In this document: positions 1 to 64,000 of the stretch, piece after piece
Layout: each line of letters begins with the position of its first letter
Position numbering within the stretch: the stretch's first letter is position 1
Source: Lacticaseibacillus kribbianus
Lineage (GTDB): Bacteria > Bacillota > Bacilli > Lactobacillales > Lactobacillaceae
Direction: 5' to 3'
NCBI RefSeq assembly: GCF_020180945.1
Contig: NZ_JAIPUL010000002.1
Coordinates: 62,001-126,000 of the forward strand
DNA: 64,000 nt
Made by a program: the position numbers and the translations under genes
Notes under the pieces: model-generated
What the model was told of the DNA's origin: nothing
The model's database searches: none
What the model saw: only the letters and a program-made list of their open reading frames with translations

Positions 1-819
1 CGTCGCCTGCTCGGCGGGGCCGCAACCGTGCTGGTCGCCCTCGGCCTGGCCGGGACCGTCGCCGGGATGAACCACTGGGTGAGCGTGGCCGGCCTGACGA
101 CGGTGATCGGCTGGGCCAGCCTGGCGCTGCCAATCGTCTACGCGGTGGTGATGGTGCGCTCGGCCAAAACCAGCGCGGCAGAGGCCCGGCGGGTGCGGTA
201 CTTCGTCGTGTTCATGATCGGCAACGCCATCAGCATCGCCGTCTACGGGCAGGCGACCGGGATTTTGGCGCTGTACGCGGCGGATTCGGTGCGGCTGACC
301 TACTTTGGGCTGCACCTGACGCCTGCGGGCTTCCAGACCGTGCCCGCGGTGTTTGCCATCCTGTTCGGCGCCGTCGCCAGCGTCGCCTGGACGCGGCTGG
401 GCCGCCGGCAGCCGAGCGACACCGTGAAGTTCGGACTCGGGATGGTGCTGTGGGGCCTTGGACCGCTGTTCATGGCGGTGCCGCTGGCCATTTTTCCCGC
501 CGGGGTGCGGGTGTCGCCGCTGTGGCTGGTCGGCTTCTACGCGCTGATCACGCTGGGCGAGGCGCTGACCTCGCCGATCGGCACGGCGCTTGCGACGCGC
601 ATCGCGCCGTTGGCCTTCACCACGCAGCTGGTGACGGTCTACTCGCTGTCGCAGGCCGGCGGCAACGGGCTGGCCGCGCTGTTGGTCACACTGTACCGGC
701 GGGGCCACGAGGCGACCTACTTTCTGGTGCTCGGCCTGGTCACCGTGGCGTTCGGGCTGGGGATGCTGGCCTGGCGCCGGAAGCTCTCGGCCGGGGTGAC
801 CAGCGGGCTGCGGCGGTAG
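1..819 (+). CDS. POT/PTR family peptide transporter, C-terminal part (partial)
   Basis: Only the last ~272 residues lie in the window; the gene begins before base 1 and its frame is open from base 1. It is the C-terminal part of a proton-coupled di-/tripeptide importer of the POT family (DtpT-like), a major facilitator protein of the cytoplasmic membrane. Visible family features are the YGQATG segment (about fragment residue 82), the short WTRLGRR loop, and the VSPLWLV ... LGEALTSPIG stretch, with about seven hydrophobic helices. It ends in a basic tail. No T-tract terminator is evident directly after the stop. POT assignment is from remembered family motifs; the substrate is inferred. Confidence 0.82.
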   Translation, partial: RRLLGGAATVLVALGLAGTVAGMNHWVSVAGLTTVIGWASLALPIVYAVVMVRSAKTSAAEARRVRYFVVFMIGNAISIAVYGQATGILALYAADSVRLTYFGLHLTPAGFQTVPAVFAILFGAVASVAWTRLGRRQPSDTVKFGLGMVLWGLGPLFMAVPLAIFPAGVRVSPLWLVGFYALITLGEALTSPIGTALATRIAPLAFTTQLVTVYSLSQAGGNGLAALLVTLYRRGHEATYFLVLGLVTVAFGLGMLAWRRKLSAGVTSGLRR

Positions 820-942
820 CGGGGCGGCCGCAATTGGGTTGCGCGGCGACGGCGCACGCGGCGGGGTGGCGCGGCAACCGTGGCATTGCGAGTCGACCCG
901 GCGCCGCAAATTGTCGCCAAGAATTTCTCATCTCGGCAGCGC

Positions 943-971
943 TTGCGTTTTAATGAATCACATGGTAATCT
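943..971 (+). promoter_or_regulatory. sigma-A promoter for leader ORF and ABC exporter
   Basis: TTGCGT at 943-948, a 17-bp spacer, and TAATCT at 966-971. Transcription would start near 978, about 20 bases before the leader ORF. Confidence 0.5.
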
Positions 972-999
972 AATGGAAATACAAGAAGGAGGGGCCGGG

Positions 1000-1041
1000 A
1001 TGAATTTGATCAGTCGGCGTCTGTTCACACAGACGAATTAG
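1000..1041 (+). CDS. 13-residue leader peptide upstream of ABC exporter
   Basis: A short ORF, MNLISRRLFTQTN, with a strong Shine-Dalgarno (GAAGGAGG at 985-992) eight bases before the ATG. It is too short for a functional enzyme and sits between a promoter and an intrinsic terminator that precede the exporter gene. A hairpin, GTCTGT-TCAC-ACAGAC (1019-1034), lies inside its last codons. The layout matches ribosome-mediated attenuation as known for bmrB-bmrCD in Bacillus, where drug-stalled ribosomes on the leader prevent termination. That role is inferred from layout only; no similarity to a named leader peptide is claimed. Confidence 0.5.
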   Translation: MNLISRRLFTQTN

Positions 1042-1153
1042 GTTCGCGAGACTTAAATAGCACACGTTCGTACGTCCGAGCCGCCGCTGCGGCACCCGGG
1101 CGCCTAGTTTTCGTGCGCGCCGATGAGATCAGTTCATTCTTGCCCCCGACGGT

Positions 1154-1179
1154 GGAGTCCGCGGTGCGGGCTCCTTTTT
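1154..1179 (+). terminator. intrinsic terminator / attenuator before ABC exporter
   Basis: Stem GGAGTCCGC (1154-1162), loop GGT, GCGGGCTCC (1166-1174), then five T. It lies between the leader ORF and the exporter start, so it should stop transcription unless something upstream interferes. Confidence 0.7.
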
Positions 1180-1237
1180 GATGGCCGCAGTTTGCCTGGC
1201 CGCATCCGCTGATCTCCGGGCGCACCCTGGAGGAAAA

Positions 1238-3103
1238 ATGTTCAAACACTTACTGACGCGAAAGGGCGAGTTTTCGCGCGTCATCGTTTTGCAGGCCGTC
1301 AACAACGCCTTTCTGGTCTGCTGGTCGTTCCTGTTTCAGCTGATCGTCGACACGGCGATGGGCAAGACCCAGTGGCGGTTCGTGCCGCTGACCCTGTTCA
1401 TCATGGGCTACGTTTTGGTGATGGACATTGTGTTCACCGCCGACCACTACCAGACCAACCTGCTGAAGTTCCGCACCACCGCCAGCCTGCGCGAGGCGGT
1501 GGTCGCCCAGACCGCGCGGCTGTCCCCGGCGGCGTTCGGCGAGCTCGGCGTCGGCGGCATCATCGCCAAGCTGACCAAGCAGCTGGACAAGGTCGAGGCC
1601 GACTACTACGGCAGCCTGCTCGGCCTGTCGCGCCTGGTGTTCCAGTTCCTGTTCGCCGTCGCCGGCACCCTGGTGATCAACCCGCTGGTGACGCTGGTCG
1701 CGCTGGGCCTGTCGCTGCCGTCGCTCGCCTTGCCCTACCTGACGAAAAAGGCGATCGCCAACGCCTCGGCCAAGCAGGTCGAGGAGATCGAGCGCTACAC
1801 CACGCGCATCACCGACCTGCTCAGTGGCTTCACCACGCTGAAGTTCGCGCTGGCGCCGGCCGCGTTGATCGGCCAGCACCGGCTGGCGAACCGCAAAATG
1901 CTCGCCGCGCAACGGGACAACGAGCGCATCAATCAGATCACGTCCGGCCTCGCGATTTTTCTGAACGACGTGACCACCCTGATGATCTGGGTCGTCGGCG
2001 CCGTCCTGGTGCAGCGCGGCGAGATGGGCATGGGCCAGCTGGTCGCCTTCGCCAACCTGACCGGCTTCATGGCGTGGCCCCTGACCGAGCTGACCCAGAC
2101 AATCCCGACCATCATCGGCGGCGGCAAGGCGGCCGCGGTGATCGGCGAGTTCCTGGACCGGCCGACGCAGGCGGACGACGCGCCGGCGTTGATTAGTGGG
2201 ACGACAGACGACCCGGAGCAGAAAGTCGCGGTGCCCATTGGTGCGGTATCGGGTACCGCGGTTCCGAGTGCGTCCGCGGCCCCGGCCCCGGCCGTAATGG
2301 CGGGCGCACCGGCGGCCTCGACGCTGGGTGCTGGTGCCGCGACCGGCGGCGGGCCGCTTGCGGCACCTGCCACCGCTGCGGGCACCCCGGCCGCGCCGCG
2401 CGTCACGGTTCGGGCCCGCGGCCTCGGGCTGACCATCGGCGACCACCGCGTGCTGCAAGGTGTCGACCTCGCGCTGGATCAGGGCAAGAAGTACCTGCTG
2501 GTCGGCGCCAGCGGCAGCGGCAAGTCGACTCTGGTGCGGCTGATGCTGGGTGAGCTGGCGCCGACGGAGGGCGAGCTGACGCTGATGGGTGAGGCGCCGG
2601 CGCGGCTGCCGCGCGCGGCCGTCTACTCGCGCATCGGGCTTTTGGCGCAAAAGGGCTACGTGTTTGCGGCGACCGTGCGCGAGAACATGACGCTGTTCGC
2701 CGAGGGCTACGCCGACACCGCGATTCTCGCGGCGCTGACCCGCGCGGGGTTGGGCCCGTGGCTGGCCGACCACGGTCTGGACACTAGGGTGTCGGAGGCC
2801 GGCGCCGAGCTGTCCGGCGGTGAGAAGCAGCGCCTGGCGCTGGCCCGGCTGTTTCTGCGCGGCTACCCGTTTTACGTGTTCGACGAGCTGACCACCGGGC
2901 TCGACCCGCACATCGCAGACCGCCTGCAGCGCGACATCTGCGCGATGCCGCAGGGCTTTTTGATGATTACCCACACCTACAACCGTGACGCCTTTGCGGC
3001 CGTCGACGAGATTCTGGTGATGCGGGCGGGCCGCTTGGCGGCCCGCGGCCGGGTCGAGACCCCGGCGGTTCAGGCGGCGCTGCGCGAGCTGGCGATGATC
3101 TGA
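1238..3103 (+). CDS. ABC transporter, fused permease and ATPase (exporter half)
   Basis: A 621-residue type-IV ABC exporter half-transporter: six membrane helices (about 20-315), then an ATP-binding domain. Walker A GASGSGKST is near residue 423-431, the signature LSGGEKQR near 525, and Walker B FYVFDEL near 545-551. The start at 1238 is chosen over an upstream in-frame ATG at 1178 because CTGGAGGAA lies right before it. Between the domains (about 316-395) is a long Ala/Pro/Gly-rich linker, unusual for the family. No partner half-transporter is adjacent, so it may homodimerise or pair with a distant gene. Substrate unknown; the leader/attenuator upstream favours a drug or toxic-compound exporter (inference). 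Confidence 0.85.
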   Translation: MFKHLLTRKGEFSRVIVLQAVNNAFLVCWSFLFQLIVDTAMGKTQWRFVPLTLFIMGYVLVMDIVFTADHYQTNLLKFRTTASLREAVVAQTARLSPAAFGELGVGGIIAKLTKQLDKVEADYYGSLLGLSRLVFQFLFAVAGTLVINPLVTLVALGLSLPSLALPYLTKKAIANASAKQVEEIERYTTRITDLLSGFTTLKFALAPAALIGQHRLANRKMLAAQRDNERINQITSGLAIFLNDVTTLMIWVVGAVLVQRGEMGMGQLVAFANLTGFMAWPLTELTQTIPTIIGGGKAAAVIGEFLDRPTQADDAPALISGTTDDPEQKVAVPIGAVSGTAVPSASAAPAPAVMAGAPAASTLGAGAATGGGPLAAPATAAGTPAAPRVTVRARGLGLTIGDHRVLQGVDLALDQGKKYLLVGASGSGKSTLVRLMLGELAPTEGELTLMGEAPARLPRAAVYSRIGLLAQKGYVFAATVRENMTLFAEGYADTAILAALTRAGLGPWLADHGLDTRVSEAGAELSGGEKQRLALARLFLRGYPFYVFDELTTGLDPHIADRLQRDICAMPQGFLMITHTYNRDAFAAVDEILVMRAGRLAARGRVETPAVQAALRELAMI

Positions 3104-3110
3104 GGAGGCG

Positions 3111-3617
3111 ATGACAGTGAATGAGTTGACTTACCGGCCGGTCGAACCGGCCGACTACCCGCTGATGGCCGCCTGGTACCGGGACCCGCGCGTGATGGCG
3201 CCCGTCGGTTTTCCGGCGGGTTTGATCAAGACCGTGGATCAGCTTGCCGGCACCGTGGCGCGGCATCTGGCCAAACCGGGTGCCGGGTGGGAGACCCTTT
3301 TGTCCGGTGGCCGGCCGATCGGCGAGTTCCTGTACGCCCTTGAAGCCCCGGGCGTGATGACGTTTGACCTCACAATCGGCGAGTTCGACTGTCAGCAGTT
3401 GGGCCTGGGCACCCGTGTGCTGCGCGAGCACCTGCCGGCCGTGGCGCACAAGCTGGGCGCCACGCGCGTCGCCATTGAAGTCGATGCGCACAACGCGGTG
3501 GCCCTGCACGTCTACGCCAAGGTAGGCTTTGCCAAAAGCAAGCTGCCGGTCGCGCCTTGGCGCGATTCGGCGGGGGCGCTGCACACGGCGGTTGGCCTGG
3601 TCCTCGCGATGACGTGA
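3111..3617 (+). CDS. GNAT family N-acetyltransferase
   Basis: A 168-residue acetyl-CoA-dependent acetyltransferase of the GNAT fold. The acetyl-CoA loop is seen as QQLGLGTRVL (about residues 97-106, the Q/R-x-x-G-x-G/A motif), followed by the C-terminal ARxxIEVDAHNAVALHVYAKVGF block typical of RimJ/AAC(6')-like members. It starts eight bases after the exporter stop with GAGGAGGCG just before the ATG, so it is probably co-transcribed with the exporter. Substrate unknown. An aminoglycoside-type or ribosomal-protein target is possible but not shown. Confidence 0.75.
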   Translation: MTVNELTYRPVEPADYPLMAAWYRDPRVMAPVGFPAGLIKTVDQLAGTVARHLAKPGAGWETLLSGGRPIGEFLYALEAPGVMTFDLTIGEFDCQQLGLGTRVLREHLPAVAHKLGATRVAIEVDAHNAVALHVYAKVGFAKSKLPVAPWRDSAGALHTAVGLVLAMT

Positions 3618-3756
3618 TGAGCAGGCGGCTGATGCCGATTGTGAGCCGATGGGCATTGGCTAGTGCCTGATTGTCCGGTGCACGGCTGGAACTCCGGCAG
3701 GTCGGGGATGACATGCATTCTCCCGACAGGAAGCAAATGGCGTCACCCGTCTGATT

Positions 3757-3800
3757 GGGCTCACCGACAACCGCACAGCGGCCGGCCGGTGAGCCCTTTT
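3757..3800 (+). terminator. terminator after exporter-GNAT unit
   Basis: Perfect 10-bp arms GGGCTCACCG (3757-3766) and CGGTGAGCCC (3787-3796) followed by TTTT. It lies between the GNAT gene and the convergent TetR gene. Confidence 0.75.
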
Positions 3801-3816
3801 GGTGCCAGTGCGCCGG

Positions 3817-4356
3817 TTATACGAAGGCCGGCCGCACCACGGCCCAGGTCAGCTCGAAGTTTTGCTGAAAATCGGCGTCCCACCGCGCGGCGTATTCCGG
3901 CGCCGAGAAAAACATGAAGCTGAACAACACGCCGGTGGTGAAGGCGGCGTCCTTGCCCGTCGCGGCCATGAAGCTTCGGCCCAGTGCCTGCGTGTGTTGG
4001 GTGTAGGCCGCGGTGTCGGCGGCGATGTAGGCGGTGTAGACCGCAAACATGGCGGGGTCGCGCAGCCGGGCCTGGCGCTTGGCGTCGGCCAGCGTCCAGA
4101 GCCAATCGTGTGCGATGGTCGCAGTGTCGGCCGCCGCCGCGACTCGGTACGGAAACAGGGCCGCAAGCGCCTGGTCCAGCCAGCGCAGGGCCAGCGCGGT
4201 CCACAAGGCCTGCTTGCTCGCGAAGTGCTTGTACAGCGCCGCGTGGCTGACGCCCAAGGCGGCGCCGACGTCCTGCAGCGTCACCTTCAGGCTGCCGGTT
4301 TGCCGCAACAGCTCGGCCGAGGTTTGGAGAATTGCATCATCAGTAAGTTTTGTCAT
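3817..4356 (-). CDS. TetR family transcriptional repressor
   Basis: 179 residues with an N-terminal TetR helix-turn-helix (about residues 25-50, TLQDVGAALGVSHAALYKHF) and a variable, Ala-rich ligand-binding half. It is transcribed away from the SDR gene. A 7-bp inverted repeat lies in the shared gap, so it most likely represses the SDR gene and itself. The ligand cannot be told from sequence. Confidence 0.85.
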   Translation of the reverse strand: MTKLTDDAILQTSAELLRQTGSLKVTLQDVGAALGVSHAALYKHFASKQALWTALALRWLDQALAALFPYRVAAAADTATIAHDWLWTLADAKRQARLRDPAMFAVYTAYIAADTAAYTQHTQALGRSFMAATGKDAAFTTGVLFSFMFFSAPEYAARWDADFQQNFELTWAVVRPAFV

Positions 4357-4373
4357 GGCTATATTTTACCACG

Positions 4374-4399
4374 AGTTACAAAAATAAAATATTGTAACT
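4374..4399. promoter_or_regulatory. putative TetR operator
   Basis: Inverted repeat AGTTACA (4374-4380) / TGTAACT (4393-4399) separated by 12 A/T bases, in the 117-bp gap between the divergent TetR and SDR genes. It is AT-rich against a GC-rich background, and it overlaps the likely promoters of both genes. Confidence 0.6.
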
Positions 4400-4473
4400 T
4401 TAATCGAATTGCTGTACCCTACTGGGGAGCAGGCGCTTGGACCTGCAATTCCAGATAAAGGACCCACACAGTC

Positions 4474-5274
4474 ATGAAACTCACCCAAAACACCATTCTC
4501 ATCACCGGCGGCACCTCGGGGCTCGGTCTGCGCCTCGCCCAAGCCCTGCTGCGCCGCGGCAACGTGGTCATCGTGACCTCGCGGCGCCAAACTGTCATTG
4601 ACCAGGCGGTGGCCGCCAACCCCGGCCTGGTGGGTTACCCGGTCGATGTGGCCGACCGGCAAAGCGTGCAGGCGCTGGCGGACAGGGTTCGAAGCCAGCA
4701 CCCCGACCTGAATATGGTGATCAACTCGGCCGGCATCATGCGCGGCGTGAACTTTTTCACCCCGCAAACGCCACTGACCGCCGAAATTGAGACCAATCTG
4801 ATCGGCACCGCCAACGTCGACTGGGCCTTCCTTCCGCAGCTGGCCGCAGCCCCCGAGGCGGCGCTGATCAACGTCAGCTCGGGTCTGGGCTACCTACCCA
4901 GCACCGCCCATCCGCTGTACGCCGCCAGCAAGGCCGGGGTGAACGCCTTGACGACCGCGCTGCGCAACCAGGCCGCATACTGGGGCTACCGCCACCTGCA
5001 CGTCATTCAGGTCGCGCCGCCTCTGGTCGCGGCCACGAACCTGGAGCCGACGATGCATGCCAACGGCGAGCGCAACCCGCTCAACATGGACATCGACGCG
5101 TTCGTCGCCGCGGTGCTCAAGAGCATCGGGCACAACCGCGCCGTGATCAACCCTGGGGCCAGCCGCCTGCTGGCCGCCGCGGGTCGCCTGGCGCCGCGCT
5201 GGCTGGTGGCCCGGCTGATGCGCCGCACGATGCAGACCGAGTTCCCGCAGCGCTCCGGCGCGGCCAAGGCGTGA
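4474..5274 (+). CDS. short-chain dehydrogenase/reductase (DltE-like SDR)
   Basis: 266 residues with a classical SDR Rossmann fold. The cofactor motif TGGTSGLG is at about residues 11-18, the NSAG motif near 85-90, a catalytic Ser in NVSSG near 133, and Tyr149/Lys153 in YAASK. The opening MKLTQNTILITGGTSG is typical of the DltE-like subgroup found in lactobacilli, but the substrate of that group is unclear. It is divergent from a TetR gene with which it shares an operator-like repeat, so expression is probably induced by an unknown compound. Confidence 0.82.
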   Translation: MKLTQNTILITGGTSGLGLRLAQALLRRGNVVIVTSRRQTVIDQAVAANPGLVGYPVDVADRQSVQALADRVRSQHPDLNMVINSAGIMRGVNFFTPQTPLTAEIETNLIGTANVDWAFLPQLAAAPEAALINVSSGLGYLPSTAHPLYAASKAGVNALTTALRNQAAYWGYRHLHVIQVAPPLVAATNLEPTMHANGERNPLNMDIDAFVAAVLKSIGHNRAVINPGASRLLAAAGRLAPRWLVARLMRRTMQTEFPQRSGAAKA

Positions 5275-5318
5275 CGCCTTGCCGGCTGCTGGAAGCGGCC
5301 AAGGGGCGCTTTGAGGAC

Positions 5319-5359
5319 AGGCGACTGGCGAGTTGGCGGCTAGGCGTTCGCCTTTTTTT
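5319..5359 (+). terminator. terminator after SDR gene
   Basis: Arms AGGCGAC (5319-5325) and GTTCGCCT (5346-5353, one bulge) followed by a seven-T run. The long loop makes this a weaker call than others here. Confidence 0.5.
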
Positions 5360-5484
5360 GCGGTACGCCGCGGCAGGGCAGGCGGACGACCCGATTGCCA
5401 CCGGGAACGGCGACGGCTGGCCCGGGCTGTGCTATAGTAGCGGCAAGAAGTCACCCTGGCGTAACCCGCCGAAAGGAGCCACTC

Positions 5485-5901
5485 ATGCAACTGTATTTTC
5501 TCTGCACCGGCAATTCATGCCGCAGCCAGATGGCAGAAGGCCTGGCCAAGGCACTGCTGCCAGCAACCTGGCGCATTCAAAGCGCCGGCGTCGAGGTGCA
5601 CGGCCTCAACCCGCAGGCAGTCACTGCGATGGCTGCGCGGGGCCTGGACATCTCCCGGGCCGAGTCCAAGCTGATCGACCCGGCTTACCTGGCGAGCAGC
5701 GACGTCGTCATCACCCTCTGCGGCGACGCGCGCGACCGCTGCCCGGCGCTTGCGCCCGGCACCCACGCGCTGCACTGGCCGCTGCCAGATCCTGCGCAGG
5801 CGACCGGCAGCGCCGCCGAACGTGCCGCGGTTTTCGCCGCTGTGCGCGACCAGATCGAGGCGCGCATCCGCGCCACCTGGCCGCAGGAGGTGCAGGCATG
5901 A
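5485..5901 (+). CDS. arsC: arsenate reductase, thioredoxin-coupled (low-Mr phosphatase fold)
   Basis: 138 residues of the low-molecular-weight tyrosine phosphatase fold. The P-loop CTGNSCRSQ begins at Cys7, and a second pair, Cys79 and Cys86 (LCGDARDRC), has the same seven-residue spacing as the redox cysteines of thioredoxin-linked ArsC (Cys10/82/89 in pI258). It reduces arsenate to arsenite in the cytosol. The start at 5485 follows GAAAGGAGCC. An upstream in-frame ATG at 5395 is rejected because it adds unrelated residues. Its stop overlaps the next start (ATGA). No arsR or arsB is nearby. Confidence 0.85.
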   Translation: MQLYFLCTGNSCRSQMAEGLAKALLPATWRIQSAGVEVHGLNPQAVTAMAARGLDISRAESKLIDPAYLASSDVVITLCGDARDRCPALAPGTHALHWPLPDPAQATGSAAERAAVFAAVRDQIEARIRATWPQEVQA

Positions 5902-6431
5902 GCAAGCGGCTGATCCTGATCGGCGGGCCGATGGGCATCGGCAAGTCCACGCTCGGCCAGTACCTGGTCGACCACAGCGCAGACCGTGCCGTTTTCCTCG
6001 ACGGCGACTGGTGCTGGGCGATGCACCCGTGGGACTTCAGCGACGAAAACAAAAAAATGGTGATGGCCAACATTCAGTTTCTGCTCAACGCGTTCATCGC
6101 CAACTCGCGCCTCGACACCATCGTCTTCGTCTGGGTGATGCACCAGCAGGCGATCATCGACGAACTGCTGGCCGGCCTGCACGGCGACTTCGACGCGCAC
6201 TCGGTGTCGCTCGTCGCCACCCCGGCCGAGCTGACGCGGCGCTTCGAGCAGGACGTTGCCGGCGGCGTGCGCGAGCAGGCGGCGCTGGCCGGGACGCTGG
6301 CGCGGCTGCCGCTGTACGACGCGGTGGCCTCGCTGAAGCTGGACGTGACGGGCTTTGAGTGCGCCGAGAACGCCGCGCGGCTGTTGGCGCTGGTCGCGCA
6401 GGCGCCGCCGTTTCTCACGAAAAAATCGTGA
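5898..6431 (+). CDS. P-loop nucleotide kinase-like protein
   Basis: 177 residues with an N-terminal Walker A, GGPMGIGKST (about residues 9-18), and a later FLDGDWCW segment like the substrate loop of shikimate/gluconate-type small kinases. It overlaps arsC by four bases (ATGA), which implies translational coupling. The cellular substrate is unknown. An inverted repeat TTTCTCACGA/TCGTGAGAAA (6411-6435) spans the stop codon but lacks a T-tract. Confidence 0.7.
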   Translation: MSKRLILIGGPMGIGKSTLGQYLVDHSADRAVFLDGDWCWAMHPWDFSDENKKMVMANIQFLLNAFIANSRLDTIVFVWVMHQQAIIDELLAGLHGDFDAHSVSLVATPAELTRRFEQDVAGGVREQAALAGTLARLPLYDAVASLKLDVTGFECAENAARLLALVAQAPPFLTKKS

Positions 6432-6438
6432 GAAATCA

Positions 6439-6467
6439 TTGACAGCCGGATGAGAGAGGCGTAGTTT
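6439..6467 (+). promoter_or_regulatory. sigma-A promoter of the T-box leader
   Basis: TTGACA at 6439-6444, 17-bp spacer, TAGTTT at 6462-6467. It lies just downstream of the kinase stop and drives the T-box RNA. Confidence 0.7.
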
Positions 6468-6474
6468 AGCCGTA

Positions 6475-6775
6475 ATCAAAACATTTCGTCCTAAACCGTT
6501 GAAGTGGAGATCAAGACTGTTGTGCACGTAAAGAGAGCGACCGGAGCTGAGAGTGTCGCCGAACGCAGGCAGTTAAATGGACCACTGAGGGTCAGCCCAA
6601 AAGCCGTGCGCGGCGAGTCAGGCTGGACGTCGGGCATACGTCAGTTGCCGGGAGGGTGTTAGCCCTTCGCTAAGGGGGAGCGTGCAAGTTTTTTGCACGC
6701 GCCAATTAAGGTGGTACCGCGGAGAATTCCGTCCTTAATCAGTCAAAAAGACTGGTTTAGGGCGGAATTTTTTGT
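6475..6775 (+). ncRNA. T-box leader RNA without a downstream amino-acid gene
   Basis: The T-box sequence AATTAAGGTGGTACCGCGG (6704-6722) is present. Before it come a perfect Stem III hairpin, GCGTGCAA/TTGCACGC (about 6680-6700), and an AGAGAGCGAC...GTCGC Stem I segment (6533-6562). The T-box bulge reads TGGT, which should pair with a tRNA acceptor having A at the discriminator position. The specifier codon could not be fixed by eye. After the terminator no synthetase, biosynthetic or transport gene for an amino acid follows: 340 bp of PAL1 repeats lead to a mannose-type PTS gene. Confidence 0.85.
6725..6773 (+). terminator. T-box terminator
   Basis: A long stem: AATTCCGTCC (6725-6734) pairs with GGGCGGAATT (6760-6769), with a nearly continuous inner helix TTAATCAGTC/GACTGGTTTA around AAAAA, then a T-run to 6773. 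Its 5' arm overlaps the T-box antiterminator, as expected for the mechanism. Confidence 0.85.
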
Positions 6776-6786
6776 ATCTCAACAAA

Positions 6787-6906
6787 ACCAGAGCGCAGCG
6801 CGGCGTTTAGCCGGTCGGGTAGCGTAAGGGGGGGCGTTGGGCTGCACTTTGGCCCAGCGTCCGGCCTTAGCTAGACGAACCGGCGATGCCGCGCGGAGCT
6901 CGACGA
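6787..6906 (+). repeat. PAL1 palindromic repeat, copy 1
   Basis: First of a tandem pair right after the T-box terminator. Apical arm GGGCGTTGGGCT, loop GCACTTT, GGCCCAGCGTCC. Outer arms GCGCGGCG / GATGCCGCGC and CCGGT/ACCGG are paired. Confidence 0.8.
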
Positions 6907-7030
6907 AACCAGAGCGCAGCGCGGCGGGCTTAGCGGGTCGGGTAGCCTAGCTCGGGTGCTTGGGCCGCACTTTGGCCCGAGTACCCGGGCGTAGCTAGAC
7001 GCACCCGCGGTGCCGCGCGGAGCTCGACGA
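6907..7030 (+). repeat. PAL1 palindromic repeat, copy 2
   Basis: Second tandem copy. The apical arm CTCGGGTGCTTGGGCC pairs with GGCCCGAGTACCCGGG around loop GCACTTT, and GCGGGT pairs with ACCCGC. Sequence differs from copy 1 mainly in paired positions. Confidence 0.8.
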
Positions 7031-7076
7031 AACCAGGGCGAAGCAAGGCGCACTTAGCCGAACCGGCGTTGCCTCG
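7031..7076 (+). repeat. PAL1 fragment lacking its central hairpin
   Basis: ACCAGGGCGAAGCAAGGCG joins directly through TTAGCCG to AACCGGCGTTGCCTCGC. The whole apical half is missing while the outer arms remain, as if deleted between the internal repeats. It ends 37 bp before the PTS start. Confidence 0.6.
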
Positions 7077-7113
7077 CTCTGCACGCTCACCACACTTTTT
7101 TGGAGGTCCCAAC

Positions 7114-7581
7114 ATGTCAATCACCTTTGCACGAATCGATGAACGCCTGGTCCACGGCCAGATCATGACCACCTGGATCAAGCAGTACCCCGCTGACACC
7201 ATCCTGATCGTCGACGATGCCCTGGCCGCAGACGACTTCACCAGCTCGATCCTGGCGATGTCGGCGCCGGCCGGGCTGACCATCGCCATTCAGGGCGTGA
7301 CCGCCGCCGCGGCGACCCTGAGCGCGGCCGGCGGCGAGCCCGTGTTCGTCCTGTTCAAAACGCCGCAGGCCGCGCTGGCGCTGAGCCAGGCCGGCGTCGC
7401 ACTGGTCGCCCTGAACGTCGGCAACCTGGGCAGCCGGCCGGACCGTCGGCCGCTGACGCACCGCGTCTTCGCCAGTGACGCCGAGGTCGCCGCGCTGCGG
7501 GCGCTGGCGGCCGCCGGCACCGACGTCTACCTGCAGATGCTGCCGAGCGACGCCAGGCAGGAATTGGGGGATGTGAAATGA
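7114..7581 (+). CDS. PTS mannose/fructose/sorbose-family IIB component
   Basis: 155 residues. The phospho-accepting histidine is His14 in the invariant DERLVHGQ block. It accepts phosphate from IIA and passes it to a sugar entering through IIC/IID. The start at 7114 is set by TTGGAGGTCCC. It is translationally coupled to IIC (ATGA overlap at 7578). No IIA gene is in this operon, so it must use a IIA encoded elsewhere, for example the IIAB protein at 51.1 kb or a distant gene. Sugar specificity is unknown. Confidence 0.87.
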   Translation: MSITFARIDERLVHGQIMTTWIKQYPADTILIVDDALAADDFTSSILAMSAPAGLTIAIQGVTAAAATLSAAGGEPVFVLFKTPQAALALSQAGVALVALNVGNLGSRPDRRPLTHRVFASDAEVAALRALAAAGTDVYLQMLPSDARQELGDVK

Positions 7582-8336
7582 ATACCTTGCTGTTTGCCTT
7601 GATCATCGCCGCACTTTGCTGGCTAACCAGCTCCGCGATTCCGATGTGGTCGCGCTGGGCCTTCTACTTCGGGGCGCCGCTGGTGGCCGGGCTGATCGAC
7701 GGCCTGCTGCTCGGCGAGCTGACGTACGGGCTTCAGGTCGGCGCCACGATTCAGGCCGCCTACATCGGGCTCTTGGCGATCGGCGGGTCTTTGCCCAACG
7801 AGATGGCGATCGCCGGCTACCTCGGCGTCGCGATGACGATGCTGTCGCACAGCGACCCGGCGACGGGGCTGGCGATCGCCACGCCGCTGGGGCTGCTCGG
7901 GGTGTTGTGCCTGAACGCGAAAATGGCGCTGAACCCAATCTGGGTGCACAAGGCCGACACTTACGCCGCCGCCGGGGACATCCGCAGGCTGCGGCGCATG
8001 AACCTTTTTGCCTCGCAGATCGTGCCGTTCATCACCTACTTCATTCCGGCGTTCCTGTGCGTGTACTTCGGCGGCCACTACTTCACTGCGTTCATGGCGG
8101 CGCTGCCGGCGCAGATCACCGCGGTGCTGACGCTGATCGGCAAGCTGATGCCGGCGCTGGGGCTGGCGATGCTGATGCAGGCTTTGGCCAAGCGCTCCAC
8201 GCTGCCGTTTTTGCTAATCGGCTTCGTCCTGGCGGCGTACCTCAAGCTGAACATCACGGCCGTGGCCATCGTCGGCACCGGCTGCGCGCTGTTGCACTAC
8301 TACTACATGCCGATGGGGGGCAAGCAACATGACTAA
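7578..8336 (+). CDS. PTS mannose-family IIC component
   Basis: 252-residue integral membrane protein, the sugar-translocating IIC of the mannose/sorbose family. It has the GEL.YGLQVGATIQAAYIG segment (about residues 50-65) that marks EIIC-Man proteins, with about seven hydrophobic helices. Overlaps IIB by four bases and IID by eight, indicating one tightly coupled operon. Confidence 0.88.
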   Translation: MNTLLFALIIAALCWLTSSAIPMWSRWAFYFGAPLVAGLIDGLLLGELTYGLQVGATIQAAYIGLLAIGGSLPNEMAIAGYLGVAMTMLSHSDPATGLAIATPLGLLGVLCLNAKMALNPIWVHKADTYAAAGDIRRLRRMNLFASQIVPFITYFIPAFLCVYFGGHYFTAFMAALPAQITAVLTLIGKLMPALGLAMLMQALAKRSTLPFLLIGFVLAAYLKLNITAVAIVGTGCALLHYYYMPMGGKQHD

Positions 8337-9141
8337 GACCATCAGTAAAAAGGCACTGCGCCAGACCTGGTTTGCCTGGCAGTCCTGGGGACAGATCTGT
8401 TACAACTACGAGCGGATGATGGGGCTGGGCTTTGCGCACGCCATGTCCTACACGCTCGCCGACCTGTACCCAGACGACGACGAGGCGCTGGCCGCCGGGC
8501 TGACCCGCGAGTTGACCTACTTCAACACCGAAAATACGTGGGGCGCCATGATTCCCGGCATCGTCGCGTCTTTGGAGGAGCAAAAGGCCAACGGGCAGCC
8601 GGTGTCCGGTGACATGATCAACAACCTCAAGGCCGCCCTGATGGGGCCTTTGGCCGGCATCGGTGACACCATCACCCAGTCTTTGGTCAAGGTGATCCTC
8701 CTGGGCATCGGCATCGACATGGCCAAGAGCGGCAGCGCGCTGGGGCCGATCCTGTTTATCCTGCTGTTTTGCGCCTACGCCCTGGTCGTCGGCCACACCA
8801 CGTTTTACGCCGGCTACCGGCTGGGCAAAACGGCGGTGACCAACCTGCTGGCCGGCGGGCGCATCGCGCGGGTGACCGAGGCCATCGGTGCGTTGGGGAT
8901 GATGGTGCTCGGCGCCCTGATCCCGACCACGATCACCGTCACCACGCCGCTGAAGGCCACGTTCGGCCAGCTGAAGCTCGAGCCACAGAAAATTCTGGAC
9001 TCGGTGGTGCCGAGCCTTCTGCCGCTGATCGCCTTCGTGATCCTGTACCTGCTGCTCAAAAAGGGCGTGCGGCCGACGCGCCTGATGGCCGGGCTGATTG
9101 CCTTTGCCGTCGTCGCCGGGCTGCTGGGCGTCCTGGCCTGA
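8329..9141 (+). CDS. PTS mannose-family IID component
   Basis: 270 residues of the EIID-Man family. It begins with the typical QTWFAQ-like and QICYNYERMMGLGFAHAM region, then carries the LMGPLAGIGDTI loop (about residues 104-115) and ends with two C-terminal helices. It forms the membrane complex with IIC. Last gene of the operon. A good terminator follows only 240 bp later. Confidence 0.88.
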   Translation: MTKTISKKALRQTWFAWQSWGQICYNYERMMGLGFAHAMSYTLADLYPDDDEALAAGLTRELTYFNTENTWGAMIPGIVASLEEQKANGQPVSGDMINNLKAALMGPLAGIGDTITQSLVKVILLGIGIDMAKSGSALGPILFILLFCAYALVVGHTTFYAGYRLGKTAVTNLLAGGRIARVTEAIGALGMMVLGALIPTTITVTTPLKATFGQLKLEPQKILDSVVPSLLPLIAFVILYLLLKKGVRPTRLMAGLIAFAVVAGLLGVLA

Positions 9142-9382
9142 GGCGGCGGGTGCGCGCCGACGCTTGGACTGAGCGACTGCGGTGCAGGGCCGGCGTCGTT
9201 GCCGCTCCCGTGTCTGCGCCGCTCCCGCGTCTGCGCCGCCGATGCGGCTGCGCGGTTGCGGCCCGACCGCGGCGCAGGGGATTCCGGCACTGACGCCAGG
9301 GTGCGGCCGGTGTGCGGGCCGCACGACGGGCACGGCAGGCTGCTTGCCACCGCGCCCGGCGCCAATCAGTGGAATCGCATCT
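9142..9382. other. 240-bp gap after the PTS operon, no gene seen
   Basis: GC-rich sequence with a short direct repeat (CCGCTCCCGTGTCTGCG then CCGCTCCCGCGTCTGCG, about 9201-9240). No ORF with a ribosome site and no RNA motif recognised. Confidence 0.5.
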
Positions 9383-9409
9383 AAAGGCGGGCCGCCAGCC
9401 CGCCTTTTT
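9383..9409 (+). terminator. terminator of the IIB-IIC-IID operon
   Basis: GGCGGGC (9386-9392), loop CGCCA, GCCCGCC (9398-9404), TTTTT. Confidence 0.75.
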
Positions 9410-9483
9410 GCGTCGCGCCGGGCCCGCGGTTGACAGCTTCGCGGCCGGCGTGCTAACCTGCAATAGTTGCTAATGAGGAGCCA

Positions 9484-9510
9484 TTACGATTAAGGATTCG
9501 CTAATCGTAA
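9484..9510. promoter_or_regulatory. upstream palindrome with Zur-like half-sites
   Basis: TTACGATTA (9484-9492) and TAATCGTAA (9502-9510) are perfect inverted repeats separated by nine bases. The half-sites match those of the box at 9582-9602, though spaced differently. A weak promoter (TTGACA 9430-9435, 18 bp, TAACCT 9454-9459) lies just upstream. Confidence 0.5.
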
Positions 9511-9544
9511 CGGCCACGGCGTTGCCGGCCACGTTCACTTACTA

Positions 9545-9572
9545 TTGACAAGTGGTGACGGGCTGTTATGAT
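9545..9572 (+). promoter_or_regulatory. sigma-A promoter of the zinc-uptake operon
   Basis: TTGACA at 9545-9550, 16-bp spacer, TATGAT at 9567-9572. Transcription should begin near 9579, at the edge of the Zur-type palindrome. Confidence 0.75.
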
Positions 9573-9581
9573 GGACAATGT

Positions 9582-9602
9582 TAATCGTAGCGACTACGAT
9601 TA
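9582..9602. promoter_or_regulatory. Zur-type operator
   Basis: Perfect palindrome TAATCGTAG-CGA-CTACGATTA. It has the TCGTA-N5-TACGA core and spacing of Firmicute Zur boxes (known consensus TCGTAATNATTACGA). It covers the transcription start of a zinc-lipoprotein/zinc-free S14 operon, which is exactly the expected Zur regulon. Confidence 0.75.
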
Positions 9603-9622
9603 CGAACAACTGGGGGAACGGA

Positions 9623-10534
9623 ATGCGAGACTTTTTGACACGGCTAAGGCGGCTCGGCCTGGTGCTGATAGCGCTTGTGGCCGCCGGCGCGCTAGCCGGC
9701 TGCGGCCAGACCGCAACGCCCAAGCGGCAGGGGCTGCAGGTGGTGACCACCGTCGATTTTTACGCCGACGTCGCGCGCGCGGTGCTCGGCGACCACGGCA
9801 CGGTCACCGCGGTGATCAACCGGCCGGACATCGACCCGCACGACTACGAGCCGACCGTCAACGTCGCCAAGACCGTGGCGGCCGCCCAGGTGGTGCTCAA
9901 GAACGGCGCCGGCTACGACGACTGGATGGACCGCCTGACCGCAGCCGACGGGGCGGGCATCACCACGGTGTCCGCGGCCAAGGTGGTCGGCATCAAGGAC
10001 GGCGACAACGAGCACATCTGGTACAAGCCGGACGTGATGCCCGAGCTCGCCCGCGCGCTGGCCAAGGTCTACGGCCAAAAAGACCCGGAGCACAAGGCGG
10101 CCTACCGGACCAACGCCGAGGCCTACATCCGACGACTCAGCCCCCTGACGGCCAAGATCGCCAGCCTGAAAAAAGGCGCGGCGGGGCAGGCCGTGGCGGT
10201 GTCCGAGCCCGTTTTTGACAACGCGCTGAGCGCGATGGGCTACCGCATCGTCAACAACCACTTCGCCCAGGCCATCGAGGAGGGCACCGACCCCAGCCCC
10301 GCGGACATCCGCGCGCTCGAGGCCGCGATTGAGAAGAAGGACATCGCATTTTTCGTTCAAAACACGCAGGCCGACAGCAAGGTGGTCACCAACATCGTGA
10401 AAAAGGTCCGCGCGGCGGGCATTCCGGTGCTGCAGGTGACCGAGACCATGCCGGCGCACACGACATACACCAGCTGGATGATGCAGCAGTACGACGCGCT
10501 GGCCAAGATTCAGCGCAGTAATGGAGGGAAATGA
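9623..10534 (+). CDS. metal-binding lipoprotein of a zinc ABC transporter (ZnuA/AdcA type)
   Basis: 303 residues. A type II signal peptide ends in the lipobox LAGC (Cys about residue 26). It belongs to the cluster 9 metal-binding proteins: conserved His in DIDPHDYEPT (about residue 73), the HIW motif (about 132), and an Asp/Glu-containing C-terminal half. There is no His-rich loop. The start at 9623 is chosen because it gives a proper signal peptide; an in-frame ATG at 9578 would sit at the transcription start. Zinc is inferred from the Zur-type operator and the co-transcribed zinc-free S14. No permease or ATPase gene is adjacent. Confidence 0.85.
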   Translation: MRDFLTRLRRLGLVLIALVAAGALAGCGQTATPKRQGLQVVTTVDFYADVARAVLGDHGTVTAVINRPDIDPHDYEPTVNVAKTVAAAQVVLKNGAGYDDWMDRLTAADGAGITTVSAAKVVGIKDGDNEHIWYKPDVMPELARALAKVYGQKDPEHKAAYRTNAEAYIRRLSPLTAKIASLKKGAAGQAVAVSEPVFDNALSAMGYRIVNNHFAQAIEEGTDPSPADIRALEAAIEKKDIAFFVQNTQADSKVVTNIVKKVRAAGIPVLQVTETMPAHTTYTSWMMQQYDALAKIQRSNGGK

Positions 10535-10804
10535 ATGGCAAAACGTTCCAAGATTGAAAAGGCCAAGCGCCAGCAGGCCCTGGTCGTGAAGTACGCCGCC
10601 AAGCGGCAGGCGCTCAAGGACGCCGGCGACTACGCGGGGCTGGCCCAGCTGCCGCGCGACTCAAGCCCGGTGCGGCTGCACAACCGCGATGCACTCGACG
10701 GCCGCCCGCACGCGTACCTGCGCAAGTTTGGCCTGTCGCGCCTGAACTTCCGCGACCTGGCGCACAAGGGCCAGATCCCGGGCGTCAAGAAAGCGAGCTG
10801 GTAA
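10535..10804 (+). CDS. rpsN: ribosomal protein S14, zinc-independent paralogue
   Basis: 89 residues of the longer S14 form that lacks the CxxC...CxxC zinc ribbon (no cysteine at all is present). The C-terminal [27 protein letters not shown] block is diagnostic, where the final residues GVKKASW end nearly all S14 proteins. The ATG follows the lipoprotein stop directly, and its ribosome site GGAGGGA lies in the preceding gene. Zinc-free paralogues replace the zinc-containing ribosomal protein under zinc starvation, consistent with the Zur box upstream. Confidence 0.95.
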
Positions 10805-10805
10805 T

Positions 10806-10916
10806 ATGAGTAAGACTGACATTGCAACCGCCCACCGCGAGCTCAAAAGCCCGAACATCAAGACGAGAAGCCGCGCGCTCAAGACGTTGAAGGACGCCAA
10901 GAAGCGCGGCAAGTAG
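10806..10916 (+). CDS. 36-residue basic peptide, putative metal-homeostasis protein
   Basis: Starts one base after the S14 stop and encodes a 36-residue, Lys/Arg-rich, probably helical peptide (MSKTDIATAHRELKSPNIKT...). From memory it resembles the short 'putative metal homeostasis protein' family of lactobacilli. Its place at the end of a Zur-controlled zinc-uptake/S14 operon supports a link to zinc limitation. The molecular function is unknown. It is too short for standard ORF cut-offs but has good coding character and a terminator 12 bp after its stop. Confidence 0.65.
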   Translation: MSKTDIATAHRELKSPNIKTRSRALKTLKDAKKRGK

Positions 10917-10927
10917 GCCCAACCACG

Positions 10928-10976
10928 GCGCCCGCCGCACCTCCCCACAGTCGGAGGTGCGGCGGGCGCTGTTTTT
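10928..10976 (+). terminator. terminator of the zinc operon
   Basis: A perfect 17-bp stem, GCGCCCGCCGCACCTCC (10928-10944) with 10953-10969, eight-base loop, then TGTTTTT. Confidence 0.9.
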
Positions 10977-10978
10977 GT

Positions 10979-11103
10979 ACCCAGGGCGGCGCATGGCGTG
11001 CTTAGGCCACCGGCTAGCGTATGGCACAGTGTTGGGCCGTACTTTGGCCCGGCACTGTGCCATAGCTAGACGAGTGGCCGTTGCCATGCGGAGCCCGACG
11101 ACA
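10979..11103 (+). repeat. PAL1 palindromic repeat, copy 3
   Basis: Apical arm TATGGCACAGTGTTGGGCC pairs with GGCCCGGCACTGTGCCATA around GTACTTT; GGCCAC pairs with GTGGCC and GCATGGC with GCCATGC. All three helices differ from other copies yet stay paired. A further 5' PAL1 fragment occupies 11104-11145. Confidence 0.8.
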
Positions 11104-11157
11104 CCTAGGGCGGAGCAAAGGCGCATTTTGCCGGTCGGCTAGGTAGTATTTGACAGT

Positions 11158-11356
11158 CCGGGCTCCGGCCCGAACGCACCACCACTTCCGGCTCCGGGCC
11201 GGGGCGGCGGAACGCGTGGGGCTCCCCTGAGCCCGTTCCGGTCTCAGGACCCGCCCTTGCTGTAAGCTGGCAAGGACGGCCAGCTAACAGCAATTTCACG
11301 CCGGCACGCCCCGGCCCTACGTCTCCAGTGGTGGTGCGTCCGAGCCTCCGCCCTAC
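11158..11356 (+). repeat. PAL3 structured repeat, copy a
   Basis: Nested helices: ACGCACCACCACT with AGTGGTGGTGCGT, GGGCCGGGGCG with CGCCCCGGCCC, CCTGAG with CTCAGG, and TTGCTGT..AGCTGGC with GCCAGCT..ACAGCAA. Compared with copy b at 54.0 kb, every helix has changed on both sides. It is flanked by a 5' PAL1 fragment and a degenerate 3' PAL1 half (about 11405-11510), so it may sit inside an older PAL1 unit. Confidence 0.75.
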
Positions 11357-11404
11357 TTAGCGGATAATTGACCGATTTATGGGGCTCGATACTTGAAAAG
11401 GCAG

Positions 11405-11510
11405 ATTTTATTTTCAGACACCACCTAGCGTATGACTGAGGCATGAAGCGCACGTTGCTGTCTGTGTCGGCCTTAGCTAGCCGAACCGGCGGCGCCTTGA
11501 ACAGCCCAAG
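11405..11510 (+). repeat. degenerate PAL1 3' part
   Basis: CACCTAGCGTATGACTGAGG, then GAAGC-GCACGTT-GCT, then CCTTAGCTAGCCGAACCGG, recognisable as PAL1 but with mismatched arms. AT-rich unique sequence (11357-11404) precedes it. Confidence 0.5.
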
Positions 11511-11549
11511 GCGGCTGACCTTACGGGACTGATCGCCGGGTGACAGAAG

Positions 11550-11582
11550 TGAAAGCGCTTCCCGACGCTGGGGGGTTACACT
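11550..11582 (+). promoter_or_regulatory. cre-like site overlapping the promoter of the membrane-protein gene
   Basis: TGAAAGCGCTTCCC at 11550-11563 matches the catabolite-responsive element core (TGWAA-N-CG-N-T...). A -10 TACACT lies at 11577-11582. CcpA binding there would block RNA polymerase. Inference from motif only. Confidence 0.5.
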
Positions 11583-11616
11583 GATGCCGTTGGGACAACT
11601 ATGGAGGCGACGATTG

Positions 11617-12183
11617 ATGTCAAAAGGAATGAAAACGCTGACGGTGACGGTGCAGGTGCTGATCGGACTGACGGTGCTGGTGTTCGCGGGGATGCTGATC
11701 GCCACGGCGCTGGGCCAGGTGGTCATCGACCGCGTGGACCTTGGGCCGGGTCACGTCTACCACGACGCGCTTTTGGCGCAGTTCAGCGGGATGCGGCGCG
11801 TGACGACCGCGGCGGCCTGCTGGTGGCAGGTCAAGGCGGGGCTTGGGCTGATGGGGCCGGTGACGCTTGGAATGCGCTACGGCCTGGCCGCAATCGCGCT
11901 CGCCCAGGCGCTGCCGGTGCTGGTGCTGGCCGCGACGCTGTGGCCGCTGATGACGGCGGCGCGCCGCGGGCAGGGTGTCGCGGCCGCGGCCCGCAGGCTG
12001 GTGCGGGGGAGCCTGGTCGGGCTTTCGCTTACCCTCTTCGATGGGCTGCTTTTGCCGCTCATCGTGAATGCGGCGTCGGGCGACCACATTCAGATGGACC
12101 TCACGCTTTTGACGCTGCCGGACCTCTTGATGTGGTTGGTCATCGGCGTGCTGGCGGCGCTTGTGGCCGGCCGCAGGCAATAA
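11617..12183 (+). CDS. predicted membrane protein, four helices (DUF2975-like)
   Basis: 188 residues with four hydrophobic segments (about residues 8-30, 75-105, 130-150, 160-182). The layout and the GLTVLVFAGML first helix are like small DUF2975-type proteins often paired with XRE regulators, but no regulator is adjacent here. The start at 11617 is preferred (ATGGAGGCGACGATTG before the ATG). Function unknown. A cre-like site in its promoter suggests carbon regulation. Confidence 0.6.
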   Translation: MSKGMKTLTVTVQVLIGLTVLVFAGMLIATALGQVVIDRVDLGPGHVYHDALLAQFSGMRRVTTAAACWWQVKAGLGLMGPVTLGMRYGLAAIALAQALPVLVLAATLWPLMTAARRGQGVAAAARRLVRGSLVGLSLTLFDGLLLPLIVNAASGDHIQMDLTLLTLPDLLMWLVIGVLAALVAGRRQ

Positions 12184-12187
12184 GGGC

Positions 12188-12215
12188 AACAGCCGCTTCG
12201 TGCGGCTGTTTTTTT
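12188..12215 (+). terminator. terminator after membrane-protein gene
   Basis: AACAGCCGC, loop TTCGT, GCGGCTGTT and a seven-T run. Confidence 0.85.
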
Positions 12216-12267
12216 CGGCCCGGATGCGGTAACTTAGAGCCAAGACAACCGCAACGGGAGGATGGCA

Positions 12268-13722
12268 ATGGACTGGACTTTGATTAAAACGGTGATCACG
12301 GCGGTGTACCTGCTGAACGTGGCGGCCGCGATCCTGACGGTGTTTCGCGAAAAGCGCGACATCGCCGCGACCTGGGCGTGGCTCTTGGTGCTCAACCTGC
12401 TGCCGCTGGTCGGTTTTGCGCTGTACTACGTGTTCGGCCGCAAGCTGTCGCACCGCCAGTTGGACCTGGTGCGCGCGCAGCCGCACGCGGAGCTCAACAA
12501 AGTGCTGGCCCGCCAGCAGGAGCTGGTCCCGCGCCCGGCCGCCAGCGACTCGCAGATGGAAGCAACGGCCAAAAACATGATCACGCTGTTTCAAAACACC
12601 GACCAGAGCTTCGTCACCACCAACAACCAGGTCGGCGTGTTCACCGACGGGCCCGCGCTGTTCGACGACCTGCGCCGCGAAATTGCGGCGGCCGAGCACA
12701 GCGTGTTCGTGGAGTTTTACACCTTCTACGGCGACGCGCTCGGCGCAAGCGTCCTGGCCGCCTTGGTGGCTGCGGCCGAGTCCGGCGTGGCGGTGTATGT
12801 GCTGTACGACGCTTGGGGGTCTCTGGGCGTGAAGGCCGCGTTCTTTGACCCGCTGCGGGCGGCCGGCGGGCACGTCGAGCCGTTCCTCGGTGTCCACCAC
12901 CGGGCGGATTTTCGCCTGAACTTCCGCAATCACCGCAAGATCGTGGCGATTGACGGCTGGACCGGCTACATCGGCGGCTTCAACATCGGCGACCAGTACG
13001 TCGGTCGCGCCAAAAAGTTCGGCGCCTGGCGTGACACCCACCTGAAGGTCGAGGGCGACGCCGCGCTGGCCCTGCAGCAGCAGTTCATCCGCGACTGGAA
13101 CGCGACGGCCGGCGCCGCACAGCAGCTGGACATCAACCGGACCCATTTTCCCAAGGCCAACAACGGGCTGGGCACCGCGATGATGCAGATCGTCGCGAGC
13201 GGCCCGCAGAACGACCTGGCCCAGATCAAGCTCGGTTACATGAAAATGATCAACGCGGCGCGCGTCAGCCTGGACATCCAGACCCCGTACCTGATCCCGG
13301 ACGAAAGCGTGCTGACCAGCCTGCGCACCGCGATCCACAGCGGCGTGCGGGTGCGCATCATGATCCCGCACATGCCCGACCATGCCTTCGTCTACCGCGC
13401 CAGCCAGTACTACGCGCGCGGCCTGGCCCAGGACGGCGCGGAGATCTACTTCTACGAGGCCGGCTTCCTGCACGCCAAGGTGATGGTGGTCGACTCGGCG
13501 ATCGCCTCGGTCGGTTCGGCCAACATGGACTTTCGCAGCTTCGGCCTGAACTTCGAGGCCAACGCCTTCGTCTACGACCACGCCCTGGCCACGCAGCTTG
13601 AGGCCATCTTCACGGCGGATGTCGCCAAAAGCCGCCGCGTGACGCCGGCCGACTTCGCGGCGATGCCGCGCTGGCTGCGCTTCAAGCAGACGTTCTCGAG
13701 GCTGATATCGCCAATATTGTAG
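12268..13722 (+). CDS. cls: cardiolipin synthase (phospholipase D family)
   Basis: 484 residues. Two N-terminal membrane helices (about 1-22 and 35-55) are followed by two PLD domains, each with an HKD motif: HRKIVAIDG (about residues 218-226) and HAKVMVVDS (about 398-406). It condenses two phosphatidylglycerol molecules into cardiolipin at the membrane. The ATG at 12268 is preferred over 12262 because the GGGAGG ribosome site touches the first. The length is usual for bacterial ClsA-type enzymes. The stop is followed within a few bases by PAL1 repeats, with no terminator in between. Confidence 0.93.
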   Translation: MDWTLIKTVITAVYLLNVAAAILTVFREKRDIAATWAWLLVLNLLPLVGFALYYVFGRKLSHRQLDLVRAQPHAELNKVLARQQELVPRPAASDSQMEATAKNMITLFQNTDQSFVTTNNQVGVFTDGPALFDDLRREIAAAEHSVFVEFYTFYGDALGASVLAALVAAAESGVAVYVLYDAWGSLGVKAAFFDPLRAAGGHVEPFLGVHHRADFRLNFRNHRKIVAIDGWTGYIGGFNIGDQYVGRAKKFGAWRDTHLKVEGDAALALQQQFIRDWNATAGAAQQLDINRTHFPKANNGLGTAMMQIVASGPQNDLAQIKLGYMKMINAARVSLDIQTPYLIPDESVLTSLRTAIHSGVRVRIMIPHMPDHAFVYRASQYYARGLAQDGAEIYFYEAGFLHAKVMVVDSAIASVGSANMDFRSFGLNFEANAFVYDHALATQLEAIFTADVAKSRRVTPADFAAMPRWLRFKQTFSRLISPIL

Positions 13723-13850
13723 AGGGCGGAGCCGCGCGCACTTAGCGGGACGGGTAGCCTAGCCAAGACGCTTGGGCCGCACTTTGGCCCGAGTGCCTTG
13801 GTGTAGCTAGCCGCTCCCGCGTTGCGCGGCGTAGCCCGTTTGAGTAGAGA
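13723..13850 (+). repeat. PAL1 palindromic repeat, copy 4
   Basis: Begins right after the cls stop. Apical arms CCAAGACGCTTGGGCC / GGCCCGAGTGCCTTGG around GCACTTT; CGGGA pairs with TCCCG, GCCGCGCG with TGCGCGGC. Confidence 0.85.
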
Positions 13851-13977
13851 GGGCGGAGCAAGGCGCACTTAGCCGGTCGGGTAGCGTAAGGCCAGTGCTT
13901 GGGCCGCACTTTGGCCCGAGTGCCTTGGTGTAGCTAGACGAACCGGCGTTGCCTTGCGTAGCCCGTTTGCGTAGACG
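13851..13977 (+). repeat. PAL1 palindromic repeat, copy 5
   Basis: Tandem with copy 4. Outer arms are now GCAAGGC / GCCTTGC and CCGGT / ACCGG instead of GCCGCGCG/TGCGCGGC and CGGGA/TCCCG: compensated change between neighbours. Confidence 0.85.
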
Positions 13978-14000
13978 GCGGATCCCGTTTGCGTGGGCTG

Positions 14001-14223
14001 CCGCGGCCTCCGGGCCCCGGGGCGGGTCGGGCTGTGCGGCCGGTTTCCGCCCTTTGGGCTCCAACCTAAAAGATGAGCCAAGCCGCCGCCTACGGCTTCG
14101 CGCTTGTCTCATCTTTTGCCGGAAGCAGTGGCGCGAATGCCCCGCAAGGACCGCGGGTCATCCGGGCCGCTGCTTCTTTCACGGCCCGACCCGCCCCGGG
14201 GCCCTGCGGCCGCTACATGGTGG
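14001..14223 (+). repeat. PAL2 structured repeat, copy a
   Basis: Outer arms GGGCCCCGGGGCGGGTCGGG (from 14012) pair with the segment ending at 14204. Inside are two more hairpins: AAAAGATGAG/CTCATCTTTT and GAAGCAG/CTGCTTC. The second copy at 62.8 kb has different but still paired inner stems. No ORF with a ribosome site runs through it. Unique sequence follows to the aquaporin promoter. Confidence 0.75.
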
Positions 14224-14530
14224 TTGGTTGGCCACATGCTGTGGGTGGCAGCGGCGAGGTGCAGCCGATGCTGGTGAGAGAAATGGATTGCGCAAACTAC
14301 GCGGCAATCAATGGTATGTAATGTCTAGGAAGGTCAAGTAGCGGAGCGTGCCTGGTCATCTTGTGTCCACGTCGACGGCCGCAACGGCGGCGCCCGGCAC
14401 GCCGCTATATTAGTTTGATTATAAATTGTTTACAACTAATCTCGTGGCAAAAGCCCATTTATCGCCGTTAGGGTGTTATACTGGAGTCATTCAGCGGCCA
14501 CGCTGGTCGCAGGTTATGGAGGAATCATTG

Positions 14531-15181
14531 ATGCAAAAACTTGTTGCAGAGTTCATGGGCACCTTCCTGCTGGTCTTTCTCGGCAGTGGCGCCGTCCTGT
14601 TCGCCAAGGGTGATGCGTTGACCATCGCCATCGGCTTCGGCCTGGCGATCACCGTGTCGGCCTACGCGTTCGGCGGCATCTCCGGCGGGCACTTCAACCC
14701 GGCGGTGACCACCGCGATGATGATCAACGGCCGCACCCCGGTCGGCGAGGGCTTCGCCTACATGGTTAGCCAGATCATCGGCGCGATTGCGGCCAGCGCG
14801 GCCGTGCGCGTCGTGGTCGGCGCCCTGAAGCTGCCGGTTGACCAGATGGCTCAGACCGATTTTCCTAAGCTGAGCGTCGGCGCCGCCTTCTTCGTCGAGG
14901 CGCTGGCAACCTTCCTGTTCCTGATGGTGATCCTGGCCGTCACCGCCAAGGCGGGCAACGGCGACTTCGCCGGCCTGGCCATCGGCGTCGCGCTTATGCT
15001 TTTGATTATCTTCTCCGTCAACTTGACCGGGGCGTCCCTGAACCCGGCCCGTTCGATCGGCCCGGCCATCTTCGCCGGTGGCTCCGCGCTGAAGCACCTG
15101 TGGCTGTACATCGCCGCACCGGAAGTCGGCGCGATCATCGCCGCCTTCGCGGGCCGCTTCCTGCTGGGCACCGAAGACTAA
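14531..15181 (+). CDS. MIP family aquaporin
   Basis: 216 residues, six membrane helices and both NPA boxes: GHFNPAVT (about residue 57) and SLNPARS (about 170). The short length without the glycerol-facilitator insertions and the HxxxR-type second half favour a water-selective AqpZ-like channel, but lactobacillar MIPs often also pass glycerol or lactic acid. The start at 14531 follows ATGGAGGAATCATT; a longer in-frame start at 14426 is rejected. A -10-like TATACT lies at about 14476-14481. Confidence 0.92.
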   Translation: MQKLVAEFMGTFLLVFLGSGAVLFAKGDALTIAIGFGLAITVSAYAFGGISGGHFNPAVTTAMMINGRTPVGEGFAYMVSQIIGAIAASAAVRVVVGALKLPVDQMAQTDFPKLSVGAAFFVEALATFLFLMVILAVTAKAGNGDFAGLAIGVALMLLIIFSVNLTGASLNPARSIGPAIFAGGSALKHLWLYIAAPEVGAIIAAFAGRFLLGTED

Positions 15182-15197
15182 CCATTGAACGTAACTA

Positions 15198-15227
15198 CCC
15201 CTGTCGGCTGTGCCGGCAGGGGTTTTT
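15198..15227 (+). terminator. terminator after aquaporin
   Basis: CCCCTGTCGG (15198-15207), CTGTG, CCGGCAGGGG (15213-15222), TTTTT. Confidence 0.9.
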
Positions 15228-15541
15228 GCTGTCTGGTCGAAAAAAGTAAAAGTTTTTTTGTTGTCGCTTTTAGAATTGAAAAATTCATAATATCGAGCCG
15301 AAATTTTGCCGGTTGATTAGTTGCCATGATGAACAATCGGTTATGCCACGAATTTCCGGTTTTGTGCCGTCAGCTTTTGAAAAAACCCTTTGTCAGATTT
15401 CGTCGGGGAGACATAAAAACGACCGCTGCGGACAAACCGCTTGGTACCGGGGATGAGTGCGCCCAGTTTTCGATTATACAAAGATTTGAATGAATGTTGA
15501 TGGCTTTTTAGCTTAGCCATTTTGGCCTACGTTGCGATCTG
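15228..15541. other. AT-rich intergenic stretch before first WxL cluster
   Basis: About 310 bp much lower in GC than its surroundings, with runs of A and T (for example 15239-15275). No ORF with a ribosome site and no RNA motif was recognised. It may hold regulator sites for the surface cluster. Confidence 0.5.
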
Positions 15542-15570
15542 TTGACGAAAGATAAGTGCGTTGATATAGT
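15542..15570 (+). promoter_or_regulatory. sigma-A promoter of first WxL cluster
   Basis: TTGACG (15542-15547), 17-bp spacer, TATAGT (15565-15570), leaving a ~75-base leader before the WxL start. Confidence 0.75.
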
Positions 15571-15647
15571 CAAATTGTTATTTCAGTCGCATTCGCTGGG
15601 CGTGGAGCGCCGTGGGGCAGCGAGTCAAAAATGGGAGGAATTCTTTT

Positions 15648-16382
15648 ATGAAGAAAACTTTGTTCATGAGCGCCGCTGCGCTTGTCCTGGCTGCTTCTGC
15701 CACCGTTGCACCGCTCGCCGTGTCCGCCGCCGAGGAAAACGGCCCGGCCGTTGGCACGACGACCGCCGAGTTCACCGTTAATGCCGGGGACGGCACCAAT
15801 CCCGATACCAACCCAGGCGGCGACAACGGCACCGGCCTGAACGCCAATCTGTGGCTGGTGAAGGCGCCTGACCTGAACTTCGGCACGACCAACGTTGCCG
15901 CCATCATCAAGGGGACCACCCTGAACTACCAAAACGGCGACGTGAAGGCCAAGACCAACGATCCGGCCGAAAACGCCGACGGCCTGCTCCAGGTCTCGGA
16001 TAACCGTGGGATCGGCGCCGGCTGGACGCTGTCCGCGTCCCTGTCCGACCTGACGACCACGAGCGTGGACAAGACCAAGCTGACCGATACGACCTACCGT
16101 GATCAGGTCAGCAAGTCCGGTGACCTGCTGAGCGGCGCCCTGAAGCTGCAGCTCACCAAGCCGGTATCGCCGAACGCCGACCTCGGTCAGACGGCCGCGC
16201 TCAGCACCGACAACCAGAACGTGACGATCTGGACGGCCGGCGCCAACCAGGGCCAGGGCGACAGCACGGCGACCGTGACCAACGACACCGCGCTCACGAT
16301 TGACGCGAACGCTGCCGTTAAGGCTGCGCAGTACGATGCGACCATCACCTGGACTCTTTCCAGCACGGTAACGCCGAACTAA
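15648..16382 (+). CDS. WxL-domain cell-surface protein (small)
   Basis: 244 residues. A Sec signal peptide (MKKTLFMSAAALVLAAS..., cleavage near residue 28 after SAA) is followed by the WxL domain with both tryptophan motifs: AGWTLSASL (about 132-140) and the C-terminal ITWTLSS. WxL domains bind peptidoglycan or the membrane-held DUF916 partners non-covalently. The gene has its own promoter and terminator, and the DUF916, LPxTG and lectin-WxL genes follow. Ribosome site GGGAGG; the upstream in-frame ATG at 15612 would spoil the signal peptide. Confidence 0.9.
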   Translation: MKKTLFMSAAALVLAASATVAPLAVSAAEENGPAVGTTTAEFTVNAGDGTNPDTNPGGDNGTGLNANLWLVKAPDLNFGTTNVAAIIKGTTLNYQNGDVKAKTNDPAENADGLLQVSDNRGIGAGWTLSASLSDLTTTSVDKTKLTDTTYRDQVSKSGDLLSGALKLQLTKPVSPNADLGQTAALSTDNQNVTIWTAGANQGQGDSTATVTNDTALTIDANAAVKAAQYDATITWTLSSTVTPN

Positions 16383-16401
16383 GCCACTCATGTGAGTCCG
16401 C

Positions 16402-16437
16402 AAAACGCGATCGAGGGGGGCCTCGGTCGCGTTTTTT
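16402..16437 (+). terminator. terminator after first WxL gene
   Basis: AACGCGATCGAGG and CCTCGGTCGCGTT (one G-T wobble) around GGGG, then T6. It separates the first WxL gene from the DUF916 gene. Confidence 0.85.
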
Positions 16438-16506
16438 CAAAGCGGCAGACCAAAAGCGCCAGCGAAACGGCTAGGCAGCCCGACCGGCTAAGCCCGCCGC
16501 GCTCCA

Positions 16507-16640
16507 CCCTCTAAACGGGTTCCAAAGCGCAACGCGGGTGCGGCCTGCTACGCAATGGCGCTCGAAGCAAAGTGCGCTTCAAGCGCCATTGCTAGGCAGT
16601 CCGACCCGCTAAGTACGCGCCGCTCCACCCTCTCTTGAAA
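16507..16640 (-). repeat. PAL1 palindromic repeat, copy 6 (reverse)
   Basis: Reverse orientation. CAATGGCGCTCGAAGC / GCTTCAAGCGCCATTG around AAAGTGC (loop GCACTTT on the minus strand). A PAL1 fragment precedes it (about 16470-16506). Unlike most copies it lies antisense, ending at the ribosome site of the DUF916 gene. Confidence 0.8.
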
Positions 16641-16653
16641 GGAGTTCCTTCCC

Positions 16654-17685
16654 ATGCGTCTCAAAACTCTGCTGCTCGTTGCCCTGGCGGCCCTTGGGCT
16701 CGGGGCGAGCCAGGCCAAGCCTGCGTACGCCGCGACCGGGGCGGCCTACACCGTCAGCCCCGTGATTCCCAGCAACCAGCGCAGCGCGGTGTCGAGCTAC
16801 TTCGACCTGGTCGTCAAGCCCGGCGCCGTGCAGCCGCTGACCGTTGCGGTGACCAACGCGACGGCCACGACGCGGCACCTGCGGCTGTCCTTGACGCACG
16901 CCTACACGCAGGACAACGGCGAGATCGGCTACAAGCCCAACGGTCCCAAGGACGCCTCGGCGCAGTACCGGCTGGATCAGCTGGGGGCGGCCAGCCAAAA
17001 GGTGACGCTTGCGGCCAAGCAGACCAAGCGCGTGACGGTGAAGGTGACGATTCCCAAGGGTGGGTTCACCGGCGTGATCCTCGGCGGGCTGTACATCGTC
17101 GACGAGGGGGAAAGCGCGGGGGCCAGCGCCAACGGGGTGCAGTTCAGCAACCGCTACGCCACTTTGGTCGGCGTGCAGCTGCAGACCAGCACCGGCGCGA
17201 TCAACCGCGTGAAGCCGGCGCTCAAGTTGCAGGCGGTCGGCGCGGGCATCGCGAACAACCGCCCCGGCGTTTTGGCCACGATCCAGAACCCGACGCCGAC
17301 GTACTGGGGCAAAATGCTGGTGACGGCGAAGGTCTACCGGCGCAACAGCGACACGGTGGTGATGAGGCGAACCGCGAGCAACTACGCGACGGCGCCCAAC
17401 AGCCATTTTGACTTCGGCATTACGCAGTCGACGGGGCTGGCCCCGGGCGACTACACGCTGGATCTGCTGGTCACGGGGCCGCACGGGCGCTGGCACTGGC
17501 GCCGCAACTTCTCGATTCTGACCGAGCAGGCGCAGCGCATCAACAAGAAGCTGGCGCTCAAGACGCCGTTCACGATGCCGTGGTGGGGCTGGGTCCTGAT
17601 CGGGCTGGGCGCGCTGCTGGTGATCGGGCTGCTCTGGTGGCTGATCGTGCTGCTGCGCCGGCGCAAGAAGGACGAGGACGACTAG
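16654..17685 (+). CDS. DUF916/DUF3324 WxL-interacting membrane protein
   Basis: 343 residues: signal peptide (about 1-26), a DUF916 domain opening with YTVSPVIPSNQ, a second Ig-like DUF3324 half, and a C-terminal membrane anchor (about 308-334) with a basic/acidic tail (RRRKKDEDD). Such proteins hold WxL proteins at the membrane and bind peptidoglycan. Ribosome site GAAAGGAG. It heads a three-gene unit with the LPQTG protein (16-base gap) and lectin-WxL protein. Confidence 0.9.
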   Translation: MRLKTLLLVALAALGLGASQAKPAYAATGAAYTVSPVIPSNQRSAVSSYFDLVVKPGAVQPLTVAVTNATATTRHLRLSLTHAYTQDNGEIGYKPNGPKDASAQYRLDQLGAASQKVTLAAKQTKRVTVKVTIPKGGFTGVILGGLYIVDEGESAGASANGVQFSNRYATLVGVQLQTSTGAINRVKPALKLQAVGAGIANNRPGVLATIQNPTPTYWGKMLVTAKVYRRNSDTVVMRRTASNYATAPNSHFDFGITQSTGLAPGDYTLDLLVTGPHGRWHWRRNFSILTEQAQRINKKLALKTPFTMPWWGWVLIGLGALLVIGLLWWLIVLLRRRKKDEDD

Positions 17686-17701
17686 AAGGGAGATTGGGCC
17701 G

Positions 17702-18217
17702 ATGCGAGACTGGAAAATGCCCCTGGCGCTGACTTGCGCGCTGGTGGGTCTGAGCACGGGCGCGCTGGCGCCGACCCGCTCGGTGGCCGCGGCCACAGGC
17801 ACCGCCGCGGTGAGCCGCACCGCGGCCGCTGGGACCACGCGGCGCGCTGCGCCAACCGCCGCCGCGACGCGCGTGGCGACCGCGGCCGCCGGACCGGCCA
17901 CGGCCACCAGCACGGCGGAGCTGGTGGTGCTCGGCGGCGGGACAGTGATCACGCCGCCGAAGAAGCCGGACAAGCTGCCGCCGCGCGTGGTGCCGGTGGA
18001 TCCGCTGCCGGGCCAAAGGGACGACGGGCACACCGGCGGCCGCACGATTGCGCCGACGCCAACGGCGGTGCGCACGGGAGTAATCCGCGGCGCGCTGCCG
18101 CAGACCGGCGAGGCGACCGCCCTGGGCGTGACCGCGGCGGGCCTGGTTGGACTGCTGGGGCTTGGCCTCTGGTGGCGCAGGCGCAGGGAGGAGACGGCTG
18201 ATGATACACTCGATTAG
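17702..18217 (+). CDS. small LPQTG sortase-anchored surface protein of WxL cluster
   Basis: 171 residues: signal peptide, a low-complexity Ala/Thr-rich region (about 30-75), a short Pro/Lys segment, then the cell-wall sorting signal LPQTGE (about residue 136), a hydrophobic helix and RRRREE tail. Sortase would link it to peptidoglycan. Such short sortase substrates regularly accompany WxL/DUF916 genes. Its 3' end overlaps the next gene by 17 bases in another frame. Confidence 0.8.
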   Translation: MRDWKMPLALTCALVGLSTGALAPTRSVAAATGTAAVSRTAAAGTTRRAAPTAAATRVATAAAGPATATSTAELVVLGGGTVITPPKKPDKLPPRVVPVDPLPGQRDDGHTGGRTIAPTPTAVRTGVIRGALPQTGEATALGVTAAGLVGLLGLGLWWRRRREETADDTLD

Positions 18218-20165
18218 ACAATACCGCCGCGCGCTTTTGGCCGTCGCCGCGACCGCGGCGCTTGCGGTCGGGCTCGGTGCCGCCACGCGGCCGGTGCAGG
18301 CGGCCACGCCGCTTTGGACCACGACCAAGGACATCGACGGGCACGACTACCCGGAGCCGCTTGACGCGGACACGAACCTGCCGGCGTACGTGCCGTTCGA
18401 CCAGGCGATGGACACGACGGGCATCGCCGGCACCAGCAGCGTGCTGTTGAAAAATGCGACCGGCAATAACGTCGCGGTGCAGCTGACCCACCAGACCGGG
18501 CAGTCCGGCTCAATTTGGAGCACGGCGCCGCTGTCGTTGCAGCAGTCCTTTGCCACCAAGATGCACATCTACTTCGGCGCCCGCGCCGACAGCGCCGATG
18601 GCATGGCCTTCGTGCTGGCGGGCCAGCGGCCGACCGCCGTGGGTAACCAGGGCGGCAGCCTCGGGGTCTGGAACGTCAAGTCCGGCAACGCCCTGAGCGG
18701 CGCGCTGAAGAAGTCCTTCGCGCTCGCCTTTGACACCTACAACAACGGCCACACCGAGGACACCGACGTCAACGTCAGGGTCTCAACCTACGTCGACAAC
18801 GCGGGCGGGCAGTACGTCGGCTGGGGCTTCCCCGACATGGCCTATCAGTACAAGTCCCGCGCGTCGCAGACCCTGCAGTTCGACACGCTCAACCGCGCGG
18901 ACGGCGGCATCAACAAGCAGACGGACGGCGCGGCATTCCCCGACCAGCGCGGCCTCGGCGGCTACCAGATTATGACCAAGGACAGCGGGGAAAAATTCAC
19001 CGATGGTAAGTGGCACGCCGTCTCGGTGAACTGGACGGCCGACGCGAGCAAGGACGGCGGCGGCACGCTGACCTTCAGCGTCGCCATCAGCCAAAGCCAC
19101 GTCTTCACCAAGTCGCTGACCTGGACGGCCAAGGACGTGACCACCATTTTTGGCGGCACCAACCTCTACTGGGGCTTCGCCGGCTCCACGGGCAAAAGCT
19201 TCGAGGAGGGCGTCGTCGCCTTCGAGACCATTCCGGGTCTGGTCGACGGCGGCCTGAACGCTGCGGTGACCGGGGCCAGCGGTGCGGTGCACCTCGGCGA
19301 CCGGCTGAAGCAGACCTACACGCTGACCTACAACGGCGCCGGCAGCCGGCAGGACTGGCCGCTGGCGAGCACGACCGGCACCGCCGGGCTGACCGCAACC
19401 ATGCGCACCGGGGACCACTACGGCTTCGCGGTGGGTGCGGACGACCGCGTGGCGGTGACGCTGACGGCACCCGACGGCACCACCAAGCAGGTCGCGGGCG
19501 AGTGCGTCGGGCCGATTCAGACCGTCACCGACCTGTACGGCAACGCGTACCGGATCGCGACACAGGTCACCGTCGCCAACCTCCCGCGCTTTGAGCGGCA
19601 AAAAGGCGCCGGGCAGCGCGCCACGCTGACCGCGCCGCTGATCGCGACCAGCCTGGGCGCGGCCGAAACCGGTGTCGGCGCCGGCGCGGTGGTCGGCGGC
19701 AACGCCCGCTACTCGGCCACGGTTGCGGTGCCGGCGGTGGTCGCCAATCCCTTGAGCATCTCGGGGGCCGATTTTCACTTCGGGACGCTGACGGTGGCGC
19801 AGATCATCAAGGGCTTCACCGGCGCACCGGGCACGGTGGGGACCGCCGGCGCGCACACCGGCATCGTGCCGGTGTTTCCAAGCGACGCGGCGGCCACGTT
19901 GACCGCCACGATGGCGCCGATGGCCTTTCCAGCCAACACCGGCTACCAGCCGGGCGGCACGCGCATCGCCTTCACCTACAACGGCCGGTCGGTGACGCTG
20001 GCCGACGACGGCCAGCCGGTGACCCTGTTTGCCGGCGCCACGGCCGCGCCGCCCGCCGCGGTCACCGCCGCAACGCTTGCGATGGCGGCGTACCCGCGGA
20101 TCCAGGCGGGGCATTACAGCACCGCCATCACGTGGACGCTGGCGGTGACGCCAATCGTGCCGTGA
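18201..20165 (+). CDS. large WxL surface protein with L-type lectin-like domain
   Basis: 654 residues: signal peptide (about 1-36), an L-type (legume-like) lectin fold (about 80-350; markers MHIYFGARADSADGMAFVLAG and SLGVWN), a middle Ig-like region, then a WxL domain ending with AITWTLAV. The first WxL motif is not intact as W-x-L in the usual place (MAPMAF occurs instead), so the domain is degenerate there. It probably binds glycans on the surface. The start at 18201 follows AGGGAGGAGACGGCTG and overlaps the sortase-substrate gene. Confidence 0.83.
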   Translation: MIHSIRQYRRALLAVAATAALAVGLGAATRPVQAATPLWTTTKDIDGHDYPEPLDADTNLPAYVPFDQAMDTTGIAGTSSVLLKNATGNNVAVQLTHQTGQSGSIWSTAPLSLQQSFATKMHIYFGARADSADGMAFVLAGQRPTAVGNQGGSLGVWNVKSGNALSGALKKSFALAFDTYNNGHTEDTDVNVRVSTYVDNAGGQYVGWGFPDMAYQYKSRASQTLQFDTLNRADGGINKQTDGAAFPDQRGLGGYQIMTKDSGEKFTDGKWHAVSVNWTADASKDGGGTLTFSVAISQSHVFTKSLTWTAKDVTTIFGGTNLYWGFAGSTGKSFEEGVVAFETIPGLVDGGLNAAVTGASGAVHLGDRLKQTYTLTYNGAGSRQDWPLASTTGTAGLTATMRTGDHYGFAVGADDRVAVTLTAPDGTTKQVAGECVGPIQTVTDLYGNAYRIATQVTVANLPRFERQKGAGQRATLTAPLIATSLGAAETGVGAGAVVGGNARYSATVAVPAVVANPLSISGADFHFGTLTVAQIIKGFTGAPGTVGTAGAHTGIVPVFPSDAAATLTATMAPMAFPANTGYQPGGTRIAFTYNGRSVTLADDGQPVTLFAGATAAPPAAVTAATLAMAAYPRIQAGHYSTAITWTLAVTPIVP

Positions 20166-20193
20166 CGCACAAGCGGCCATGACCGCGATATTG

Positions 20194-20226
20194 AAAGGGC
20201 CTCGCGCCGCGGCGCGGGGTCCTTTT
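20194..20226 (+). terminator. terminator of first WxL cluster
   Basis: AAAGGGCCTCGCGCC against GGCGCGGGGTCCTTT with wobble pairs, ending in T4. Confidence 0.7.
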
Positions 20227-20319
20227 GGCGTCCGGCGCCGCGTGATGGGGCCGCCGGGTGCCGCACTGCGCGCCGGCTACCGGCATCCGCGCTGCACGCA
20301 GGGCACGACCGGCCGCCGG

Positions 20320-20388
20320 CTCCCGCGCAGACCGCCAGCTCCCGTGCAGACCGCCAGCTCTCGCGCAGACCGCCAGCTCCCGCGCAGG
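20320..20388 (+). repeat. 19-bp tandem repeat (3.6 copies)
   Basis: Units CTCCCGCGCAGACCGCCAG, CTCCCGTGCAGACCGCCAG, CTCTCGCGCAGACCGCCAG and a partial fourth. Noncoding gap between the lectin-WxL gene and the cupin genes; possible slippage array. Confidence 0.8.
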
Positions 20389-20456
20389 CTACCGACCTGC
20401 GGCTATCGGTTGCATTTTTTCCCGCAACGGCCCAGACTGAGGCGGGAGGGATGTCC

Positions 20457-20771
20457 ATGCAAACACTCGCACTCGCCGACCTGATCGACTACCGCGACCA
20501 CCAGATCGCCAGCAAGTCGTTCGGCCGCAAGCTCAACATCGCACTGCCGTTCGTTGCCTATGCGCTGGACGCAGGCGAAAGCATCAGCAACGAGGTGTCG
20601 ACCATGACGCGCCTGATTCAGGTGACCGACGGCACGCTGACCGTGATGACCGACGGCCCGCACCCGGTCGCGACCGGGGAGCTGATCGTGATTCCGGCCG
20701 GGACGCTGCACGCGCTGGTCGCGCACGCCCGCTGCAAGTTCATTCAGATTGAGACCGCCCCGCGCGGCTAG
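20457..20771 (+). CDS. cupin-domain protein 1
   Basis: 104 residues forming one small cupin barrel. The second cupin motif appears as GELIVIPAGTLHALVA; the first is weak (few of its histidines remain), so metal binding is doubtful. The ATG at 20457 is chosen because the GGGAGGG site is adjacent to an earlier ATG at 20451. Nine bases separate it from a second cupin gene, forming a pair. Function unknown; similar lone cupins often bind small ligands. Confidence 0.7.
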   Translation: MQTLALADLIDYRDHQIASKSFGRKLNIALPFVAYALDAGESISNEVSTMTRLIQVTDGTLTVMTDGPHPVATGELIVIPAGTLHALVAHARCKFIQIETAPRG

Positions 20772-20780
20772 GAGGAAACC

Positions 20781-21119
20781 ATGCCTTTCATCGAAAAAAT
20801 CACCGCCAAGGAAGTCCTGAATCTGCGCGACCTGGTCACCCTAGACGCCGATCAGGTCAACAGCCGCACCCTGGTTCAGCGCCCCGACATGAGCATGACG
20901 CTGTTTGCCGTCGCCACCGACCAGGAAATCGGCGGCCACTCGGCGGTCGGCGACGCCTTGGTCAACGTGCTGAGCGGCGTCGCCGAGGTCACCATCGAGG
21001 CCGACGTCTTCACACTGCACGCTGGCGAGTCCATCGTGATTCCGGCCAACGCGCGGCATTCGCTGTACGCCGTCGAGGGCTTCCAGATGCTTCTGGTCGT
21101 GGTGAAGCCGGAGCTGTAG
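20781..21119 (+). CDS. cupin-domain protein 2
   Basis: 112-residue single-domain cupin with IGGHSAVGDALVNVLSG (motif 1; one His) and AGESIVIPANARHSLYA (motif 2; His). Ribosome site GGAGGAAACC. It probably arose from the same family as cupin 1, and the two may form a bicupin-like complex. No catalytic role can be assigned. Confidence 0.75.
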   Translation: MPFIEKITAKEVLNLRDLVTLDADQVNSRTLVQRPDMSMTLFAVATDQEIGGHSAVGDALVNVLSGVAEVTIEADVFTLHAGESIVIPANARHSLYAVEGFQMLLVVVKPEL

Positions 21120-21144
21120 GTTTACCGCAGCGAAGCGGCCATGG

Positions 21145-21280
21145 TATACTGAAGCCAGCAAAAACGGCACCCCTGCCAGGGTGCCGCCTTGCAGACTACC
21201 GCGCTAAGAGCGGTGGCCCAAGTTTAGAAGCTAGAAAGCCGCCGAAACTTCGGTCAAAAAGTTATGTGGGCGGCTTTTAG
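21145..21280 (+). ncRNA. candidate small structured RNA
   Basis: A -10 TATACT (21145-21150; weak -35 TTTACC at 21121) is followed by the hairpins GGCACCC/GGGTGCC and ACCGC/GCGGT and by an AAAGCCGCC/GGGCGGCTTTT terminator-like stem (about 21235-21280). No ORF fits. The order of short stem-loops and a two-way terminator recalls type I antitoxin RNAs, but no small hydrophobic toxin ORF was found on the minus strand out to 21432. Confidence 0.35.
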
Positions 21281-21318
21281 CTTGCTCAATTTCGGAAATC
21301 TCCGAGTGCTTTTCTCAG

Positions 21319-21362
21319 CGCGCCGCCCTGTCCGGTTGATCCCGGTTAGGGCGGCGCGTTTT
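21319..21362 (+). terminator. strong terminator downstream of the small-RNA region
   Basis: CGCGCCGCCCT (21319-21329) and AGGGCGGCGCG (21348-21358) then TTTT. A second + strand terminator with no ORF since the last one. A small hairpin TCGGA-AATC-TCCGA (about 21292-21305) lies between them. Confidence 0.75.
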
Positions 21363-21404
21363 GCTTGGCGTCACTCGTTAATCATCGCCCATCCGGCCTG
21401 TGCG

Positions 21405-21455
21405 GTGGCTTGGCGCTAGGCTACCCGTCCCGCTAAGTGCGCGCCGCTCCGCCCT
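21405..21455 (-). repeat. PAL1 5' fragment overlapping AraC gene end
   Basis: Reverse-oriented 5' half of PAL1 (GGCTAGGCTACCCGTCCCGC on the plus strand). Its edge supplies the last codons and stop of the minus-strand AraC gene (C-terminus RAQGGAART). Confidence 0.7.
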
Positions 21456-22206
21456 GGGCCCGGTAGGCGGACGGCGTCTCTCCCAGCCGACGCCGGAAGG
21501 CCTGGTTGAACGCGTGCAGCGAGCCGAACCCCGCCTGACTTGCGACGGCGGCCACCGGGTCGGCGGTTGCGGTCAGCAGCTGCGTGGCCTTGGTCAGGCG
21601 GAAGCTCTGGACATAGGCGGTGTAGGAGAGCCCGAGCTGGTGCGAGAAGGTCCGCGAGAGGTACGAGTAATCGTAGCCCAGCGCCTGCGCGCAACCGCGC
21701 AGGCCGCAGTCGCCCTGGTAGTGGGCCTCGATGTAGGCCAGCACCTGGTACAAGAGGCGCTGCTCGGAGGAGGGCTGCTCACCGCGGTACGCGCGGGCCG
21801 GCGTGTCGAACTGGGCCAGGACCTGGTACAGCCACGCCTTTTGGGCCAGCGGCGTGGCGAAGCCCAGGGGATGCGCCAGGTCGGCCCCGGTCAGGCAAAA
21901 GTCCGTCGGCGCCTGCTGGGCGTGGGCTTGGGCAAAGTCGGGCACCAGCTCGGGAGCAAAAATGGTGACGGCGAAGCGGTTTTGGCCGGGGCTTGTGAAG
22001 CCGTGCGGTTGGTTGGGGAACACCAGCGCGGCCTGCCCCGCGGTCAGCCGCCGGGTCGCCTGGCCGATGGTCACGTCCAGGGCACCGGCCGCCACGGTCA
22101 TCAGCTCGAAGGCTCGGTGGAAGTGGCGGGGGAAGTCGTGATCGTGCAGCTCGTGGCGCTTGAACGGCACCGCCGTCGCGAGGCCGTAATGCTCGAAGAA
22201 AAACAT
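21433..22206 (-). CDS. AraC family regulator, probably of the xylosidase gene
   Basis: 257 residues: an N-terminal cupin-like sensing domain (HFHRAFELMTV near residue 30) and a C-terminal pair of helix-turn-helix motifs (about 165-250; LRGCAQALGYDYSYLSRTF and VAAVASQAGFGSLHAFNQAF). It is divergent from the GH120 gene 103 bp away, so it most likely controls it in response to a xylo-oligosaccharide. The last residues come from a PAL1 repeat that runs into the gene's 3' end. Confidence 0.85.
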   Translation of the reverse strand: MFFFEHYGLATAVPFKRHELHDHDFPRHFHRAFELMTVAAGALDVTIGQATRRLTAGQAALVFPNQPHGFTSPGQNRFAVTIFAPELVPDFAQAHAQQAPTDFCLTGADLAHPLGFATPLAQKAWLYQVLAQFDTPARAYRGEQPSSEQRLLYQVLAYIEAHYQGDCGLRGCAQALGYDYSYLSRTFSHQLGLSYTAYVQSFRLTKATQLLTATADPVAAVASQAGFGSLHAFNQAFRRRLGETPSAYRAQGGAART

Positions 22207-22309
22207 GTCATCACCGCAAATTTCGTCTAGTTGTGCGCAACGGCCAACCTAGACCGGCCGCGCCCACTCGCCTATAGTATAGCTATTCAGAGCAAAAGGG
22301 GCGAGCGTT

Positions 22310-24250
22310 ATGGAATATCACGTCAGCATCAATGGGGCAGACTCGGCCGCCGGCAGCGCGCAGGCGCCGTGGCGCCACATCAACTACGCGGCGCAGCGGG
22401 CGGTCGCCGGCGACACCGTGGTGGTGCACGGCGGCACCTACCGCGAGCGCGTCGATCCGCGCTTCGGCGGGCTGTCGGACCGCCAGCGCATCACTTACCT
22501 GGCCGCGCCCGGGGAGCACCCGCGGATCCTGGGCTCGGAGGTGGTGACCGGCTGGCGTGCGCTTGGCGACGGGCTGTACACCGCAACCGTCGACAACGCG
22601 CTGTTCGGCGACTTCAATCCCTTCGCCTGCGCGCTTGCCGGCGACTGGCTGAACTCGGGCGATTCGCGCGTCACGCACCGCGGGGCGGTTTTCGTCGACG
22701 GCCAGACCTACTACGAGGCGCAAAGCCTTGACGCGCTGCGGGCCGCGGCGCCGCGTAAAACGGTGCACGACTACATGACGGGGGAGGAGGTGCCCGAGCC
22801 CTTCCCGGCCGCGACGGCGCGCCAGTGGTTCGCGCAGGTCACGGCGAATGCGACCACCTTCACGCTCAACGGCCAGGGGGTCGACCTGACCCGGGCGCTG
22901 GTCGAGGTGACGGTGCGCGCGACCGTTTTCACCCCCAGCCGGGCCAACCGCAACTTCATCACGGTGCGCGGCTTCGAGCTGGCGCAGGCCGCCACGCCCT
23001 GGAACCCGCCGACCGTCGCCCAAGTCGGGCTGATCGGGCCCAACTGGAGCCGCGGCTGGGTGATTGAAGACAACGTGCTGCACGACGCCAAGACCTCCGC
23101 CATCAGCCTGGGCAAGGACACAAGCACCGGCGACGCCCACGGCCCGTGGCGGCCGAGCTACCACCACCAGCTGGAGGCGGTGTTCACCGCCCGCGAGTAC
23201 GGCGGCTGGGACAAGGCGCGCATCGGCAGCCACGTGGTGCGGCGCAACACGATTCACGACTGCGGCCAAAACGGCATCTGCGGGCACCTCGGCGCCGTGT
23301 TCAGCACCATCGCCGACAACCACATCTACAACATCGGCCTGATGCGCGAGTTCTGGGGCTGGGAGTGCGCGGCCATCAAGCTGCACGCCGCCATCGACGT
23401 TCAGATCCGCCACAACCGCATCCACGACACGGTGCTCGGCCTGTGGCTCGACTGGGAGGCGCAGGGCACGCGGGTGTCGGCCAACGTGTTCTACCGCAAC
23501 TGCCGCGGCGTGTTCGTCGAGGTCAGCCACGGCCCGTACCTGGTTGACAACAACGTGATCATCGGCCCGCGCGCGATCGAAAACTTTTCCCAGGGCGGCG
23601 CCTTCGTGCACAACCTCCTGTCCGGCACGTACTGGCAGCTGCCCGTGCTGGACCGCTTCACGCCGTATCACCGGCCGCACACCACCGCGGTGGCGGGCTA
23701 CTCGGCCATCTACGGCGGCGACGACCGCTTCCTGCGCAACCTTTACGCCACCGCCTCCGACCGGCCGCTGAGGGATCAGGGCACCGCCCAGCTGGCGGGG
23801 CGGCCGGACAGCCTGACCGCCTTCCAGCAGGCGGCAACGGCGGCCGACACCTGGCCGGCCGACCTGGCGGGCTACCAGAAGGTGTCACAGCCGGTGTACC
23901 TCGCGGGCAACGCGTACTGCGGCGGCGTCCAGCCCGCGCCGCAGGAAACCGGCGCCGTGGTGGTTGCCGACGGCCTGGCCCTCGCGCTGCACGAGACGCC
24001 GACCACCGTCACCCTCACCCTGACGCTGCCGGCGGCGGTGGCGCAAGACGTGGCGCCGGCGCTTGCGACCCACGACCTGCCGCCGGTGCAGCTGGCCCAC
24101 TGCGACTTCGAGGGCCCCGACGGTTCGGACGTCGTGTTCGACCGGGACCTGACCGGCCTTCAGGCGCCGACCCGCATCGCGGGGCCGCTTGCGGGCCTGC
24201 ACGCCGGGCAAAACGTGGTGACCATCTGGAACGCGGCGGCGCTAGGCTAG
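22310..24250 (+). CDS. xylC: GH120 beta-xylosidase
   Basis: 646 residues of right-handed parallel beta-helix, without a signal peptide, so cytoplasmic. It matches the GH120 xylosidase XylC of Thermoanaerobacterium along its length as remembered: start MEYHV, ATPWNPPT, GLIGPNWSRGW and QLEAVF blocks. The catalytic pair is visible as Asp381 in LWLDWEAQG and Glu404 in VFVEVSHGP (Asp382/Glu405 in XylC). It releases xylose from xylo-oligosaccharides. A divergent AraC gene likely regulates it. No xylose transporter, xylA or xylB is in the window. Confidence 0.88.
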   Translation: MEYHVSINGADSAAGSAQAPWRHINYAAQRAVAGDTVVVHGGTYRERVDPRFGGLSDRQRITYLAAPGEHPRILGSEVVTGWRALGDGLYTATVDNALFGDFNPFACALAGDWLNSGDSRVTHRGAVFVDGQTYYEAQSLDALRAAAPRKTVHDYMTGEEVPEPFPAATARQWFAQVTANATTFTLNGQGVDLTRALVEVTVRATVFTPSRANRNFITVRGFELAQAATPWNPPTVAQVGLIGPNWSRGWVIEDNVLHDAKTSAISLGKDTSTGDAHGPWRPSYHHQLEAVFTAREYGGWDKARIGSHVVRRNTIHDCGQNGICGHLGAVFSTIADNHIYNIGLMREFWGWECAAIKLHAAIDVQIRHNRIHDTVLGLWLDWEAQGTRVSANVFYRNCRGVFVEVSHGPYLVDNNVIIGPRAIENFSQGGAFVHNLLSGTYWQLPVLDRFTPYHRPHTTAVAGYSAIYGGDDRFLRNLYATASDRPLRDQGTAQLAGRPDSLTAFQQAATAADTWPADLAGYQKVSQPVYLAGNAYCGGVQPAPQETGAVVVADGLALALHETPTTVTLTLTLPAAVAQDVAPALATHDLPPVQLAHCDFEGPDGSDVVFDRDLTGLQAPTRIAGPLAGLHAGQNVVTIWNAAALG

Positions 24251-24313
24251 GGGACACCGCGCCAACCGGCCGTTGCGCCCTGGACCGCACGCCGAATGCC
24301 GCGACGGGCCCGC

Positions 24314-24562
24314 GGCCGAAGCCGGCAACCCCGCACAACGCGGCCGAGGCCGGCGACACCGCACAGCGTGGCCGAGGCCGGCGACACCGCGCAACGCGGC
24401 CGAAGCCGGCAGCACCGCACAGCGTGGCCGAGGCCGGCGACACCGCGCAACGCGGCCGAAGCCGGCAGCACCGCACAGCGTGGCCGAAGCCGGCAGCACC
24501 GCACAGCGTGGCCGAAGCCGGCAGCACCGCACAGCGTGGCCGAAGCCGGCAGCACCGCAATG
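24314..24562. repeat. 28-bp minisatellite, about nine units
   Basis: Head-to-tail copies of GGCCGAAGCCGGCAGCACCG + CACAGCGT with a few alternating variants (GAGGCCGGCGAC, GCGCAACGC). No spacers, so not CRISPR. Open frames in several phases on both strands are a by-product of composition. It lies between the xylosidase stop and a shared terminator. Confidence 0.9.
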
Positions 24563-24563
24563 C

Positions 24564-24599
24564 AAAAAGCCGTCGAATCGCAGGATTCGACGGCTTTTT
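24564..24599. terminator. bidirectional terminator between xylC and adh
   Basis: AAAAAGCCGTCGAATC (24564-24579), GCAG, GATTCGACGGCTTTTT (24584-24599): perfect palindrome with T-runs on both strands. Confidence 0.93.
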
Positions 24600-24617
24600 G
24601 GTTGCGGTGCTTGGGGC

Positions 24618-25739
24618 CTATTCGCCCGGCACGTAATCCGGGTCGATCACCAGAATCGGCTTGATGGTCTTGCCGGAGCGGGAGTCGGCGTTGGCCTCGT
24701 TGATCTGGTCGAAGCGGTAGAACTTCTCGGTCTTGTCGAAGGCGAAGACGCCGAGCTTGTAGAAGTCAATCAGGCGCGGGATGTCGATCTGCGGGATCGA
24801 GTCGCCCATGTTGACGCCGACGATCTTCTTGTCGTCCACGCACAGGTCGTTCCAAGTGTCCACGTCGATGTGGTTCGGGGTGACAGCGATGGTCGCGGTC
24901 GTGCCGCCCTGGGCGAGGACCTTGATCGAGTTCTCCATCACGGCGGTGACGCCGGTGGTGTCGACGGCCCAGTCCACGCCGCGGCCGTCGGTCAGATCCT
25001 TAACGGCCTGCACGACGTCGAGGTCCTTGGAGTTGATGACGTCGGTGGCGCCGAGCTCCTTGGCCAGCTCCAGGCGGGAGTCGACGATGTCGATGCCGAT
25101 CACCTTGACGCAGCCGGCGATGCGGCCGGCCATCATCGCGGCCAGGCCGACGGCGCCGGTGCCGAACACGGCGATGGTGTCGCCGGGGGTCGGGCGCAGG
25201 GTGTTCAGGACGGTGCCGGAGCCGGTCACGTAGCCGCAGCCCAGCGGACCGAGCTTGCGCAGATCAAGGGATTTGTCGACCTTGACCGCGTTGCGCTCGC
25301 GCACGACCGTGGTGGTGGTGAAGGAGCTTTGGTCGAACATGTCGGCCACGTGCTCCCCGTTTTCCGTGAAGTGGCTGGAGCCGTCCGGGCGCACGCCGGA
25401 CAGGTTGTTGTGCGCGTAGTTCTCGCACTGCGTCGGGATGCCCTTCAGGCAGGACTTACAGTTCCCGCAGGCGTAAAAGGACAGCACGACATGGTCGCCG
25501 GGCACGAACTGGGTGACCTCGGGGCCGACCTTCTCGACGATCCCGGAGCCTTCGTGGCCCAGGACGATCGGGTAGTCGATCACCGCGTCGCCGCGGCGCA
25601 GCGCCTCGTCGGAGTGGCAGATGCCGCTGGCGACCATGTGGACCTGGATGTCGTCCGGGCCCATTGGTGCGAGTTCGATGTCGTCCTTGATTTCAAAATC
25701 CGCGTTCTGCGCGGCTACAACGGCTGCTTTGATTTTCAT
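24618..25739 (-). CDS. zinc-dependent alcohol dehydrogenase (MDR family)
   Basis: 373 residues of the medium-chain dehydrogenase family. Catalytic zinc ligands Cys and His are in SGICHSD and GHEGSG (about 40 and 65). The structural zinc cysteines are in CGNCKSCLKG...C (about 95-110), and the Rossmann motif GTGAVGLAAM is near 200. Most like NAD-dependent aryl-/short-chain alcohol dehydrogenases. The start at 25739 is preferred because AAGGAG is eight bases ahead; a GTG nine bases earlier touches that site. A cre site sits at its promoter, so glucose probably represses it. Confidence 0.9.
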   Translation of the reverse strand: MKIKAAVVAAQNADFEIKDDIELAPMGPDDIQVHMVASGICHSDEALRRGDAVIDYPIVLGHEGSGIVEKVGPEVTQFVPGDHVVLSFYACGNCKSCLKGIPTQCENYAHNNLSGVRPDGSSHFTENGEHVADMFDQSSFTTTTVVRERNAVKVDKSLDLRKLGPLGCGYVTGSGTVLNTLRPTPGDTIAVFGTGAVGLAAMMAGRIAGCVKVIGIDIVDSRLELAKELGATDVINSKDLDVVQAVKDLTDGRGVDWAVDTTGVTAVMENSIKVLAQGGTTATIAVTPNHIDVDTWNDLCVDDKKIVGVNMGDSIPQIDIPRLIDFYKLGVFAFDKTEKFYRFDQINEANADSRSGKTIKPILVIDPDYVPGE

Positions 25740-25780
25740 GCGATGCACTCCTTTGTGATGTGGTTAACAGTTGACGCCTT

Positions 25781-25819
25781 CATTATCGGCAACAAAAGGA
25801 GCGAAAGCAACCGCTTACA
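25781..25819 (-). promoter_or_regulatory. cre site and promoter of adh
   Basis: On the minus strand TGTAAGCGGTTGCT (25819-25806) fits the cre consensus at all but about one core position. It overlaps a -35 TTGCTT, followed 17 bp later by GATAAT. CcpA repression is the likely reading. Confidence 0.6.
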
Positions 25820-25947
25820 AAATCATCTGGCGATATGGCCCACCGCCGACCCGGGCGACTGCAACAGCTGCGCGCCGGCGCCGGCGGCCGCACTGGGACA
25901 GTTTTCACCTTCGTCCGGGGCACGGTTCTCATGTAAGTGGAACATAT

Positions 25948-26937
25948 CTACAGGTCCAGCGTGCCCGCTCCGTCGCGGTCAGCCTTGGGGCCGTGGCCGA
26001 ACTGCGCCTGGTAGTGGGCGTAAAAGAAGCTGGAGTTGGCGATGCCGACGCTGCGCGCAATCTGGTGCACCGGCCGGTTGGTGGTCGCAATCGCATCGCG
26101 CGCCCGCAGCAGCCGCTCCTGGGTCAGGGCGGCGCTGAAGGTCTGGCCGACCTCGCGGTGAAAAACGTTGCCCAGGTAATTGCGGTTGTAGTTGAGCTTG
26201 GCGGCTAGGGCGGCCAGCGTGACGTGCGCGTAGTCCTCGTGGATCGCCTTGAGCATCTCAAGCGCCAGCGCCTGGCCGGACGAAAGCGGCGTGACCGGCT
26301 GCTGGTAGTTGCGCACCAGCTGGGCGAGCAGAATCGTCAGCTCGGCCTGCATGATGGTGTCGGCCAGCTCGCGGTCCTGGTAGTACTCGGTGATCAGCCG
26401 CTGCATCGTGGCCTGAATCTCGCCGAAGCTAGTGCCGGCAAAGCGCACGAAGCCGCGCGGGGACTGCGGCCGCACGCGGTTTTCCAGGAAGGCGAACAGC
26501 ACGCTGCGCTGCGCGTGCATGCGGCTCAACAGATCCAGCGAGATGTTCTGGTCGCGAAACAGCACGTTGATCAGCAGGTCGTGCTCGCCGAGCGCCGCGA
26601 TCGCGTGGCGGCAGCCGGCGTCCAGGAGCAGCAGGTCGCCCTGTTGCAGCTGGACGCGCTGGCCGTTGACGTGCTCGACCGCCGACCCGGTCAGCATGTA
26701 GTTGAGCTCCAGAAACTGGTGGGTGTGCAGCGGGTAGGCGGCGAAGCGGTTGTGCTTGGACACGTAGATGCTGCGGTTGCGGAAAAAGTAGTCGTTGAGC
26801 ACCGGCATGTTCGCGGTTTCGCTCAGGTCGACGTCAAGCGCGGCGGCGGGGATGTCGTCTTGGACCTGGCGGCTCTGGTACTGGCGCGCCTCAACGGGGC
26901 TGAACGCCTGCAGTTGGCGTAAAATATCGGGGTTCAT
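25948..26937 (-). CDS. AraC family transcriptional regulator
   Basis: 329 residues: N-terminal cupin fold (about 55-150; HTHQFLELNYMLTG), linker, then a C-terminal AraC DNA-binding domain (about 225-320; VTLAALAAKLNYNRNYLGNVF and VHQIARSVGIANSSFFYAHY). Ribosome site AAAGGAG before the ATG. It points away from the second WxL cluster and shares a ~340-bp gap with it. Its target is unknown; adh downstream on the same strand is separated by 200 bp with its own promoter. Confidence 0.85.
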   Translation of the reverse strand: MNPDILRQLQAFSPVEARQYQSRQVQDDIPAAALDVDLSETANMPVLNDYFFRNRSIYVSKHNRFAAYPLHTHQFLELNYMLTGSAVEHVNGQRVQLQQGDLLLLDAGCRHAIAALGEHDLLINVLFRDQNISLDLLSRMHAQRSVLFAFLENRVRPQSPRGFVRFAGTSFGEIQATMQRLITEYYQDRELADTIMQAELTILLAQLVRNYQQPVTPLSSGQALALEMLKAIHEDYAHVTLAALAAKLNYNRNYLGNVFHREVGQTFSAALTQERLLRARDAIATTNRPVHQIARSVGIANSSFFYAHYQAQFGHGPKADRDGAGTLDL

Positions 26938-27212
26938 GGGCGACTCCTTTCCGGCACATTTGCTCCATGGTAACCCGCAGGCGGCGGTTGGGGCAAAAAA
27001 AGTTGCGGGGGTGCCGCACGGGCGGGGGTCGGCGCGGGAGCCGCCCGGCCGGGGTCGGGGAGCCGGCTACGGACTGGGCCGCCGGATTCGCGGTGGGGCA
27101 CTGGCCGCCGGTCAGACCGCCGGCTGCGGGACAGGTGCTTGGCGGCCGCCCGCCGCGGCGCTCCTTTTTTGCGCCCGCCAGGCCCGGTGCGATAGGCTTT
27201 GGCCTCGGCAAC
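26938..27212. other. gap between AraC gene and second WxL cluster
   Basis: Extremely GC-rich sequence with no ORF that has a ribosome site. No operator palindrome stood out. Confidence 0.4.
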
Positions 27213-27241
27213 TTGCCAGCTACGGCGCGGCCTGATATAGT
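27213..27241 (+). promoter_or_regulatory. promoter of second WxL cluster
   Basis: TTGCCA (27213-27218), 17-bp spacer, TATAGT (27236-27241). Confidence 0.65.
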
Positions 27242-27275
27242 GGGCATCCAAAACTGGGAACCGGGGGACGAACGC

Positions 27276-28808
27276 ATGCGAGACAGACATTGGTGGCGAC
27301 GACTGGGGCTGGGCCTCGGCCTGATTGGCGTGCTCGCCGTGGCGCTGGTCCTGCTGCCGCCGCGCGCGGCCAGGGCCGCGGTGACGGTGCCGTCCGCGAT
27401 CACGGCGCCGGCCGGGTTCGTGACGCCGTCGCCGGCGAAGGGGGCGACCGGGTCGGGGTTTCGCACCCAGCCGAACTGGTCGGGGTACGGTTACACGATG
27501 CTTGGCGTCGAGTCCGCGCCCACCGATGAGGAGAAGTACGCCGCCTTCGTGAATCGCGGGTTCGGCTATCTGCACCTTTATGCCTCATTTCGCAAGGCGG
27601 GCGGGGACTACCTGTCCGGCTACAAAATCGTGACCCGGCGCCGCATCGGCAGCGGTCCGGTGACCATCAGCACCGACCCCGGGGGATTCGGGGAGCAGCC
27701 CGGGGTGGTCTGGGACACGCCGATGCAGTATTGGCCGGCCAACGACTTCATCGATTACAAGCTGGCCTTCAACGACACCATCACGACGCCGACCTGGGTC
27801 ACCTTCCAGGTCAGCATCATGGTCAACAATGGCAACGCCTACCACTCCCAGCTGTTCTGGGTGCTGGTGGTGCCAAGCCCCGTCGGCCGGCTGTCGGCGA
27901 CGTCGCGGGTGGTTTTTCGCGGCCAGACGGCGGACGTCGGGCTGCTGAACACCGCGCCCACGATTGCCCCCGACTACCGGCTGACCGGCACCGGGTGGTT
28001 CGCGCTACGCAACTACCAGCAGCTGAGCAACCCCGCCGGCACCGTCGGCCTGCGGGAGCTGAGCGCCAGCCTGACCATTCAGCGCCACTCGTTTTACGAC
28101 GGAATCACCGCGTCGCTGGGCACGCTGGTCGAGGTGCTGGCCGACCTGCCGGACCGCACCGTGACGCGCGACGGGTCGGCGCAGTTTTCGCTGACGCTGC
28201 CGGACCGGGTGACGGTGAAAAACGTGCGGTGGACCGTCGGCGGCGCGGCCGCCGGCACCGGGCCGACGCTGACCGTGGCCGACGCGCAGGCGACCACCGC
28301 GGTGCAGGCGACCGCGGATTACTACCTCGACGGCAACCTGATCCAGGCCGGCGCCGTCAGCAACCTGGCGTACCTGTACGTCGAGGACGACCCGGGCACC
28401 CTGGTGCTGACGGCGGTGCCGGACCTCGCCTTCGCGCCGGCCAGCGGCGCGCCCTTCACCGTGGCGCAGGCCTTCGCCGGTGCGACGCTTGCGGCCACCG
28501 GCACGGTCAGCGTGGCGGACGACCGCCTCGCGCCGGGCCCGTGGCAGCTGAGCGTTGCGGCGACGGGCTTCACGCCCGCGTGGCCGGCGACCATGACCCT
28601 GACGGCGGCCGGACAGCGCGTCTCCCTTGGCGTGCCCAGCGCCGAGCCGGTGACGCTGCTGTACGGGCCGACGTCCACCACGGACTTTGCGGTCACCGCG
28701 CGCCTGGCGCTTGCGGCCCGCACCGCGCCGGTGGCCGGCCAATACGCCGCGACCGTGACGTGGACGCTGACGGCAGGACCGATTGGCGCGGCCCCGAGCG
28801 CGCCGTAA
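27276..28808 (+). CDS. large WxL-domain surface protein
   Basis: 510 residues: signal peptide with a long basic start (MRDRHWWRRLG..., cleavage near residue 37 after ARA), a beta-rich N-terminal region rich in aromatic residues (about 60-215), an Ig-like middle (about 220-345), then a WxL domain with both motifs, GPWQLSV (about 425) and TVTWTLTA near the end. The ATG at 27276 follows CCGGGGGACGAACGC and gives the signal peptide; the frame is open much further upstream but without a signal. The N-terminal domain was not recognised. Confidence 0.83.
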   Translation: MRDRHWWRRLGLGLGLIGVLAVALVLLPPRAARAAVTVPSAITAPAGFVTPSPAKGATGSGFRTQPNWSGYGYTMLGVESAPTDEEKYAAFVNRGFGYLHLYASFRKAGGDYLSGYKIVTRRRIGSGPVTISTDPGGFGEQPGVVWDTPMQYWPANDFIDYKLAFNDTITTPTWVTFQVSIMVNNGNAYHSQLFWVLVVPSPVGRLSATSRVVFRGQTADVGLLNTAPTIAPDYRLTGTGWFALRNYQQLSNPAGTVGLRELSASLTIQRHSFYDGITASLGTLVEVLADLPDRTVTRDGSAQFSLTLPDRVTVKNVRWTVGGAAAGTGPTLTVADAQATTAVQATADYYLDGNLIQAGAVSNLAYLYVEDDPGTLVLTAVPDLAFAPASGAPFTVAQAFAGATLAATGTVSVADDRLAPGPWQLSVAATGFTPAWPATMTLTAAGQRVSLGVPSAEPVTLLYGPTSTTDFAVTARLALAARTAPVAGQYAATVTWTLTAGPIGAAPSAP

Positions 28809-28825
28809 CAAAATAATTTATCGTG

Positions 28826-28853
28826 CGAGTCGACGGGGTCGGCTCGTATTTTT
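28826..28853 (+). terminator. terminator after large WxL gene
   Basis: CGAGTCGAC, GGG, GTCGGCTCG then TATTTTT. The next ~100 bp are AT-rich. Confidence 0.8.
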
Positions 28854-28955
28854 GTTCTGGGGCGCCTGAACACGCGACGTTAAAGAGGATACTTGCCGAC
28901 TGAGTCGCCTAAATTTATTAATAATATTATTTACTAATCTTAGATGCTTGAAAAA

Positions 28956-28985
28956 TTGACGGGAAACTGTCTGCCGTGTTACGAT
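28956..28985 (+). promoter_or_regulatory. promoter of small WxL gene
   Basis: TTGACG (28956-28961), 18-bp spacer, TACGAT (28980-28985). Confidence 0.6.
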
Positions 28986-29042
28986 ACCACGACTTGAGAA
29001 AACGGATTCTCAAGCTTTGAACACGCGAAGGGAGAGATAAGC

Positions 29043-29753
29043 ATGCGCAAGCAGGTATTGGGCGCCATCGCACTGACGGCGGCGCTGGCAACGGCCCCGG
29101 TGGCTATCGGCCGGGCGGTAACGGGGTCGGGACCAGGGACGGCAGAGAACAACATCAGTATACCGACTTTGAGCGAGGGATTTGCCGTAGATGAGAATGG
29201 CAAAGCAACGGCGGCCTCCTCGGCCACATTCGAGCTGATTGCCGGCAAGCTGACGCTGGATCAAGTGCCGAACTATGATTTTGGCCAAGCGAACATTAGT
29301 GAGATTATCGCTGGTCCAGTGACAAGGAAATCGTTTGCAGGAGATCCGACCAAGAGGCTAAGCACTTACGACGGCCAAAACTACGAGGGCACCCTCTCTG
29401 TGTCGGATTACCGCGGCAACAATGCCGGCTGGACGCTCACGGCCCAGTCCGGCAACTTTAAGGGCGGCACCGGCACCGATACCCTCGACATTAATTCACT
29501 GACGTTGCATATCGGTGCACCAGTGACGGTGGATCCTCAGATGCCGGGTGAGCTTATAAGCGGTGACATTGCCGGGACCGGGGCGACCGCAATTAGTGCC
29601 GAAGCTGGGCACGGCGCGGGTAACAACACCTACAACTCTGACGCGTCACTCGATCTGGCTCAAAACATCAAGGCAGTGGCCGGCGACTACGAGGCCGTGA
29701 TCAACTGGACGCTGGGGAGCACCCCGACACCAGCGGCGCCGACGCAGCCGTAG
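29043..29753 (+). CDS. WxL-domain cell-surface protein (small)
   Basis: 236 residues: signal peptide (MRKQVLGAIALTAALATA...) and a single WxL domain with AGWTLTAQ (about 128-135) and INWTLGS (about 220-226). It parallels the small WxL gene of the first cluster and is likewise followed by DUF916 and sortase-substrate genes. Its GC is slightly lower than that of its neighbours. Ribosome site AAGGGAGAG. Confidence 0.9.
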   Translation: MRKQVLGAIALTAALATAPVAIGRAVTGSGPGTAENNISIPTLSEGFAVDENGKATAASSATFELIAGKLTLDQVPNYDFGQANISEIIAGPVTRKSFAGDPTKRLSTYDGQNYEGTLSVSDYRGNNAGWTLTAQSGNFKGGTGTDTLDINSLTLHIGAPVTVDPQMPGELISGDIAGTGATAISAEAGHGAGNNTYNSDASLDLAQNIKAVAGDYEAVINWTLGSTPTPAAPTQP

Positions 29754-29807
29754 TGACCGCGATCTCAAGCGGGTCGGGCGACCGGCTCGTTTGGCTATCG
29801 CGGTCAC
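29753..29807 (+). other. intercistronic hairpin between WxL and DUF916 genes
   Basis: GTGACCGCGAT (29753-29763) pairs perfectly with ATCGCGGTCAC (29797-29807), with a smaller GGTCG/CGACC stem inside. No T-tract follows, and the DUF916 ribosome site begins six bases later. It could partly stop transcription or protect the WxL mRNA so that it is made in excess. Confidence 0.65.
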
Positions 29808-29824
29808 CCCATGGAGGTGAGCAC

Positions 29825-30883
29825 ATGACAACAATCATCAACCGAACGCGCCGCGGCAGTCGTGCCGCCCGCGTCCTGCGCGCCACGCTGCGCGGCCTCG
29901 CGGGTGGGCTGCTGCTCGTCATGGCGGCACTGCTGCTGACCGCCCCACGCCCGGCACGGGCCGCGGGCGCGGGCTTCACCGTGTCCCCGGTCAGCCCTGC
30001 GGCGGCCATGGAGAAGGGCTACTTCGTGGTGCAGGCGGCGCCCGGCAGCACCCGCAAGCTCGTGGTGGCCGTCGCCAACCTCGCGGACGCGCCCAAGAAC
30101 CTGCGCCTGCAGGTGACCGACGCCTTCACGCAGCCCAACGGCGAGGTCGGCTACACCCCGGGCGGAACCACCGACCCCGCCGCCAAGTACCAGCTGAGCA
30201 AGCTGAGCTCGCCGCCGGTCGACTTCACGCTGGCCGCGCACCAGGGGCGGGAGGTCACCATCACGGTGGCGCTGCCGCCGGCGGCTTTTGACGGGCAGAT
30301 CCTGGGCGGCATCTACGTCGAGGACCTGGCCGATTACGGCGGCAGCGGCTCCGGCATGGCGGTCGCGAACCATTTTGCCATGATGGTCGCCATTCAGATG
30401 CAAAACAGTCCGAAGCTGGTGGCACCGCACCTCAACCTGGGCCAGGTCACCGTCGGCACACAGGACAATGCGCCGGCCGTGCTCGCGACGCTTCAAAACG
30501 ACCGGGCGCGGCTGTTCGGCAAGCTGGCGATCACGGCCAAGGTGACGCCGGCCGGCAAAACCAAGGCGACCGTCACCCGCAGCGTGACGAATTACGCGAT
30601 GGCGCCGACCTCGCACCTCGACTTCGGACTGCCGCTCACGACGGCGCTTGCGCCCGGCCAGTACGACCTGGACCTGCTGGCGGTGGCGGGCGATTACCGC
30701 TGGCACTTCACGCGGCGCTTCACGGTCACGGCCAAGCAGGCGGCGACCACGGCCAAGGCGGTGGTGCCAGACGCCGTCCCGGTCTGGCCGTGGCTGAGCA
30801 TCGCCGGCGTGGTGCTCCTACTCGGCCTGCTGTGGCTGGTGCTGTGGCGGCGCCGAAGGAGGAAAAAAGATGATCCGACTTAA
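29825..30883 (+). CDS. DUF916/DUF3324 WxL-interacting membrane protein
   Basis: 352 residues with the same plan as the protein at 16.6 kb: an extended signal peptide (about 1-50), DUF916 beginning FTVSPVSPA, the FTQPNGEVGYTPG segment, a second Ig-like half, and a C-terminal membrane anchor (about 315-340) with an RRRRRKKDD tail. It should tether the WxL proteins of this locus. Start at 29825 after ATGGAGGTGAGCAC. Confidence 0.9.
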   Translation: MTTIINRTRRGSRAARVLRATLRGLAGGLLLVMAALLLTAPRPARAAGAGFTVSPVSPAAAMEKGYFVVQAAPGSTRKLVVAVANLADAPKNLRLQVTDAFTQPNGEVGYTPGGTTDPAAKYQLSKLSSPPVDFTLAAHQGREVTITVALPPAAFDGQILGGIYVEDLADYGGSGSGMAVANHFAMMVAIQMQNSPKLVAPHLNLGQVTVGTQDNAPAVLATLQNDRARLFGKLAITAKVTPAGKTKATVTRSVTNYAMAPTSHLDFGLPLTTALAPGQYDLDLLAVAGDYRWHFTRRFTVTAKQAATTAKAVVPDAVPVWPWLSIAGVVLLLGLLWLVLWRRRRRKKDDPT

Positions 30884-31385
30884 CGCGCTGGCCGCCTTGC
30901 TGCTGATCGCGGGCCTGCTGCTGGGCAGCCTGGCGCCCGAGCACGTTCACGCCAAGCAATCGGTGGCGACCTTCACCATCGTCGACGACGGCACGCCGCG
31001 GCCGCAGCCGGGTCCGACCCCGGGCGGCGGCTCAGGTGGCCAGTCCGGCGGCGGCTCAGGTGGCCAGTCCGGCGGCGGCTCCAGCGGCCAAACCGGCGGT
31101 AGCGCGGGTGGCAGCGGCCAGACCTCCGGCGGCGCCAGTGGCCAAACCGGTTCCAGCGGTCAAACCGGTGGTGGTGGGCAAACGGACGGTGGTCCGCCCG
31201 CGACCGGCGGTGAAACCGCGCGGGCGGGCAACACCAACCTGCCGCAGACCGACGCCGCTGCGCGGCCCGCGGTGACGCTCGGCGGTCTGGCGCTGCTGGC
31301 AGCGGTGGCCGCAATCGGGGTGCGACGTCGGGCGCGGCGCGGTCCAACCGGGCGTAAGAACGCAAAACGCCGCGCCACCCGGTGA
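30870..31385 (+). CDS. sortase-substrate surface protein with Gly/Ser/Gln repeats (LPQTD)
   Basis: 171 residues: signal peptide, a flexible repeat region (about 50-110) built from GGSGGQ-type units, then the sorting signal LPQTD, a hydrophobic helix and an Arg/Lys-rich tail. Asp instead of Gly at the fifth position is unusual for a housekeeping sortase and may mean a dedicated or relaxed sortase. It overlaps the DUF916 gene by 14 bases. It is the counterpart of the LPQTG protein in the first cluster. Confidence 0.75.
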   Translation: MIRLNALAALLLIAGLLLGSLAPEHVHAKQSVATFTIVDDGTPRPQPGPTPGGGSGGQSGGGSGGQSGGGSSGQTGGSAGGSGQTSGGASGQTGSSGQTGGGGQTDGGPPATGGETARAGNTNLPQTDAAARPAVTLGGLALLAAVAAIGVRRRARRGPTGRKNAKRRATR

Positions 31386-31400
31386 GGGTGACGCGGCGTA
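31362..31400 (-). terminator. terminator of the bPH2 gene pair (minus strand)
   Basis: ACGCCGCG-C-CACCC / GGGTG-A-CGCGGCGT around GGTGA, with TTTT following on the minus strand. The stem lies inside the 3' end of the convergent LPQTD gene. Confidence 0.65.
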
Positions 31401-31407
31401 ACGGGAC

Positions 31408-33018
31408 TCATTTTGGCTGGTACCAGTCCTGAATCATCTGGGCGGTGGCGAGGTCGAGGTAGCGCAGCTCGACGGCCTCGTTCCCGTTGCCCTTGCGCAG
31501 GTTGACGGTCAGGTGGCAGCGGCGGCGCGCCCGCAGCCATCGCGGCTGCTCCACGGCCAGCGACTGGACGTTGGCGCGTCGCACGAAGTCGGTCTGGCGC
31601 GTGCCCCACGAGCCGGTCTGCATAATGAGAAGGGGCCCGACGGTGGCGATGCCCTGCGTGCGGCCGGCGTAGCGGCCCTGAACGAGGCCGACCAGCACCA
31701 GCGCGGCGGTGGCGATTAGCGCCGGGAGCACCCAGTGCGGCTGCCAGAAGTGGAGGCCGAGGCTTCCGGCGAGTCCCAGCACGAGGTAGCCCAGGCCGGC
31801 GTTGCGCACGAACGGCGCGGTGGCGGCCGGTGCGGCCAGCGGCGGCAGCTCGCTTGGCAGCCACGGTACGAACGGCGTCATCACCTCAAGCAGCCGCGGC
31901 GCCTGCACCACCGGCATCAGCATCAGGTCGTCTTGCTTTTCCTCGTCCGCGGCGTTGGACGCCGTCAGCGCCTGCACCGAGGCCAGGTGGCACCACTGGC
32001 GGAGAAGCGTCGCGCGGACGCGCACCGCCTGGATGCGGTCGAGCCGCACGCTGGTGGTGGTGCGGGTGAAAAGCCCGCGCGTCGCGGTCAGCGTGTGGCC
32101 CTCGCGGCGCAGGGTGAACCGGAAGTACTTCTGCAGAATGCCGAGGTAGGCCGCGGCCAGCCCGAGCAGCAAAATCACGATGACCAGTGCGACGATCACG
32201 ACGACGGCCAGCGCGGCCAGCTGCCGCTCGGCGCCCGACACCCAGTCCTTGGGCAGAATGTCGTCGGCCTTGTCGTACAGCCACCAGAGCACGGCGAGGA
32301 CCGGCACGAAGCCCATGCTGGTCAGCGCGTAGATGTTCAGGTCCCGGGCCGCAATGCGGTACTCGGGTCCGGCGGGGCGGCCTGCCGCGTCTGCCTCGGC
32401 CGCATCGGTGCCCGCGTCGTCGGTGGCCACCAAATCCGCAGTCGGCGCTTCCGCGGCGGCCGCGTTCACGCCCGGCTCGTCCGCGCTCGTGCCCGATGCG
32501 TCCGCGTTTGCCGGCGCCGCCTCGTCGTCGGCGGCCGCGGGATCGGCCGCCGCACCGACCGATGCCGCGACCCGCGCGCCGCTGCGCTTGCGCCGGCGCT
32601 CAATCAGGTCGGCCACGGCGGTCGGCACCGCGACCAGCGTGGCCTCGGCGGCGTTGTCCTCGTGGCTCGAGGTCTCGATGCTCAGGCTGAGTAGGTCGAA
32701 CGGCTGGAGGATCAGCCACTGCGACCGCTGCAGGGTCTGGATGTTGGCGTAGGGGATGTGGCGCGTTTTGCGCACGAACAGGCCCGAGTTGATGGTGATG
32801 GCGTCTTCACCCAGCACGTAGGTGAAGCGCAGGTAGCGCGCGACGTAGATGGCGACGAAGGCAATCAGCAGGGCGCCGAGCAGCGGCAGCGTCCAAAAGC
32901 GCGCGCCGTCGTCCTTCAGCAGCGCCCAGGCCGAGGCGAGGCCGATGGCGGCCCAGCCGTACAGGCCCTTGCCCAGCATGATGACGAGGGCCAGCGGGTG
33001 CAGGCGGTTAGGCGTCAT
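31408..33018 (-). CDS. bacterial PH domain (bPH2/YdbT-like) membrane protein
   Basis: 536 residues: repeated units of two membrane helices followed by a bPH2 domain. Markers are ITINSGLFVRKTRHIPYANIQTLQRSQW (about 75-100) and the second-domain TRGLFTRTTTSVRLDRIQAVRV. It is the YdbT partner of the smaller bPH2 protein just upstream, which it overlaps by 11 bases. A strongly Ala/Asp-rich insertion (about 145-220) separates the first and second units and is not typical. In Bacillus the pair is linked to resistance to some bacteriocins; here the role is inferred only. Confidence 0.8.
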   Translation of the reverse strand: MTPNRLHPLALVIMLGKGLYGWAAIGLASAWALLKDDGARFWTLPLLGALLIAFVAIYVARYLRFTYVLGEDAITINSGLFVRKTRHIPYANIQTLQRSQWLILQPFDLLSLSIETSSHEDNAAEATLVAVPTAVADLIERRRKRSGARVAASVGAAADPAAADDEAAPANADASGTSADEPGVNAAAAEAPTADLVATDDAGTDAAEADAAGRPAGPEYRIAARDLNIYALTSMGFVPVLAVLWWLYDKADDILPKDWVSGAERQLAALAVVVIVALVIVILLLGLAAAYLGILQKYFRFTLRREGHTLTATRGLFTRTTTSVRLDRIQAVRVRATLLRQWCHLASVQALTASNAADEEKQDDLMLMPVVQAPRLLEVMTPFVPWLPSELPPLAAPAATAPFVRNAGLGYLVLGLAGSLGLHFWQPHWVLPALIATAALVLVGLVQGRYAGRTQGIATVGPLLIMQTGSWGTRQTDFVRRANVQSLAVEQPRWLRARRRCHLTVNLRKGNGNEAVELRYLDLATAQMIQDWYQPK

Positions 33019-33472
33019 CGCGCGCCTCCTTGGCCAGCGCCAGGATGCGGTCGCGCAGCCGGTCGGCCACCTCCGCGGTCACGCCGGCCAGCGAGTCGGA
33101 GGTCGAGGCGGTCTGGATTTCGACCTGCTGCAGGCCGTGGGCGCGCAGGATCGGCCCGGCCGACAGGGTCACGTTTTGGATGCGGCTGATGGGAATCGCC
33201 GTCTCCTTTTGAAAAAGCGCGCCCTCCTTCAGGTAGACGGCGGTGTCGGTGATGCGAAAGCGCCAGAATGCGTAGCGGTAGGGGATCAGGGCCAGCTCGG
33301 CGCTCGGGTGAACCAGCGCGAGGCCGAGGCTGATCGCAATCAGCCACAGCGGCCAGCCCCACAGCCGGTTGGCGACGAGCAGGCCGACTGTGACGGCCAG
33401 CCACCACACAAGGGCCAGCCCGGCGCCGATGCGCCAGACCTGCTTGATCTGTTGCGGTAAGTGTTCTTCCAT
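33008..33472 (-). CDS. bacterial PH domain (bPH2/YdbS-like) membrane protein
   Basis: 154 residues: two N-terminal membrane helices (about 18-58) and one bPH2 domain (YRYAFWRFRITDTAVYLKEG ... PISRIQNV). The start at 33472 follows GGAGGGAGCAACT on the minus strand; a longer frame to 33547 lacks a ribosome site. First gene of the two-gene YdbS-YdbT-type operon. Confidence 0.8.
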   Translation of the reverse strand: MEEHLPQQIKQVWRIGAGLALVWWLAVTVGLLVANRLWGWPLWLIAISLGLALVHPSAELALIPYRYAFWRFRITDTAVYLKEGALFQKETAIPISRIQNVTLSAGPILRAHGLQQVEIQTASTSDSLAGVTAEVADRLRDRILALAKEARDDA

Positions 33473-33575
33473 AGTTGCTCCCTCCAAAAATCCGGGCTGC
33501 CCGGCCCGGTCTAGGCCCAGTGTACCGCGGCGCCGCGGCTGCGCCATGCGACCGGAGACTGAATTGTGGCGGTGT

Positions 33576-34004
33576 TCACAGCTTGCGGTTGAAGTGGGCG
33601 GTCGCGCCGACCCACGCCCAGAAGGCGACGCCCAGCGTCAGCAGACTGCCGGTGATGATGCCCATGATCAAGTCGTCTCGACCGCGGTCGATGACCGCCA
33701 GCGCCAGGGCGACCACCGCCGCGGCGCCGACGACGATCTTCAGGGTCAGCGTGTTGGCGCGCATTCGGATTAGCACCTGGCGCTCGTCGCGCTCGGCCAG
33801 CCGCTCGCTGTGGGTGGCGCCCTTAGATAGCGCCCGGGCGACGGCCGCGACGCCGAGGATCAGCGACAGGGCGATCAGCACGACGTTTTGAATCAGGTTG
33901 GCGACGCCCGGCTGCGGCTTGATCACGGCCAGCACGGTCAGCACGATACCCATGGCAATCAGGCCCAGACCGGTGGCCAGGCCCTTGACGTTATAGATTT
34001 TCAA
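33576..34004 (-). CDS. small membrane protein paired with XRE regulator (DUF2178-like)
   Basis: 142 residues with four hydrophobic segments in two pairs and a cytoplasmic loop containing ERLAERDERQVLIRMRAN (about 67-84). The RDERQ loop is typical of DUF2178-like proteins found next to small XRE regulators. Its start overlaps the regulator gene by 14 bases, so the two are co-translated. Function unknown. Confidence 0.7.
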   Translation of the reverse strand: MKIYNVKGLATGLGLIAMGIVLTVLAVIKPQPGVANLIQNVVLIALSLILGVAAVARALSKGATHSERLAERDERQVLIRMRANTLTLKIVVGAAAVVALALAVIDRGRDDLIMGIITGSLLTLGVAFWAWVGATAHFNRKL

Positions 34005-34203
34005 TCTCTCGATCCTCCATTTCCTTGTTCTCGGCCAGGCGGCACAGGGTCTCGACGTCGGTCTGAAACACCTGCGCCATGCGGTAGGCCAGCATCAGGC
34101 TGGGGCTGTACTGCCCCTTTTCGATTGAGATGATGGTGCGCGCGGACACGTGGCACAGGTCGGCCAGCTGCTGCTGGGTCAGCCCCGCCGCGGCCGCCGT
34201 CAA
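33991..34203 (-). CDS. XRE family regulator, short; start uncertain
   Basis: 70 residues with an XRE helix-turn-helix (LTQQQLADLCHVSARTIISIEKG) in the subgroup with YSPSLMLAYRMAQVF. The usual first ten residues (MKNRLRELR type) are missing. Only a TTG at 34203 is available, with no clear ribosome site, and an in-frame stop lies 36 bases further upstream. Either it starts at TTG or the gene has lost its 5' end. Divergent from the gene at 34277, whose promoter overlaps this region. Confidence 0.65.
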   Translation of the reverse strand: MTAAAAGLTQQQLADLCHVSARTIISIEKGQYSPSLMLAYRMAQVFQTDVETLCRLAENKEMEDREIENL

Positions 34204-34276
34204 GCAAAAAAATTCGCCGCGGCGCGCCGTGCGCTTGTGCTATGATTGAAGTAATCAAATCCTTGGAGGCAGCACT

Positions 34277-34585
34277 ATGCACATCAGCATGACCCACCCG
34301 ACCACCCACGCGGTGAAGCAGACCAAGATCGGCTTCTCCTGGACCACCCTTTTCTTCGGCTTCTTCCCGGCGCTGTTTCGCGGTGACTGGACGTGGGCAC
34401 TGATCATCGCTCTGCTGCAGATCGCCACCGGCACCTTCACCTGGGGCATCTCGATCGGCGTGATCAGCATCATCTTCGCGTTCATTTACAATGGCATGTA
34501 CGTCAGGGGCCTGATCAACAAGGGCTTCGCGCCGTCCGACCAGGCCAGTGCCGACGCGCTGCGGGCCAAGGGCTTCCTGCACTAG
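34277..34585 (+). CDS. small membrane protein, HrgC-like
   Basis: 102 residues: a short polar start, then LGFSWTTLFFGFFPALFRGDW-like sequence and two or three membrane helices. This conserved family is common in lactobacilli, sometimes annotated HrgC-like; function unknown. Ribosome site CTTGGAGGC; a -10 TATGAT lies at about 34240-34245. Confidence 0.7.
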   Translation: MHISMTHPTTHAVKQTKIGFSWTTLFFGFFPALFRGDWTWALIIALLQIATGTFTWGISIGVISIIFAFIYNGMYVRGLINKGFAPSDQASADALRAKGFLH

Positions 34586-34594
34586 GCGACGACG

Positions 34595-34975
34595 ATGACA
34601 AAGCGCACCCTGGTTCTCATCGAGACCATCATCCTGATCTTCGGCGGCGGGCTGCTGCGGCTGGTGTTCGACCAGTTCCTCGGCTTCCGCGCGTCGATGC
34701 TGGTGTCGTATTTGCTGTGGGGCGTCGTGCTCTGGCTGGTGTCCAGCCGCGTGACGGCGGCGCGCCGCCGCGACCTGGCGCGGCTTTGGCAGCTCGCGGA
34801 TGCGCTCGGCGTGGACGCGAGCGACTTGAGCCGGCGCACCAGCTACGGCGCCATCGACTGGCAGCTGACCCGTCCGGACAACCTGCAGTTCTACCCGGCC
34901 GACGCCACGGTGGCGCGGTTGACGCGCGAGCTCGAGCAGGCGGCCGCCAATCAAGCACAGACCCAAGCCGAGTGA
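34595..34975 (+). CDS. membrane protein of unknown function
   Basis: 126 residues: two hydrophobic helices (about 5-25 and 33-53) and a charged cytoplasmic C-terminal region. Starts nine bases after the preceding gene with GGCGACG before the ATG, so probably the same transcript. Not recognised. Confidence 0.6.
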   Translation: MTKRTLVLIETIILIFGGGLLRLVFDQFLGFRASMLVSYLLWGVVLWLVSSRVTAARRRDLARLWQLADALGVDASDLSRRTSYGAIDWQLTRPDNLQFYPADATVARLTRELEQAAANQAQTQAE

Positions 34976-34980
34976 CGCCA

Positions 34981-35027
34981 AAAACGCGCCGGTGTCTTCC
35001 CGTTTTCGGGAAAGGCACCGGCGCGTT
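34981..35027. terminator. bidirectional terminator between 34.6-kb gene and 35.0-kb gene
   Basis: ACGCGCCGGTG-T-CTTCCCG, TTTT, CGGGAA-A-GGCACCGGCGCGT, with AAAA before and TTT after. Confidence 0.8.
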
Positions 35028-35040
35028 TGTGTTGGGTGGC

Positions 35041-35364
35041 TCAGGCCAGCTCGCGGTACACCAGCTCGACCAGGCCCTTGTGCGGGGCCAGGTTGACGGC
35101 GTCGATCGGCTGCTCGAGGATTTTCTGGTACTCCTCCAGCACGTCGTAGGGCAGCGGCGTCAGGAGGTGCAGGTCGTCGATGACGTCGCTGACGGAGTCG
35201 ACGGTGCGCAGGTCCGCGAAAATGTCGATCTTGCTCAGGCAGTCCGCCAGCAGGTCGCTCATGGCGGCGTCCGGCTTGCCGCTGGCGTCGGTGATGACGA
35301 CCTGGCTGTGGTTGAGCGGCTGGTGTTCCAGCCGGAGCAGTTTTAAGGCGTGAAAAACATTCAT
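35041..35364 (-). CDS. hypothetical protein, 107 residues
   Basis: A soluble, acidic, mostly helical protein with no recognised motif (MNVFHALKLLRLEHQPLNHS...). Good coding composition and a ribosome site (GAGGTGATCAC) on the minus strand. It stands alone between two convergent or divergent neighbours. Confidence 0.6.
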   Translation of the reverse strand: MNVFHALKLLRLEHQPLNHSQVVITDASGKPDAAMSDLLADCLSKIDIFADLRTVDSVSDVIDDLHLLTPLPYDVLEEYQKILEQPIDAVNLAPHKGLVELVYRELA

Positions 35365-35494
35365 GTGATCACCTCGTGTGGGGCGCGCGCGTGCCCGGGT
35401 TCACCGCCGCGGCGGCGGTGCTTATCACTAGAATTGTAGGCCAATTGAAGCGCAAAAGACAACCGCTTTTATCTTGGCGGCGCCGATTGCGAAG

Positions 35495-35515
35495 TGGCAG
35501 CGCTTACGTCATAAT
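35495..35515 (-). promoter_or_regulatory. cre-like site at promoter of 35.5-kb gene
   Basis: TGGCAGCGCTTACG (35495-35508); its complement CGTAAGCGCTGCCA has one mismatch to the cre consensus. It directly precedes a -10-like CATAAT. Confidence 0.5.
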
Positions 35516-35534
35516 GGAAGAGGAGGTGAGCGCG

Positions 35535-35963
35535 ATGGCGGCAAGGCACGAGTACAGAGAGAGAAAGGCGAAGAATCCGGCGACCAAGGCGGTGGCCGTG
35601 GCAGGCGCGGTCTTCGTGGCCTTCATCGGCCCGCTGGTGGACGGCGCCACGGCGCTGGTCAAGGCCCTGGAGCCCGGCACGGGCGGCCTGCACCTCGGGT
35701 TCGGCGGCCTTTTTGCCCACCCGGCGGCCAGCGGGCTGCTTTTGGGGGCGGTGATTGCGCTAATCCTGGTGCTGGCGGTGCGCGGACACCGGCCGCGCCG
35801 CACGATTCGCACCTCGTACCGGGCCAAGGGTCAGGGCTACGCGACGGAGCACACGCCGGTGCGCGCCGACCGCACGCCGCAGCGCGGCCGCACCGGGCTG
35901 GTCGCGGTCGTCGTCGCGCTGGTGGTGGCCGCCGGGCTGCTGGGACTGGTGCTGGCGGCCTGA
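35535..35963 (+). CDS. membrane protein of unknown function
   Basis: 142 residues: basic N-terminus, three hydrophobic segments (about 16-36, 53-78 and 120-141) and a basic loop (GHRPRRTIRTSYRAKG). Start chosen at 35535 after GAGGAGGTGAGCGCG. Preceded by a cre-like site. Not recognised. Confidence 0.6.
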   Translation: MAARHEYRERKAKNPATKAVAVAGAVFVAFIGPLVDGATALVKALEPGTGGLHLGFGGLFAHPAASGLLLGAVIALILVLAVRGHRPRRTIRTSYRAKGQGYATEHTPVRADRTPQRGRTGLVAVVVALVVAAGLLGLVLAA

Positions 35964-36047
35964 CCGCCGCCCGGCCGCGCCGCGGTTTTCCGGCGGGGGG
36001 CCGAGGCGGATCGCGACCGCGAATCGATTTTTGACTTGACGACAAAT

Positions 36048-36094
36048 AACGCACGCGCTGGCCACCACGATTGGGTGACCGGCGCGTGCGTTTT
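36048..36094. terminator. terminator between 35.5-kb gene and P-type ATPase
   Basis: AACGCACGCGCTGG against CCGGCGCGTGCGTT with a 17-base loop, T4 on the plus strand; AT-rich on the other side, so possibly two-way. Confidence 0.7.
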
Positions 36095-36103
36095 GACGTG
36101 GAC

Positions 36104-39001
36104 TCAGTCGGTGGCCGGCACCGCCGGCTCGCCGGCGTTCGGGGTGCGGCGGCGGCGCAGCCACAGCTCCTTGATGCCGGACAGCACGAAGGTCGGAATC
36201 GCCGGCAGGACGATCACGCCGGCATACAGCCAGCCGGACAAAGGCGCCGTGCCCATCACCGCGTTGAAGAACGGGAAGACGGTCACCAGCAGGCTGGTCG
36301 CGGCGGCGAAGCCGACGGCGAGCAGCAGCTTGCCGTTGGCCAGCGGATTGCGGGCGAACAGCGTCCGCTGGCTGCGCGCGTCGAAGACGTGCCACAGCTG
36401 GCCGAACACGAGGGTCAAAAAGGCGAGGGTCTGGGCCTCAGCCGGCGCCATGCCGGCGTGGGCGCCCCAGAGGAAGGCCAGGTACACCAGCCCGCCCATC
36501 ACGACGCCGCGCAGGACGATGCGGCCGAGCATGCCGCTGAGGATCGAGGCGTGGACGTCGCGCGGCGGCCGCCGCATCAGGTCGGCCTCCGGCACGTCGT
36601 AGCCCAAAGCGAAGCTCGGCAGGGCATCGGACACCATGTTCACCCACAGCACCATCAGGGCGGTCAGCGTCGGCGTGGTTGCGGCGACCTGGCCGACCGG
36701 CTGCGTCATCAGGAGCACGCCGAACAGCAGCGCGAGCACCTCGGCGACGTTGGTGGTCAGCTCGTGGCGCATGAAGTTCTGGATGTTGCCGAAAATGGTC
36801 CGGCCGGCGCGCACCGAGTTTTCGATCGTGGTGAACTTGTCGTCGAGCAGAATCAGGTCGGCGGCGTCCTTGGTCACCTCGGTGCCGTTGATGCCCATCG
36901 CGATGCCGATGTCGGCGGCGCGCAGGGCGGGGGCGTCGTTGATGCCGTCGCCGGTCATCGCCACGACCTCCTGGTGGCGCTGGAGGGCGCGCACGATGCG
37001 CTGCTTGTGCTCCGGTGACACGCGGGCGTAGACGCGGATGTCCGGCGCCAGGCGGAACAAATCATCGTCGCTCATCGCGGCCAGCTGGCGGCCGGTCACC
37101 ACGCGGGCCGTGTTGTCGGCCACGATGCCCAGGCGCACGGCGATGGCGCGCGCGGTGACTTCGTGGTCGCCGGTGATCATCACCACGGCGACGCCGGCGG
37201 CCTGCAGCTCGGCCACGCTTTGGCGCACCTCGGGCCGCGGCGGGTCGATGATGCCGGCCACCCCGAGCAGCGTCAGGTGCTGCTCAAGCGCCGCCGTGTC
37301 GCCGTGCAGCGCGAGGTCGCGGTCGATGTCGCGCACCGTCACGGCGATGGTGCGCAGTGCCTCCTCGGCAAAGCTGAGCACCTGCGTCTCGACCTGCGCG
37401 CGCGCGGCCGCCACCGGCACCAGCACGTTTTGCAGCGACACATGGTCGGTGTGGGCGAGCACCACGTCCGGCGCGCCCTTGGTCAGCACCTGGTACTGCG
37501 CGCCGTCCTTGATCACCACGCTCATCATCTTGCGCGTGGAGTCGAACGGCAGCACGCGCACAATCTCGATGTCCAGGTCGTTATCCTTGGCCAAAAGGCG
37601 GTCGCGGTCGATGCCGGCCTTGTGCCCCATCACGACCAGCGCGACGTCGGTCGGGTTGCCGTACGGCGCCTTTTTGCCGTCGTCGTCCTCGGTGATGGCG
37701 GCCTCGTTGTTCAGCACGCTGGCGAGGATGAAGCGGTGGTAGGGCGCCGCCGCGGTGTCGGTGGTTGCGCTGTCCGGGGCGGCAGCGCTGCGGGCCGCGT
37801 CGCCTGCGGCCGCGGCCAGGCGGCGCGCCGCCTCGTCCTCCGGCAGGATCTCGCCGACCGGGTCAAGGCCGCTGCCCTCGACCGCGAAGTTCTCGCCGTT
37901 GGCCCAAAAGCGGGTGACGGTCATCTGGTTTTGCGTCAGGGTGCCGGTCTTGTCCGAGGCGATGAAGGAGGTCGCGCCGAGCGTCTCCACGGCGTTCAGC
38001 GACTTGATCAGGCCGCGGTTTTTCGCCAGCATGGTCGCGCCGATGGTCAAGACGATCGACAGGACGGCCGGCAAGGCGTCGGGGATCGCCGCGACGGCCA
38101 GCGCGATGGCGGTGGACAAGGACTCGGCGACGGCGGCGAAGGACAGGGTGCCGGTCGCGAGGTACGCCTTGGCCAGCTCGAGGCCGAGGGTGAACACGAC
38201 CACGGCCAGCGCGACCACCATCAGCTTGCGGGTCAAGGCGGCGATGGTGCGCTCGATCGGGGTCTTCTTGGTGGTCACCTGGGTCAACAGCTTGGCGATG
38301 CGGCCGAGCTCCGTGTGCGCGCCGGTCGCGACGACGACGCCCAGCGCGTTGCCGCCGGTCACCATCGAGCCGGAGTAGCCCATATTGGTGCGGTCGCCGA
38401 GCGCCACGTCGCCGGCCAGCGCGTGGGTCTGCTTGAGAATCGGCTCGGCCTCGCCGGTCAGGTGCGACTCGTTGACGGCAAGCTCCGCGCAGTGCAAAAA
38501 GCGCACGTCGGCCTCGATGAAGTCGCCGGTTTTGACCGTCACGATGTCGCCGGGCACGAGGTCTGAGGCGCTGATCTGCGCCCAGTCGCCGTCGCGCAGC
38601 ACCGTCGCGTGGTGGTCGTTCATCGTTTTCAGCGCGGCCAGGGACTTCTCGGCCTGGCGCGCCTGCCAAAAGCCCAGCCCGGAGTTGACGCCGATCAAAA
38701 GCAGGATGGCGGCGGCCTCGTACAGCGCGGCGGCGCCGTGGGTCCGGTCGCCGGTGACGGCGAAGTCGTACGCGGCCGAGCCCAGGGCCAGCCCCACGGC
38801 GATGAACAGGATGATCACCAGGGGCTCCTTGAGGCTGGCGGCGAACTGGCGCCAGGCGCTCGGCGCGGGCGGCGTCGGCAGGGCGTTTTGGCCGTCCTTG
38901 GCCAGCCGCTCGGCGGCGGCGGCCTGGGTCAGCCCGTGGGTGCGGTCGGTGTGCAGGTCGTCCAGGACGTCCTGCTTGTGCTGGTGGAAGTAGTCTGACA
39001 T
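36104..39001 (-). CDS. calcium-type P-type ATPase (P2A)
   Basis: 965 residues with the P2A plan: cation ATPase N-terminal domain (QDVLDDLHTDRTHGLT...), ten membrane helices, phosphorylation motif SDKTGTLTQNQ, MTGDHEVTARAIA, and the hinge MTGDGINDAPAL. It exports Ca2+ (or Mn2+) from the cytoplasm, as do LMCA1 and PMR1-type pumps. The start at 39001 is fixed by AGGAGGACCCCC; a longer frame to 39226 would add a Pro/Arg/His-rich stretch with no similarity. An insertion rich in Ala/Asp in the N-domain (about 430-450) is of variable type. A structured leader lies upstream. Confidence 0.9.
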   Translation of the reverse strand: MSDYFHQHKQDVLDDLHTDRTHGLTQAAAAERLAKDGQNALPTPPAPSAWRQFAASLKEPLVIILFIAVGLALGSAAYDFAVTGDRTHGAAALYEAAAILLLIGVNSGLGFWQARQAEKSLAALKTMNDHHATVLRDGDWAQISASDLVPGDIVTVKTGDFIEADVRFLHCAELAVNESHLTGEAEPILKQTHALAGDVALGDRTNMGYSGSMVTGGNALGVVVATGAHTELGRIAKLLTQVTTKKTPIERTIAALTRKLMVVALAVVVFTLGLELAKAYLATGTLSFAAVAESLSTAIALAVAAIPDALPAVLSIVLTIGATMLAKNRGLIKSLNAVETLGATSFIASDKTGTLTQNQMTVTRFWANGENFAVEGSGLDPVGEILPEDEAARRLAAAAGDAARSAAAPDSATTDTAAAPYHRFILASVLNNEAAITEDDDGKKAPYGNPTDVALVVMGHKAGIDRDRLLAKDNDLDIEIVRVLPFDSTRKMMSVVIKDGAQYQVLTKGAPDVVLAHTDHVSLQNVLVPVAAARAQVETQVLSFAEEALRTIAVTVRDIDRDLALHGDTAALEQHLTLLGVAGIIDPPRPEVRQSVAELQAAGVAVVMITGDHEVTARAIAVRLGIVADNTARVVTGRQLAAMSDDDLFRLAPDIRVYARVSPEHKQRIVRALQRHQEVVAMTGDGINDAPALRAADIGIAMGINGTEVTKDAADLILLDDKFTTIENSVRAGRTIFGNIQNFMRHELTTNVAEVLALLFGVLLMTQPVGQVAATTPTLTALMVLWVNMVSDALPSFALGYDVPEADLMRRPPRDVHASILSGMLGRIVLRGVVMGGLVYLAFLWGAHAGMAPAEAQTLAFLTLVFGQLWHVFDARSQRTLFARNPLANGKLLLAVGFAAATSLLVTVFPFFNAVMGTAPLSGWLYAGVIVLPAIPTFVLSGIKELWLRRRRTPNAGEPAVPATD

Positions 39002-39214
39002 GGGGGTCCTCCTATGATGGCGGTGCGAATAAAATGGTGGGGCGACGAACTGCGGTGCGGGCTGCGGCCGGCGCGGGTCTGGCCTCGTGGCCGCGGGTGC
39101 GGGCTGCGACCGCCGCGACCTTGGTGGCGGCGCGGCGTGTGGCCTTTGCGGGCCGCCGGCGGTTGCGCCCGCGGTGGCGACCGCAGACCCAGCCGCCCGG
39201 CCCGCCGAGACGGC

Positions 39215-39335
39215 AAAAAGGCGCAAGCGACAAGATGGCCTCCCTCCCCAGGGAAGCGGTTCTTGAAGCTTGCGCCCAACCGTTTTTCATATGCAATTCG
39301 TTATCACTAGCTTAAGCGATTTCTGATGCGCCTGT
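39215..39335 (-). promoter_or_regulatory. promoter and attenuator-like leader of the P-type ATPase
   Basis: On the minus strand TTGACA (complement of 39331-39336), 18-bp spacer, TAAGCT, then a leader that can form GGCGCAAGC (39276-39268) with GCTTGCGCC (39228-39220) followed by TTTTT: a terminator ~215 bases ahead of the gene. An alternative pairing CGGTT/AACCG would break that stem. No known riboswitch consensus was matched; the yybP-ykoY motif was looked for and not found. Confidence 0.55.
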
Positions 39336-39514
39336 CAAGTTATTTGCTGCGGTGAACCAGTCGCGGTCGACCACCGCGCGCGCCGCGGCCAATCGCGGCG
39401 AATTCGGCCGCAATATTGCGACCCGCGAATGCGGTGCGAGGCCAGGCGGGGCGCGGGTTTGCGGCCGCCTCGGCAGGCAGCTGCGGCAACAAATGATAGA
39501 CTTCACATCAACCG

Positions 39515-39543
39515 TTGAAAATGCTGCCAGAAATCTTTAGAAT
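39515..39543 (+). promoter_or_regulatory. promoter of pyk
   Basis: TTGAAA (39515-39520), 17-bp spacer, TAGAAT (39538-39543). A small hairpin GATGCG-AATTG-CGCATC follows in the leader (about 39553-39569). The 39337-39514 stretch upstream holds no recognised gene. Confidence 0.75.
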
Positions 39544-39597
39544 TGTAGTGTGATGCGAATTGCGCATCGACTGTCAACAATATGGAGGAATACATTT

Positions 39598-41028
39598 ATG
39601 CGTAAGACGAAGATCGTCTCCACCCTGGGCCCAGCGTCCAACGACCTGAAGACGATTAAGGCGCTGATCGGCGCCGGGGCCAACATTTTCCGCTTCAACT
39701 TCTCTCACGGCGATCACGAAGAGCAGCTCGGCCGCATGAACCTGGTCAAGCAAGCCATGAAGGAAACCGGCGTGAAGGTTGGCCTGATGCTCGACACCAA
39801 GGGCGCCGAGATCCGCACGACGGCCACGACCGACGGCGGCAAGGTGAGCTACGAGAAGGGCGACAAGATCACCCTGACCATGAACACCGGCGCTTTGAGC
39901 AAAAAGGGTGCCGTTGACATTACATACGGCGGTCTTTACGACGACGTCAATGTCGGCCACCACGTGCTGTTCGACGACGGCCTTTTGGACACCGTGATCA
40001 TCGAAAAGGATGAGGCCAACCGCGCCCTGATCCTTGAAGTGCAAAACCCGGCCATCCTGGGCTCCAAGAAGGGCGTTAACTCCCCTGGTGTCTCCCTTCA
40101 GCTGAAGGGCATCACCGAAAAGGACAAGGACGACATCCGCTTCGGCGTCAAGCAGGGCATCAACTTCATCGCCGCATCCTTCGTGCGCAAGACTTCCGAT
40201 GTTCAGGAAATCCGCGACGTGCTGGCCGAAGTCGGTGGCGAAGACGTTCTCGTGATCCCAAAGATCGAATCCCAGGAAGGTATCGACAACTCCGACGCCA
40301 TCCTTGAGATGTCCGACGGCATCATGGTTGCCCGTGGCGACATGGGGATCGAGATTCCTTACGAGGAAGTGCCTGCCGTTGAGCAGATGCTCATCCACAA
40401 GTGCAACCTGGCCGGCAAGCCGGTGATCACCGCGACCCAGATGCTCGACTCCATGCAGGAGAACCCGCGTCCGACCCGCGCCGAAGTGACCGACGTTGCC
40501 TTCGCCGTTCTGCAGGGCACCGATGCCACCATGCTGTCCGGCGAATCCGCCAACGGTGACTACCCGATCGAATCCGTCCACACCATGGCCGTGATCGACG
40601 AGCGCGCCGACAAGATGCTGCCGAAGCACTCCCCGGTTCTGGAAGAACTGAAGACCTCCGGCTCCATCACCACCACGACGGCGATCGCCGCTGTGACCGC
40701 CGCAGAGCGCGTCTCCGCCAAGGCCATCATCGCGCTGACCGCCAGCGGCTACACCGCGCGCCAGATTTCCCGCTTCAAGCCTGAAGCCCCAATCCTGGCC
40801 GTGACCTACGACGAACGCACGGCGTCCAGCCTGCTTCTGTCCTGGAACGTGACCCCGCTCGTGGTTGAAAAGGGTGCCGAATTCGAAGCCCTGGTTGCCC
40901 AGGCCGAAGAGAAGCTTGTTGCCAACGGTCAGCTGGCGAAGGGTGACGTTGTCGTCATCGTGGCCGGCTTGCCCTTGTACGAGGCAGGCTCCACCAACAA
41001 TGTTATGGTTCGCCGCATCGCCGACTAA
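39598..41028 (+). CDS. pyk: pyruvate kinase
   Basis: 476 residues, the complete A/B/C domain enzyme of glycolysis: phosphoenolpyruvate + ADP to pyruvate + ATP. Visible are FNFSHGDHEE (about 32), LDTKGAEIRT (about 63), the catalytic KIES and GIMVARGDMGIE block, and the C-domain with ITASGYTAR-like sequence. Many lactobacillar and bacillar enzymes carry an extra ~110-residue C-terminal PEP-utiliser-like domain; this one does not. It is not preceded by pfk, the usual operon partner, and has its own promoter. Codon use is less GC-biased than its neighbours, as expected for a highly expressed gene. Confidence 0.97.
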   Translation: MRKTKIVSTLGPASNDLKTIKALIGAGANIFRFNFSHGDHEEQLGRMNLVKQAMKETGVKVGLMLDTKGAEIRTTATTDGGKVSYEKGDKITLTMNTGALSKKGAVDITYGGLYDDVNVGHHVLFDDGLLDTVIIEKDEANRALILEVQNPAILGSKKGVNSPGVSLQLKGITEKDKDDIRFGVKQGINFIAASFVRKTSDVQEIRDVLAEVGGEDVLVIPKIESQEGIDNSDAILEMSDGIMVARGDMGIEIPYEEVPAVEQMLIHKCNLAGKPVITATQMLDSMQENPRPTRAEVTDVAFAVLQGTDATMLSGESANGDYPIESVHTMAVIDERADKMLPKHSPVLEELKTSGSITTTTAIAAVTAAERVSAKAIIALTASGYTARQISRFKPEAPILAVTYDERTASSLLLSWNVTPLVVEKGAEFEALVAQAEEKLVANGQLAKGDVVVIVAGLPLYEAGSTNNVMVRRIAD

Positions 41029-41054
41029 GTTCCTGGCGCTGCACCGGATCCACT

Positions 41055-41106
41055 AAAGAGCTTCGCGTCACCATCCATTCGCTGGATGGTGGGGCGAAGC
41101 TCTTTT
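41055..41106 (+). terminator. terminator of pyk
   Basis: AAAGAGCTTCGC with GCGAAGCTCTTTTT, plus an inner CACCATCC/GGATGGTG helix. Confidence 0.93.
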
Positions 41107-41108
41107 TG

Positions 41109-41235
41109 CGTACCAGGGCGGAACGGGGCGGACTTAGCGGGCCGCATAGCGTAGCGCTGGTGCTTGGGGCGCACTTGGCCCCAAGCGCCGGTGCTAGCTA
41201 TGCGAGCCCGCGTTGCCCCGCGGAGCCCGACGATG
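41109..41235 (+). repeat. PAL1 palindromic repeat, copy 7
   Basis: Follows the pyk terminator. GCGGGC/GCCCGC and CGCATAGC/GCTATGCG are paired; apical arms GGTGCTTGGGGC / TGGCCCCAAGCGCC. Confidence 0.85.
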
Positions 41236-41384
41236 GGGTTGACTCGTCACTGGCAGATCATGATTCCAGCGGGGGTCGCTGCACGTTTTACGCCGCTGGG
41301 GAGTAGCCCGGCGCAACGGGTGCGAAAGTGGGGCGGGGGAGCGGACTCGAGTTGTTCGCCGGCACCTGCCGTGGCCCGGCCGCC

Positions 41385-41449
41385 AATTCCGAACAATATT
41401 CGGGAACCACCGTGTGTTCACGTTCACCTTTACACAACGTTCGAAATAT
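41385..41449. promoter_or_regulatory. pair of PurBox-like sites before purine permease
   Basis: AATTCCGAACAAT at 41385-41397 fits the PurR box AWWWCCGAACWWT. A second, inverted and weaker site reads AATATTTCGAACG on the minus strand (41450-41438). The first is also part of the palindrome CCGAACAATATTCGG. Known PurR regulation of purine permeases in Lactococcus and Bacillus supports the call. Confidence 0.5.
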
Positions 41450-41507
41450 TATAAGATAAGCAGTGCATTGCAAAAATATAGTTCGTGTTTTGGAGGCAAT
41501 TTTACAC

Positions 41508-42818
41508 ATGAAAGAGAAGCTGCTGGCCTACTTCGAGATTCGAGAACTGAACACGACCGTCCGCCGCGAAATCCTGGCGGGGTTCACCACGTTCATCTCG
41601 ATGGCCTACATTCTGTTCGTCAATCCATCCGTACTGGGCGCTTCGGGGATGGATAAGGGCGCGGTGTTCACCGCGACCGCCCTGGCCTCGGCCCTTGGGT
41701 GCATGCTGATGGGGATCCTCGCGAAGTACCCGATCGCGACCGCCCCGGCGCTTGGCATCAACGCCTTTTTCGCCTACTCGGTCTGCATCGGCATGAAGAT
41801 TCCGTGGGAAACCGCGCTGGCCGGCGTGTTCGTCGCCGCCCTGATCTTCATCGTCATCACGATCTTCAAGCTGCGCGAGATGATCATCGACGCGATTCCC
41901 GCCGACCTGAAGTACGCAATCTCCGGGGGCATCGGGCTGTTCATCGCGTTCCTCGGGTTGTCCGACGGCGGCCTGATCGTCGCCAACAAGTCCACGCTGG
42001 TCGGCCTCGGGTCGCTCAGCGTCGGGACCACCTGGCTGACCGTGTTCGGCCTGATCGTCACGGCCATTTTGATGGTCAAAAAGGTTCCGGGGGGCATTTT
42101 CATCGGCATGGTCCTGACCACCATCCTGGGTCTGGCGACCGGCCTGATCCACGCGCCGAGCGCCATCGTGTCCGGCGCGCCGTCGCTTGCGCCGACCTTC
42201 CTGGTGGCCGTCAAACACGTCGGCGACATCAACTCGCTGCAGCTGGTGGTCGTGGTGCTGACCTTCCTTCTGGTCACCTTCTTTGACACCGCCGGCACGC
42301 TGGTCGGCCTGGCCAACCAGGCCGGCTTCATGAAGGACAACAAGATGCCGCGCGTCGGCAAGGCGTTGGCCTCCGACTCCACCGCCATGCTCGCCGGGTC
42401 GCTGCTGGGCACCAGCCCGGTCGGCGCCTTCGTGGAAAGCTCCGCCGGCATCGCGGTCGGCGGCCGCAGCGGCCTGACCGCCGTGGTCACCGGGATTTTC
42501 TTCCTGCTCGGCCTGTTCTTCTCGCCGCTTTTGGCCGTGGTCACGACGCAGGTCACCGCGCCGGCTTTGATCATCGTCGGGGTGCTGATGGCGCAGTCGC
42601 TGCGCCAGATCAACTGGAGCCAGCTGGAAATCGCGATTCCGTCCTTCCTGATTCTGCTCGGGATGCCTTTGACCTACAGCATCTCCGACGGCATCGCGCT
42701 TGGGTTCGTCTTCTACCCGATCACGATGATCGCCGCCAAGCGCGGCAAGGAGGTCTCGCCGATCATGTACGGCCTGTTCTTCGTCTTCATCGGGTTCATG
42801 TGGATACTGAATATGTAG
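41508..42818 (+). CDS. AzgA-type purine permease (NCS2 superfamily)
   Basis: 436 residues, about 12-14 membrane helices, of the AzgA/PbuG/PbuO group of hypoxanthine-guanine/adenine permeases. The opening FEIRELNTTVRREILAGFTTF and MAYILFVNP are hallmarks, as are the half-helix motifs ATAPALGINAFFAY and FDTAGTLVGLANQAG. It imports purine bases with protons. Start at 41508 after TTGGAGGC; the longer frame to 41463 is rejected. The stop is followed at once by PAL1 repeats, so its terminator lies 275 bp downstream. Confidence 0.9.
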   Translation: MKEKLLAYFEIRELNTTVRREILAGFTTFISMAYILFVNPSVLGASGMDKGAVFTATALASALGCMLMGILAKYPIATAPALGINAFFAYSVCIGMKIPWETALAGVFVAALIFIVITIFKLREMIIDAIPADLKYAISGGIGLFIAFLGLSDGGLIVANKSTLVGLGSLSVGTTWLTVFGLIVTAILMVKKVPGGIFIGMVLTTILGLATGLIHAPSAIVSGAPSLAPTFLVAVKHVGDINSLQLVVVVLTFLLVTFFDTAGTLVGLANQAGFMKDNKMPRVGKALASDSTAMLAGSLLGTSPVGAFVESSAGIAVGGRSGLTAVVTGIFFLLGLFFSPLLAVVTTQVTAPALIIVGVLMAQSLRQINWSQLEIAIPSFLILLGMPLTYSISDGIALGFVFYPITMIAAKRGKEVSPIMYGLFFVFIGFMWILNM

Positions 42819-42821
42819 CGC

Positions 42822-42932
42822 GTGGAAAACCGCGGGCTTAGCAGGCCGCGTAGCGCAGGGGTGGTGCATGAAGCGGGTTTTGCTTCGTGCACCACCTTAG
42901 CTATGCGAGCCTGCGTTGCGGTTTGGAACGCG
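42822..42932 (+). repeat. PAL1 palindromic repeat, copy 8
   Basis: Directly after the permease stop. Apical arms GGTGGTGCATGAAGC / GCTTCGTGCACCACC around the alternative loop GGGTTTT. Confidence 0.85.
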
Positions 42933-43058
42933 TTTAGAGGGCGGAGCCGAGCGTACTTAGCGGGTCGGGTGGCCTAGCCAAGGCGCTTGGGCCGTACTTT
43001 GGCCCGAGTGCCTTGGCGTAGCCAGCCGTACCCGCGTTGCTCGGCGAAGCCCGTTTAG
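42933..43058 (+). repeat. PAL1 palindromic repeat, copy 9
   Basis: Tandem with copy 8 but with the other loop type: CCAAGGCGCTTGGGCC / GGCCCGAGTGCCTTGG around GTACTTT. Confidence 0.85.
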
Positions 43059-43094
43059 CGCGTGAACCGCTGTGTGGCGAATGGTTGCGTCGAG

Positions 43095-43124
43095 ACGGGC
43101 ACCTCAACTGGGGTGCCCGTTTTT
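43095..43124 (+). terminator. terminator displaced from the purine permease by PAL1 repeats
   Basis: ACGGGCACC (43095-43103), GGTGCCCGT (43112-43120) and T-run. Nothing codes between the permease stop (42818) and here except two PAL1 copies. Confidence 0.85.
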
Positions 43125-43264
43125 GCGTTGGAAAGCGGCGTGCCCCACTGTGCGACACGATGTCACCTGCCGCCTCCCGGCCCCGCGCCCAGTCCGGCAT
43201 CGGACCAGCGACGGATGGGCGGTGTCGCCGGCCGTGGTACACTGGAAGCCGTGGGAGGGATAAC

Positions 43265-43894
43265 ATGAGACGTTGGGTGCTTTTCCTGTTAATCGGTCTG
43301 GCGGTGGCCTTGGGCGGCTGCGCGAACGCCCAGGCCTGCACAAGCAAAAAGGCGGCGCTGCGCACGGCGGCCAAGCGGCTTCAGGCGCGGCACAAGCAGC
43401 CGTTTCGGCTGGTGAAGGGCGTCGCGGTGCGCTACCGCGGCGGACAAAAAGGCCAGCTCCAGGCCGTTTTTGCCCCGATTGAGGCCCCGCACCGGCGCAC
43501 GGCGGTCACGCTGAAGGCCGGCGGCGGCTTCAGCGACGACTACGACAAGTACCACGTGCTGCCGGCCTTTCGCCGTGAGATGCGCGCGCGGCTCGCCGGC
43601 CTGCGTGCGGCGCGCGGCGCCAAGTTCGACCTGAGCGGCCAGACGGCGCTGACGCTGCCGGCGGGCATCAACCTTGACGACTACCTGGACACGGTGCGGC
43701 CGCAGCCAGTGGTGACGCTGCACACGACCGCCGGGGCGGCCCAGGTGGCGGCGGTGTATCGCAAGCTCTGCGGGCGCCTACCGGGGTTTCGCCTGCGGGT
43801 GGTGGCCAACCACCGCCGCCGGCTGAGCGTCACGCACACCCTGCGCGCCAAGCACTGGCTGACGACCGCGGAGATCGCGGCGCGGCTGGACTAG
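43265..43894 (+). CDS. lipoprotein of unknown function
   Basis: 209 residues with a type II signal peptide and lipobox LGGC (Cys about residue 19), then a basic, Arg/Ala-rich domain with a GGFSDDYDKYHVLPAF segment (about 85-100). Two further cysteines (CTSKK near 25, LCGRLP near 165) could form a disulfide outside the cell. Start at 43265 after GGGAGGGATAAC; a -10 TACACT lies 25-30 bp upstream. Ten bases separate it from the next gene. Not recognised. Confidence 0.65.
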   Translation: MRRWVLFLLIGLAVALGGCANAQACTSKKAALRTAAKRLQARHKQPFRLVKGVAVRYRGGQKGQLQAVFAPIEAPHRRTAVTLKAGGGFSDDYDKYHVLPAFRREMRARLAGLRAARGAKFDLSGQTALTLPAGINLDDYLDTVRPQPVVTLHTTAGAAQVAAVYRKLCGRLPGFRLRVVANHRRRLSVTHTLRAKHWLTTAEIAARLD

Positions 43895-43904
43895 GGGGCG
43901 CGGC

Positions 43905-44228
43905 ATGGACAAGGACACGCAGGCGCTGTTCGCCCTGATCGACGCAGCCTACGCGGAGCGGGACGACAGTGACTTAGACCAGCGCTACCACGCGGTGCTG
44001 CTGGACGCGGCTAAGCAGCTTGAGGCCGGCGCCGACCTGGATCGGACGCGCATGGCGCTTTACACGTCGCTGTACCAGCTGCCGCACTTTCGGCCGATGA
44101 CGCTGCCTCAAGCGGGGCGCCGGCTCTATGGCGCCCTGCACGACCACTACCGCGATTACGACGCGGCCAGGCTGCGCCGCGCGGCCCTCGGCTACGGGCT
44201 GATTGTGGCCAGCGGCACGTGGCTGTGA
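43905..44228 (+). CDS. possible bacteriocin immunity-like helical protein
   Basis: 107 residues, predicted all-helical. The pattern LFALIDAAY ... LLDAAKQLEAGAD resembles the EntA-immunity four-helix-bundle family of lactic acid bacteria, but this is a by-eye resemblance. No bacteriocin precursor with a double-Gly leader was found nearby. Co-transcribed with the lipoprotein upstream (10-base gap; GGGGGCGCGGC before the ATG is a weak ribosome site). Confidence 0.5.
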   Translation: MDKDTQALFALIDAAYAERDDSDLDQRYHAVLLDAAKQLEAGADLDRTRMALYTSLYQLPHFRPMTLPQAGRRLYGALHDHYRDYDAARLRRAALGYGLIVASGTWL

Positions 44229-44257
44229 CCGCACCGGAAAAATAGACTGAAACAGCA

Positions 44258-44304
44258 AAAAAACGGCGGCTCACCGTCCCGAATCTGGGAGGGTGAGCCG
44301 CCGT
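44258..44304. terminator. bidirectional terminator between 43.9-kb gene and ABC operon
   Basis: AAACGGCGGCTCACC against GGGTGAGCCGCCGTTT. The A7 run on its left makes it strongest for the minus strand, where it would end the amino-acid ABC operon. Confidence 0.85.
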
Positions 44305-44402
44305 TTGCGGCCGGCCAATGCTTTTGGGTGCCGGCCAAGGGGGGCAAAGTCAATGGTAACGATGTGCGCCGGAGCGCGGTTAGCTCGCCGCGAGTCACGC
44401 TT

Positions 44403-44530
44403 TATCTAAACGCGTTCCCCGCGGCAACGCGGAAGCGGCTAGCTACGCCGCGGCCCTCGGGGCAAGTGCGGCCCCAAGCGCCACGGCTAGGCTACCCGTT
44501 CCGCTAAGCCCGCCGCGGCTCACGCTCTAT
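44403..44530 (-). repeat. PAL1 palindromic repeat, copy 10 (reverse)
   Basis: Lies downstream (minus strand) of the ABC ATPase gene. GCCGCGGCCCTCGGGGC / GCCCCAAGCGCCACGGC around AAGTGCG; a PAL1 fragment continues to its left (44375-44402). Confidence 0.8.
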
Positions 44531-44655
44531 CTAAACGCGTTCCCCGCGGCAACGCAGGTGCGTCCAGCTAGCACCGGTCCTCGAAGCATAACCCGCTTCA
44601 AGAACCGGCGCTACGCTGGCCGACCTGCTAAGCCCGCCGCGGCTCACGCTCTGTT
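44531..44655 (-). repeat. PAL1 palindromic repeat, copy 11 (reverse)
   Basis: Touches the end of the ABC ATPase gene. CGGTCCTCGAAGC / GCTTCAAGAACCG around ATAACCC (loop GGGTTAT), a third loop variant. Confidence 0.8.
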
Positions 44656-45387
44656 CAGGTACCGCTTCAGGAACTCCTGGGTGCGGGCTTCCTGCGGGTG
44701 GTCGAAGAGCTGCTCCGGCGTGCCGCTTTCAGCGATCACGCCCTGGTCCATGAAGACGACGCGGTCGGAGACGTCGCGCGCGAACTCCATTTCGTGGGTG
44801 ACCACGATCATGGTCAGGCCGGTGGTGGCCAGCGCCTTCATCGCGTTCAAGACGTCGTCGACCATCTCCGGGTCAAGCGCGGAGGTCGGCTCGTCGAACA
44901 GGAGGACTTCCGGGTCCATCGCGACGGCGCGGGCGATCGCGACGCGCTGCTTTTGGCCGCCGGACAGCTGGTCGGGCTTGGCATTGACGAACGGGTCCAT
45001 GCCGACCTGGTGCAGCAGCTCCAGCGCGTGGTCCTTGGCGGCCGCGGCGTCACGGTTGAGCACGGTGACCTGCGGGGTGACCACGTTTTGCAGCACGGTC
45101 AGGTTGTTGAACAGGTTGAAGCTTTGGAAAACCATCCCGACCTTGGCGCGGTAGTGCGCGAGGTCGAAATTTTTCTCCAGGATGCTGGCGCCGTGGAACT
45201 TGATGTCGCCGGCGGTCGGCTCCTCGAGCAGGTTGATGTTGCGCAGCAGGGTGGACTTCCCAGACCCGGAGCGGCCGATGATGGACACCACCTCGCCCTG
45301 CGCGACGTCGAAGTTGATGTCGGTCAGGACCACGTGGTCGCCAAAGACCTTCTTGAGGTTTTGGACTTCAATGATGGATTCTGTCAT
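44644..45387 (-). CDS. amino-acid ABC transporter ATP-binding protein (GlnQ type)
   Basis: 247 residues with Walker [10 protein letters not shown] (about 38-46), Q-loop, [14 protein letters not shown] (about 141-154), Walker [12 protein letters not shown] (about 165-175) and the H-loop VVTHEM. It powers the fused receptor/permease encoded upstream on the same strand. A PAL1 copy, not coding sequence, fills the 144-bp gap between the two genes. The last codons overlap PAL1 copy 11. Confidence 0.93.
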
Positions 45388-45401
45388 AGTCTTTCTCCTT
45401 T

Positions 45402-45530
45402 GAACGTCGTCGAGCGCCGCGGGGCAACGCGGGAGCGGCTAGCTACGCCCAACCACTCGGGCCAAAGTGCGGCCCAAGCGGTTGAGCTAGGCTACCCGTC
45501 CCGCTAAGTGCGCCCCGCTCTGCTCTGGCT
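45402..45530 (-). repeat. PAL1 palindromic repeat, copy 12 (reverse), inside ABC operon
   Basis: CAACCACTCGGGCC / GGCCCAAGCGGTTG around AAAGTGC. It starts one base after the permease stop (minus strand) and ends about 14 bases before the ATPase start. Confidence 0.85.
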
Positions 45531-45531
45531 C

Positions 45532-47112
45532 CTAGTTACTGGTCTTCGGTGTCTCCACCTGCATCTGGTTGTTCATCACGTTGTAGTTCTTCGGGCCGTC
45601 GATGCGCTTTTCAATCAGGCGGAAGAGGCGCGAAATCGTGAAGGTCAGAATCAGGTAGATGCCGCAGACGATCAGGTAGGTGTGGAAGAACTGGAAGTTC
45701 TGGCCCGCGACGGTTTCGGAGGTGAAGAACAGCTCGGAAACGGAGATGACGGACAGGACCGAGGTGTCCTTGATGTTGACGATGAACTCGTTGGTCACGG
45801 CCGGCAGGGAGTTGCGAATCGCCTGGGGCAGGATGACCTTCAGCATGGTCTGCAGGTGGGTGAAGCCGAGGGCGTGGGCGGCCTCGAACTGGCCGGCGTC
45901 CACGGAGATGATGCCGCCGCGGATGATTTCGGAGATGTAGGCCCCAGTGTTGATGGAGACGATGACCAGGGCGGCCGCCGTCTTATCCATGTTGAGCCCG
46001 AATGCCTGGGCCGCGCCGTAGTAGAGCACGGCGGCCTGGACGATCATTGGGGTGCCACGGAAGACCTCGATGTAGACGGACAGCAGCCAGTTGACGAACC
46101 ACTGCAGGCCGCGCTTGCTCTTGGTCTTCGGCGCCGGAATGGTGCGGACGATGCCGACCAGAAGGCCGATGACGAAGCCGACGATGGTGCCGATCAGAGA
46201 GATCAAGAGGGTCATGCCGGTCCCACGGGCGAGCATCGGGCCGTACTGCTTGAGGATGGAGACGAACCAGTTGCCCTCGCTTGCCGTGGACGGCTGGTTG
46301 GCGACGGCCTCGGTCATCAGCTGGTCGCGCTCCTTGCTGGAGATGTTGGCCAGGGCCTCGTTGATCTTGGCCTTGTCCGGGTCGTTCTTGCGCAGCCCGA
46401 TGGCCAGGTCGACGTCTTCGGGGTTGGTCTTGAAGCCGTTGGCCTTGCTGAAGCGCAGGTAGGTGAGGTTCGGGTTGGCGGCCTCGGCCGTGATCCCTTC
46501 CGGCACCTCGGAGACGTAGCCGTCGATGGTGCCGGACTCAAGCGCGACGCGCATGGCCGGGAAGTTGTTCATCGCGCCTTCCTTGATCGCACCCTTCAGC
46601 TGGCTGATCGCCTGGTAGTGGAACGTGGAGAGCTGCGCGGTGATCTTGGCGCCCTTGAAGTCCTTGATGCTGGTGGCCTTGGCGTACTTGCTGTCGCGGC
46701 GCACCACGACGGTCAGCTTGGAGGCGTAGTAGGTGTTACTAAAATCAATGGTCTTGCGGCGCTCCGGGGTCGGGGACATGCCGGCGATGATCGCGTCGAT
46801 CTTGCCGGAGGTCAAAGCGGGCGGCAGGCCGTCCCAGGACGTCTTGACCACGATGACCTTTTTGCCCAGGGCCTTGGCGACCTTCTTGGCCATCTGCACG
46901 TCGTAGCCGTTGGCGTAGTCGCTGGAGCCCTGGATCTTGACGGCGCCGTTCGCGTCCGTGCTTTGCGTCCAGTTGAACGGGGCGTAGCCGGCCTCCATGC
47001 CGACCTTCAGGGTGCCGCCGGCGGCAAGGACCGGCTGGCTCTGGGCAGCCAGGCCCAGGCCGACGGCGAGGGCGAACCCTGCACCGACAATCGCGGATAA
47101 CAACTTCTTCAT
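45532..47112 (-). CDS. amino-acid ABC transporter, fused substrate-binding protein and permease
   Basis: 526 residues: signal peptide (1-35), a family 3 solute-binding domain (about 36-265, starting LKVGMEAGYAPFNW), then a HisM/GlnP-type permease domain with the EAA loop region EAAHALGFTHLQTMLKVILPQA (about 435-456). The receptor is thereby held at the membrane. Start at 47112 after GAAGGGAG; an earlier in-frame ATG falls inside the riboswitch terminator. Control by a lysine riboswitch makes lysine (or a cationic amino acid) the likely substrate. Confidence 0.9.
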   Translation of the reverse strand: MKKLLSAIVGAGFALAVGLGLAAQSQPVLAAGGTLKVGMEAGYAPFNWTQSTDANGAVKIQGSSDYANGYDVQMAKKVAKALGKKVIVVKTSWDGLPPALTSGKIDAIIAGMSPTPERRKTIDFSNTYYASKLTVVVRRDSKYAKATSIKDFKGAKITAQLSTFHYQAISQLKGAIKEGAMNNFPAMRVALESGTIDGYVSEVPEGITAEAANPNLTYLRFSKANGFKTNPEDVDLAIGLRKNDPDKAKINEALANISSKERDQLMTEAVANQPSTASEGNWFVSILKQYGPMLARGTGMTLLISLIGTIVGFVIGLLVGIVRTIPAPKTKSKRGLQWFVNWLLSVYIEVFRGTPMIVQAAVLYYGAAQAFGLNMDKTAAALVIVSINTGAYISEIIRGGIISVDAGQFEAAHALGFTHLQTMLKVILPQAIRNSLPAVTNEFIVNIKDTSVLSVISVSELFFTSETVAGQNFQFFHTYLIVCGIYLILTFTISRLFRLIEKRIDGPKNYNVMNNQMQVETPKTSN

Positions 47113-47158
47113 CAGACATTTCTCCCTTCGTGTTTGGTCACTCGGGAAATAGAGAACT

Positions 47159-47200
47159 AAAAAACGTTGGCCTTTGTTTGTGGTAAACAAAGGCCAACGT
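47159..47200 (-). terminator. terminator of the lysine riboswitch
   Basis: A perfect 16-bp stem (47164-47179 with 47185-47200) followed on the minus strand by a T6 run, ~47 bases before the transporter start. Confidence 0.93.
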
Positions 47201-47219
47201 GGATTTCTGCATAATTAGC

Positions 47220-47392
47220 AAGAATCATAGCGCTCCGAAGCATTGCTTCGACAGTCCAGCGGCTTTCGCCCACTGTCCCAACCCGCCAGGTGCCTAATCG
47301 CCCGGTGAGTTTCGGCGGGGGTGCTTACGGCTGATTCATCGGGTTAGGCCCTCCTCAGCTGTCGTCACCACCCGCGACCTCTATTTCTTGGT
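47220..47392 (-). ncRNA. lysine riboswitch (L-box) aptamer
   Basis: Minus-strand elements in order: ATAGAGGTCGCG (47384-47373), GCCGAA (47316-47311) and GGACTGTC (47257-47250), matching the known L-box landmarks AGAGGNGCG, GCCGAA and GGCTGTC. The ends AAGAAATAG and CTATGATTCTT can form P1. A promoter precedes it and a terminator follows. It should reduce transporter expression when lysine is plentiful. Confidence 0.8.
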
Positions 47393-47416
47393 GGTTTATT
47401 CAAATGTCTGACCATG

Positions 47417-47445
47417 AGTCTAGGCGAGTTCGGAGGGCTTGTCAA
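47417..47445 (-). promoter_or_regulatory. promoter of lysine riboswitch-transporter operon
   Basis: Minus strand TTGACA (47445-47440), 17-bp spacer, TAGACT (47422-47417). Confidence 0.75.
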
Positions 47446-47639
47446 GGGCGGCCACAGAAAATTGTCAACCGGAAATAAATTTTTCGGTGGGCGACGCCGC
47501 GACCTTGAGAAATATCCACTTTCTTGAACATTTTCATGATTGATTGCAACGGCCGCACCGGGTAAAAGCGTGAGGTCCCGCCGCGCCGGCCTTTTTCGGC
47601 TACTTCTCCGAGAATTTGTTGCGCCCAACCCGCTCGGAA

Positions 47640-47677
47640 TGTAACCGCTTTCCTTCTGGCGGGGGAGCCGGTATACT
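47640..47677 (+). promoter_or_regulatory. cre site and promoter of cellobiose PTS operon
   Basis: TGTAACCGCTTTCC (47640-47653) matches cre at all but the last base and covers the -35 region; -10 TATACT at 47672-47677. The 47446-47639 stretch to its left holds no recognised gene. Confidence 0.65.
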
Positions 47678-47699
47678 GGAAACAAAGGAGGGGAAGAAG

Positions 47700-49022
47700 A
47701 TGAAATTGATGGAACGGGTTCTCGATCGCTACCTGTCGCCGATCGCCAACTGGATGAACCAAAACGCGTTTTTCGCCACCCTGGCTGCCGCGTTCATGCG
47801 CAGCCTGCCGGTCACCATCGGCGTGGCGCTGATCCTGGTGGTGTACGGCATTCCGGTGCCGGCGTGGCAGGACTACATCTGGCACTCGGCGTTGAACGAC
47901 CAGTTCACCGCCGCGTTGGGCGCGTCGATGAACGCGCTGGGGCTTTACATCGCGTTCAATTTTGCCTACCTGTACGCCAAGCGGGCCGGGCGCGACGGCC
48001 TGACCGCGGGGATGCTCGCGGTGATGAACTTCCTGATGCTGATGCCGCAGGTGGTCCGCGTGCCGACGCTGTCGCCGGTCGTGACCAAGGGCGCGACCAG
48101 CGTCACCGGGGTGGAAAAGGTCGCGGCCTTTGCCACGACCTACACCGGCGGGGGCGGCATCATCGTCGCCATCCTGGTCGCCTACCTGACCGCCACCCTG
48201 TACCTGGCGCTGGACCGCCGGCACCTGACCATCAAGATGCCGGCCGGCGTGCCGCCGATGGTGCAAGACGCGATGGCCCCGGCCATCATCGCCATCGTTT
48301 TGGCCAGCGGGTTCTTCGCACTTCGCATCGCGCTGTGGCTGACACCGGCCCACGACCTGTTCTCGCTTGTGACCGATCTGATTCAGGCGCCGCTGCAGCA
48401 CCTGACCGGCCAGCCCCTGAGCATCATCCTGCTGGCGACCTTGACCAACGTGTTTTGGTTCTTCGGCCTGCACCCGTCGTTGATCCTCGGCGTCAGCAGC
48501 CCGCTTCTGCTGGCGCTGGTCGCTTCGAACGCCAACGCGCTGGCGGGCGGCAAGCCGCTGCCGTTTCTGGTCGGCGGGCTGGTGTACCTGATGACCTCGA
48601 ACATGTTCGGCGGTCAGGGGCAGACGCTCGGGCTGGTGATCGCGATGAGCCGCGCCAAGTCCGTGCGCTACCGCCAGATGTTTCGCCTGGAGGTGGTGCC
48701 GGCGCTGTTCAACGTCAACGAGCCGCTGATCTTCGGCATGCCGATCATGCTCAACCCGCTGTTTTTCCTGCCGATGCTTCTGGTCGCGCCGGTCAGCGGC
48801 TTTGCGACCTGGGGGCTGGTGCGGCTGTTGGCCGTCACCCGCTACCAGGCCGGGGTGATGCTGCTGTGGACGCTGCCGGGGCCGGTGCAGGCGCTGATGT
48901 ACGGCGGCGGCAAGCTGCTGGTGATCATGGCGGCGGTGTTCGTCTTGATCACGCTGGTGTGGCTGCCGTTCTTTCGCATCGCCGACCGGCGCGCCCTGGC
49001 GGCGGAGCAGGCCGCCGCGTGA
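47700..49022 (+). CDS. PTS lactose/cellobiose-family IIC component
   Basis: 440-residue membrane protein of the CelB/ChbC type: start MKLMERVLDRYLSPIANWMNQN, and the conserved NVNEPLIFGMPIMLNP loop (about 340-355) that forms the sugar site. It imports and phosphorylates beta-glucosides with IIA and IIB partners, which are not encoded here. Start at 47700 after AAAGGAGGGG. Twenty-seven bases separate it from the GH1 gene that would use its product. Confidence 0.9.
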   Translation: MKLMERVLDRYLSPIANWMNQNAFFATLAAAFMRSLPVTIGVALILVVYGIPVPAWQDYIWHSALNDQFTAALGASMNALGLYIAFNFAYLYAKRAGRDGLTAGMLAVMNFLMLMPQVVRVPTLSPVVTKGATSVTGVEKVAAFATTYTGGGGIIVAILVAYLTATLYLALDRRHLTIKMPAGVPPMVQDAMAPAIIAIVLASGFFALRIALWLTPAHDLFSLVTDLIQAPLQHLTGQPLSIILLATLTNVFWFFGLHPSLILGVSSPLLLALVASNANALAGGKPLPFLVGGLVYLMTSNMFGGQGQTLGLVIAMSRAKSVRYRQMFRLEVVPALFNVNEPLIFGMPIMLNPLFFLPMLLVAPVSGFATWGLVRLLAVTRYQAGVMLLWTLPGPVQALMYGGGKLLVIMAAVFVLITLVWLPFFRIADRRALAAEQAAA

Positions 49023-49049
49023 GTTGAGCTTAGAATAGGGGGATTTTCC

Positions 49050-50351
49050 ATGACATTTCCAGCACAGTTTTTGTGGGGCGCGGCGACCAGCGCCTACCAG
49101 TACGAGGGCGCCGCAACCGCCGACGGGAAAAAGCCGTCGGTGCAAGACGCCGTAAGCGACCTGTTCAAGACGGCTAGCGACGGCTACCACCACGCCGAAG
49201 AGGACGTGGCGCTGATGGCGGAGCTTGGCCTTCGCGCCTACCGCTTTTCCGTCGCGTGGTCCCGCATTTACCCGGATGGGGTCACGCTGAACCCGGCGGG
49301 GCTTGCTTACTACCAGCACCTGCTGGACCTGCTTGAGGCCGCGCACATCACGCCGGTGGTCACGCTGTACCACTTCGACCTGCCGCAGGCGCTGGCGGAG
49401 GCCGGCGGCTGGGCCAACCGGGACACCATCGCGGCCTACCAGCGCTTCGCCCACACCGTGTTTGAGGCGTTCGGCACCCGGGTGACGTACTACCAGACCG
49501 TCAACGAGCAGAACATGCTGCTGATGATGAGCCTCAAGCAGGCGCTGGCGGGGCAGGGCACCGTTCAGGACGCGCTGCAGGGCAACCACCACCTGTTCGT
49601 CGCCGGCGCCCTGGCAATTCAGGACGCGCACGCGCACTTCCCACACATCCTGATCGGTCCGGCCCCGAACCTGGTCGCCGTGTACCCGCTGAGCCCCAAG
49701 CCGGAGGACGCCCTGGCCGCCAACACGTACGACGCCCTGCGCAACCTGCTGTTCAGCGACATGGCGGGCTTCGGGCGCTACAACCCGACGGCCCTGGCCG
49801 TTTTGGCCGCCGCGGGCATCACGCTGAACGTCACCGAGGAAGACCGCGCCGTGCTCGCGCAGGCCCGCCCCGACCTGCTGTACTTCAACTACTACAACAG
49901 CGAGGTCGTCACCGCAGCAAGCGGGCCGCTGCCGTTTCGCAAGGTTCCCAACCCCGAGACGCCGCAGACGGCGTACGGCTGGGACATCGACCCGCTCGGC
50001 CTGCGCATCACCCTGCGCCAGCTGTGGGATCGCTATCGGCTGCCCTTGATGATCACCGAAAACGGCCTGGGCGCCCAAGACGCGCTCGAAGGCGGCGCGG
50101 TCCACGACCAGGCGCGCATCGCCTACCTGCGCGCGCACCTGCAGCAAGTGGGCCAGGCCATCGACGAGGGGATCCATGTCGTCGGCTACAACGTCTGGTC
50201 GGCCATCGACCTGGTGTCCACCCACGACGGCTTCGAGAAGCGCTACGGGCTGGTGTATGTCGCCCAAGACGCCGCGCGGACCCGCACCCGCAAGGACAGC
50301 TTCGCCTGGTACCAAGGCGTCATCGCCAGCGACGGCGAGACGCTGAACTGA
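49050..50351 (+). CDS. GH1 6-phospho-beta-glucosidase
   Basis: 433 residues of glycoside hydrolase family 1: N-terminal FLWGAATSAYQYEGA signature, acid/base Glu153 in TVNEQN, nucleophile Glu337 in LMITENGLG. Pairing with a cellobiose-type IIC makes a 6-phospho-beta-glucoside the likely substrate. Somewhat shorter than typical (~470 residues). The ribosome site (TAGGGGG) is modest. Operon is closed by a terminator. Confidence 0.92.
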   Translation: MTFPAQFLWGAATSAYQYEGAATADGKKPSVQDAVSDLFKTASDGYHHAEEDVALMAELGLRAYRFSVAWSRIYPDGVTLNPAGLAYYQHLLDLLEAAHITPVVTLYHFDLPQALAEAGGWANRDTIAAYQRFAHTVFEAFGTRVTYYQTVNEQNMLLMMSLKQALAGQGTVQDALQGNHHLFVAGALAIQDAHAHFPHILIGPAPNLVAVYPLSPKPEDALAANTYDALRNLLFSDMAGFGRYNPTALAVLAAAGITLNVTEEDRAVLAQARPDLLYFNYYNSEVVTAASGPLPFRKVPNPETPQTAYGWDIDPLGLRITLRQLWDRYRLPLMITENGLGAQDALEGGAVHDQARIAYLRAHLQQVGQAIDEGIHVVGYNVWSAIDLVSTHDGFEKRYGLVYVAQDAARTRTRKDSFAWYQGVIASDGETLN

Positions 50352-50357
50352 CTTGCC

Positions 50358-50387
50358 AAGGCACCGGTTGCCACCGGTGCCTTTTTT
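50358..50387 (+). terminator. terminator of the IIC-GH1 operon
   Basis: AAGGCACCGGT, TGCC, ACCGGTGCCTT and T6. Confidence 0.93.
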
Positions 50388-50413
50388 GCGCGCCGGCGCT
50401 GACGTCCTCGCGC

Positions 50414-50553
50414 AAAATGAAACGTACTTCATTTTGAGCCGAAAATAGCGCCAGAATGAAACATACGTCATTGTGAGGCGCAATGGACTTCGAAATGAAG
50501 CGTACTTCTTTTTGAGCCGCCAATGGCGCCGACATGAAACAGCCTTTGTTTTG
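50414..50553. repeat. four imperfect 39-bp repeats with palindromic core
   Basis: First core AAAATGAA-ACGTAC-TTCATTTT (50414-50435) is a perfect palindrome; three more degenerate copies follow near 50454, 50493 and 50533. Read on the minus strand, an open frame gives successive 13-residue units such as NEVRFILREDVSA, NDVCFILALFSAQ and KEVRFISKSIAPH. There is no convincing start or ribosome site, so DNA-level function or a relic is more likely than a protein. The rest of the 50388-50890 gap shows no gene. Confidence 0.7.
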
Positions 50554-50894
50554 GGTCACAATCCGAACCGGGAGGACACGGGGGCGCCGCCCGGGCATAC
50601 CGACGAGCGGCGGCCCTGGCGGCGGATGATTCGCACGCCGGCGAACGATGCGCGGCCCGCGCCCGCCGCCGCCAAGGCCGCGCGAACCACCCATCACGCC
50701 CGCATTTTTATCCTTCCGGCGATATGTGAATAAAATCACGTAAACAGGTGTCTTTCGCTCGGGTGGTCCCCTCTGGGCTGGGCACGGTCGATGGTGGATT
50801 ACGTAAATTAAACTTCGAGAAAGCGCTACGATATTCGATTGTGTGCCCACGAAGGCGATGATTCATCAGTTCGCGGACATTACAATTAAGTTAA

Positions 50895-50944
50895 TTGGAC
50901 CGTGTGAAACCCGGTGGTATAGTCCTTTCATGAAAACGGTAAAT
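50895..50944 (+). promoter_or_regulatory. promoter of the manLMN operon with weak cre
   Basis: TTGGAC (50895-50900), 17-bp spacer, TATAGT (50918-50923). Imperfect cre-like sequences follow (TGAAAACGGTAAAT at 50931; TGAGAGCGCTATCG at 51042). The leader is about 160 bases and AT-rich. Confidence 0.55.
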
Positions 50945-51090
50945 TTTCTTGGACAAAATGATTGCAAAGCCCCGGAAACCTTGTCATACTAGCTTCTGGG
51001 AGTTTTTGCGCATCCTCCTTGACGGCGCGTTGGACCGTTAATGAGAGCGCTATCGAAACTCACACAAATATTATTAGGAGGCGACAAACA

Positions 51091-52062
51091 ATGGTCGGAA
51101 TCATTCTTGCCAGTCACGGACAATTCGCTGCTGGCATTAAGCAATCTGGTCAGATGATCTTCGGTGAGCAAGAAAAAGTTGAAGTTGTGACGTTCATGCC
51201 GAACGAAGGTCCAGACGATCTGAAAGCACATCTTGAAGAAGCCATTGCAAAGTTCGATCCGGAAGATGACGTATTGTTCCTCGTGGACCTTTGGGGCGGC
51301 TCACCATTCAACCAGGCTAACGGGTTGTATGAAGCGCACAAAGACAAGTGGGCGATTGTTACCGGGTTGAACCTGCCAATGTTGATTGAGGCTTACGGGT
51401 CTCGTCTTTCCATGACTTCCGCGCACGACATCGCGGCGCACCTGATTGAAGCAGGGCGCGACGGGGTTCGCATCAAGCCGGAAGAGCTGGAACCAAAGCC
51501 GGCCGCAGCCGCGGCCGCACCGGCCGCTGCTCAGGGCGGCAAGCCTGGGTCCATGGAATACGTGCTCGCGCGGATCGATTCCCGCCTGCTGCACGGCCAG
51601 GTCGCAACGGCTTGGTCCAAGGACGTTAAGCCGACGCGCATCATCGTCGTTTCCGACGACGTGGCGCGCGACAAGCTGCGCAAGCAGTTGATCACCGACG
51701 CGGCGCCGGGCGGCGTGCGCGCGCACGTTATCCCGGTCGATCAGATGATCAAGATCGCCAAGGACGACAAGCACTTCGGTGGCCAGCGTGCCCTTTTGCT
51801 CTTTGAAAACCCGCAGGACGCCCTTCGCGCCGTCGACGGCGGCGTGCCGCTGAAGACCATCAACGTGGGCTCCATGGCGCACTCCGCCGGCAAGGTGCAG
51901 CCGAACAAGGTCCTGGCCTTCGACCAAGACGATATCGACACGTTCGGCAAGCTCAAGGCCAAGGGGATTGACTTTGACGTTCGCAAGGTCCCGACGGATT
52001 CGAAGGACAACATGGACGCCATCCTCAAGAAGGCGCAAGACGCCCTCAACGCTGCGAAATAA
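51091..52062 (+). CDS. manL: PTS mannose-specific IIAB component
   Basis: 323 residues: a IIA domain with phospho-His9 (ILASHGQFA), an Ala/Pro-rich hinge (about 140-155), and a IIB domain with phospho-His168 (DSRLLHGQ). It relays phosphate from HPr to glucose/mannose entering through ManMN. Start at 51091 after TTAGGAGGCGAC. GC content and codon use are lower than surroundings, as for a strongly expressed gene. In related species levels of this protein affect catabolite control. Confidence 0.95.
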
Positions 52063-52098
52063 TTAACTTATAACCGGGAAAAAAAGGAGGACACTAAC

Positions 52099-52914
52099 AT
52101 GTCTTTGAACTTCATTCAAATCATCCTAGTCCTCATCGTGTCGTTTCTGGCTGGGGTCGAAGGGATTCTTGATGAATTCGAATTCCACCAGCCACTTGTT
52201 GCGTGCACGTTGATCGGCTTAGTGACCGGCCAGCTGGTTCCTTGCCTGATTCTGGGCGGGACCCTGCAGATGATCGCCCTGGGTTGGGCGAACATCGGCG
52301 CCGCGGTCGCACCAGACGCTGCCCTGGCAGCCGTTGCTTCAGCTATTATTCTTGTTCTGGGTGGCCAGGGGACCGACGGCGTTAAGTCCGCGATCGCCAT
52401 GGCCGTGCCGCTGGCCGTTGCGGGTCTGCTTTTGACCACCTTCGTCCGCACCCTGGCAACTGGTATCGCGCACATCATGGATAAGGCCGCCGAGGAAGGC
52501 AGCTTCGCCAAGATTGACCTGTGGCAGATGATCGCGATCTCCCTGCAGGGCCTGCGCATTGCCATTCCGGCCGGCTTCATCCTGGCCGTTGGCTCCAAGC
52601 CGGTGAAGGCGCTGCTCGACGCGATGCCATCCTGGCTGGTTGACGGCCTGGGCATCGGTGGTGGCATGGTTGTGGCCGTGGGTTACGCCATGGTTATCAA
52701 CATGATGGCAACCGCCGAAGTATGGCCATTCTTCGCCATCGGCTTCGTGCTGGCAACCGTTCCGTCCATCACGCTGATCGGCCTTGGTGCCATCGGCGTT
52801 GGCCTCGCCCTGATCTACCTGAACCTGTCCAAGATGGGCGGCTCAAGCAACAACGGCGGGTCTAGCAACAGTGGTACCGGTGACCCAGTCGGCGATATCA
52901 TCGACAATTACTAA
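52099..52914 (+). CDS. manM: PTS mannose-specific IIC component
   Basis: 271-residue membrane protein of the EIIC-Man family: N-terminal QIILVLIVSFLAGVEGILDEFEFHQPL, then LGGTLQMIALGWANIGAA. With ManN it forms the channel for glucose/mannose and is a known receptor for class IIa bacteriocins in related bacteria. The C-terminus carries a Ser/Asn/Gly-rich tail (SSNNGGSSNSG). Confidence 0.95.
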   Translation: MSLNFIQIILVLIVSFLAGVEGILDEFEFHQPLVACTLIGLVTGQLVPCLILGGTLQMIALGWANIGAAVAPDAALAAVASAIILVLGGQGTDGVKSAIAMAVPLAVAGLLLTTFVRTLATGIAHIMDKAAEEGSFAKIDLWQMIAISLQGLRIAIPAGFILAVGSKPVKALLDAMPSWLVDGLGIGGGMVVAVGYAMVINMMATAEVWPFFAIGFVLATVPSITLIGLGAIGVGLALIYLNLSKMGGSSNNGGSSNSGTGDPVGDIIDNY

Positions 52915-52931
52915 CAAGGAGGTTGGCGAAA

Positions 52932-53843
52932 ATGGCAGATAAAATTACGTTAACGACCAAAGATCGTTGGGCAGTATGCTGGCGTTCCACCTTCTTGCAA
53001 GGGTCTTGGAACTACGAGCGTATGCAAAACGGCGGCTGGGCCTACTCACTGATTCCAGCCCTCAAGAAGCTTTACACCACTAAGGAAGAACGCGTGGCCG
53101 CACTGAAGCGCCACCTGGAATTCTTCAACACCCACCCGTACCTGGCTTCCCCAGTTATCGGCGTGACGCTCGCCCTTGAAGAAGAGCGTGCCAATGGCGC
53201 ACCGATCGACGACGTCACCATCCAGGGTGTCAAGATCGGGATGATGGGCCCGCTGGCCGGCGTCGGCGACCCAGTCTTCTGGTTCACCGTTCGCCCAATC
53301 CTCGGTGCCCTCGGCGCCTCCATGGCGATGGGCGGCTCGATCCTCGGCCCGATCATTTTCTTCGTGGCTTGGAACGTGATCCGCATCGCCTTCCTGTGGT
53401 ACACGCAGGAATTCGGCTACCGTGCGGGCTCCAAGATTGCGGATGACCTCTCCGGGACCTTGCTTCAGGACGTGACCAAGGGTGCTTCCATCCTCGGGAT
53501 GTTCATCCTGGGCGCCTTGGTTAACCGCTGGGTATCCGTCAAGTTCACGCCGAACGTCTCCGACGTCAAGCTGGACAAGGGTGCCTACATCGAATGGGAC
53601 AAGCTGCCGGCCGGTGCCAAGGGCATCAAGGCTGCCCTCGAGCAGCAGGCGGGCGGTCTGTCCTTGAGCGACCACAAGATCACCACGCTGCAGAACAACT
53701 TGGACAGCCTGATTCCGGGCCTTGCCGCGGTTCTTCTGACGTTCCTGTGCATGTGGCTGCTGAAGAAGAAGGTTTCCCCAATCATCGTCATCCTGGGCCT
53801 CTTCGTCTTCGGGATTCTGATGCACCTGGCACACCTGATGTAA
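52932..53843 (+). CDS. manN: PTS mannose-specific IID component
   Basis: 303 residues of the EIID-Man family: LTTKDRWAVCWRSTFLQGSWNYERMQNGGW at the start (first half quoted region about 8-35) and KIGMMGPLAGVGDPVFWFT (about 105-123). ATG 52932 follows AAGGAGGTTGGCG. In most relatives a DUF956 gene follows directly; here that gene is 1.3 kb away behind repeats and another ORF. Confidence 0.95.
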   Translation: MADKITLTTKDRWAVCWRSTFLQGSWNYERMQNGGWAYSLIPALKKLYTTKEERVAALKRHLEFFNTHPYLASPVIGVTLALEEERANGAPIDDVTIQGVKIGMMGPLAGVGDPVFWFTVRPILGALGASMAMGGSILGPIIFFVAWNVIRIAFLWYTQEFGYRAGSKIADDLSGTLLQDVTKGASILGMFILGALVNRWVSVKFTPNVSDVKLDKGAYIEWDKLPAGAKGIKAALEQQAGGLSLSDHKITTLQNNLDSLIPGLAAVLLTFLCMWLLKKKVSPIIVILGLFVFGILMHLAHLM

Positions 53844-53857
53844 TCTAATCACGCTGT

Positions 53858-53892
53858 GCGGCGGCCGTCCTTCGTGCGAAGGGCGGCCGCTT
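53858..53892 (+). terminator. terminator of manLMN
   Basis: GCGGCCGTCCTTCG and CGAAGGGCGGCCGC around TG, then CTTTG; short T-tract, so termination may be partial. Confidence 0.65.
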
Positions 53893-53897
53893 TGTAT

Positions 53898-54024
53898 ACC
53901 GGGGCGAAGCGGGGCGTACTTAGCCGGACGGGTAGCCTAGTCAGGAGGCTTGGGCCGTACTTTGGCCCGAGCTTCCTGACGTAGCTAGCCGCTCCGGCGA
54001 TGCCCCGCGTAGCCCGACGATACC
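53898..54024 (+). repeat. PAL1 palindromic repeat, copy 13
   Basis: TCAGGAGGCTTGGGCC / GGCCCGAGCTTCCTGA around GTACTTT; CCGGA pairs with TCCGG, GGGGC with GCCCC. Followed directly by a PAL1 edge (CCAGGGCGAAGC) joined to PAL3. Confidence 0.85.
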
Positions 54025-54032
54025 AGGGCGAA

Positions 54033-54235
54033 GCCGGGCTCCGGCCCGGCCGGCGTGGCGCTTCCGGCTCCGGGCCAAGGCGGCGGAACGCGTGCGGCTC
54101 CCGCAAGCCCAAAGACCGGTCTTGCGACCCGCCGTTGCTGTAAGCCGGCAAAATCGGCCGGCTAACAGCAATTTCACGCTGGCTCGCCTTGGCCCTCCGC
54201 CTCCAGTGCCACGCCGGCCGGGCCTCCGCCCTACA
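54033..54235 (+). repeat. PAL3 structured repeat, copy b
   Basis: CCGGCGTGGC with GCCACGCCGG; CGGGCCAAGGCG with CGCCTTGGCCC; CGCAAG with CTTGCG; TTGCTGT..AGCCGGC with GCCGGCT..ACAGCAA. Same helix plan as copy a with different arms. Confidence 0.75.
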
Positions 54236-54520
54236 CGGTGGACGGCAGGACACGAAGCACTGGAGGCAACCGAACGCGGTTTCTTCGTGCGACCCGGTCG
54301 TCCGGGGGCACAAGCTGCTTCCAGTCGGGGTCGCTGGTTGAATCCCCCACTCGATCGGAAGTGCGCGTGCCGATTCCGGACATCGCCGCCTGTACTGCGC
54401 GGTCCGACAGCTATGAGGTATCAACCGTCAAACTGCGGCCACTCAGTCCGTCGCCGTCCCGGAAATAACCCGGGAAATACGTCGGCGGTCCGTTGCCTTT
54501 TGCCTGGCGCTTAGCTAAAG
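54236..54520. other. unassigned sequence between PAL3 and 54.5-kb gene
   Basis: About 285 bp of moderately GC-rich unique sequence with no ORF that has a ribosome site. A tRNA-like GGTTGAATCC occurs but no cloverleaf could be drawn. Confidence 0.4.
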
Positions 54521-54547
54521 TAAAGGGGAGGACTGGAGGCGGTTGCA

Positions 54548-55123
54548 GTGGGGCAAGACGACGGGATTCATGTGCCGGAGAACTGGGAGCGCACGCCGCT
54601 GCCGCCGGCGCGGCTGGCCAAGCCGGTGCGCTGGCGGCGGGTGTGGCTGATCACCGCCGCGGTCGTTGCGGTGCTGCTTGCGCTGTTGTGGCGCGGGCTG
54701 CGCCACGACCCGGCCGAAGAGCTGACCGCCCCGGACACGCACTGGTTCGTGTTCGATCAGGCCGCCCTGATTCAGCCGAGCACCGCCTTTGAAAAAAGCA
54801 TCACGGATCGCCTGTTCGACCCGGACAACCCGGCCAAGAGCGCCGCGGCGCGGGCGGCGATCCACTTTGCCGGCGACCACACCGGGCGGATGGTGGACGC
54901 CAAGGCGACGACTCGCTTCACCTGGCGCAAGGTCAAGACCCACCTGGTGATCACGCTGCTGGATCCCGACGGCGGGCACCACAAGGAGACCTGGTACCTC
55001 GCGTGGGTCGACAACAAGCTGGCGGGTCAGAAGTACGCCGGCTACAGCGTGCGGCTGCACCCGGACGGCGCGAACCTGTTTTACCTGCTGCACCAGAAAA
55101 CCGGATTTTTGAGTAAAGGATGA
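54548..55123 (+). CDS. membrane-anchored protein of unknown function
   Basis: 191 residues: cytoplasmic basic start, one membrane helix (about 30-48), then an extracellular domain of ~140 residues with HLVITLLDPDGGHHKETWYLAW (about 135-156). GTG start with GGAGGCGGTTGCA before it. It overlaps the DUF956 gene region by an ATGA and probably shares its transcript. Not recognised. Confidence 0.65.
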   Translation: MGQDDGIHVPENWERTPLPPARLAKPVRWRRVWLITAAVVAVLLALLWRGLRHDPAEELTAPDTHWFVFDQAALIQPSTAFEKSITDRLFDPDNPAKSAAARAAIHFAGDHTGRMVDAKATTRFTWRKVKTHLVITLLDPDGGHHKETWYLAWVDNKLAGQKYAGYSVRLHPDGANLFYLLHQKTGFLSKG

Positions 55124-55128
55124 GCGCA

Positions 55129-55551
55129 ATGGTCGAATCACTGAATACGAAAGTTGAGATCGTCGTGCCCGGCACGTCGTTCATGGGGATGCCGGCGTAC
55201 GGCAAAGTCATGGTCGGCGACCGCGGGTTCGAGTTCTACGACGACCGCAACCCGAAGAACTACATGCAGTTTCCCTGGAAGGAGATCGACCACCTGGCCG
55301 TGTCGGTGATGTTCGGCGGCAAGTGGCTGCCGCGCTACGCCATCGTGACGCGCAAAAGCGGCACCTACACGTTCTCGTCGCACGACCCCAAGGCGGTGCT
55401 GCGGGCGGTCCGCGACCACATTCCGGCCGACCGCATCCGCAAGTCGCTGACGTTCTGGCAGGTGCTGAAAAGCGGCGGCAAGAACCTCTTTCACAAGGAA
55501 TCCTGGATCAACATGTTTAACAGCCTGAAGCCGCGGTCGCGGCGCAGGTGA
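55129..55551 (+). CDS. DUF956 family protein (ManO-like)
   Basis: 140 residues. The opening VESLNTKVEIVVPGTSFMGMP and GDRGFEFYDDRN, then VSVMFGGKWLPRYAIVT, are diagnostic for DUF956, nearly always the last gene of mannose PTS operons and thought to modulate that system. Here it lies 1.29 kb beyond manN, behind a terminator, PAL1/PAL3 repeats and a membrane protein gene. ATG 55129 is preferred (AAAGGA eight bases upstream) over 55120, which overlaps the preceding stop. Confidence 0.88.
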   Translation: MVESLNTKVEIVVPGTSFMGMPAYGKVMVGDRGFEFYDDRNPKNYMQFPWKEIDHLAVSVMFGGKWLPRYAIVTRKSGTYTFSSHDPKAVLRAVRDHIPADRIRKSLTFWQVLKSGGKNLFHKESWINMFNSLKPRSRRR

Positions 55552-55557
55552 AGGGTG

Positions 55558-55587
55558 GGCGCGCGGGTTACACCGCGCGCCTTTTTT
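55558..55587 (+). terminator. terminator of DUF956 gene, at the IS junction
   Basis: GGCGCGCGG, GTTACA, CCGCGCGCC, T6. The IS begins at the base after the following G. Confidence 0.85.
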
Positions 55588-55588
55588 G

Positions 55589-57049
55589 GGCTCTGCGTCA
55601 ACTGGTGTTGAAGAATAATTTGATATTTTCTGGGAGTTCCTCTTTGGAGGGGCTCTTTTGTTATTTATGCGATAATCTGGTAGATCCGCTCGAAGAAGTG
55701 AGCTTGGTCTCTGAATCCATAGCACGATCGCTTGAGCGCTTTGATCTTGCGATTAATCCCTTCAAGTGGACCGTTGGAACGCCAACTGTCCGCTGCCGCC
55801 AGAATTCCAGCCTGGTTCGATTTGAGCGTGCGGATTGCGGTGTCCATTTCGGTTCCGGTTGACTCGTAGTGTTCAAGTAACTGCCACAACCGCCGCGGAT
55901 TGTGGCCCATCAAGGCATCGTGAAGCGCTTGGTAGGTTTCGCATACTGTGGCCAACCGAGGGTTGGCGGTGAACGCCACATCTAGGGCGCCCTGTTCCGT
56001 GATATGCTCGTTCAGCCCACGCATGTATTTGGTGTGTATCGCGTCCGGTGCGGCCTTGTGGAAGAGCCGCCACTGATGTTTAAGAATACGGTAGACTCGG
56101 CTCGTTTTGTCGTCGAGCTGCTTAAGCGTTGCGACGCGCACAGTGTCCACCGCGTGACCGAGCAACTGAACGATATGGAAGCGATCGATGATGAGCTGGG
56201 CATTGGGGAAAACTTGGTGGATAAAAGCTTGGTAGGAGGCGTTCATGTCCATTGTGATGGTCTGAACGGCGGCGCGTTCTGCCGTGGAGTAGTTGGCAAG
56301 AAAGAAGTCCTTGATAGTCTTATTCAGACGGTCGCCAAGAAGCTTCACCAATCGATGGGTATCGCCATCAATACAGATGAAGGACATCATATTCTGAGTT
56401 GATCGAAACTCGTCAAAACATAGGTTGGTCGGCAACTCCGGGCGACTGCGATGGTGGAGATGGGACTTGAGTTCTCGTCGAACTGTCGCTGCAGAGATAC
56501 CCGTATTTTTGGCAATCACTGCTTCGGGGAGGGACTGCCTGGCAAGCTGTAGGACTGTTTGCTTGATTGAGTGGGCAATCGTGTCATTGTAGGCCACAAG
56601 CGGTGTCTCTGCGGAACAGGTACGATGGCAGGCCGAGCAGAGCCAGCGCTGTTTGGAAAGCTCAAGAAGCGTTGGAAGTTGACTGAGTGATTGAATGCGG
56701 ATGTGTGTCGCCTTATGACCGTTAGGTCGCAACGCGTCTTCACCACAGTGAGGACAAGTATCGCGGTGGTAAGTGAGATCACACGCAATGACGTGGTACT
56801 GAAGGCGCCGCTTGCCCCGGCCTCGGTAGCCGTCGTAAACTGCGGTTACATGAATGTTCTCGTATGGCAATCCCAGGACAGAGAGCGTAGAATCAAGGTT
56901 GGACATCACTAATACCTCGCTTTGTTTTAGGTTTGGTCGCTTGGAGCGAAGAACGGGTGCTAGATGGTGCCCTTTTATTTTGCGCTGTTATTGAAAAAAG
57001 GTCTACACTCTCGGCGTTGGAATTCTCCAACACCAGAAAGTGTAGACCC
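55589..57049 (-). mobile_element. ISL3-family insertion sequence, 1461 bp
   Basis: Imperfect terminal inverted repeats: GGCTCTGCGTCAACTGGTGT (left, from 55589) and GGGTCTACACTTTCTGGTGT (right, read from 57049 on the minus strand), both continuing TGRAGAAT. Flanked by identical 8-bp direct repeats CTTTTTTG at 55581-55588 and 57050-57057, the target-duplication length of ISL3 elements. Its GC content is far below the surroundings, which suggests recent arrival. Confidence 0.9.
55665..56906 (-). CDS. ISL3 family transposase
   Basis: 413 residues: N-terminal zinc-ribbon (CPHCGEDALRPNGHK and CSACHRTC), a helix-turn-helix (about 125-150), and the DDE transposase core (DEFRS, MDMNASYQAFI, IIDRFHIVQLL, and the C-terminal SNGPLEGINRKIKALKR). 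Full length, no frameshift, so probably active. ATG 56906 after GAGGTATTAGTG; a GTG three bases earlier is possible. Confidence 0.95.
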   Translation of the reverse strand: MSNLDSTLSVLGLPYENIHVTAVYDGYRGRGKRRLQYHVIACDLTYHRDTCPHCGEDALRPNGHKATHIRIQSLSQLPTLLELSKQRWLCSACHRTCSAETPLVAYNDTIAHSIKQTVLQLARQSLPEAVIAKNTGISAATVRRELKSHLHHRSRPELPTNLCFDEFRSTQNMMSFICIDGDTHRLVKLLGDRLNKTIKDFFLANYSTAERAAVQTITMDMNASYQAFIHQVFPNAQLIIDRFHIVQLLGHAVDTVRVATLKQLDDKTSRVYRILKHQWRLFHKAAPDAIHTKYMRGLNEHITEQGALDVAFTANPRLATVCETYQALHDALMGHNPRRLWQLLEHYESTGTEMDTAIRTLKSNQAGILAAADSWRSNGPLEGINRKIKALKRSCYGFRDQAHFFERIYQIIA

Positions 57050-57089
57050 CTTTTTTGCGCAATAACTGAGGGCAACAGCACCGCAATCT

Positions 57090-57119
57090 GGCGCGTGGCG
57101 ATGGTCACGCGCCTTTTTT
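57090..57119 (+). terminator. terminator right of the IS
   Basis: GGCGCGTG, GCGATGGT, CACGCGCC, T6. Very like the terminator left of the IS in its arms. Confidence 0.8.
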
Positions 57120-57253
57120 CTGCAACCGCTGCCCGCCTTGCGCCGCCTCGGCCCGCGCCCGCCGCGTCCGCTCGGGTGACGAAACTGTTATGACCGTCGG
57201 CCGCGGGCCTGTGGTAGGCTGAAAGCAGAATGGGCAAGGACTGGAGAGAGACG

Positions 57254-57920
<667 letters not shown>

Positions 57921-57928
<8 letters not shown>

Positions 57929-59450
57929 GCGGGCGGGACGGCCCGGCGCGGCGGACCCGAATCGCGGCCAGGGTGCCACCGCGCGCGGCGCAACCACCTC
58001 GGCTGACACGGCAGCGACCGCGGTCGCCGGCACCGCGGCGAGCCGGCCGACGCTTGCGGCCCGGCTGCGCGCGCGGCAGCCGCGGCGCCCGGCGACCTAC
58101 GCGCACCGCATCACGCGCACCTACGTGGTTTTGTTGACCATCGTGGTGTTCGTCATCGGCATCGTCAGCGTCGGCGTGGTCGCCGAGTACCTGATCCGCA
58201 GCAAGCAGGACGACTCCGCGCAGCTGATGGGCGACCTGCAGGACTCCTTCAAGAACAACCGACCGGACTGGGACGCGTGGTTCTCCTCGAGCTACCGCAC
58301 GCACCACGCCTTCGTGCGCGTCAACGTGTCCGGGCAGGGGGTCAACGAGACCTACTACGCCAAGAACACCAAGCGGTTTCTCAAGGACACGCTGATGACG
58401 TACCCCCTGATCTCCCACGTGCAGTACCAGGAGGACCAGGGCATCTACTACTACCGCGAGGCGGTGGTCAAAAAGGACGGCATGACGGTCGACTACGAGA
58501 TCTGGATGAGCCTCAACCGCATGGTCAATCTGGTCAAGCTGCTGTTGGCGATCATCGTGGGCATCACCCTGATCGGCCTGCTCGCCGGCGCCTGGGCGAC
58601 CTCGATTCTGGCGCGGCGGCTGAACCGGCCGCTGGCGGCTTTGACCGAGGCGGCCAAGGGCATCGCGGCCAAGGAGAACGCGACGCACCAGGAGGCGCTG
58701 CCGGTGGCGGCCGGGCCCGCCGAGGTCCAGCAGCTGTCCATCGAGTTCAACCGCCTTTTGGCCGTGCTCAACGCGCAGGTGCGCCGGGACAACCAGTTCG
58801 TCTCCGACGCCTCGCACGAACTGCGCACGCCGCTGACGGCGATCCGTGGCCACGCGAGCCTGATTCGCCGCCACGGGTCGGCGCACCCCGAGATTGTGCC
58901 GGAGTCTTTGGCGGTGATTGAGGACGAGTCGCTGAAGATGCAGCGGCTGATCGAGAGCCTGCTGACGCTGTCGCGCATGGACCACGTCCAGGTCGCACGC
59001 CAGCCGCTGGACTTAAGCGTCCTGGTGCAGGACACCGTGGACCGCTACGCCGCCGCCCAGGAGCCCGAAGTGGCGCTTGAGGGCGGCCTGTGGATCCTGG
59101 CCGACGCGGATTCGGTCACGCACATCCTGCTGTGCCTGTTGAACAACGCGGCCAAGTACGCGCCGGACGCGCCGGTGACCATCACGGCGCAGCGCGCCGC
59201 GGGTCGCATCGTGCTGCGCGTGGCCGACCTTGGTCCCGGCATCCCCGACGCCGCCAAGGACCAGGTCTTCGATCGCTTCTACCGCGTCGACTCGTCGCGC
59301 TCGAAGAAAATCGCGGGCACCGGCCTCGGCCTGGCCATCGCGGCGCGGCTGGCGGCCCTGTCCGGCGCGACCATCCAGGTGACCGACAACGTGCCACACG
59401 GCAGCGTCTTCGCCGTCTCCTTCGAGGCGGCCGACAGCCGGCGCGACTGA
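57921..59450 (+). CDS. sensor histidine kinase
   Basis: 509 residues: an Ala/Gly/Arg-rich cytoplasmic start (about 1-65), first membrane helix (about 68-92), an extracellular domain of ~110 residues, second helix (about 200-222), HAMP, HisKA with phospho-His299 in DASHELRTPLTAIRGH, and an ATPase domain with N-box (LLNNAAKYA), DLGPGIP and GTGLGLAI. It shares eight bases with the regulator gene. The long low-complexity N-terminus before the first helix is atypical. The signal is unknown; cell-envelope stress is plausible from the dlt neighbourhood. Confidence 0.92.
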
Positions 59451-59554
59451 GCACGGGTGGCCGCGCGGCGCGCCTTGACGCCCGCGGGAAACCGCGCGCC
59501 CTTGGCGGCCTGCCCGCCACCGCGGCGCGCACCGAGACAGACACACAGATAGGG

Positions 59555-59585
59555 GAGGCGATGCCAGCCGGCATCGCCTCTTTTT
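59555..59585 (+). terminator. terminator of two-component operon
   Basis: GAGGCGATGCC, AGCC, GGCATCGCCTC, T5. Confidence 0.93.
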
Positions 59586-59672
59586 CGTGCGCCCGCACCC
59601 GCGTTTCTGAAAGCCCGCCTGGACGCACCGTGTCCAGACGAACGCCGAAAGGCCGCGTGGCGGCAGCGCTTT

Positions 59673-59737
59673 CTTAGAATCCTTAATCTTGTGCTTAGAA
59701 AACCTTGAATGCAGACCGGGCGCCGCGTCGGTACACT
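59673..59737 (+). promoter_or_regulatory. dlt promoter with CTTRRA direct repeats
   Basis: CTTAGAATCCTTAAT (59673-59687) and CTTAGAAAACCTTGAAT (59694-59710) are direct repeats 21 bp apart, each holding two CTT-type half-sites 9-10 bp apart. They end 21 bp before a -10 TACACT (59732-59737), replacing a good -35. This is the arrangement expected of an OmpR-type activator site. Confidence 0.6.
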
Positions 59738-59778
59738 GGGTTTATGTTTTCAAAACTTGTGGCAAGGGAGGCGGCACA

Positions 59779-59925
59779 GTGGCGCGTTTCATCAACTTCT
59801 GGCACCGACCGCTGGTGTCATTCATCGCCCGCACGGTTTTGTACACCGCAATCCTGATTGTCCTGGTGTACCTGTACAGCTACCGCGGCGTGGCAGGCGG
59901 TCATTTCATCTACAACGAATTCTAA
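59779..59925 (+). CDS. dltX: DltX, small teichoic-acid D-alanylation protein
   Basis: 48 residues: one membrane helix and the invariant C-terminus GGHFIYNEF, essential for D-alanyl transfer in related bacteria. It starts with GTG at 59779 after GGGAGGCGGCACA. First gene of the dlt operon, ten bases before dltA. Confidence 0.93.
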   Translation: MARFINFWHRPLVSFIARTVLYTAILIVLVYLYSYRGVAGGHFIYNEF

Positions 59926-59935
59926 GGGGTGCACG

Positions 59936-61444
59936 ATGCAATCTACGATTATTGAGGCGATCGATGCGGTCGCAATGCAGGAACCGAACCGCCCGGCCAT
60001 CGACGTGCTGGGTCAGGTCAACACATACGGCGAGCTGAAGGCGGCCTCCGACGCGATCGCGGCGGACCTCGCCGTGCGGCCAATCGCGGCCAAGACGCCG
60101 ATCCTGGTCTACTGCGACCAGAGCTTCGCAGCCATCGCGGCCTTTCTCGGCTGTGTGAAGGCGGGGCACGCCTACATTCCGGTGGACACCCACTCGCCCA
60201 AGGACCGGCTGACGATGATCGAAGACATCGCCAAGCCCGCCCTGGTGATCGCCACGGTGCCGCTGCCGCTCACGCTGCACACGCCGACGGTGACGCCGGA
60301 ACAGCTCCAAGCGACGATGCAGGACGGCGCGGCCGCCCCGGCCCCGAGCCTGCAGGGCGGCGACAACTTCTACATCATTTTCACCTCCGGCACCACCGGC
60401 CAGCCCAAGGGCGTGCAGATCAGCCTGGACAACCTGGCGAGCTTCGTGGCCTGGATGGCCGACTTCAACCTGCCGACCCAGGCCAAAATGCTCGCGCAGG
60501 CGCCGTTCTCCTTCGACCTGTCCGTCATGTCGCTGTACCCGGCGCTGACCGCCGGCGGCTGCCTGAAGGTGCTGCCCAAGGAGACGACCGCGGACCTGCG
60601 CCAGCTCGTCACCGCACTGCCGGACCTGGACGTCGACGTCTGGGTGTCCACGCCGAGCTTCATCGAGATGTGCCTGCTGGATCCGACCTTTGACGCGGCG
60701 CACCACCCGAACCTTCGCCAGCTGTTCTTCTGCGGCGAGGAGCTGACCCACAAAACCGCGGCACGGCTCCTGGATCGCTTCCCCGCTGCCGAGCTGTTCA
60801 ACACCTACGGGCCGACCGAGGCCACGGTGGCGGTCACGGCGGTGCGCATCACCCAGGACATCCTAGCCCGCTACCCGCGGCTGCCGATCGGGTACGCCAA
60901 GCCGGACACGACGCTGCGGCTGATCGCCGAGACGGCCCAGCAGGAGGGCGACCGCGTGATCGGCGAGCTCGCGATCGCCGGCCCGAGCGTCTCCAAGGGC
61001 TACCTGAACCGGCCGAACAAGACGGCCGCCGTTTTCACCACCGACCGCGGCGTTCAGGCCTACCGCACCGGCGACCTCGGCTACATCGAAGACGACGGGC
61101 TGATCTTCTACTGCGGGCGGACCGATTTTCAGATCAAGCTCAACGGCTACCGCATCGAGCTGGAAGAGGTGAACCACTACCTCAACCTCGCGCCGATGAT
61201 CCGCCAGGGCGTCGCGGTGCCGCGCTACAACCGCGAGCACAAGGTCGCCGCGCTGCTCGCCTACGTGGTGCCGGCCGACCCGACCGTCGACCCCGCGACC
61301 CTGACCACCGCGATCCACGAACACCTGCAGGGCGTGATGATGGCCTACATGATCCCGTCGCGCTTCGAGTTCAAGGACAGCCTGCCCCTGACGCAAAACG
61401 GTAAGGTCGCGATCAAGGCGCTGATTCAAGAGGTCAACGCATGA
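59936..61444 (+). CDS. dltA: D-alanine--D-alanyl carrier protein ligase
   Basis: 502 residues of the adenylate-forming family: P-loop TSGTTGQPKG (about 147-156), YGPTEATV (about 290), YRTGDLG (about 375) and the C-terminal catalytic Lys in LPLTQNGKVAIK (about 492). It activates D-alanine and loads it on DltC. Ribosome site AAGGGGTGCACG. Overlaps dltB by ATGA. Confidence 0.97.
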   Translation: MQSTIIEAIDAVAMQEPNRPAIDVLGQVNTYGELKAASDAIAADLAVRPIAAKTPILVYCDQSFAAIAAFLGCVKAGHAYIPVDTHSPKDRLTMIEDIAKPALVIATVPLPLTLHTPTVTPEQLQATMQDGAAAPAPSLQGGDNFYIIFTSGTTGQPKGVQISLDNLASFVAWMADFNLPTQAKMLAQAPFSFDLSVMSLYPALTAGGCLKVLPKETTADLRQLVTALPDLDVDVWVSTPSFIEMCLLDPTFDAAHHPNLRQLFFCGEELTHKTAARLLDRFPAAELFNTYGPTEATVAVTAVRITQDILARYPRLPIGYAKPDTTLRLIAETAQQEGDRVIGELAIAGPSVSKGYLNRPNKTAAVFTTDRGVQAYRTGDLGYIEDDGLIFYCGRTDFQIKLNGYRIELEEVNHYLNLAPMIRQGVAVPRYNREHKVAALLAYVVPADPTVDPATLTTAIHEHLQGVMMAYMIPSRFEFKDSLPLTQNGKVAIKALIQEVNA

Positions 61445-62640
61445 GCCCGCTGTCTCCGTACGCCGACCCCAAGTACTTCCTGATCCTGCTGGTGGCGCTG
61501 ATTCCCGTGATTGTCGGCCTGTGGCACGGCCACCGGCTGCGCTACTGGGAAAGCGGCGTCGCACTGGTGTTCATCGCCTGGATGTTTGCCGGGCCGCACA
61601 AGTGGCACGAAGGCGTCGCCCTGATCGCCTACGTGATTTTCCAGCTCGCCCTGGTCGAGGGCTACGCGCACTATCGCAAGGCCCACAACCAGACGCCGAC
61701 CTTCGTGCTGGCGGTTCTTGCCAGCATCGCCCCGTTGGCGGTGGTCAAGCTGACGCCGGTGTTTTCGGTTCAGCCGTCGCTGCTCGGGTTTCTCGGCATC
61801 TCGTATCTGACCTTCAAGTCGGTGCAGGTAATCATGGAGCTGCGCGACGGCGCGCTCAAGGCCGTGCCGCCGGTCGCGTTCCTGCGCTTCCTGCTTTTCC
61901 TGCCGACCATCTCCAGCGGCCCGATCGACCGCTTCCGGCGCTTCCAGAAGGACTACGACGCGGTGCCGACCCAGGACGCCTACCTGGAAATGCTGGGGCG
62001 GGCGCTGAAATCGGTGATGCTCGGGTTCGGCTACAAGTTCGTGCTGGGCTACCTGTTCGGCACGGTGATGCTGCCGCAGGTCACGCAGGCCGCCATGGCC
62101 GCGCGTGGCACCTGGGCCTTGACCTGGCCTTTGATCGGCTACATGTACACGTACTCGATGTACCTGTTCTTTGATTTTGCCGGCTACAGCCTGTTTGCGG
62201 TGGGGATGAGCCTCGTGATGGGCATCGACACGCCGGTCAACTTCAACAAGCCGTTCGCCGCGGGCAACATCAAGGAGTTCTGGAACCGGTGGCACATGAC
62301 GCTGTCGTTTTGGTTCCGCGACTTCATCTTCATGCGCGTCACGTTCTTCATCATGAAGCACAAGCTGATCAAAAACCGCATCCGCGTCTCGCAGGTCGCC
62401 TACCTGATCAACTTCCTGATCATGGGCTTCTGGCACGGCGTCACGTGGTACTACATCGTCTACGGGCTGTTCCACGCCGGCGCCATCATCATCAACGACT
62501 ACTGGCTCCGCTACAAGAAAAAGCACCGGGCGACGATGCCGCACAACCAGTGGACCCAGGCCCTGGCCGTGGTCATCACGTTCAACGTGGTCTGCTTCAG
62601 CTTCCTGATCTTCTCCGGATTCCTGGGGCAGGTGTTCTAA
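61441..62640 (+). CDS. dltB: MBOAT D-alanyl transfer protein
   Basis: 399 residues of the membrane-bound O-acyltransferase family, about eleven helices, with FWNRWHMTLSFWFRDF (about 280-295) and the active-site His in MGFWHGVTWYY (about 332-342). It moves D-alanine from DltC across the membrane. Its stop codon is followed immediately by a PAL1 repeat instead of dltC. Confidence 0.97.
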   Translation: MSPLSPYADPKYFLILLVALIPVIVGLWHGHRLRYWESGVALVFIAWMFAGPHKWHEGVALIAYVIFQLALVEGYAHYRKAHNQTPTFVLAVLASIAPLAVVKLTPVFSVQPSLLGFLGISYLTFKSVQVIMELRDGALKAVPPVAFLRFLLFLPTISSGPIDRFRRFQKDYDAVPTQDAYLEMLGRALKSVMLGFGYKFVLGYLFGTVMLPQVTQAAMAARGTWALTWPLIGYMYTYSMYLFFDFAGYSLFAVGMSLVMGIDTPVNFNKPFAAGNIKEFWNRWHMTLSFWFRDFIFMRVTFFIMKHKLIKNRIRVSQVAYLINFLIMGFWHGVTWYYIVYGLFHAGAIIINDYWLRYKKKHRATMPHNQWTQALAVVITFNVVCFSFLIFSGFLGQVF

Positions 62641-62763
62641 AACCAGGGCGATGCGCGGCGCACTTAGCCGGACGGGTAGCCTAGCCGGGGCACTTGGACC
62701 GCACTATGGCGCAAGCGACCAGGCGTAGCTAGCCGCTCCGGCGTTGCCGCGCGTAGCCCGACG
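62641..62763 (+). repeat. PAL1 palindromic repeat, copy 14, inside the dlt operon
   Basis: Begins at the base after the dltB stop. CCGGA/TCCGG and GCGCGGC/GCCGCGC paired; the apical arm CCGGGGCACTTGGACC / GGCGCAAGCGACCAGG has several mismatches and loop GCACTAT, the least regular full copy. Confidence 0.8.
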
Positions 62764-62787
62764 AACCAGGGCGAAGCGCGGCGCAGG

Positions 62788-63010
62788 CCGCGGCCTCCGG
62801 GGCCCGGGCGGGTCGGCCTGTGCGGCCGGCTTCCGCCCGAAACGGGCTCCAGCCTAAAATTCCCGCCGAGCCGTTGCCTACGGCCCCGCGCTCCGGCGCG
62901 AATTTTGCCGGGATGAGGATTGCGGCTGCCCGCAAAACCCGCGGTCACCCGGAATCCTCATCCTTTCACGGGCCGACCCGCCCGGGCCCCTGCGGCCGCT
63001 ACATGGTGGT
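62788..63010 (+). repeat. PAL2 structured repeat, copy b, inside the dlt operon
   Basis: Outer arms GGGGCCCGGGCGGGTCGGCC and GGCCGACCCGCCCGGGCCCC are perfect complements. Inner hairpins AAAATTC/GAATTTT and GGATGAGGATT/AATCCTCATCC differ from copy a. About 90 bp of unique noncoding sequence (63011-63103) follows. Confidence 0.8.
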
Positions 63011-63103
63011 TCTGGCAACCGAAGTCCTGAAGACTTATGGCTTAACAGTTCTGTCCGCAAACGCTCACGCGGGGCTCCTGCCAAGTCGCCTGTCAGCTAC
63101 TGT

Positions 63104-63304
63104 GTAGGGCGGAGGCGCGAACGCGCCACTGCCGCAGGCGCAGGGCCGGGGCGAGCCAGCGTGAAATTGCACTTAGCCGGCGTACTTTGCCGGCTTAGTG
63201 CAAGGGCGGGTCTTGAGACCGGTCTTTGGGCTCAAGGGAGCCCCACGCGTTCCGCCGCCCCGGCCCGGAGCCGGAGGCAGGGGCCCGTTCCCGCCGGAGC
63301 CCGG
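63104..63304 (-). repeat. PAL3 structured repeat, copy c (reverse), inside the dlt operon
   Basis: Opposite orientation to copies a and b. TTGCACTTAGCCGGC-GTACTTT-GCCGGC... places the PAL1-type loop GTACTTT on a PAL3 stem; CTTGAG pairs with CTCAAG. About 60 bp of AT-richer sequence separates it from the dltC ribosome site. Confidence 0.75.
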
Positions 63305-63380
63305 CCTTCATCACCATAACCAAGCACCAACACAAACTTGTCACTAATGCACGGCGCCTCGCGCCACCAAGGAGTACAAC

Positions 63381-63617
63381 ATGGATAACATCAAGCAAAC
63401 CGTATTCGACTTACTGAAGGATCTGACCGGCACCGACTTCAGCGCCAATCCCGACGAGAACCTTTTTGCGACCGGGACCCTGGACTCGATGGACACCGTG
63501 CAGCTGCTGCTGGGGCTGCAGGACGAGCTGGGCATCACCGTGCCGGTGTCCGAGTTCGACCGCAGCGAGTGGGAGACGCCGAACAAGATCGCGGCCAAGG
63601 CGGCCAGCCTGCAATGA
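63381..63617 (+). CDS. dltC: D-alanyl carrier protein
   Basis: 78 residues, acyl-carrier fold, with the phosphopantetheine-accepting Ser in [12 protein letters not shown] (about residue 35). It carries D-alanine from DltA to DltB. Ribosome site AAGGAGTACAAC. It lies 740 bp from dltB instead of the usual few tens of bases. Overlaps dltD by ATGA. Confidence 0.96.
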
Positions 63618-64000
63618 AGCGGCGCGTCTGGCAGCTCTTCGGCCCCGTGGCGATCGCCGCGGGCCTCACGCTGGCGCTTTTTCTGGCGCCGCTGTCGTTC
63701 AAGCGGATGAGCCCGGCCGCGGTGCGCTCCGCGTCCGTTGCGATGTCGCCGACCGTGCTGGCCGGCGCCCGGGCGAAAAACCAGGCGCTGGCGCAGGGCG
63801 CCGTGCCGTTCTTCGGCTCAAGCGAGCTGTCGCGGCTGGACCCTTTTCACCCGTCGGCCCTGGCGACCCGCTACCACCGCAACTACCGGCCGTTCCTGAT
63901 CGGCGCGCCCGGCACGCAGTCGTTGACGCAGTTCATCAACGCGCAGACGATGCTGCCGAAGCTGCGGCACAAGAAGGCCGTGTTCATCGTCTCGATGCAG
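63614..64000 (+). CDS. dltD: D-alanyl-lipoteichoic acid transfer protein (partial)
   Basis: Only the first 129 residues are in the window. An N-terminal signal-anchor helix (about 9-28) is followed by [20 protein letters not shown] (about 56-75), where the FGSSE Ser is the conserved active-site nucleophile of the SGNH-like domain. It completes D-alanylation outside the membrane. Confidence 0.94.

Follow-up and report, generated by a model that had tools for sequence, protein, structure and literature searches.

PAL1, an interspersed hairpin repeat of Lacticaseibacillus with a compensated one-strand fold and a candidate REPIN-like mode of propagation

The window, i.e., the whole stretch of 64,000 nt from Lacticaseibacillus kribbianus analyzed here, contains 14 full copies and four fragments (E ≤ 1e-3) of PAL1, a repeat of about 120 nt that folds into a rod-shaped hairpin (Table 1). 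We lean towards the reading that PAL1 is a non-autonomous interspersed mobile element, which works like a REPIN and depends on its fold for propagation. A first-pass annotation of the DNA had listed the same 14 full copies at the same positions, whereas its count of about eight fragments had taken in shorter scraps. It had also proposed to search the genome and its relatives. This search yielded at least 261 full copies in L. kribbianus, counted over 14% of the genome in parts picked around PAL1 matches, and detected PAL1 in 28 of 30 Lacticaseibacillus genomes, the two without a match being G008 and G011. The genome copies mostly stand head-to-tail in arrays of up to eight units, usually with a unit-to-unit spacing of 118–127 nt. 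Two types of ends were distinguished by eye, namely CCAGGGC..GCCCGACGA (C-type) and AGAGGGC..GCCCGTTTA (G-type). As in MITEs, there are terminal inverted repeats, formed by the outer helix GGGC/GCCC, which covaries at pair 5-116.

Table 1. PAL1 copies and fragments in the window. G010 is a close relative of L. kribbianus; G001 is a further genome used for comparison.
Feature	Position	Strand	Remark
Copy	6788..6904	+	First of the two full units in an array; orthologous copy in G010
Copy	6909..7028	+	Second unit of array
Fragment	7034..7079	+	Upper hairpin deleted
Copy	10981..11099	+	Immediately 3' of terminator-like hairpin 10920-10977
Fragment	11425..11507	+	Weak
Copy	13721..13840	+	First of pair
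Copy	13848..13967	+	Second of pair
Fragment	16462..16512	-	3' truncated
Copy	16514..16633	-	Antisense to gene 16654-17685, adjoining its Shine-Dalgarno sequence
Fragment	21413..21456	-	3' truncated
Copy	41113..41231	+	3' of terminator-like hairpin 41055-41105; absent in G010
Copy	42817..42934	+	Directly at stop codon of permease gene
Copy	42936..43055	+	Second unit of array
Copy	44409..44528	-	Orthologous units in G010, with five units at the locus
Copy	44534..44652	-	TA at pair 49-75; CA or CG in orthologous units of G010
Copy	45409..45528	-	Between stop codon of an ABC-transporter gene and Shine-Dalgarno sequence of the next ABC-transporter gene; no copy at corresponding place in G010
Copy	53899..54018	+	3' of terminator-like hairpin; site holds a different copy in G001 and no copy in G010
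Copy	62643..62762	+	Apex degraded; immediately 3' of stop codon

The consensus fold calculated with RNAalifold comprises 42 column pairs, 27 of which show two-sided change, and it contains all the nested helices for which the first-pass annotation had described change on both sides. In the 14 window copies 94.5% of the pairing cells are paired compared to 78.2% in shuffles, where none of 500 reached this value, and only 35–46% pair when the partners are slid out of register. Five of these copies, folded singly on the drawn strand, were 6.4–10.5 standard deviations better than dinucleotide shuffles. As a substitute for R-scape, covariation was judged against a self-built phylogenetic null, which gave 17 significant column pairs, 16 of them within the structure and with every helix represented; with only one copy per array, 12 of 13 significant pairs fell within the structure. 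The outcome that would have refuted the first-pass annotation, no pair above the phylogenetic null, thus did not arise with this substitute. The internal loops are unequal and conserved, and the positions CTTAG and GTTGC are nearly invariant over 261 copies, as had been noted before. The apical loop had been described as nearly always GCACTTT or GTACTTT, which is exact for 9 of the 14 window copies and 120 of the 261 genome copies, whereas the pattern that is kept is G-x-x-C-T-T-x. A correlation between the letters of the internal and the apical loop (columns 19-20 with 60-61) was considered and rejected, since a tabulation of these letters suggests base composition at most.

Such agreement between the arms could also arise if one arm is rewritten to match the other by template switching or within-copy gene conversion (quasi-palindrome correction), so that no structural selection is needed. 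Between distant copies two-sided changes indeed exceed one-sided ones, and deletions at the hairpin base suggest that a strand folds during replication, both of which speak for arm copying. However, in 33 copy pairs that differ at one to five positions there were 47 one-sided changes and not a single two-sided one. Furthermore, broken intermediates of compensation exist, as in the series TA, CA, and CG at pair 49-75. Close copies thus differ one-sidedly and compensation accrues stepwise, which argues against simple copying between the arms. Copying would also erase the unequal internal loops and the mostly fixed G.T pairs, yet both survive, and it gives no reason for the strand asymmetry described below. 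Arm copying without selection on structure is therefore already largely refuted, and we regard it as very improbable; copying by a structure-specific process, as envisaged in the first-pass annotation, is not supported. Recent changes amount to 47 in 80 paired columns compared to 45 in 34 unpaired columns.

The fold is specific to one strand. In PAL1 480 G.T cells stand against 117 A.C cells, and the corresponding figures are 324 and 35 in the copies of other congeners and 92 and 14 in 52 distinct copies that are antisense to both neighboring genes. RNA parameters give the drawn strand the greater stability in 247 of 255 copies, and DNA parameters do so in 254 of 255. Strand-biased deamination was considered as a cause of this excess and rejected; the recent changes comprise 26 G.T versus 13 A.C, the excess occurs at A-T pairs (10 versus 2) as well as at G-C pairs (16 versus 11), and unpaired columns hold 12 C/T and 14 A/G differences, all of these being small numbers. 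The asymmetry argues against a symmetric cruciform and is compatible with RNA or single-stranded DNA, so that of the two forms proposed earlier, RNA or cruciform DNA, the former stays alongside single-stranded DNA. Taken with the covariation above the phylogenetic null and the stepwise compensation, the one-strand tolerance of G.T bears out the earlier claim that a folded structure is under selection.

In order to find a mobilizer, the L. kribbianus genome was searched for Y1_Tnp (PF01797) and RVT_1 (PF00078), neither of which gave a match. PF01797 is present in 13 of the 30 genus genomes, where its presence shows no evident link to the number of PAL1 copies, and PF00078 in 11. Thus, a Y1 transposase or a reverse transcriptase was rejected as the current mobilizer, since L. 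kribbianus has neither. The idea of a dedicated gene adjoining the largest arrays was likewise rejected: among the 20 scanned of 40 listed neighbor proteins no transposase family was found, 16 matching ordinary families (enzymes, transporters, and others) and four matching none. PAL1 might instead be a structured RNA of its own, either an expressed small RNA or an RNA mobilized via cDNA. A structured RNA would tolerate G.U on one strand, which fits the asymmetry, and a conserved internal loop and partly conserved apical loop, combined with free stems, form a structured-RNA pattern. Against this stand the missing reverse transcriptase family, the lack of a sigma-70-like promoter in the single array region scanned (42700-43200), and the hundreds of loci that would each need expression. 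In addition, Rfam 15 gave no match at the gathering threshold over the PAL1 copies of the window and 20 loci of other species, and one array gave only miRNA/snoRNA-type matches below threshold. An RNA of its own is therefore quite unlikely in our estimation. Conserved unpaired bases, free stems, a one-strand fold, and an arrangement in arrays would also suit attC-like sites exchanged by a tyrosine recombinase. But no attC core box (R'/R'') was recognized at the ends on comparison with the motif by eye, and the usual spacing of 118–127 nt leaves cassettes no room, which makes such sites the most improbable of the explanations considered.

The 5' end of PAL1 is anchored, lying 3' of stop codons or terminators or ahead of Shine-Dalgarno sequences. 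Among 88 arrays with a same-strand upstream gene, 31 begin within 4 nt of the stop codon or overlap it, and 28 begin 34–58 nt 3' of it. A T-run of at least four occurs in the preceding 16 nt of 44 of 75 C-type arrays compared to 7 of 42 G-type arrays. Comparison of 17 arrays in detail with G010 revealed that seven are occupied in both genomes and ten have no copy in G010, and certain loci keep arrays at the identical base in the two species. L. paracasei plasmids with near-identical flanks differ in content, some having two units and a scar, others a single unit or nothing but the scar, whereby plasmid sites of about 98% identity without a full copy retain scars and are deletion derivatives. 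In 14 of 55 C-type arrays, compared to 2.0 expected, at least 4 nt of the flank are found again ahead of the second unit, and two of these 14 begin 3' of another PAL1 piece; in 20 G-type arrays the match between flank and linker was not above permutation (p 0.16). At the compared loci of L. kribbianus and G010 and of the L. paracasei plasmids, no copy was seen to have inserted with a clean duplication of its target; copies are probably gained by insertion.

These positions raise the question of whether arrays are each retained because they serve the host as a structured RNA element within the mRNA of the adjacent gene, i.e., as a 3'-end stabilizer, terminator, processing site, or intergenic insulator. 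The 5' ends at stop codons and terminators would agree with this, as would the copy at 45.4 kb, which lies in sense between two same-strand transporter genes, and the lower number of recent changes per paired column. Arrays that persist at an identical base in two species are likewise compatible with a positional function for the host. However, the asymmetry is equal or stronger in the antisense copies, where the neighbor's mRNA is the other strand, and copies 3' of terminators are expected to be hardly transcribed. Moreover, the ten of 17 compared loci are empty in a close relative, and one plasmid operon occurs both with and without the element. We consider such a host role unlikely, if worth keeping in mind, and infer that selection acts by fold-dependent propagation and not by host benefit. 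In the preferred mobile-element reading, the selected unit would be one DNA strand or transcript, folded into a rod whose helices are separated by conserved unequal internal loops and end in a partly conserved apical loop. New copies would enter beside gene ends and other hairpins via a trans-acting agent, and arrays would then lengthen or shorten as the short repeats that end each unit recombine or allow slippage. Copies unable to fold would cease propagating, so that surviving lineages keep the fold while stems drift by one-sided change and then compensation. Against this reading stand the lack of a mobilizer among the families and neighbor proteins searched, the lack of a cleanly duplicated target, the G-type arrays with no flank-linker match above permutation, the loci with arrays at an identical base in two species, and certain orthologous changes between L. 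kribbianus and G010 that disrupt pairs. With a fold held by compensatory change in so many copies, PAL1 provides a record, inside single genomes, of how selection that depends on structure acts on a repeat.

Among Firmicutes, the Bacillus cereus group has interspersed repeats with mobile-element character, the bcr repeats, which by description resemble PAL1 in this character and differ in host group. The EFAR repeats of Enterococcus faecalis, which belongs to a genus of the Lactobacillales, are palindromic miniature insertion sequences that target stem-loops; by description, they are about 170 bp long and L-shaped, whereas PAL1 is a rod of about 120 bp. PAL1 is REPIN-like in kind, but it is not a REPIN by membership. 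In its compensated hairpin and many intergenic copies it agrees with REPINs and REPs. According to a REPIN study, REPINs and REP hairpins are likewise units of about 100 bp in hundreds of intergenic copies, show compensatory changes on both sides, form tandem clusters that take in flanking sequence, and have a fold thought to be critical for propagation (PMC3116915). The first-pass annotation knew of no described family with such features. For the PAL1 sequence itself this holds, in that no earlier description was found in Rfam or in the literature, whereby subscription literature was mostly outside the search and an earlier account is possible; the hairpin-repeat kind (REPIN, REP, MITE-like) is known (PMC3116915). 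REPINs have a cognate RAYT (Y1_Tnp), whereas the PAL1 host genome has no Y1 transposase. The REPIN/REP tags GTAG or CGTC are an unpaired foot, which by eye PAL1 does not have; in 40 of 261 copies GTAG occurs, but as part of the outer 3' arm. Also unlike REPINs, PAL1 commonly forms head-to-tail arrays, lives in Gram-positive hosts, and has a conserved internal loop along the rod. In a second study, GTAG- and CGTC-tagged REPs adjoin the 3' end of upstream genes, as PAL1 does, GTAG termini can provide the stop codon TAG, and no transposase is linked to the CGTC class, which is a further likeness (PMC3733652). The same study gives tagged REPs as 20–40 bp long (CGTC stems 8–9 bp) and mostly head-to-head dimers, in which PAL1 differs (PMC3733652). 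At the C-type ends of PAL1, TCGTC appears on the complement strand only, resembling CGTC REPs, whereas G-type ends and the shown copies from other genera have no CGTC.

Concerning the host range, restriction to the genus was at first suggested by the lack of a match in 16 genomes from other families, but a broader screen with strict filters and 12 candidates scored per genome detected PAL1 in 8 of 295 genomes and 3 of 74 genera; four genomes of two further genera carry it. At least 150 copies are present in one congener. If the reading of a moving folded strand is true, spread without RAYT or reverse transcriptase would imply a new mobilizing enzyme or a borrowed host process in lactic acid bacteria. 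It is conceivable, though rather speculative, that PAL1 represents miniature elements distributed over two or more families of the order, which move as single-stranded DNA or RNA in folded form, with hairpin-guided target choice, and enter just 3' of terminators, stop codons, and their own hairpins. The spread of palindromic repeats without a transposase becomes testable in the tractable L. paracasei, L. rhamnosus, and P. acidilactici. Searches of phages and plasmids with a PAL1 copy of the window and with one of genome G163 gave no match, and a copy from genome G042 (L172) matched 14 plasmid records. PAL1 thus reaches plasmids of food bacteria, in Lacticaseibacillus and Pediococcus, as well as two families of the order, and its array length, which varies between near-identical plasmids, could aid strain typing.

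The window (bases 62001-126000 of contig C4, genome 2.79 Mb) carries 14 full copies of PAL1, which we aligned, and 4 fragments at E ≤ 1e-3. The abundance claimed by the first-pass annotation was confirmed, and the family turned out to be larger than claimed. A covariance model built from the 14 copies matched every one of the 150 candidates, out of 3021 in the own genome, that were scored, and the 390,834 distinct bases examined, which were picked around matches and represent 14.0% of the genome, contained 297 matches, 261 of them full. The genome-wide total is above 261 full copies. Joining matches across gaps of <60 nt yielded 126 arrays in this 14.0% of the genome, five of them composed of fragments only, whereby 41, 47, 16, 11, 4, 1, and 1 arrays carry 1, 2, 3, 4, 5, 6, and 8 full units, respectively. 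Units are arranged head-to-tail, and full neighbours are mostly spaced 118-127 nt apart.

The PAL1 rod starts with an outer helix (GGGC/GCCC) and continues through helix two to an internal loop of unequal sides, YACTTA facing GT. Above this come a third helix broken by small interruptions, a loop of 3 nt, and the apical helix, which is closed by the loop G-x-x-C-T-T-x. This loop pattern is kept in part, but its constancy had been overstated, since the supposedly near-universal GCACTTT and GTACTTT occur in 100 and 20 of the 261 copies, that is, exactly in 120. At the 3-nt loop (columns 39-42 and 82-84 of the alignment) there are apparently two modules, CTAG with an extra opposite G and GTAA without it, a linkage judged by eye. 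In the window's 14 copies, pairing holds in 94.5% of 584 cells and 27 of 42 pairs show two-sided changes, and no shuffle of these copies attained any of five measures. The 255 distinct copies gave 8934 Watson-Crick, 1095 G.T, 120 A.C, and 433 other cells as well as 128 with gaps. In order to assess covariation, we used a custom substitute for R-scape with a FastTree tree, an APC-corrected G statistic, and a null in which parsimony substitution counts were placed randomly on the tree. This test revealed 17 significant column pairs, of which 16 lie within the structure with every helix represented, so that the suggestion of arms varying together held against the phylogenetic null; with one copy per array (n = 121 sequences), 12 of 13 significant pairs lay within the structure. 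The remaining 26 structure pairs stayed below significance, many of them because they are almost invariant. The sole significant pair outside the structure, columns 2 and 119, links both PAL1 ends in combinations of the C..A or G..T types.

The change counts and one orthologous series reveal stepwise compensation of the stems. In 33 copy pairs with 1-5 differences, one-sided changes kept (25) or broke (22) a standard pair and two-sided changes were absent, 29 copy pairs with 6-9 differences had 109 one-sided changes and two-sided ones that kept (12) or did not keep (5) pairing, and beyond 20 differences two-sided changes with pairing kept outnumbered one-sided ones. Pair 49-75 of the orthologous 44.4-kb array reads TA in the host genome (G000) and CG, CG, and CA in the three matching units of the close congener taken as Lacticaseibacillus parakribbianus (G010). 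Several changes in this array disrupt pairs, and selection on the fold is therefore not absolute.

On the drawn strand, G.T cells exceeded A.C cells by 480 to 117 in 39 pairs, a count that omits three mostly fixed G.T pairs; by prevailing cell, G.T led in 28 pairs and A.C in 8, with 3 ties. No bias of this kind is expected from a symmetric cruciform. The other congeners gave 324 G.T versus 35 A.C cells (88 distinct rows, fitted to the model, with poorly paired rows removed). Moreover, the drawn strand was the better fold in 247 (RNA parameters) or 254 (DNA parameters) of 255 copies, in 22/22 copies from 21 congeners, and in 16/20 copies from two other genera, one of which showed a smaller difference. 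Selection on the fold of one PAL1 strand is well supported. It might be that each copy has its own host role; however, the G.T bias was found in every orientation to neighbour genes, including the 52 copies that run antisense to the genes on either side (G.T 92 versus A.C 14), and because it tracks the element rather than the gene, this explanation is less likely than a small mobile element whose propagation depends on its fold, which is the most likely cause of the pattern.

Gene calls from a simple codon-usage gene caller placed a same-strand upstream gene at 88 of the 126 arrays; 31 of these 88 arrays start at most 4 nt from the stop codon or overlap it, and 28 start 34-58 nt past it. Of the 27 arrays that are antisense to both flanking genes, 9 have the start codon 17-26 nt away, which places the array 5' end against the Shine-Dalgarno sequence. 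A T-run of at least 4 within the 16 nt upstream was present at 44/75 C-type and 7/42 G-type arrays, the two end types of PAL1. Distances to genes at the 3' side are broad, and many arrays finish with the 5' piece of another unit. Other congeners carry C-type, G-type, and a third end type (AAGGCTGCG..GCGCAAC), and most copies of the two other genera have G-type-like ends (AGAG..CGTT).

Base-level comparison of 17 arrays, chosen among those with flank matches, showed 7 places occupied in both G000 and G010 and 10 without a copy in G010, several of which hold unrelated sequence in place of PAL1. Two shared places (6.8 and 44.4 kb) are clear orthologs, and the other five lie at the same base position with stems largely unlike. 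The nearest relative of G010 copies was a G000 copy in 20/30 cases and another G010 locus in 9/30 (one tie), with G000 sampled more deeply than G010; at equal sampling, G000 copies were closer to their own genome in 196/261 cases and to G010 in 52 (13 ties). At least 4 nt of the flank upstream of the first unit reappear before the second in 14/55 C-type arrays (2.0 expected; 0 of 2000 permutations as high), two of which (arrays 23 and 29) begin behind another PAL1 piece; no such excess was seen in 20 G-type arrays. On plasmids of L. paracasei and P. inopinatus, a unit lies antisense between two genes of a PTS operon, an L. plantarum record (98% identity) lacks the unit and retains its last bases, and a Pediococcus pentosaceus record (84% identity) has neither unit nor scar. 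A second L. paracasei plasmid operon carries two units plus scar, one unit, or the scar alone between near-identical flanks, and a P. acidilactici plasmid has a hairpin-base deletion. Thus, on near-identical backgrounds units have been lost and arrays altered; for gain, we infer insertion.

Of 30 genomes from the genus, own included, 28 carried PAL1 matches and two (G008 and G011) gave none. An even draw across the order, with strict filters and 12 candidates scored per genome, matched 8/295 genomes and 3/74 genera. Four of these 8 genomes belong to two other genera, one of them in a different family, with match counts of 32, 2, 14, and 8 at E ≤ 0.001, and the 20 copies compared agree with PAL1 in length and fold. 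Parts of a group II intron lie about 165 bases from one PAL1-like copy of another genus. With a copy from genome G042 as query, the plasmid collection yielded 14 records (9 Pediococcus, 5 Lacticaseibacillus), and plasmids and phages searched with a window copy and a G163 copy gave no match.

In its compensatory changes and tandem clusters PAL1 works like a REPIN; one account of REPINs describes compensatory changes and tandem clusters that carry the flank along (PMC3116915), and another notes proximity of REPs to 3' gene ends (PMC3733652). However, the host genome has no RAYT and PAL1 no end tag, which rules out membership among the REPINs. Rfam gave no family match at gathering score over the window copies and 20 loci of other species, and a literature search, for which subscription papers were mostly out of reach, found no earlier description.

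Coordinates of PAL1 array variants and of other elements
Feature	Sequence	Position	Strand	Remark
L. paracasei plasmid array variant	L222	2373-2617		
L. paracasei plasmid array variant	L223	2501-2615		
L. paracasei plasmid array variant	L226, L227	~1100-1145		
PAL1-like copy and group II intron parts	L201 (G139)	1501-1618, 1783-2532	-	other genus
Second palindromic family (~195 bp)	window	11160-11353, 54036-54231, 63107-63302		
Third palindromic family (~210 bp)	window	14003-14213, 62790-62999		
Lysine riboswitch RF00168	window	47220-47391	-	Rfam, 68 bits

Besides a lysine riboswitch, the window contains, at 6700-6780 and upstream of genes past 7.1 kb, the motif GGTACCGCGG with a terminator behind it, an arrangement that we take to resemble a T-box leader; Rfam reported no T-box there at gathering score. 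A second palindromic repeat family (GGGCTCCGGCCC... / ...GGGCCTCCGCCC), with outer arms 74-79% complementary, stands directly beside PAL1 at two of its three places, and many PAL1 array flanks match one G010 place (C12 ~150430-150640) that resembles it. A third family, with arms 91% complementary, adjoins PAL1. Outside the window, four PAL1 arrays of the genome have near-identical flanks that are like the centre of this third family, as if these arrays lay within it.
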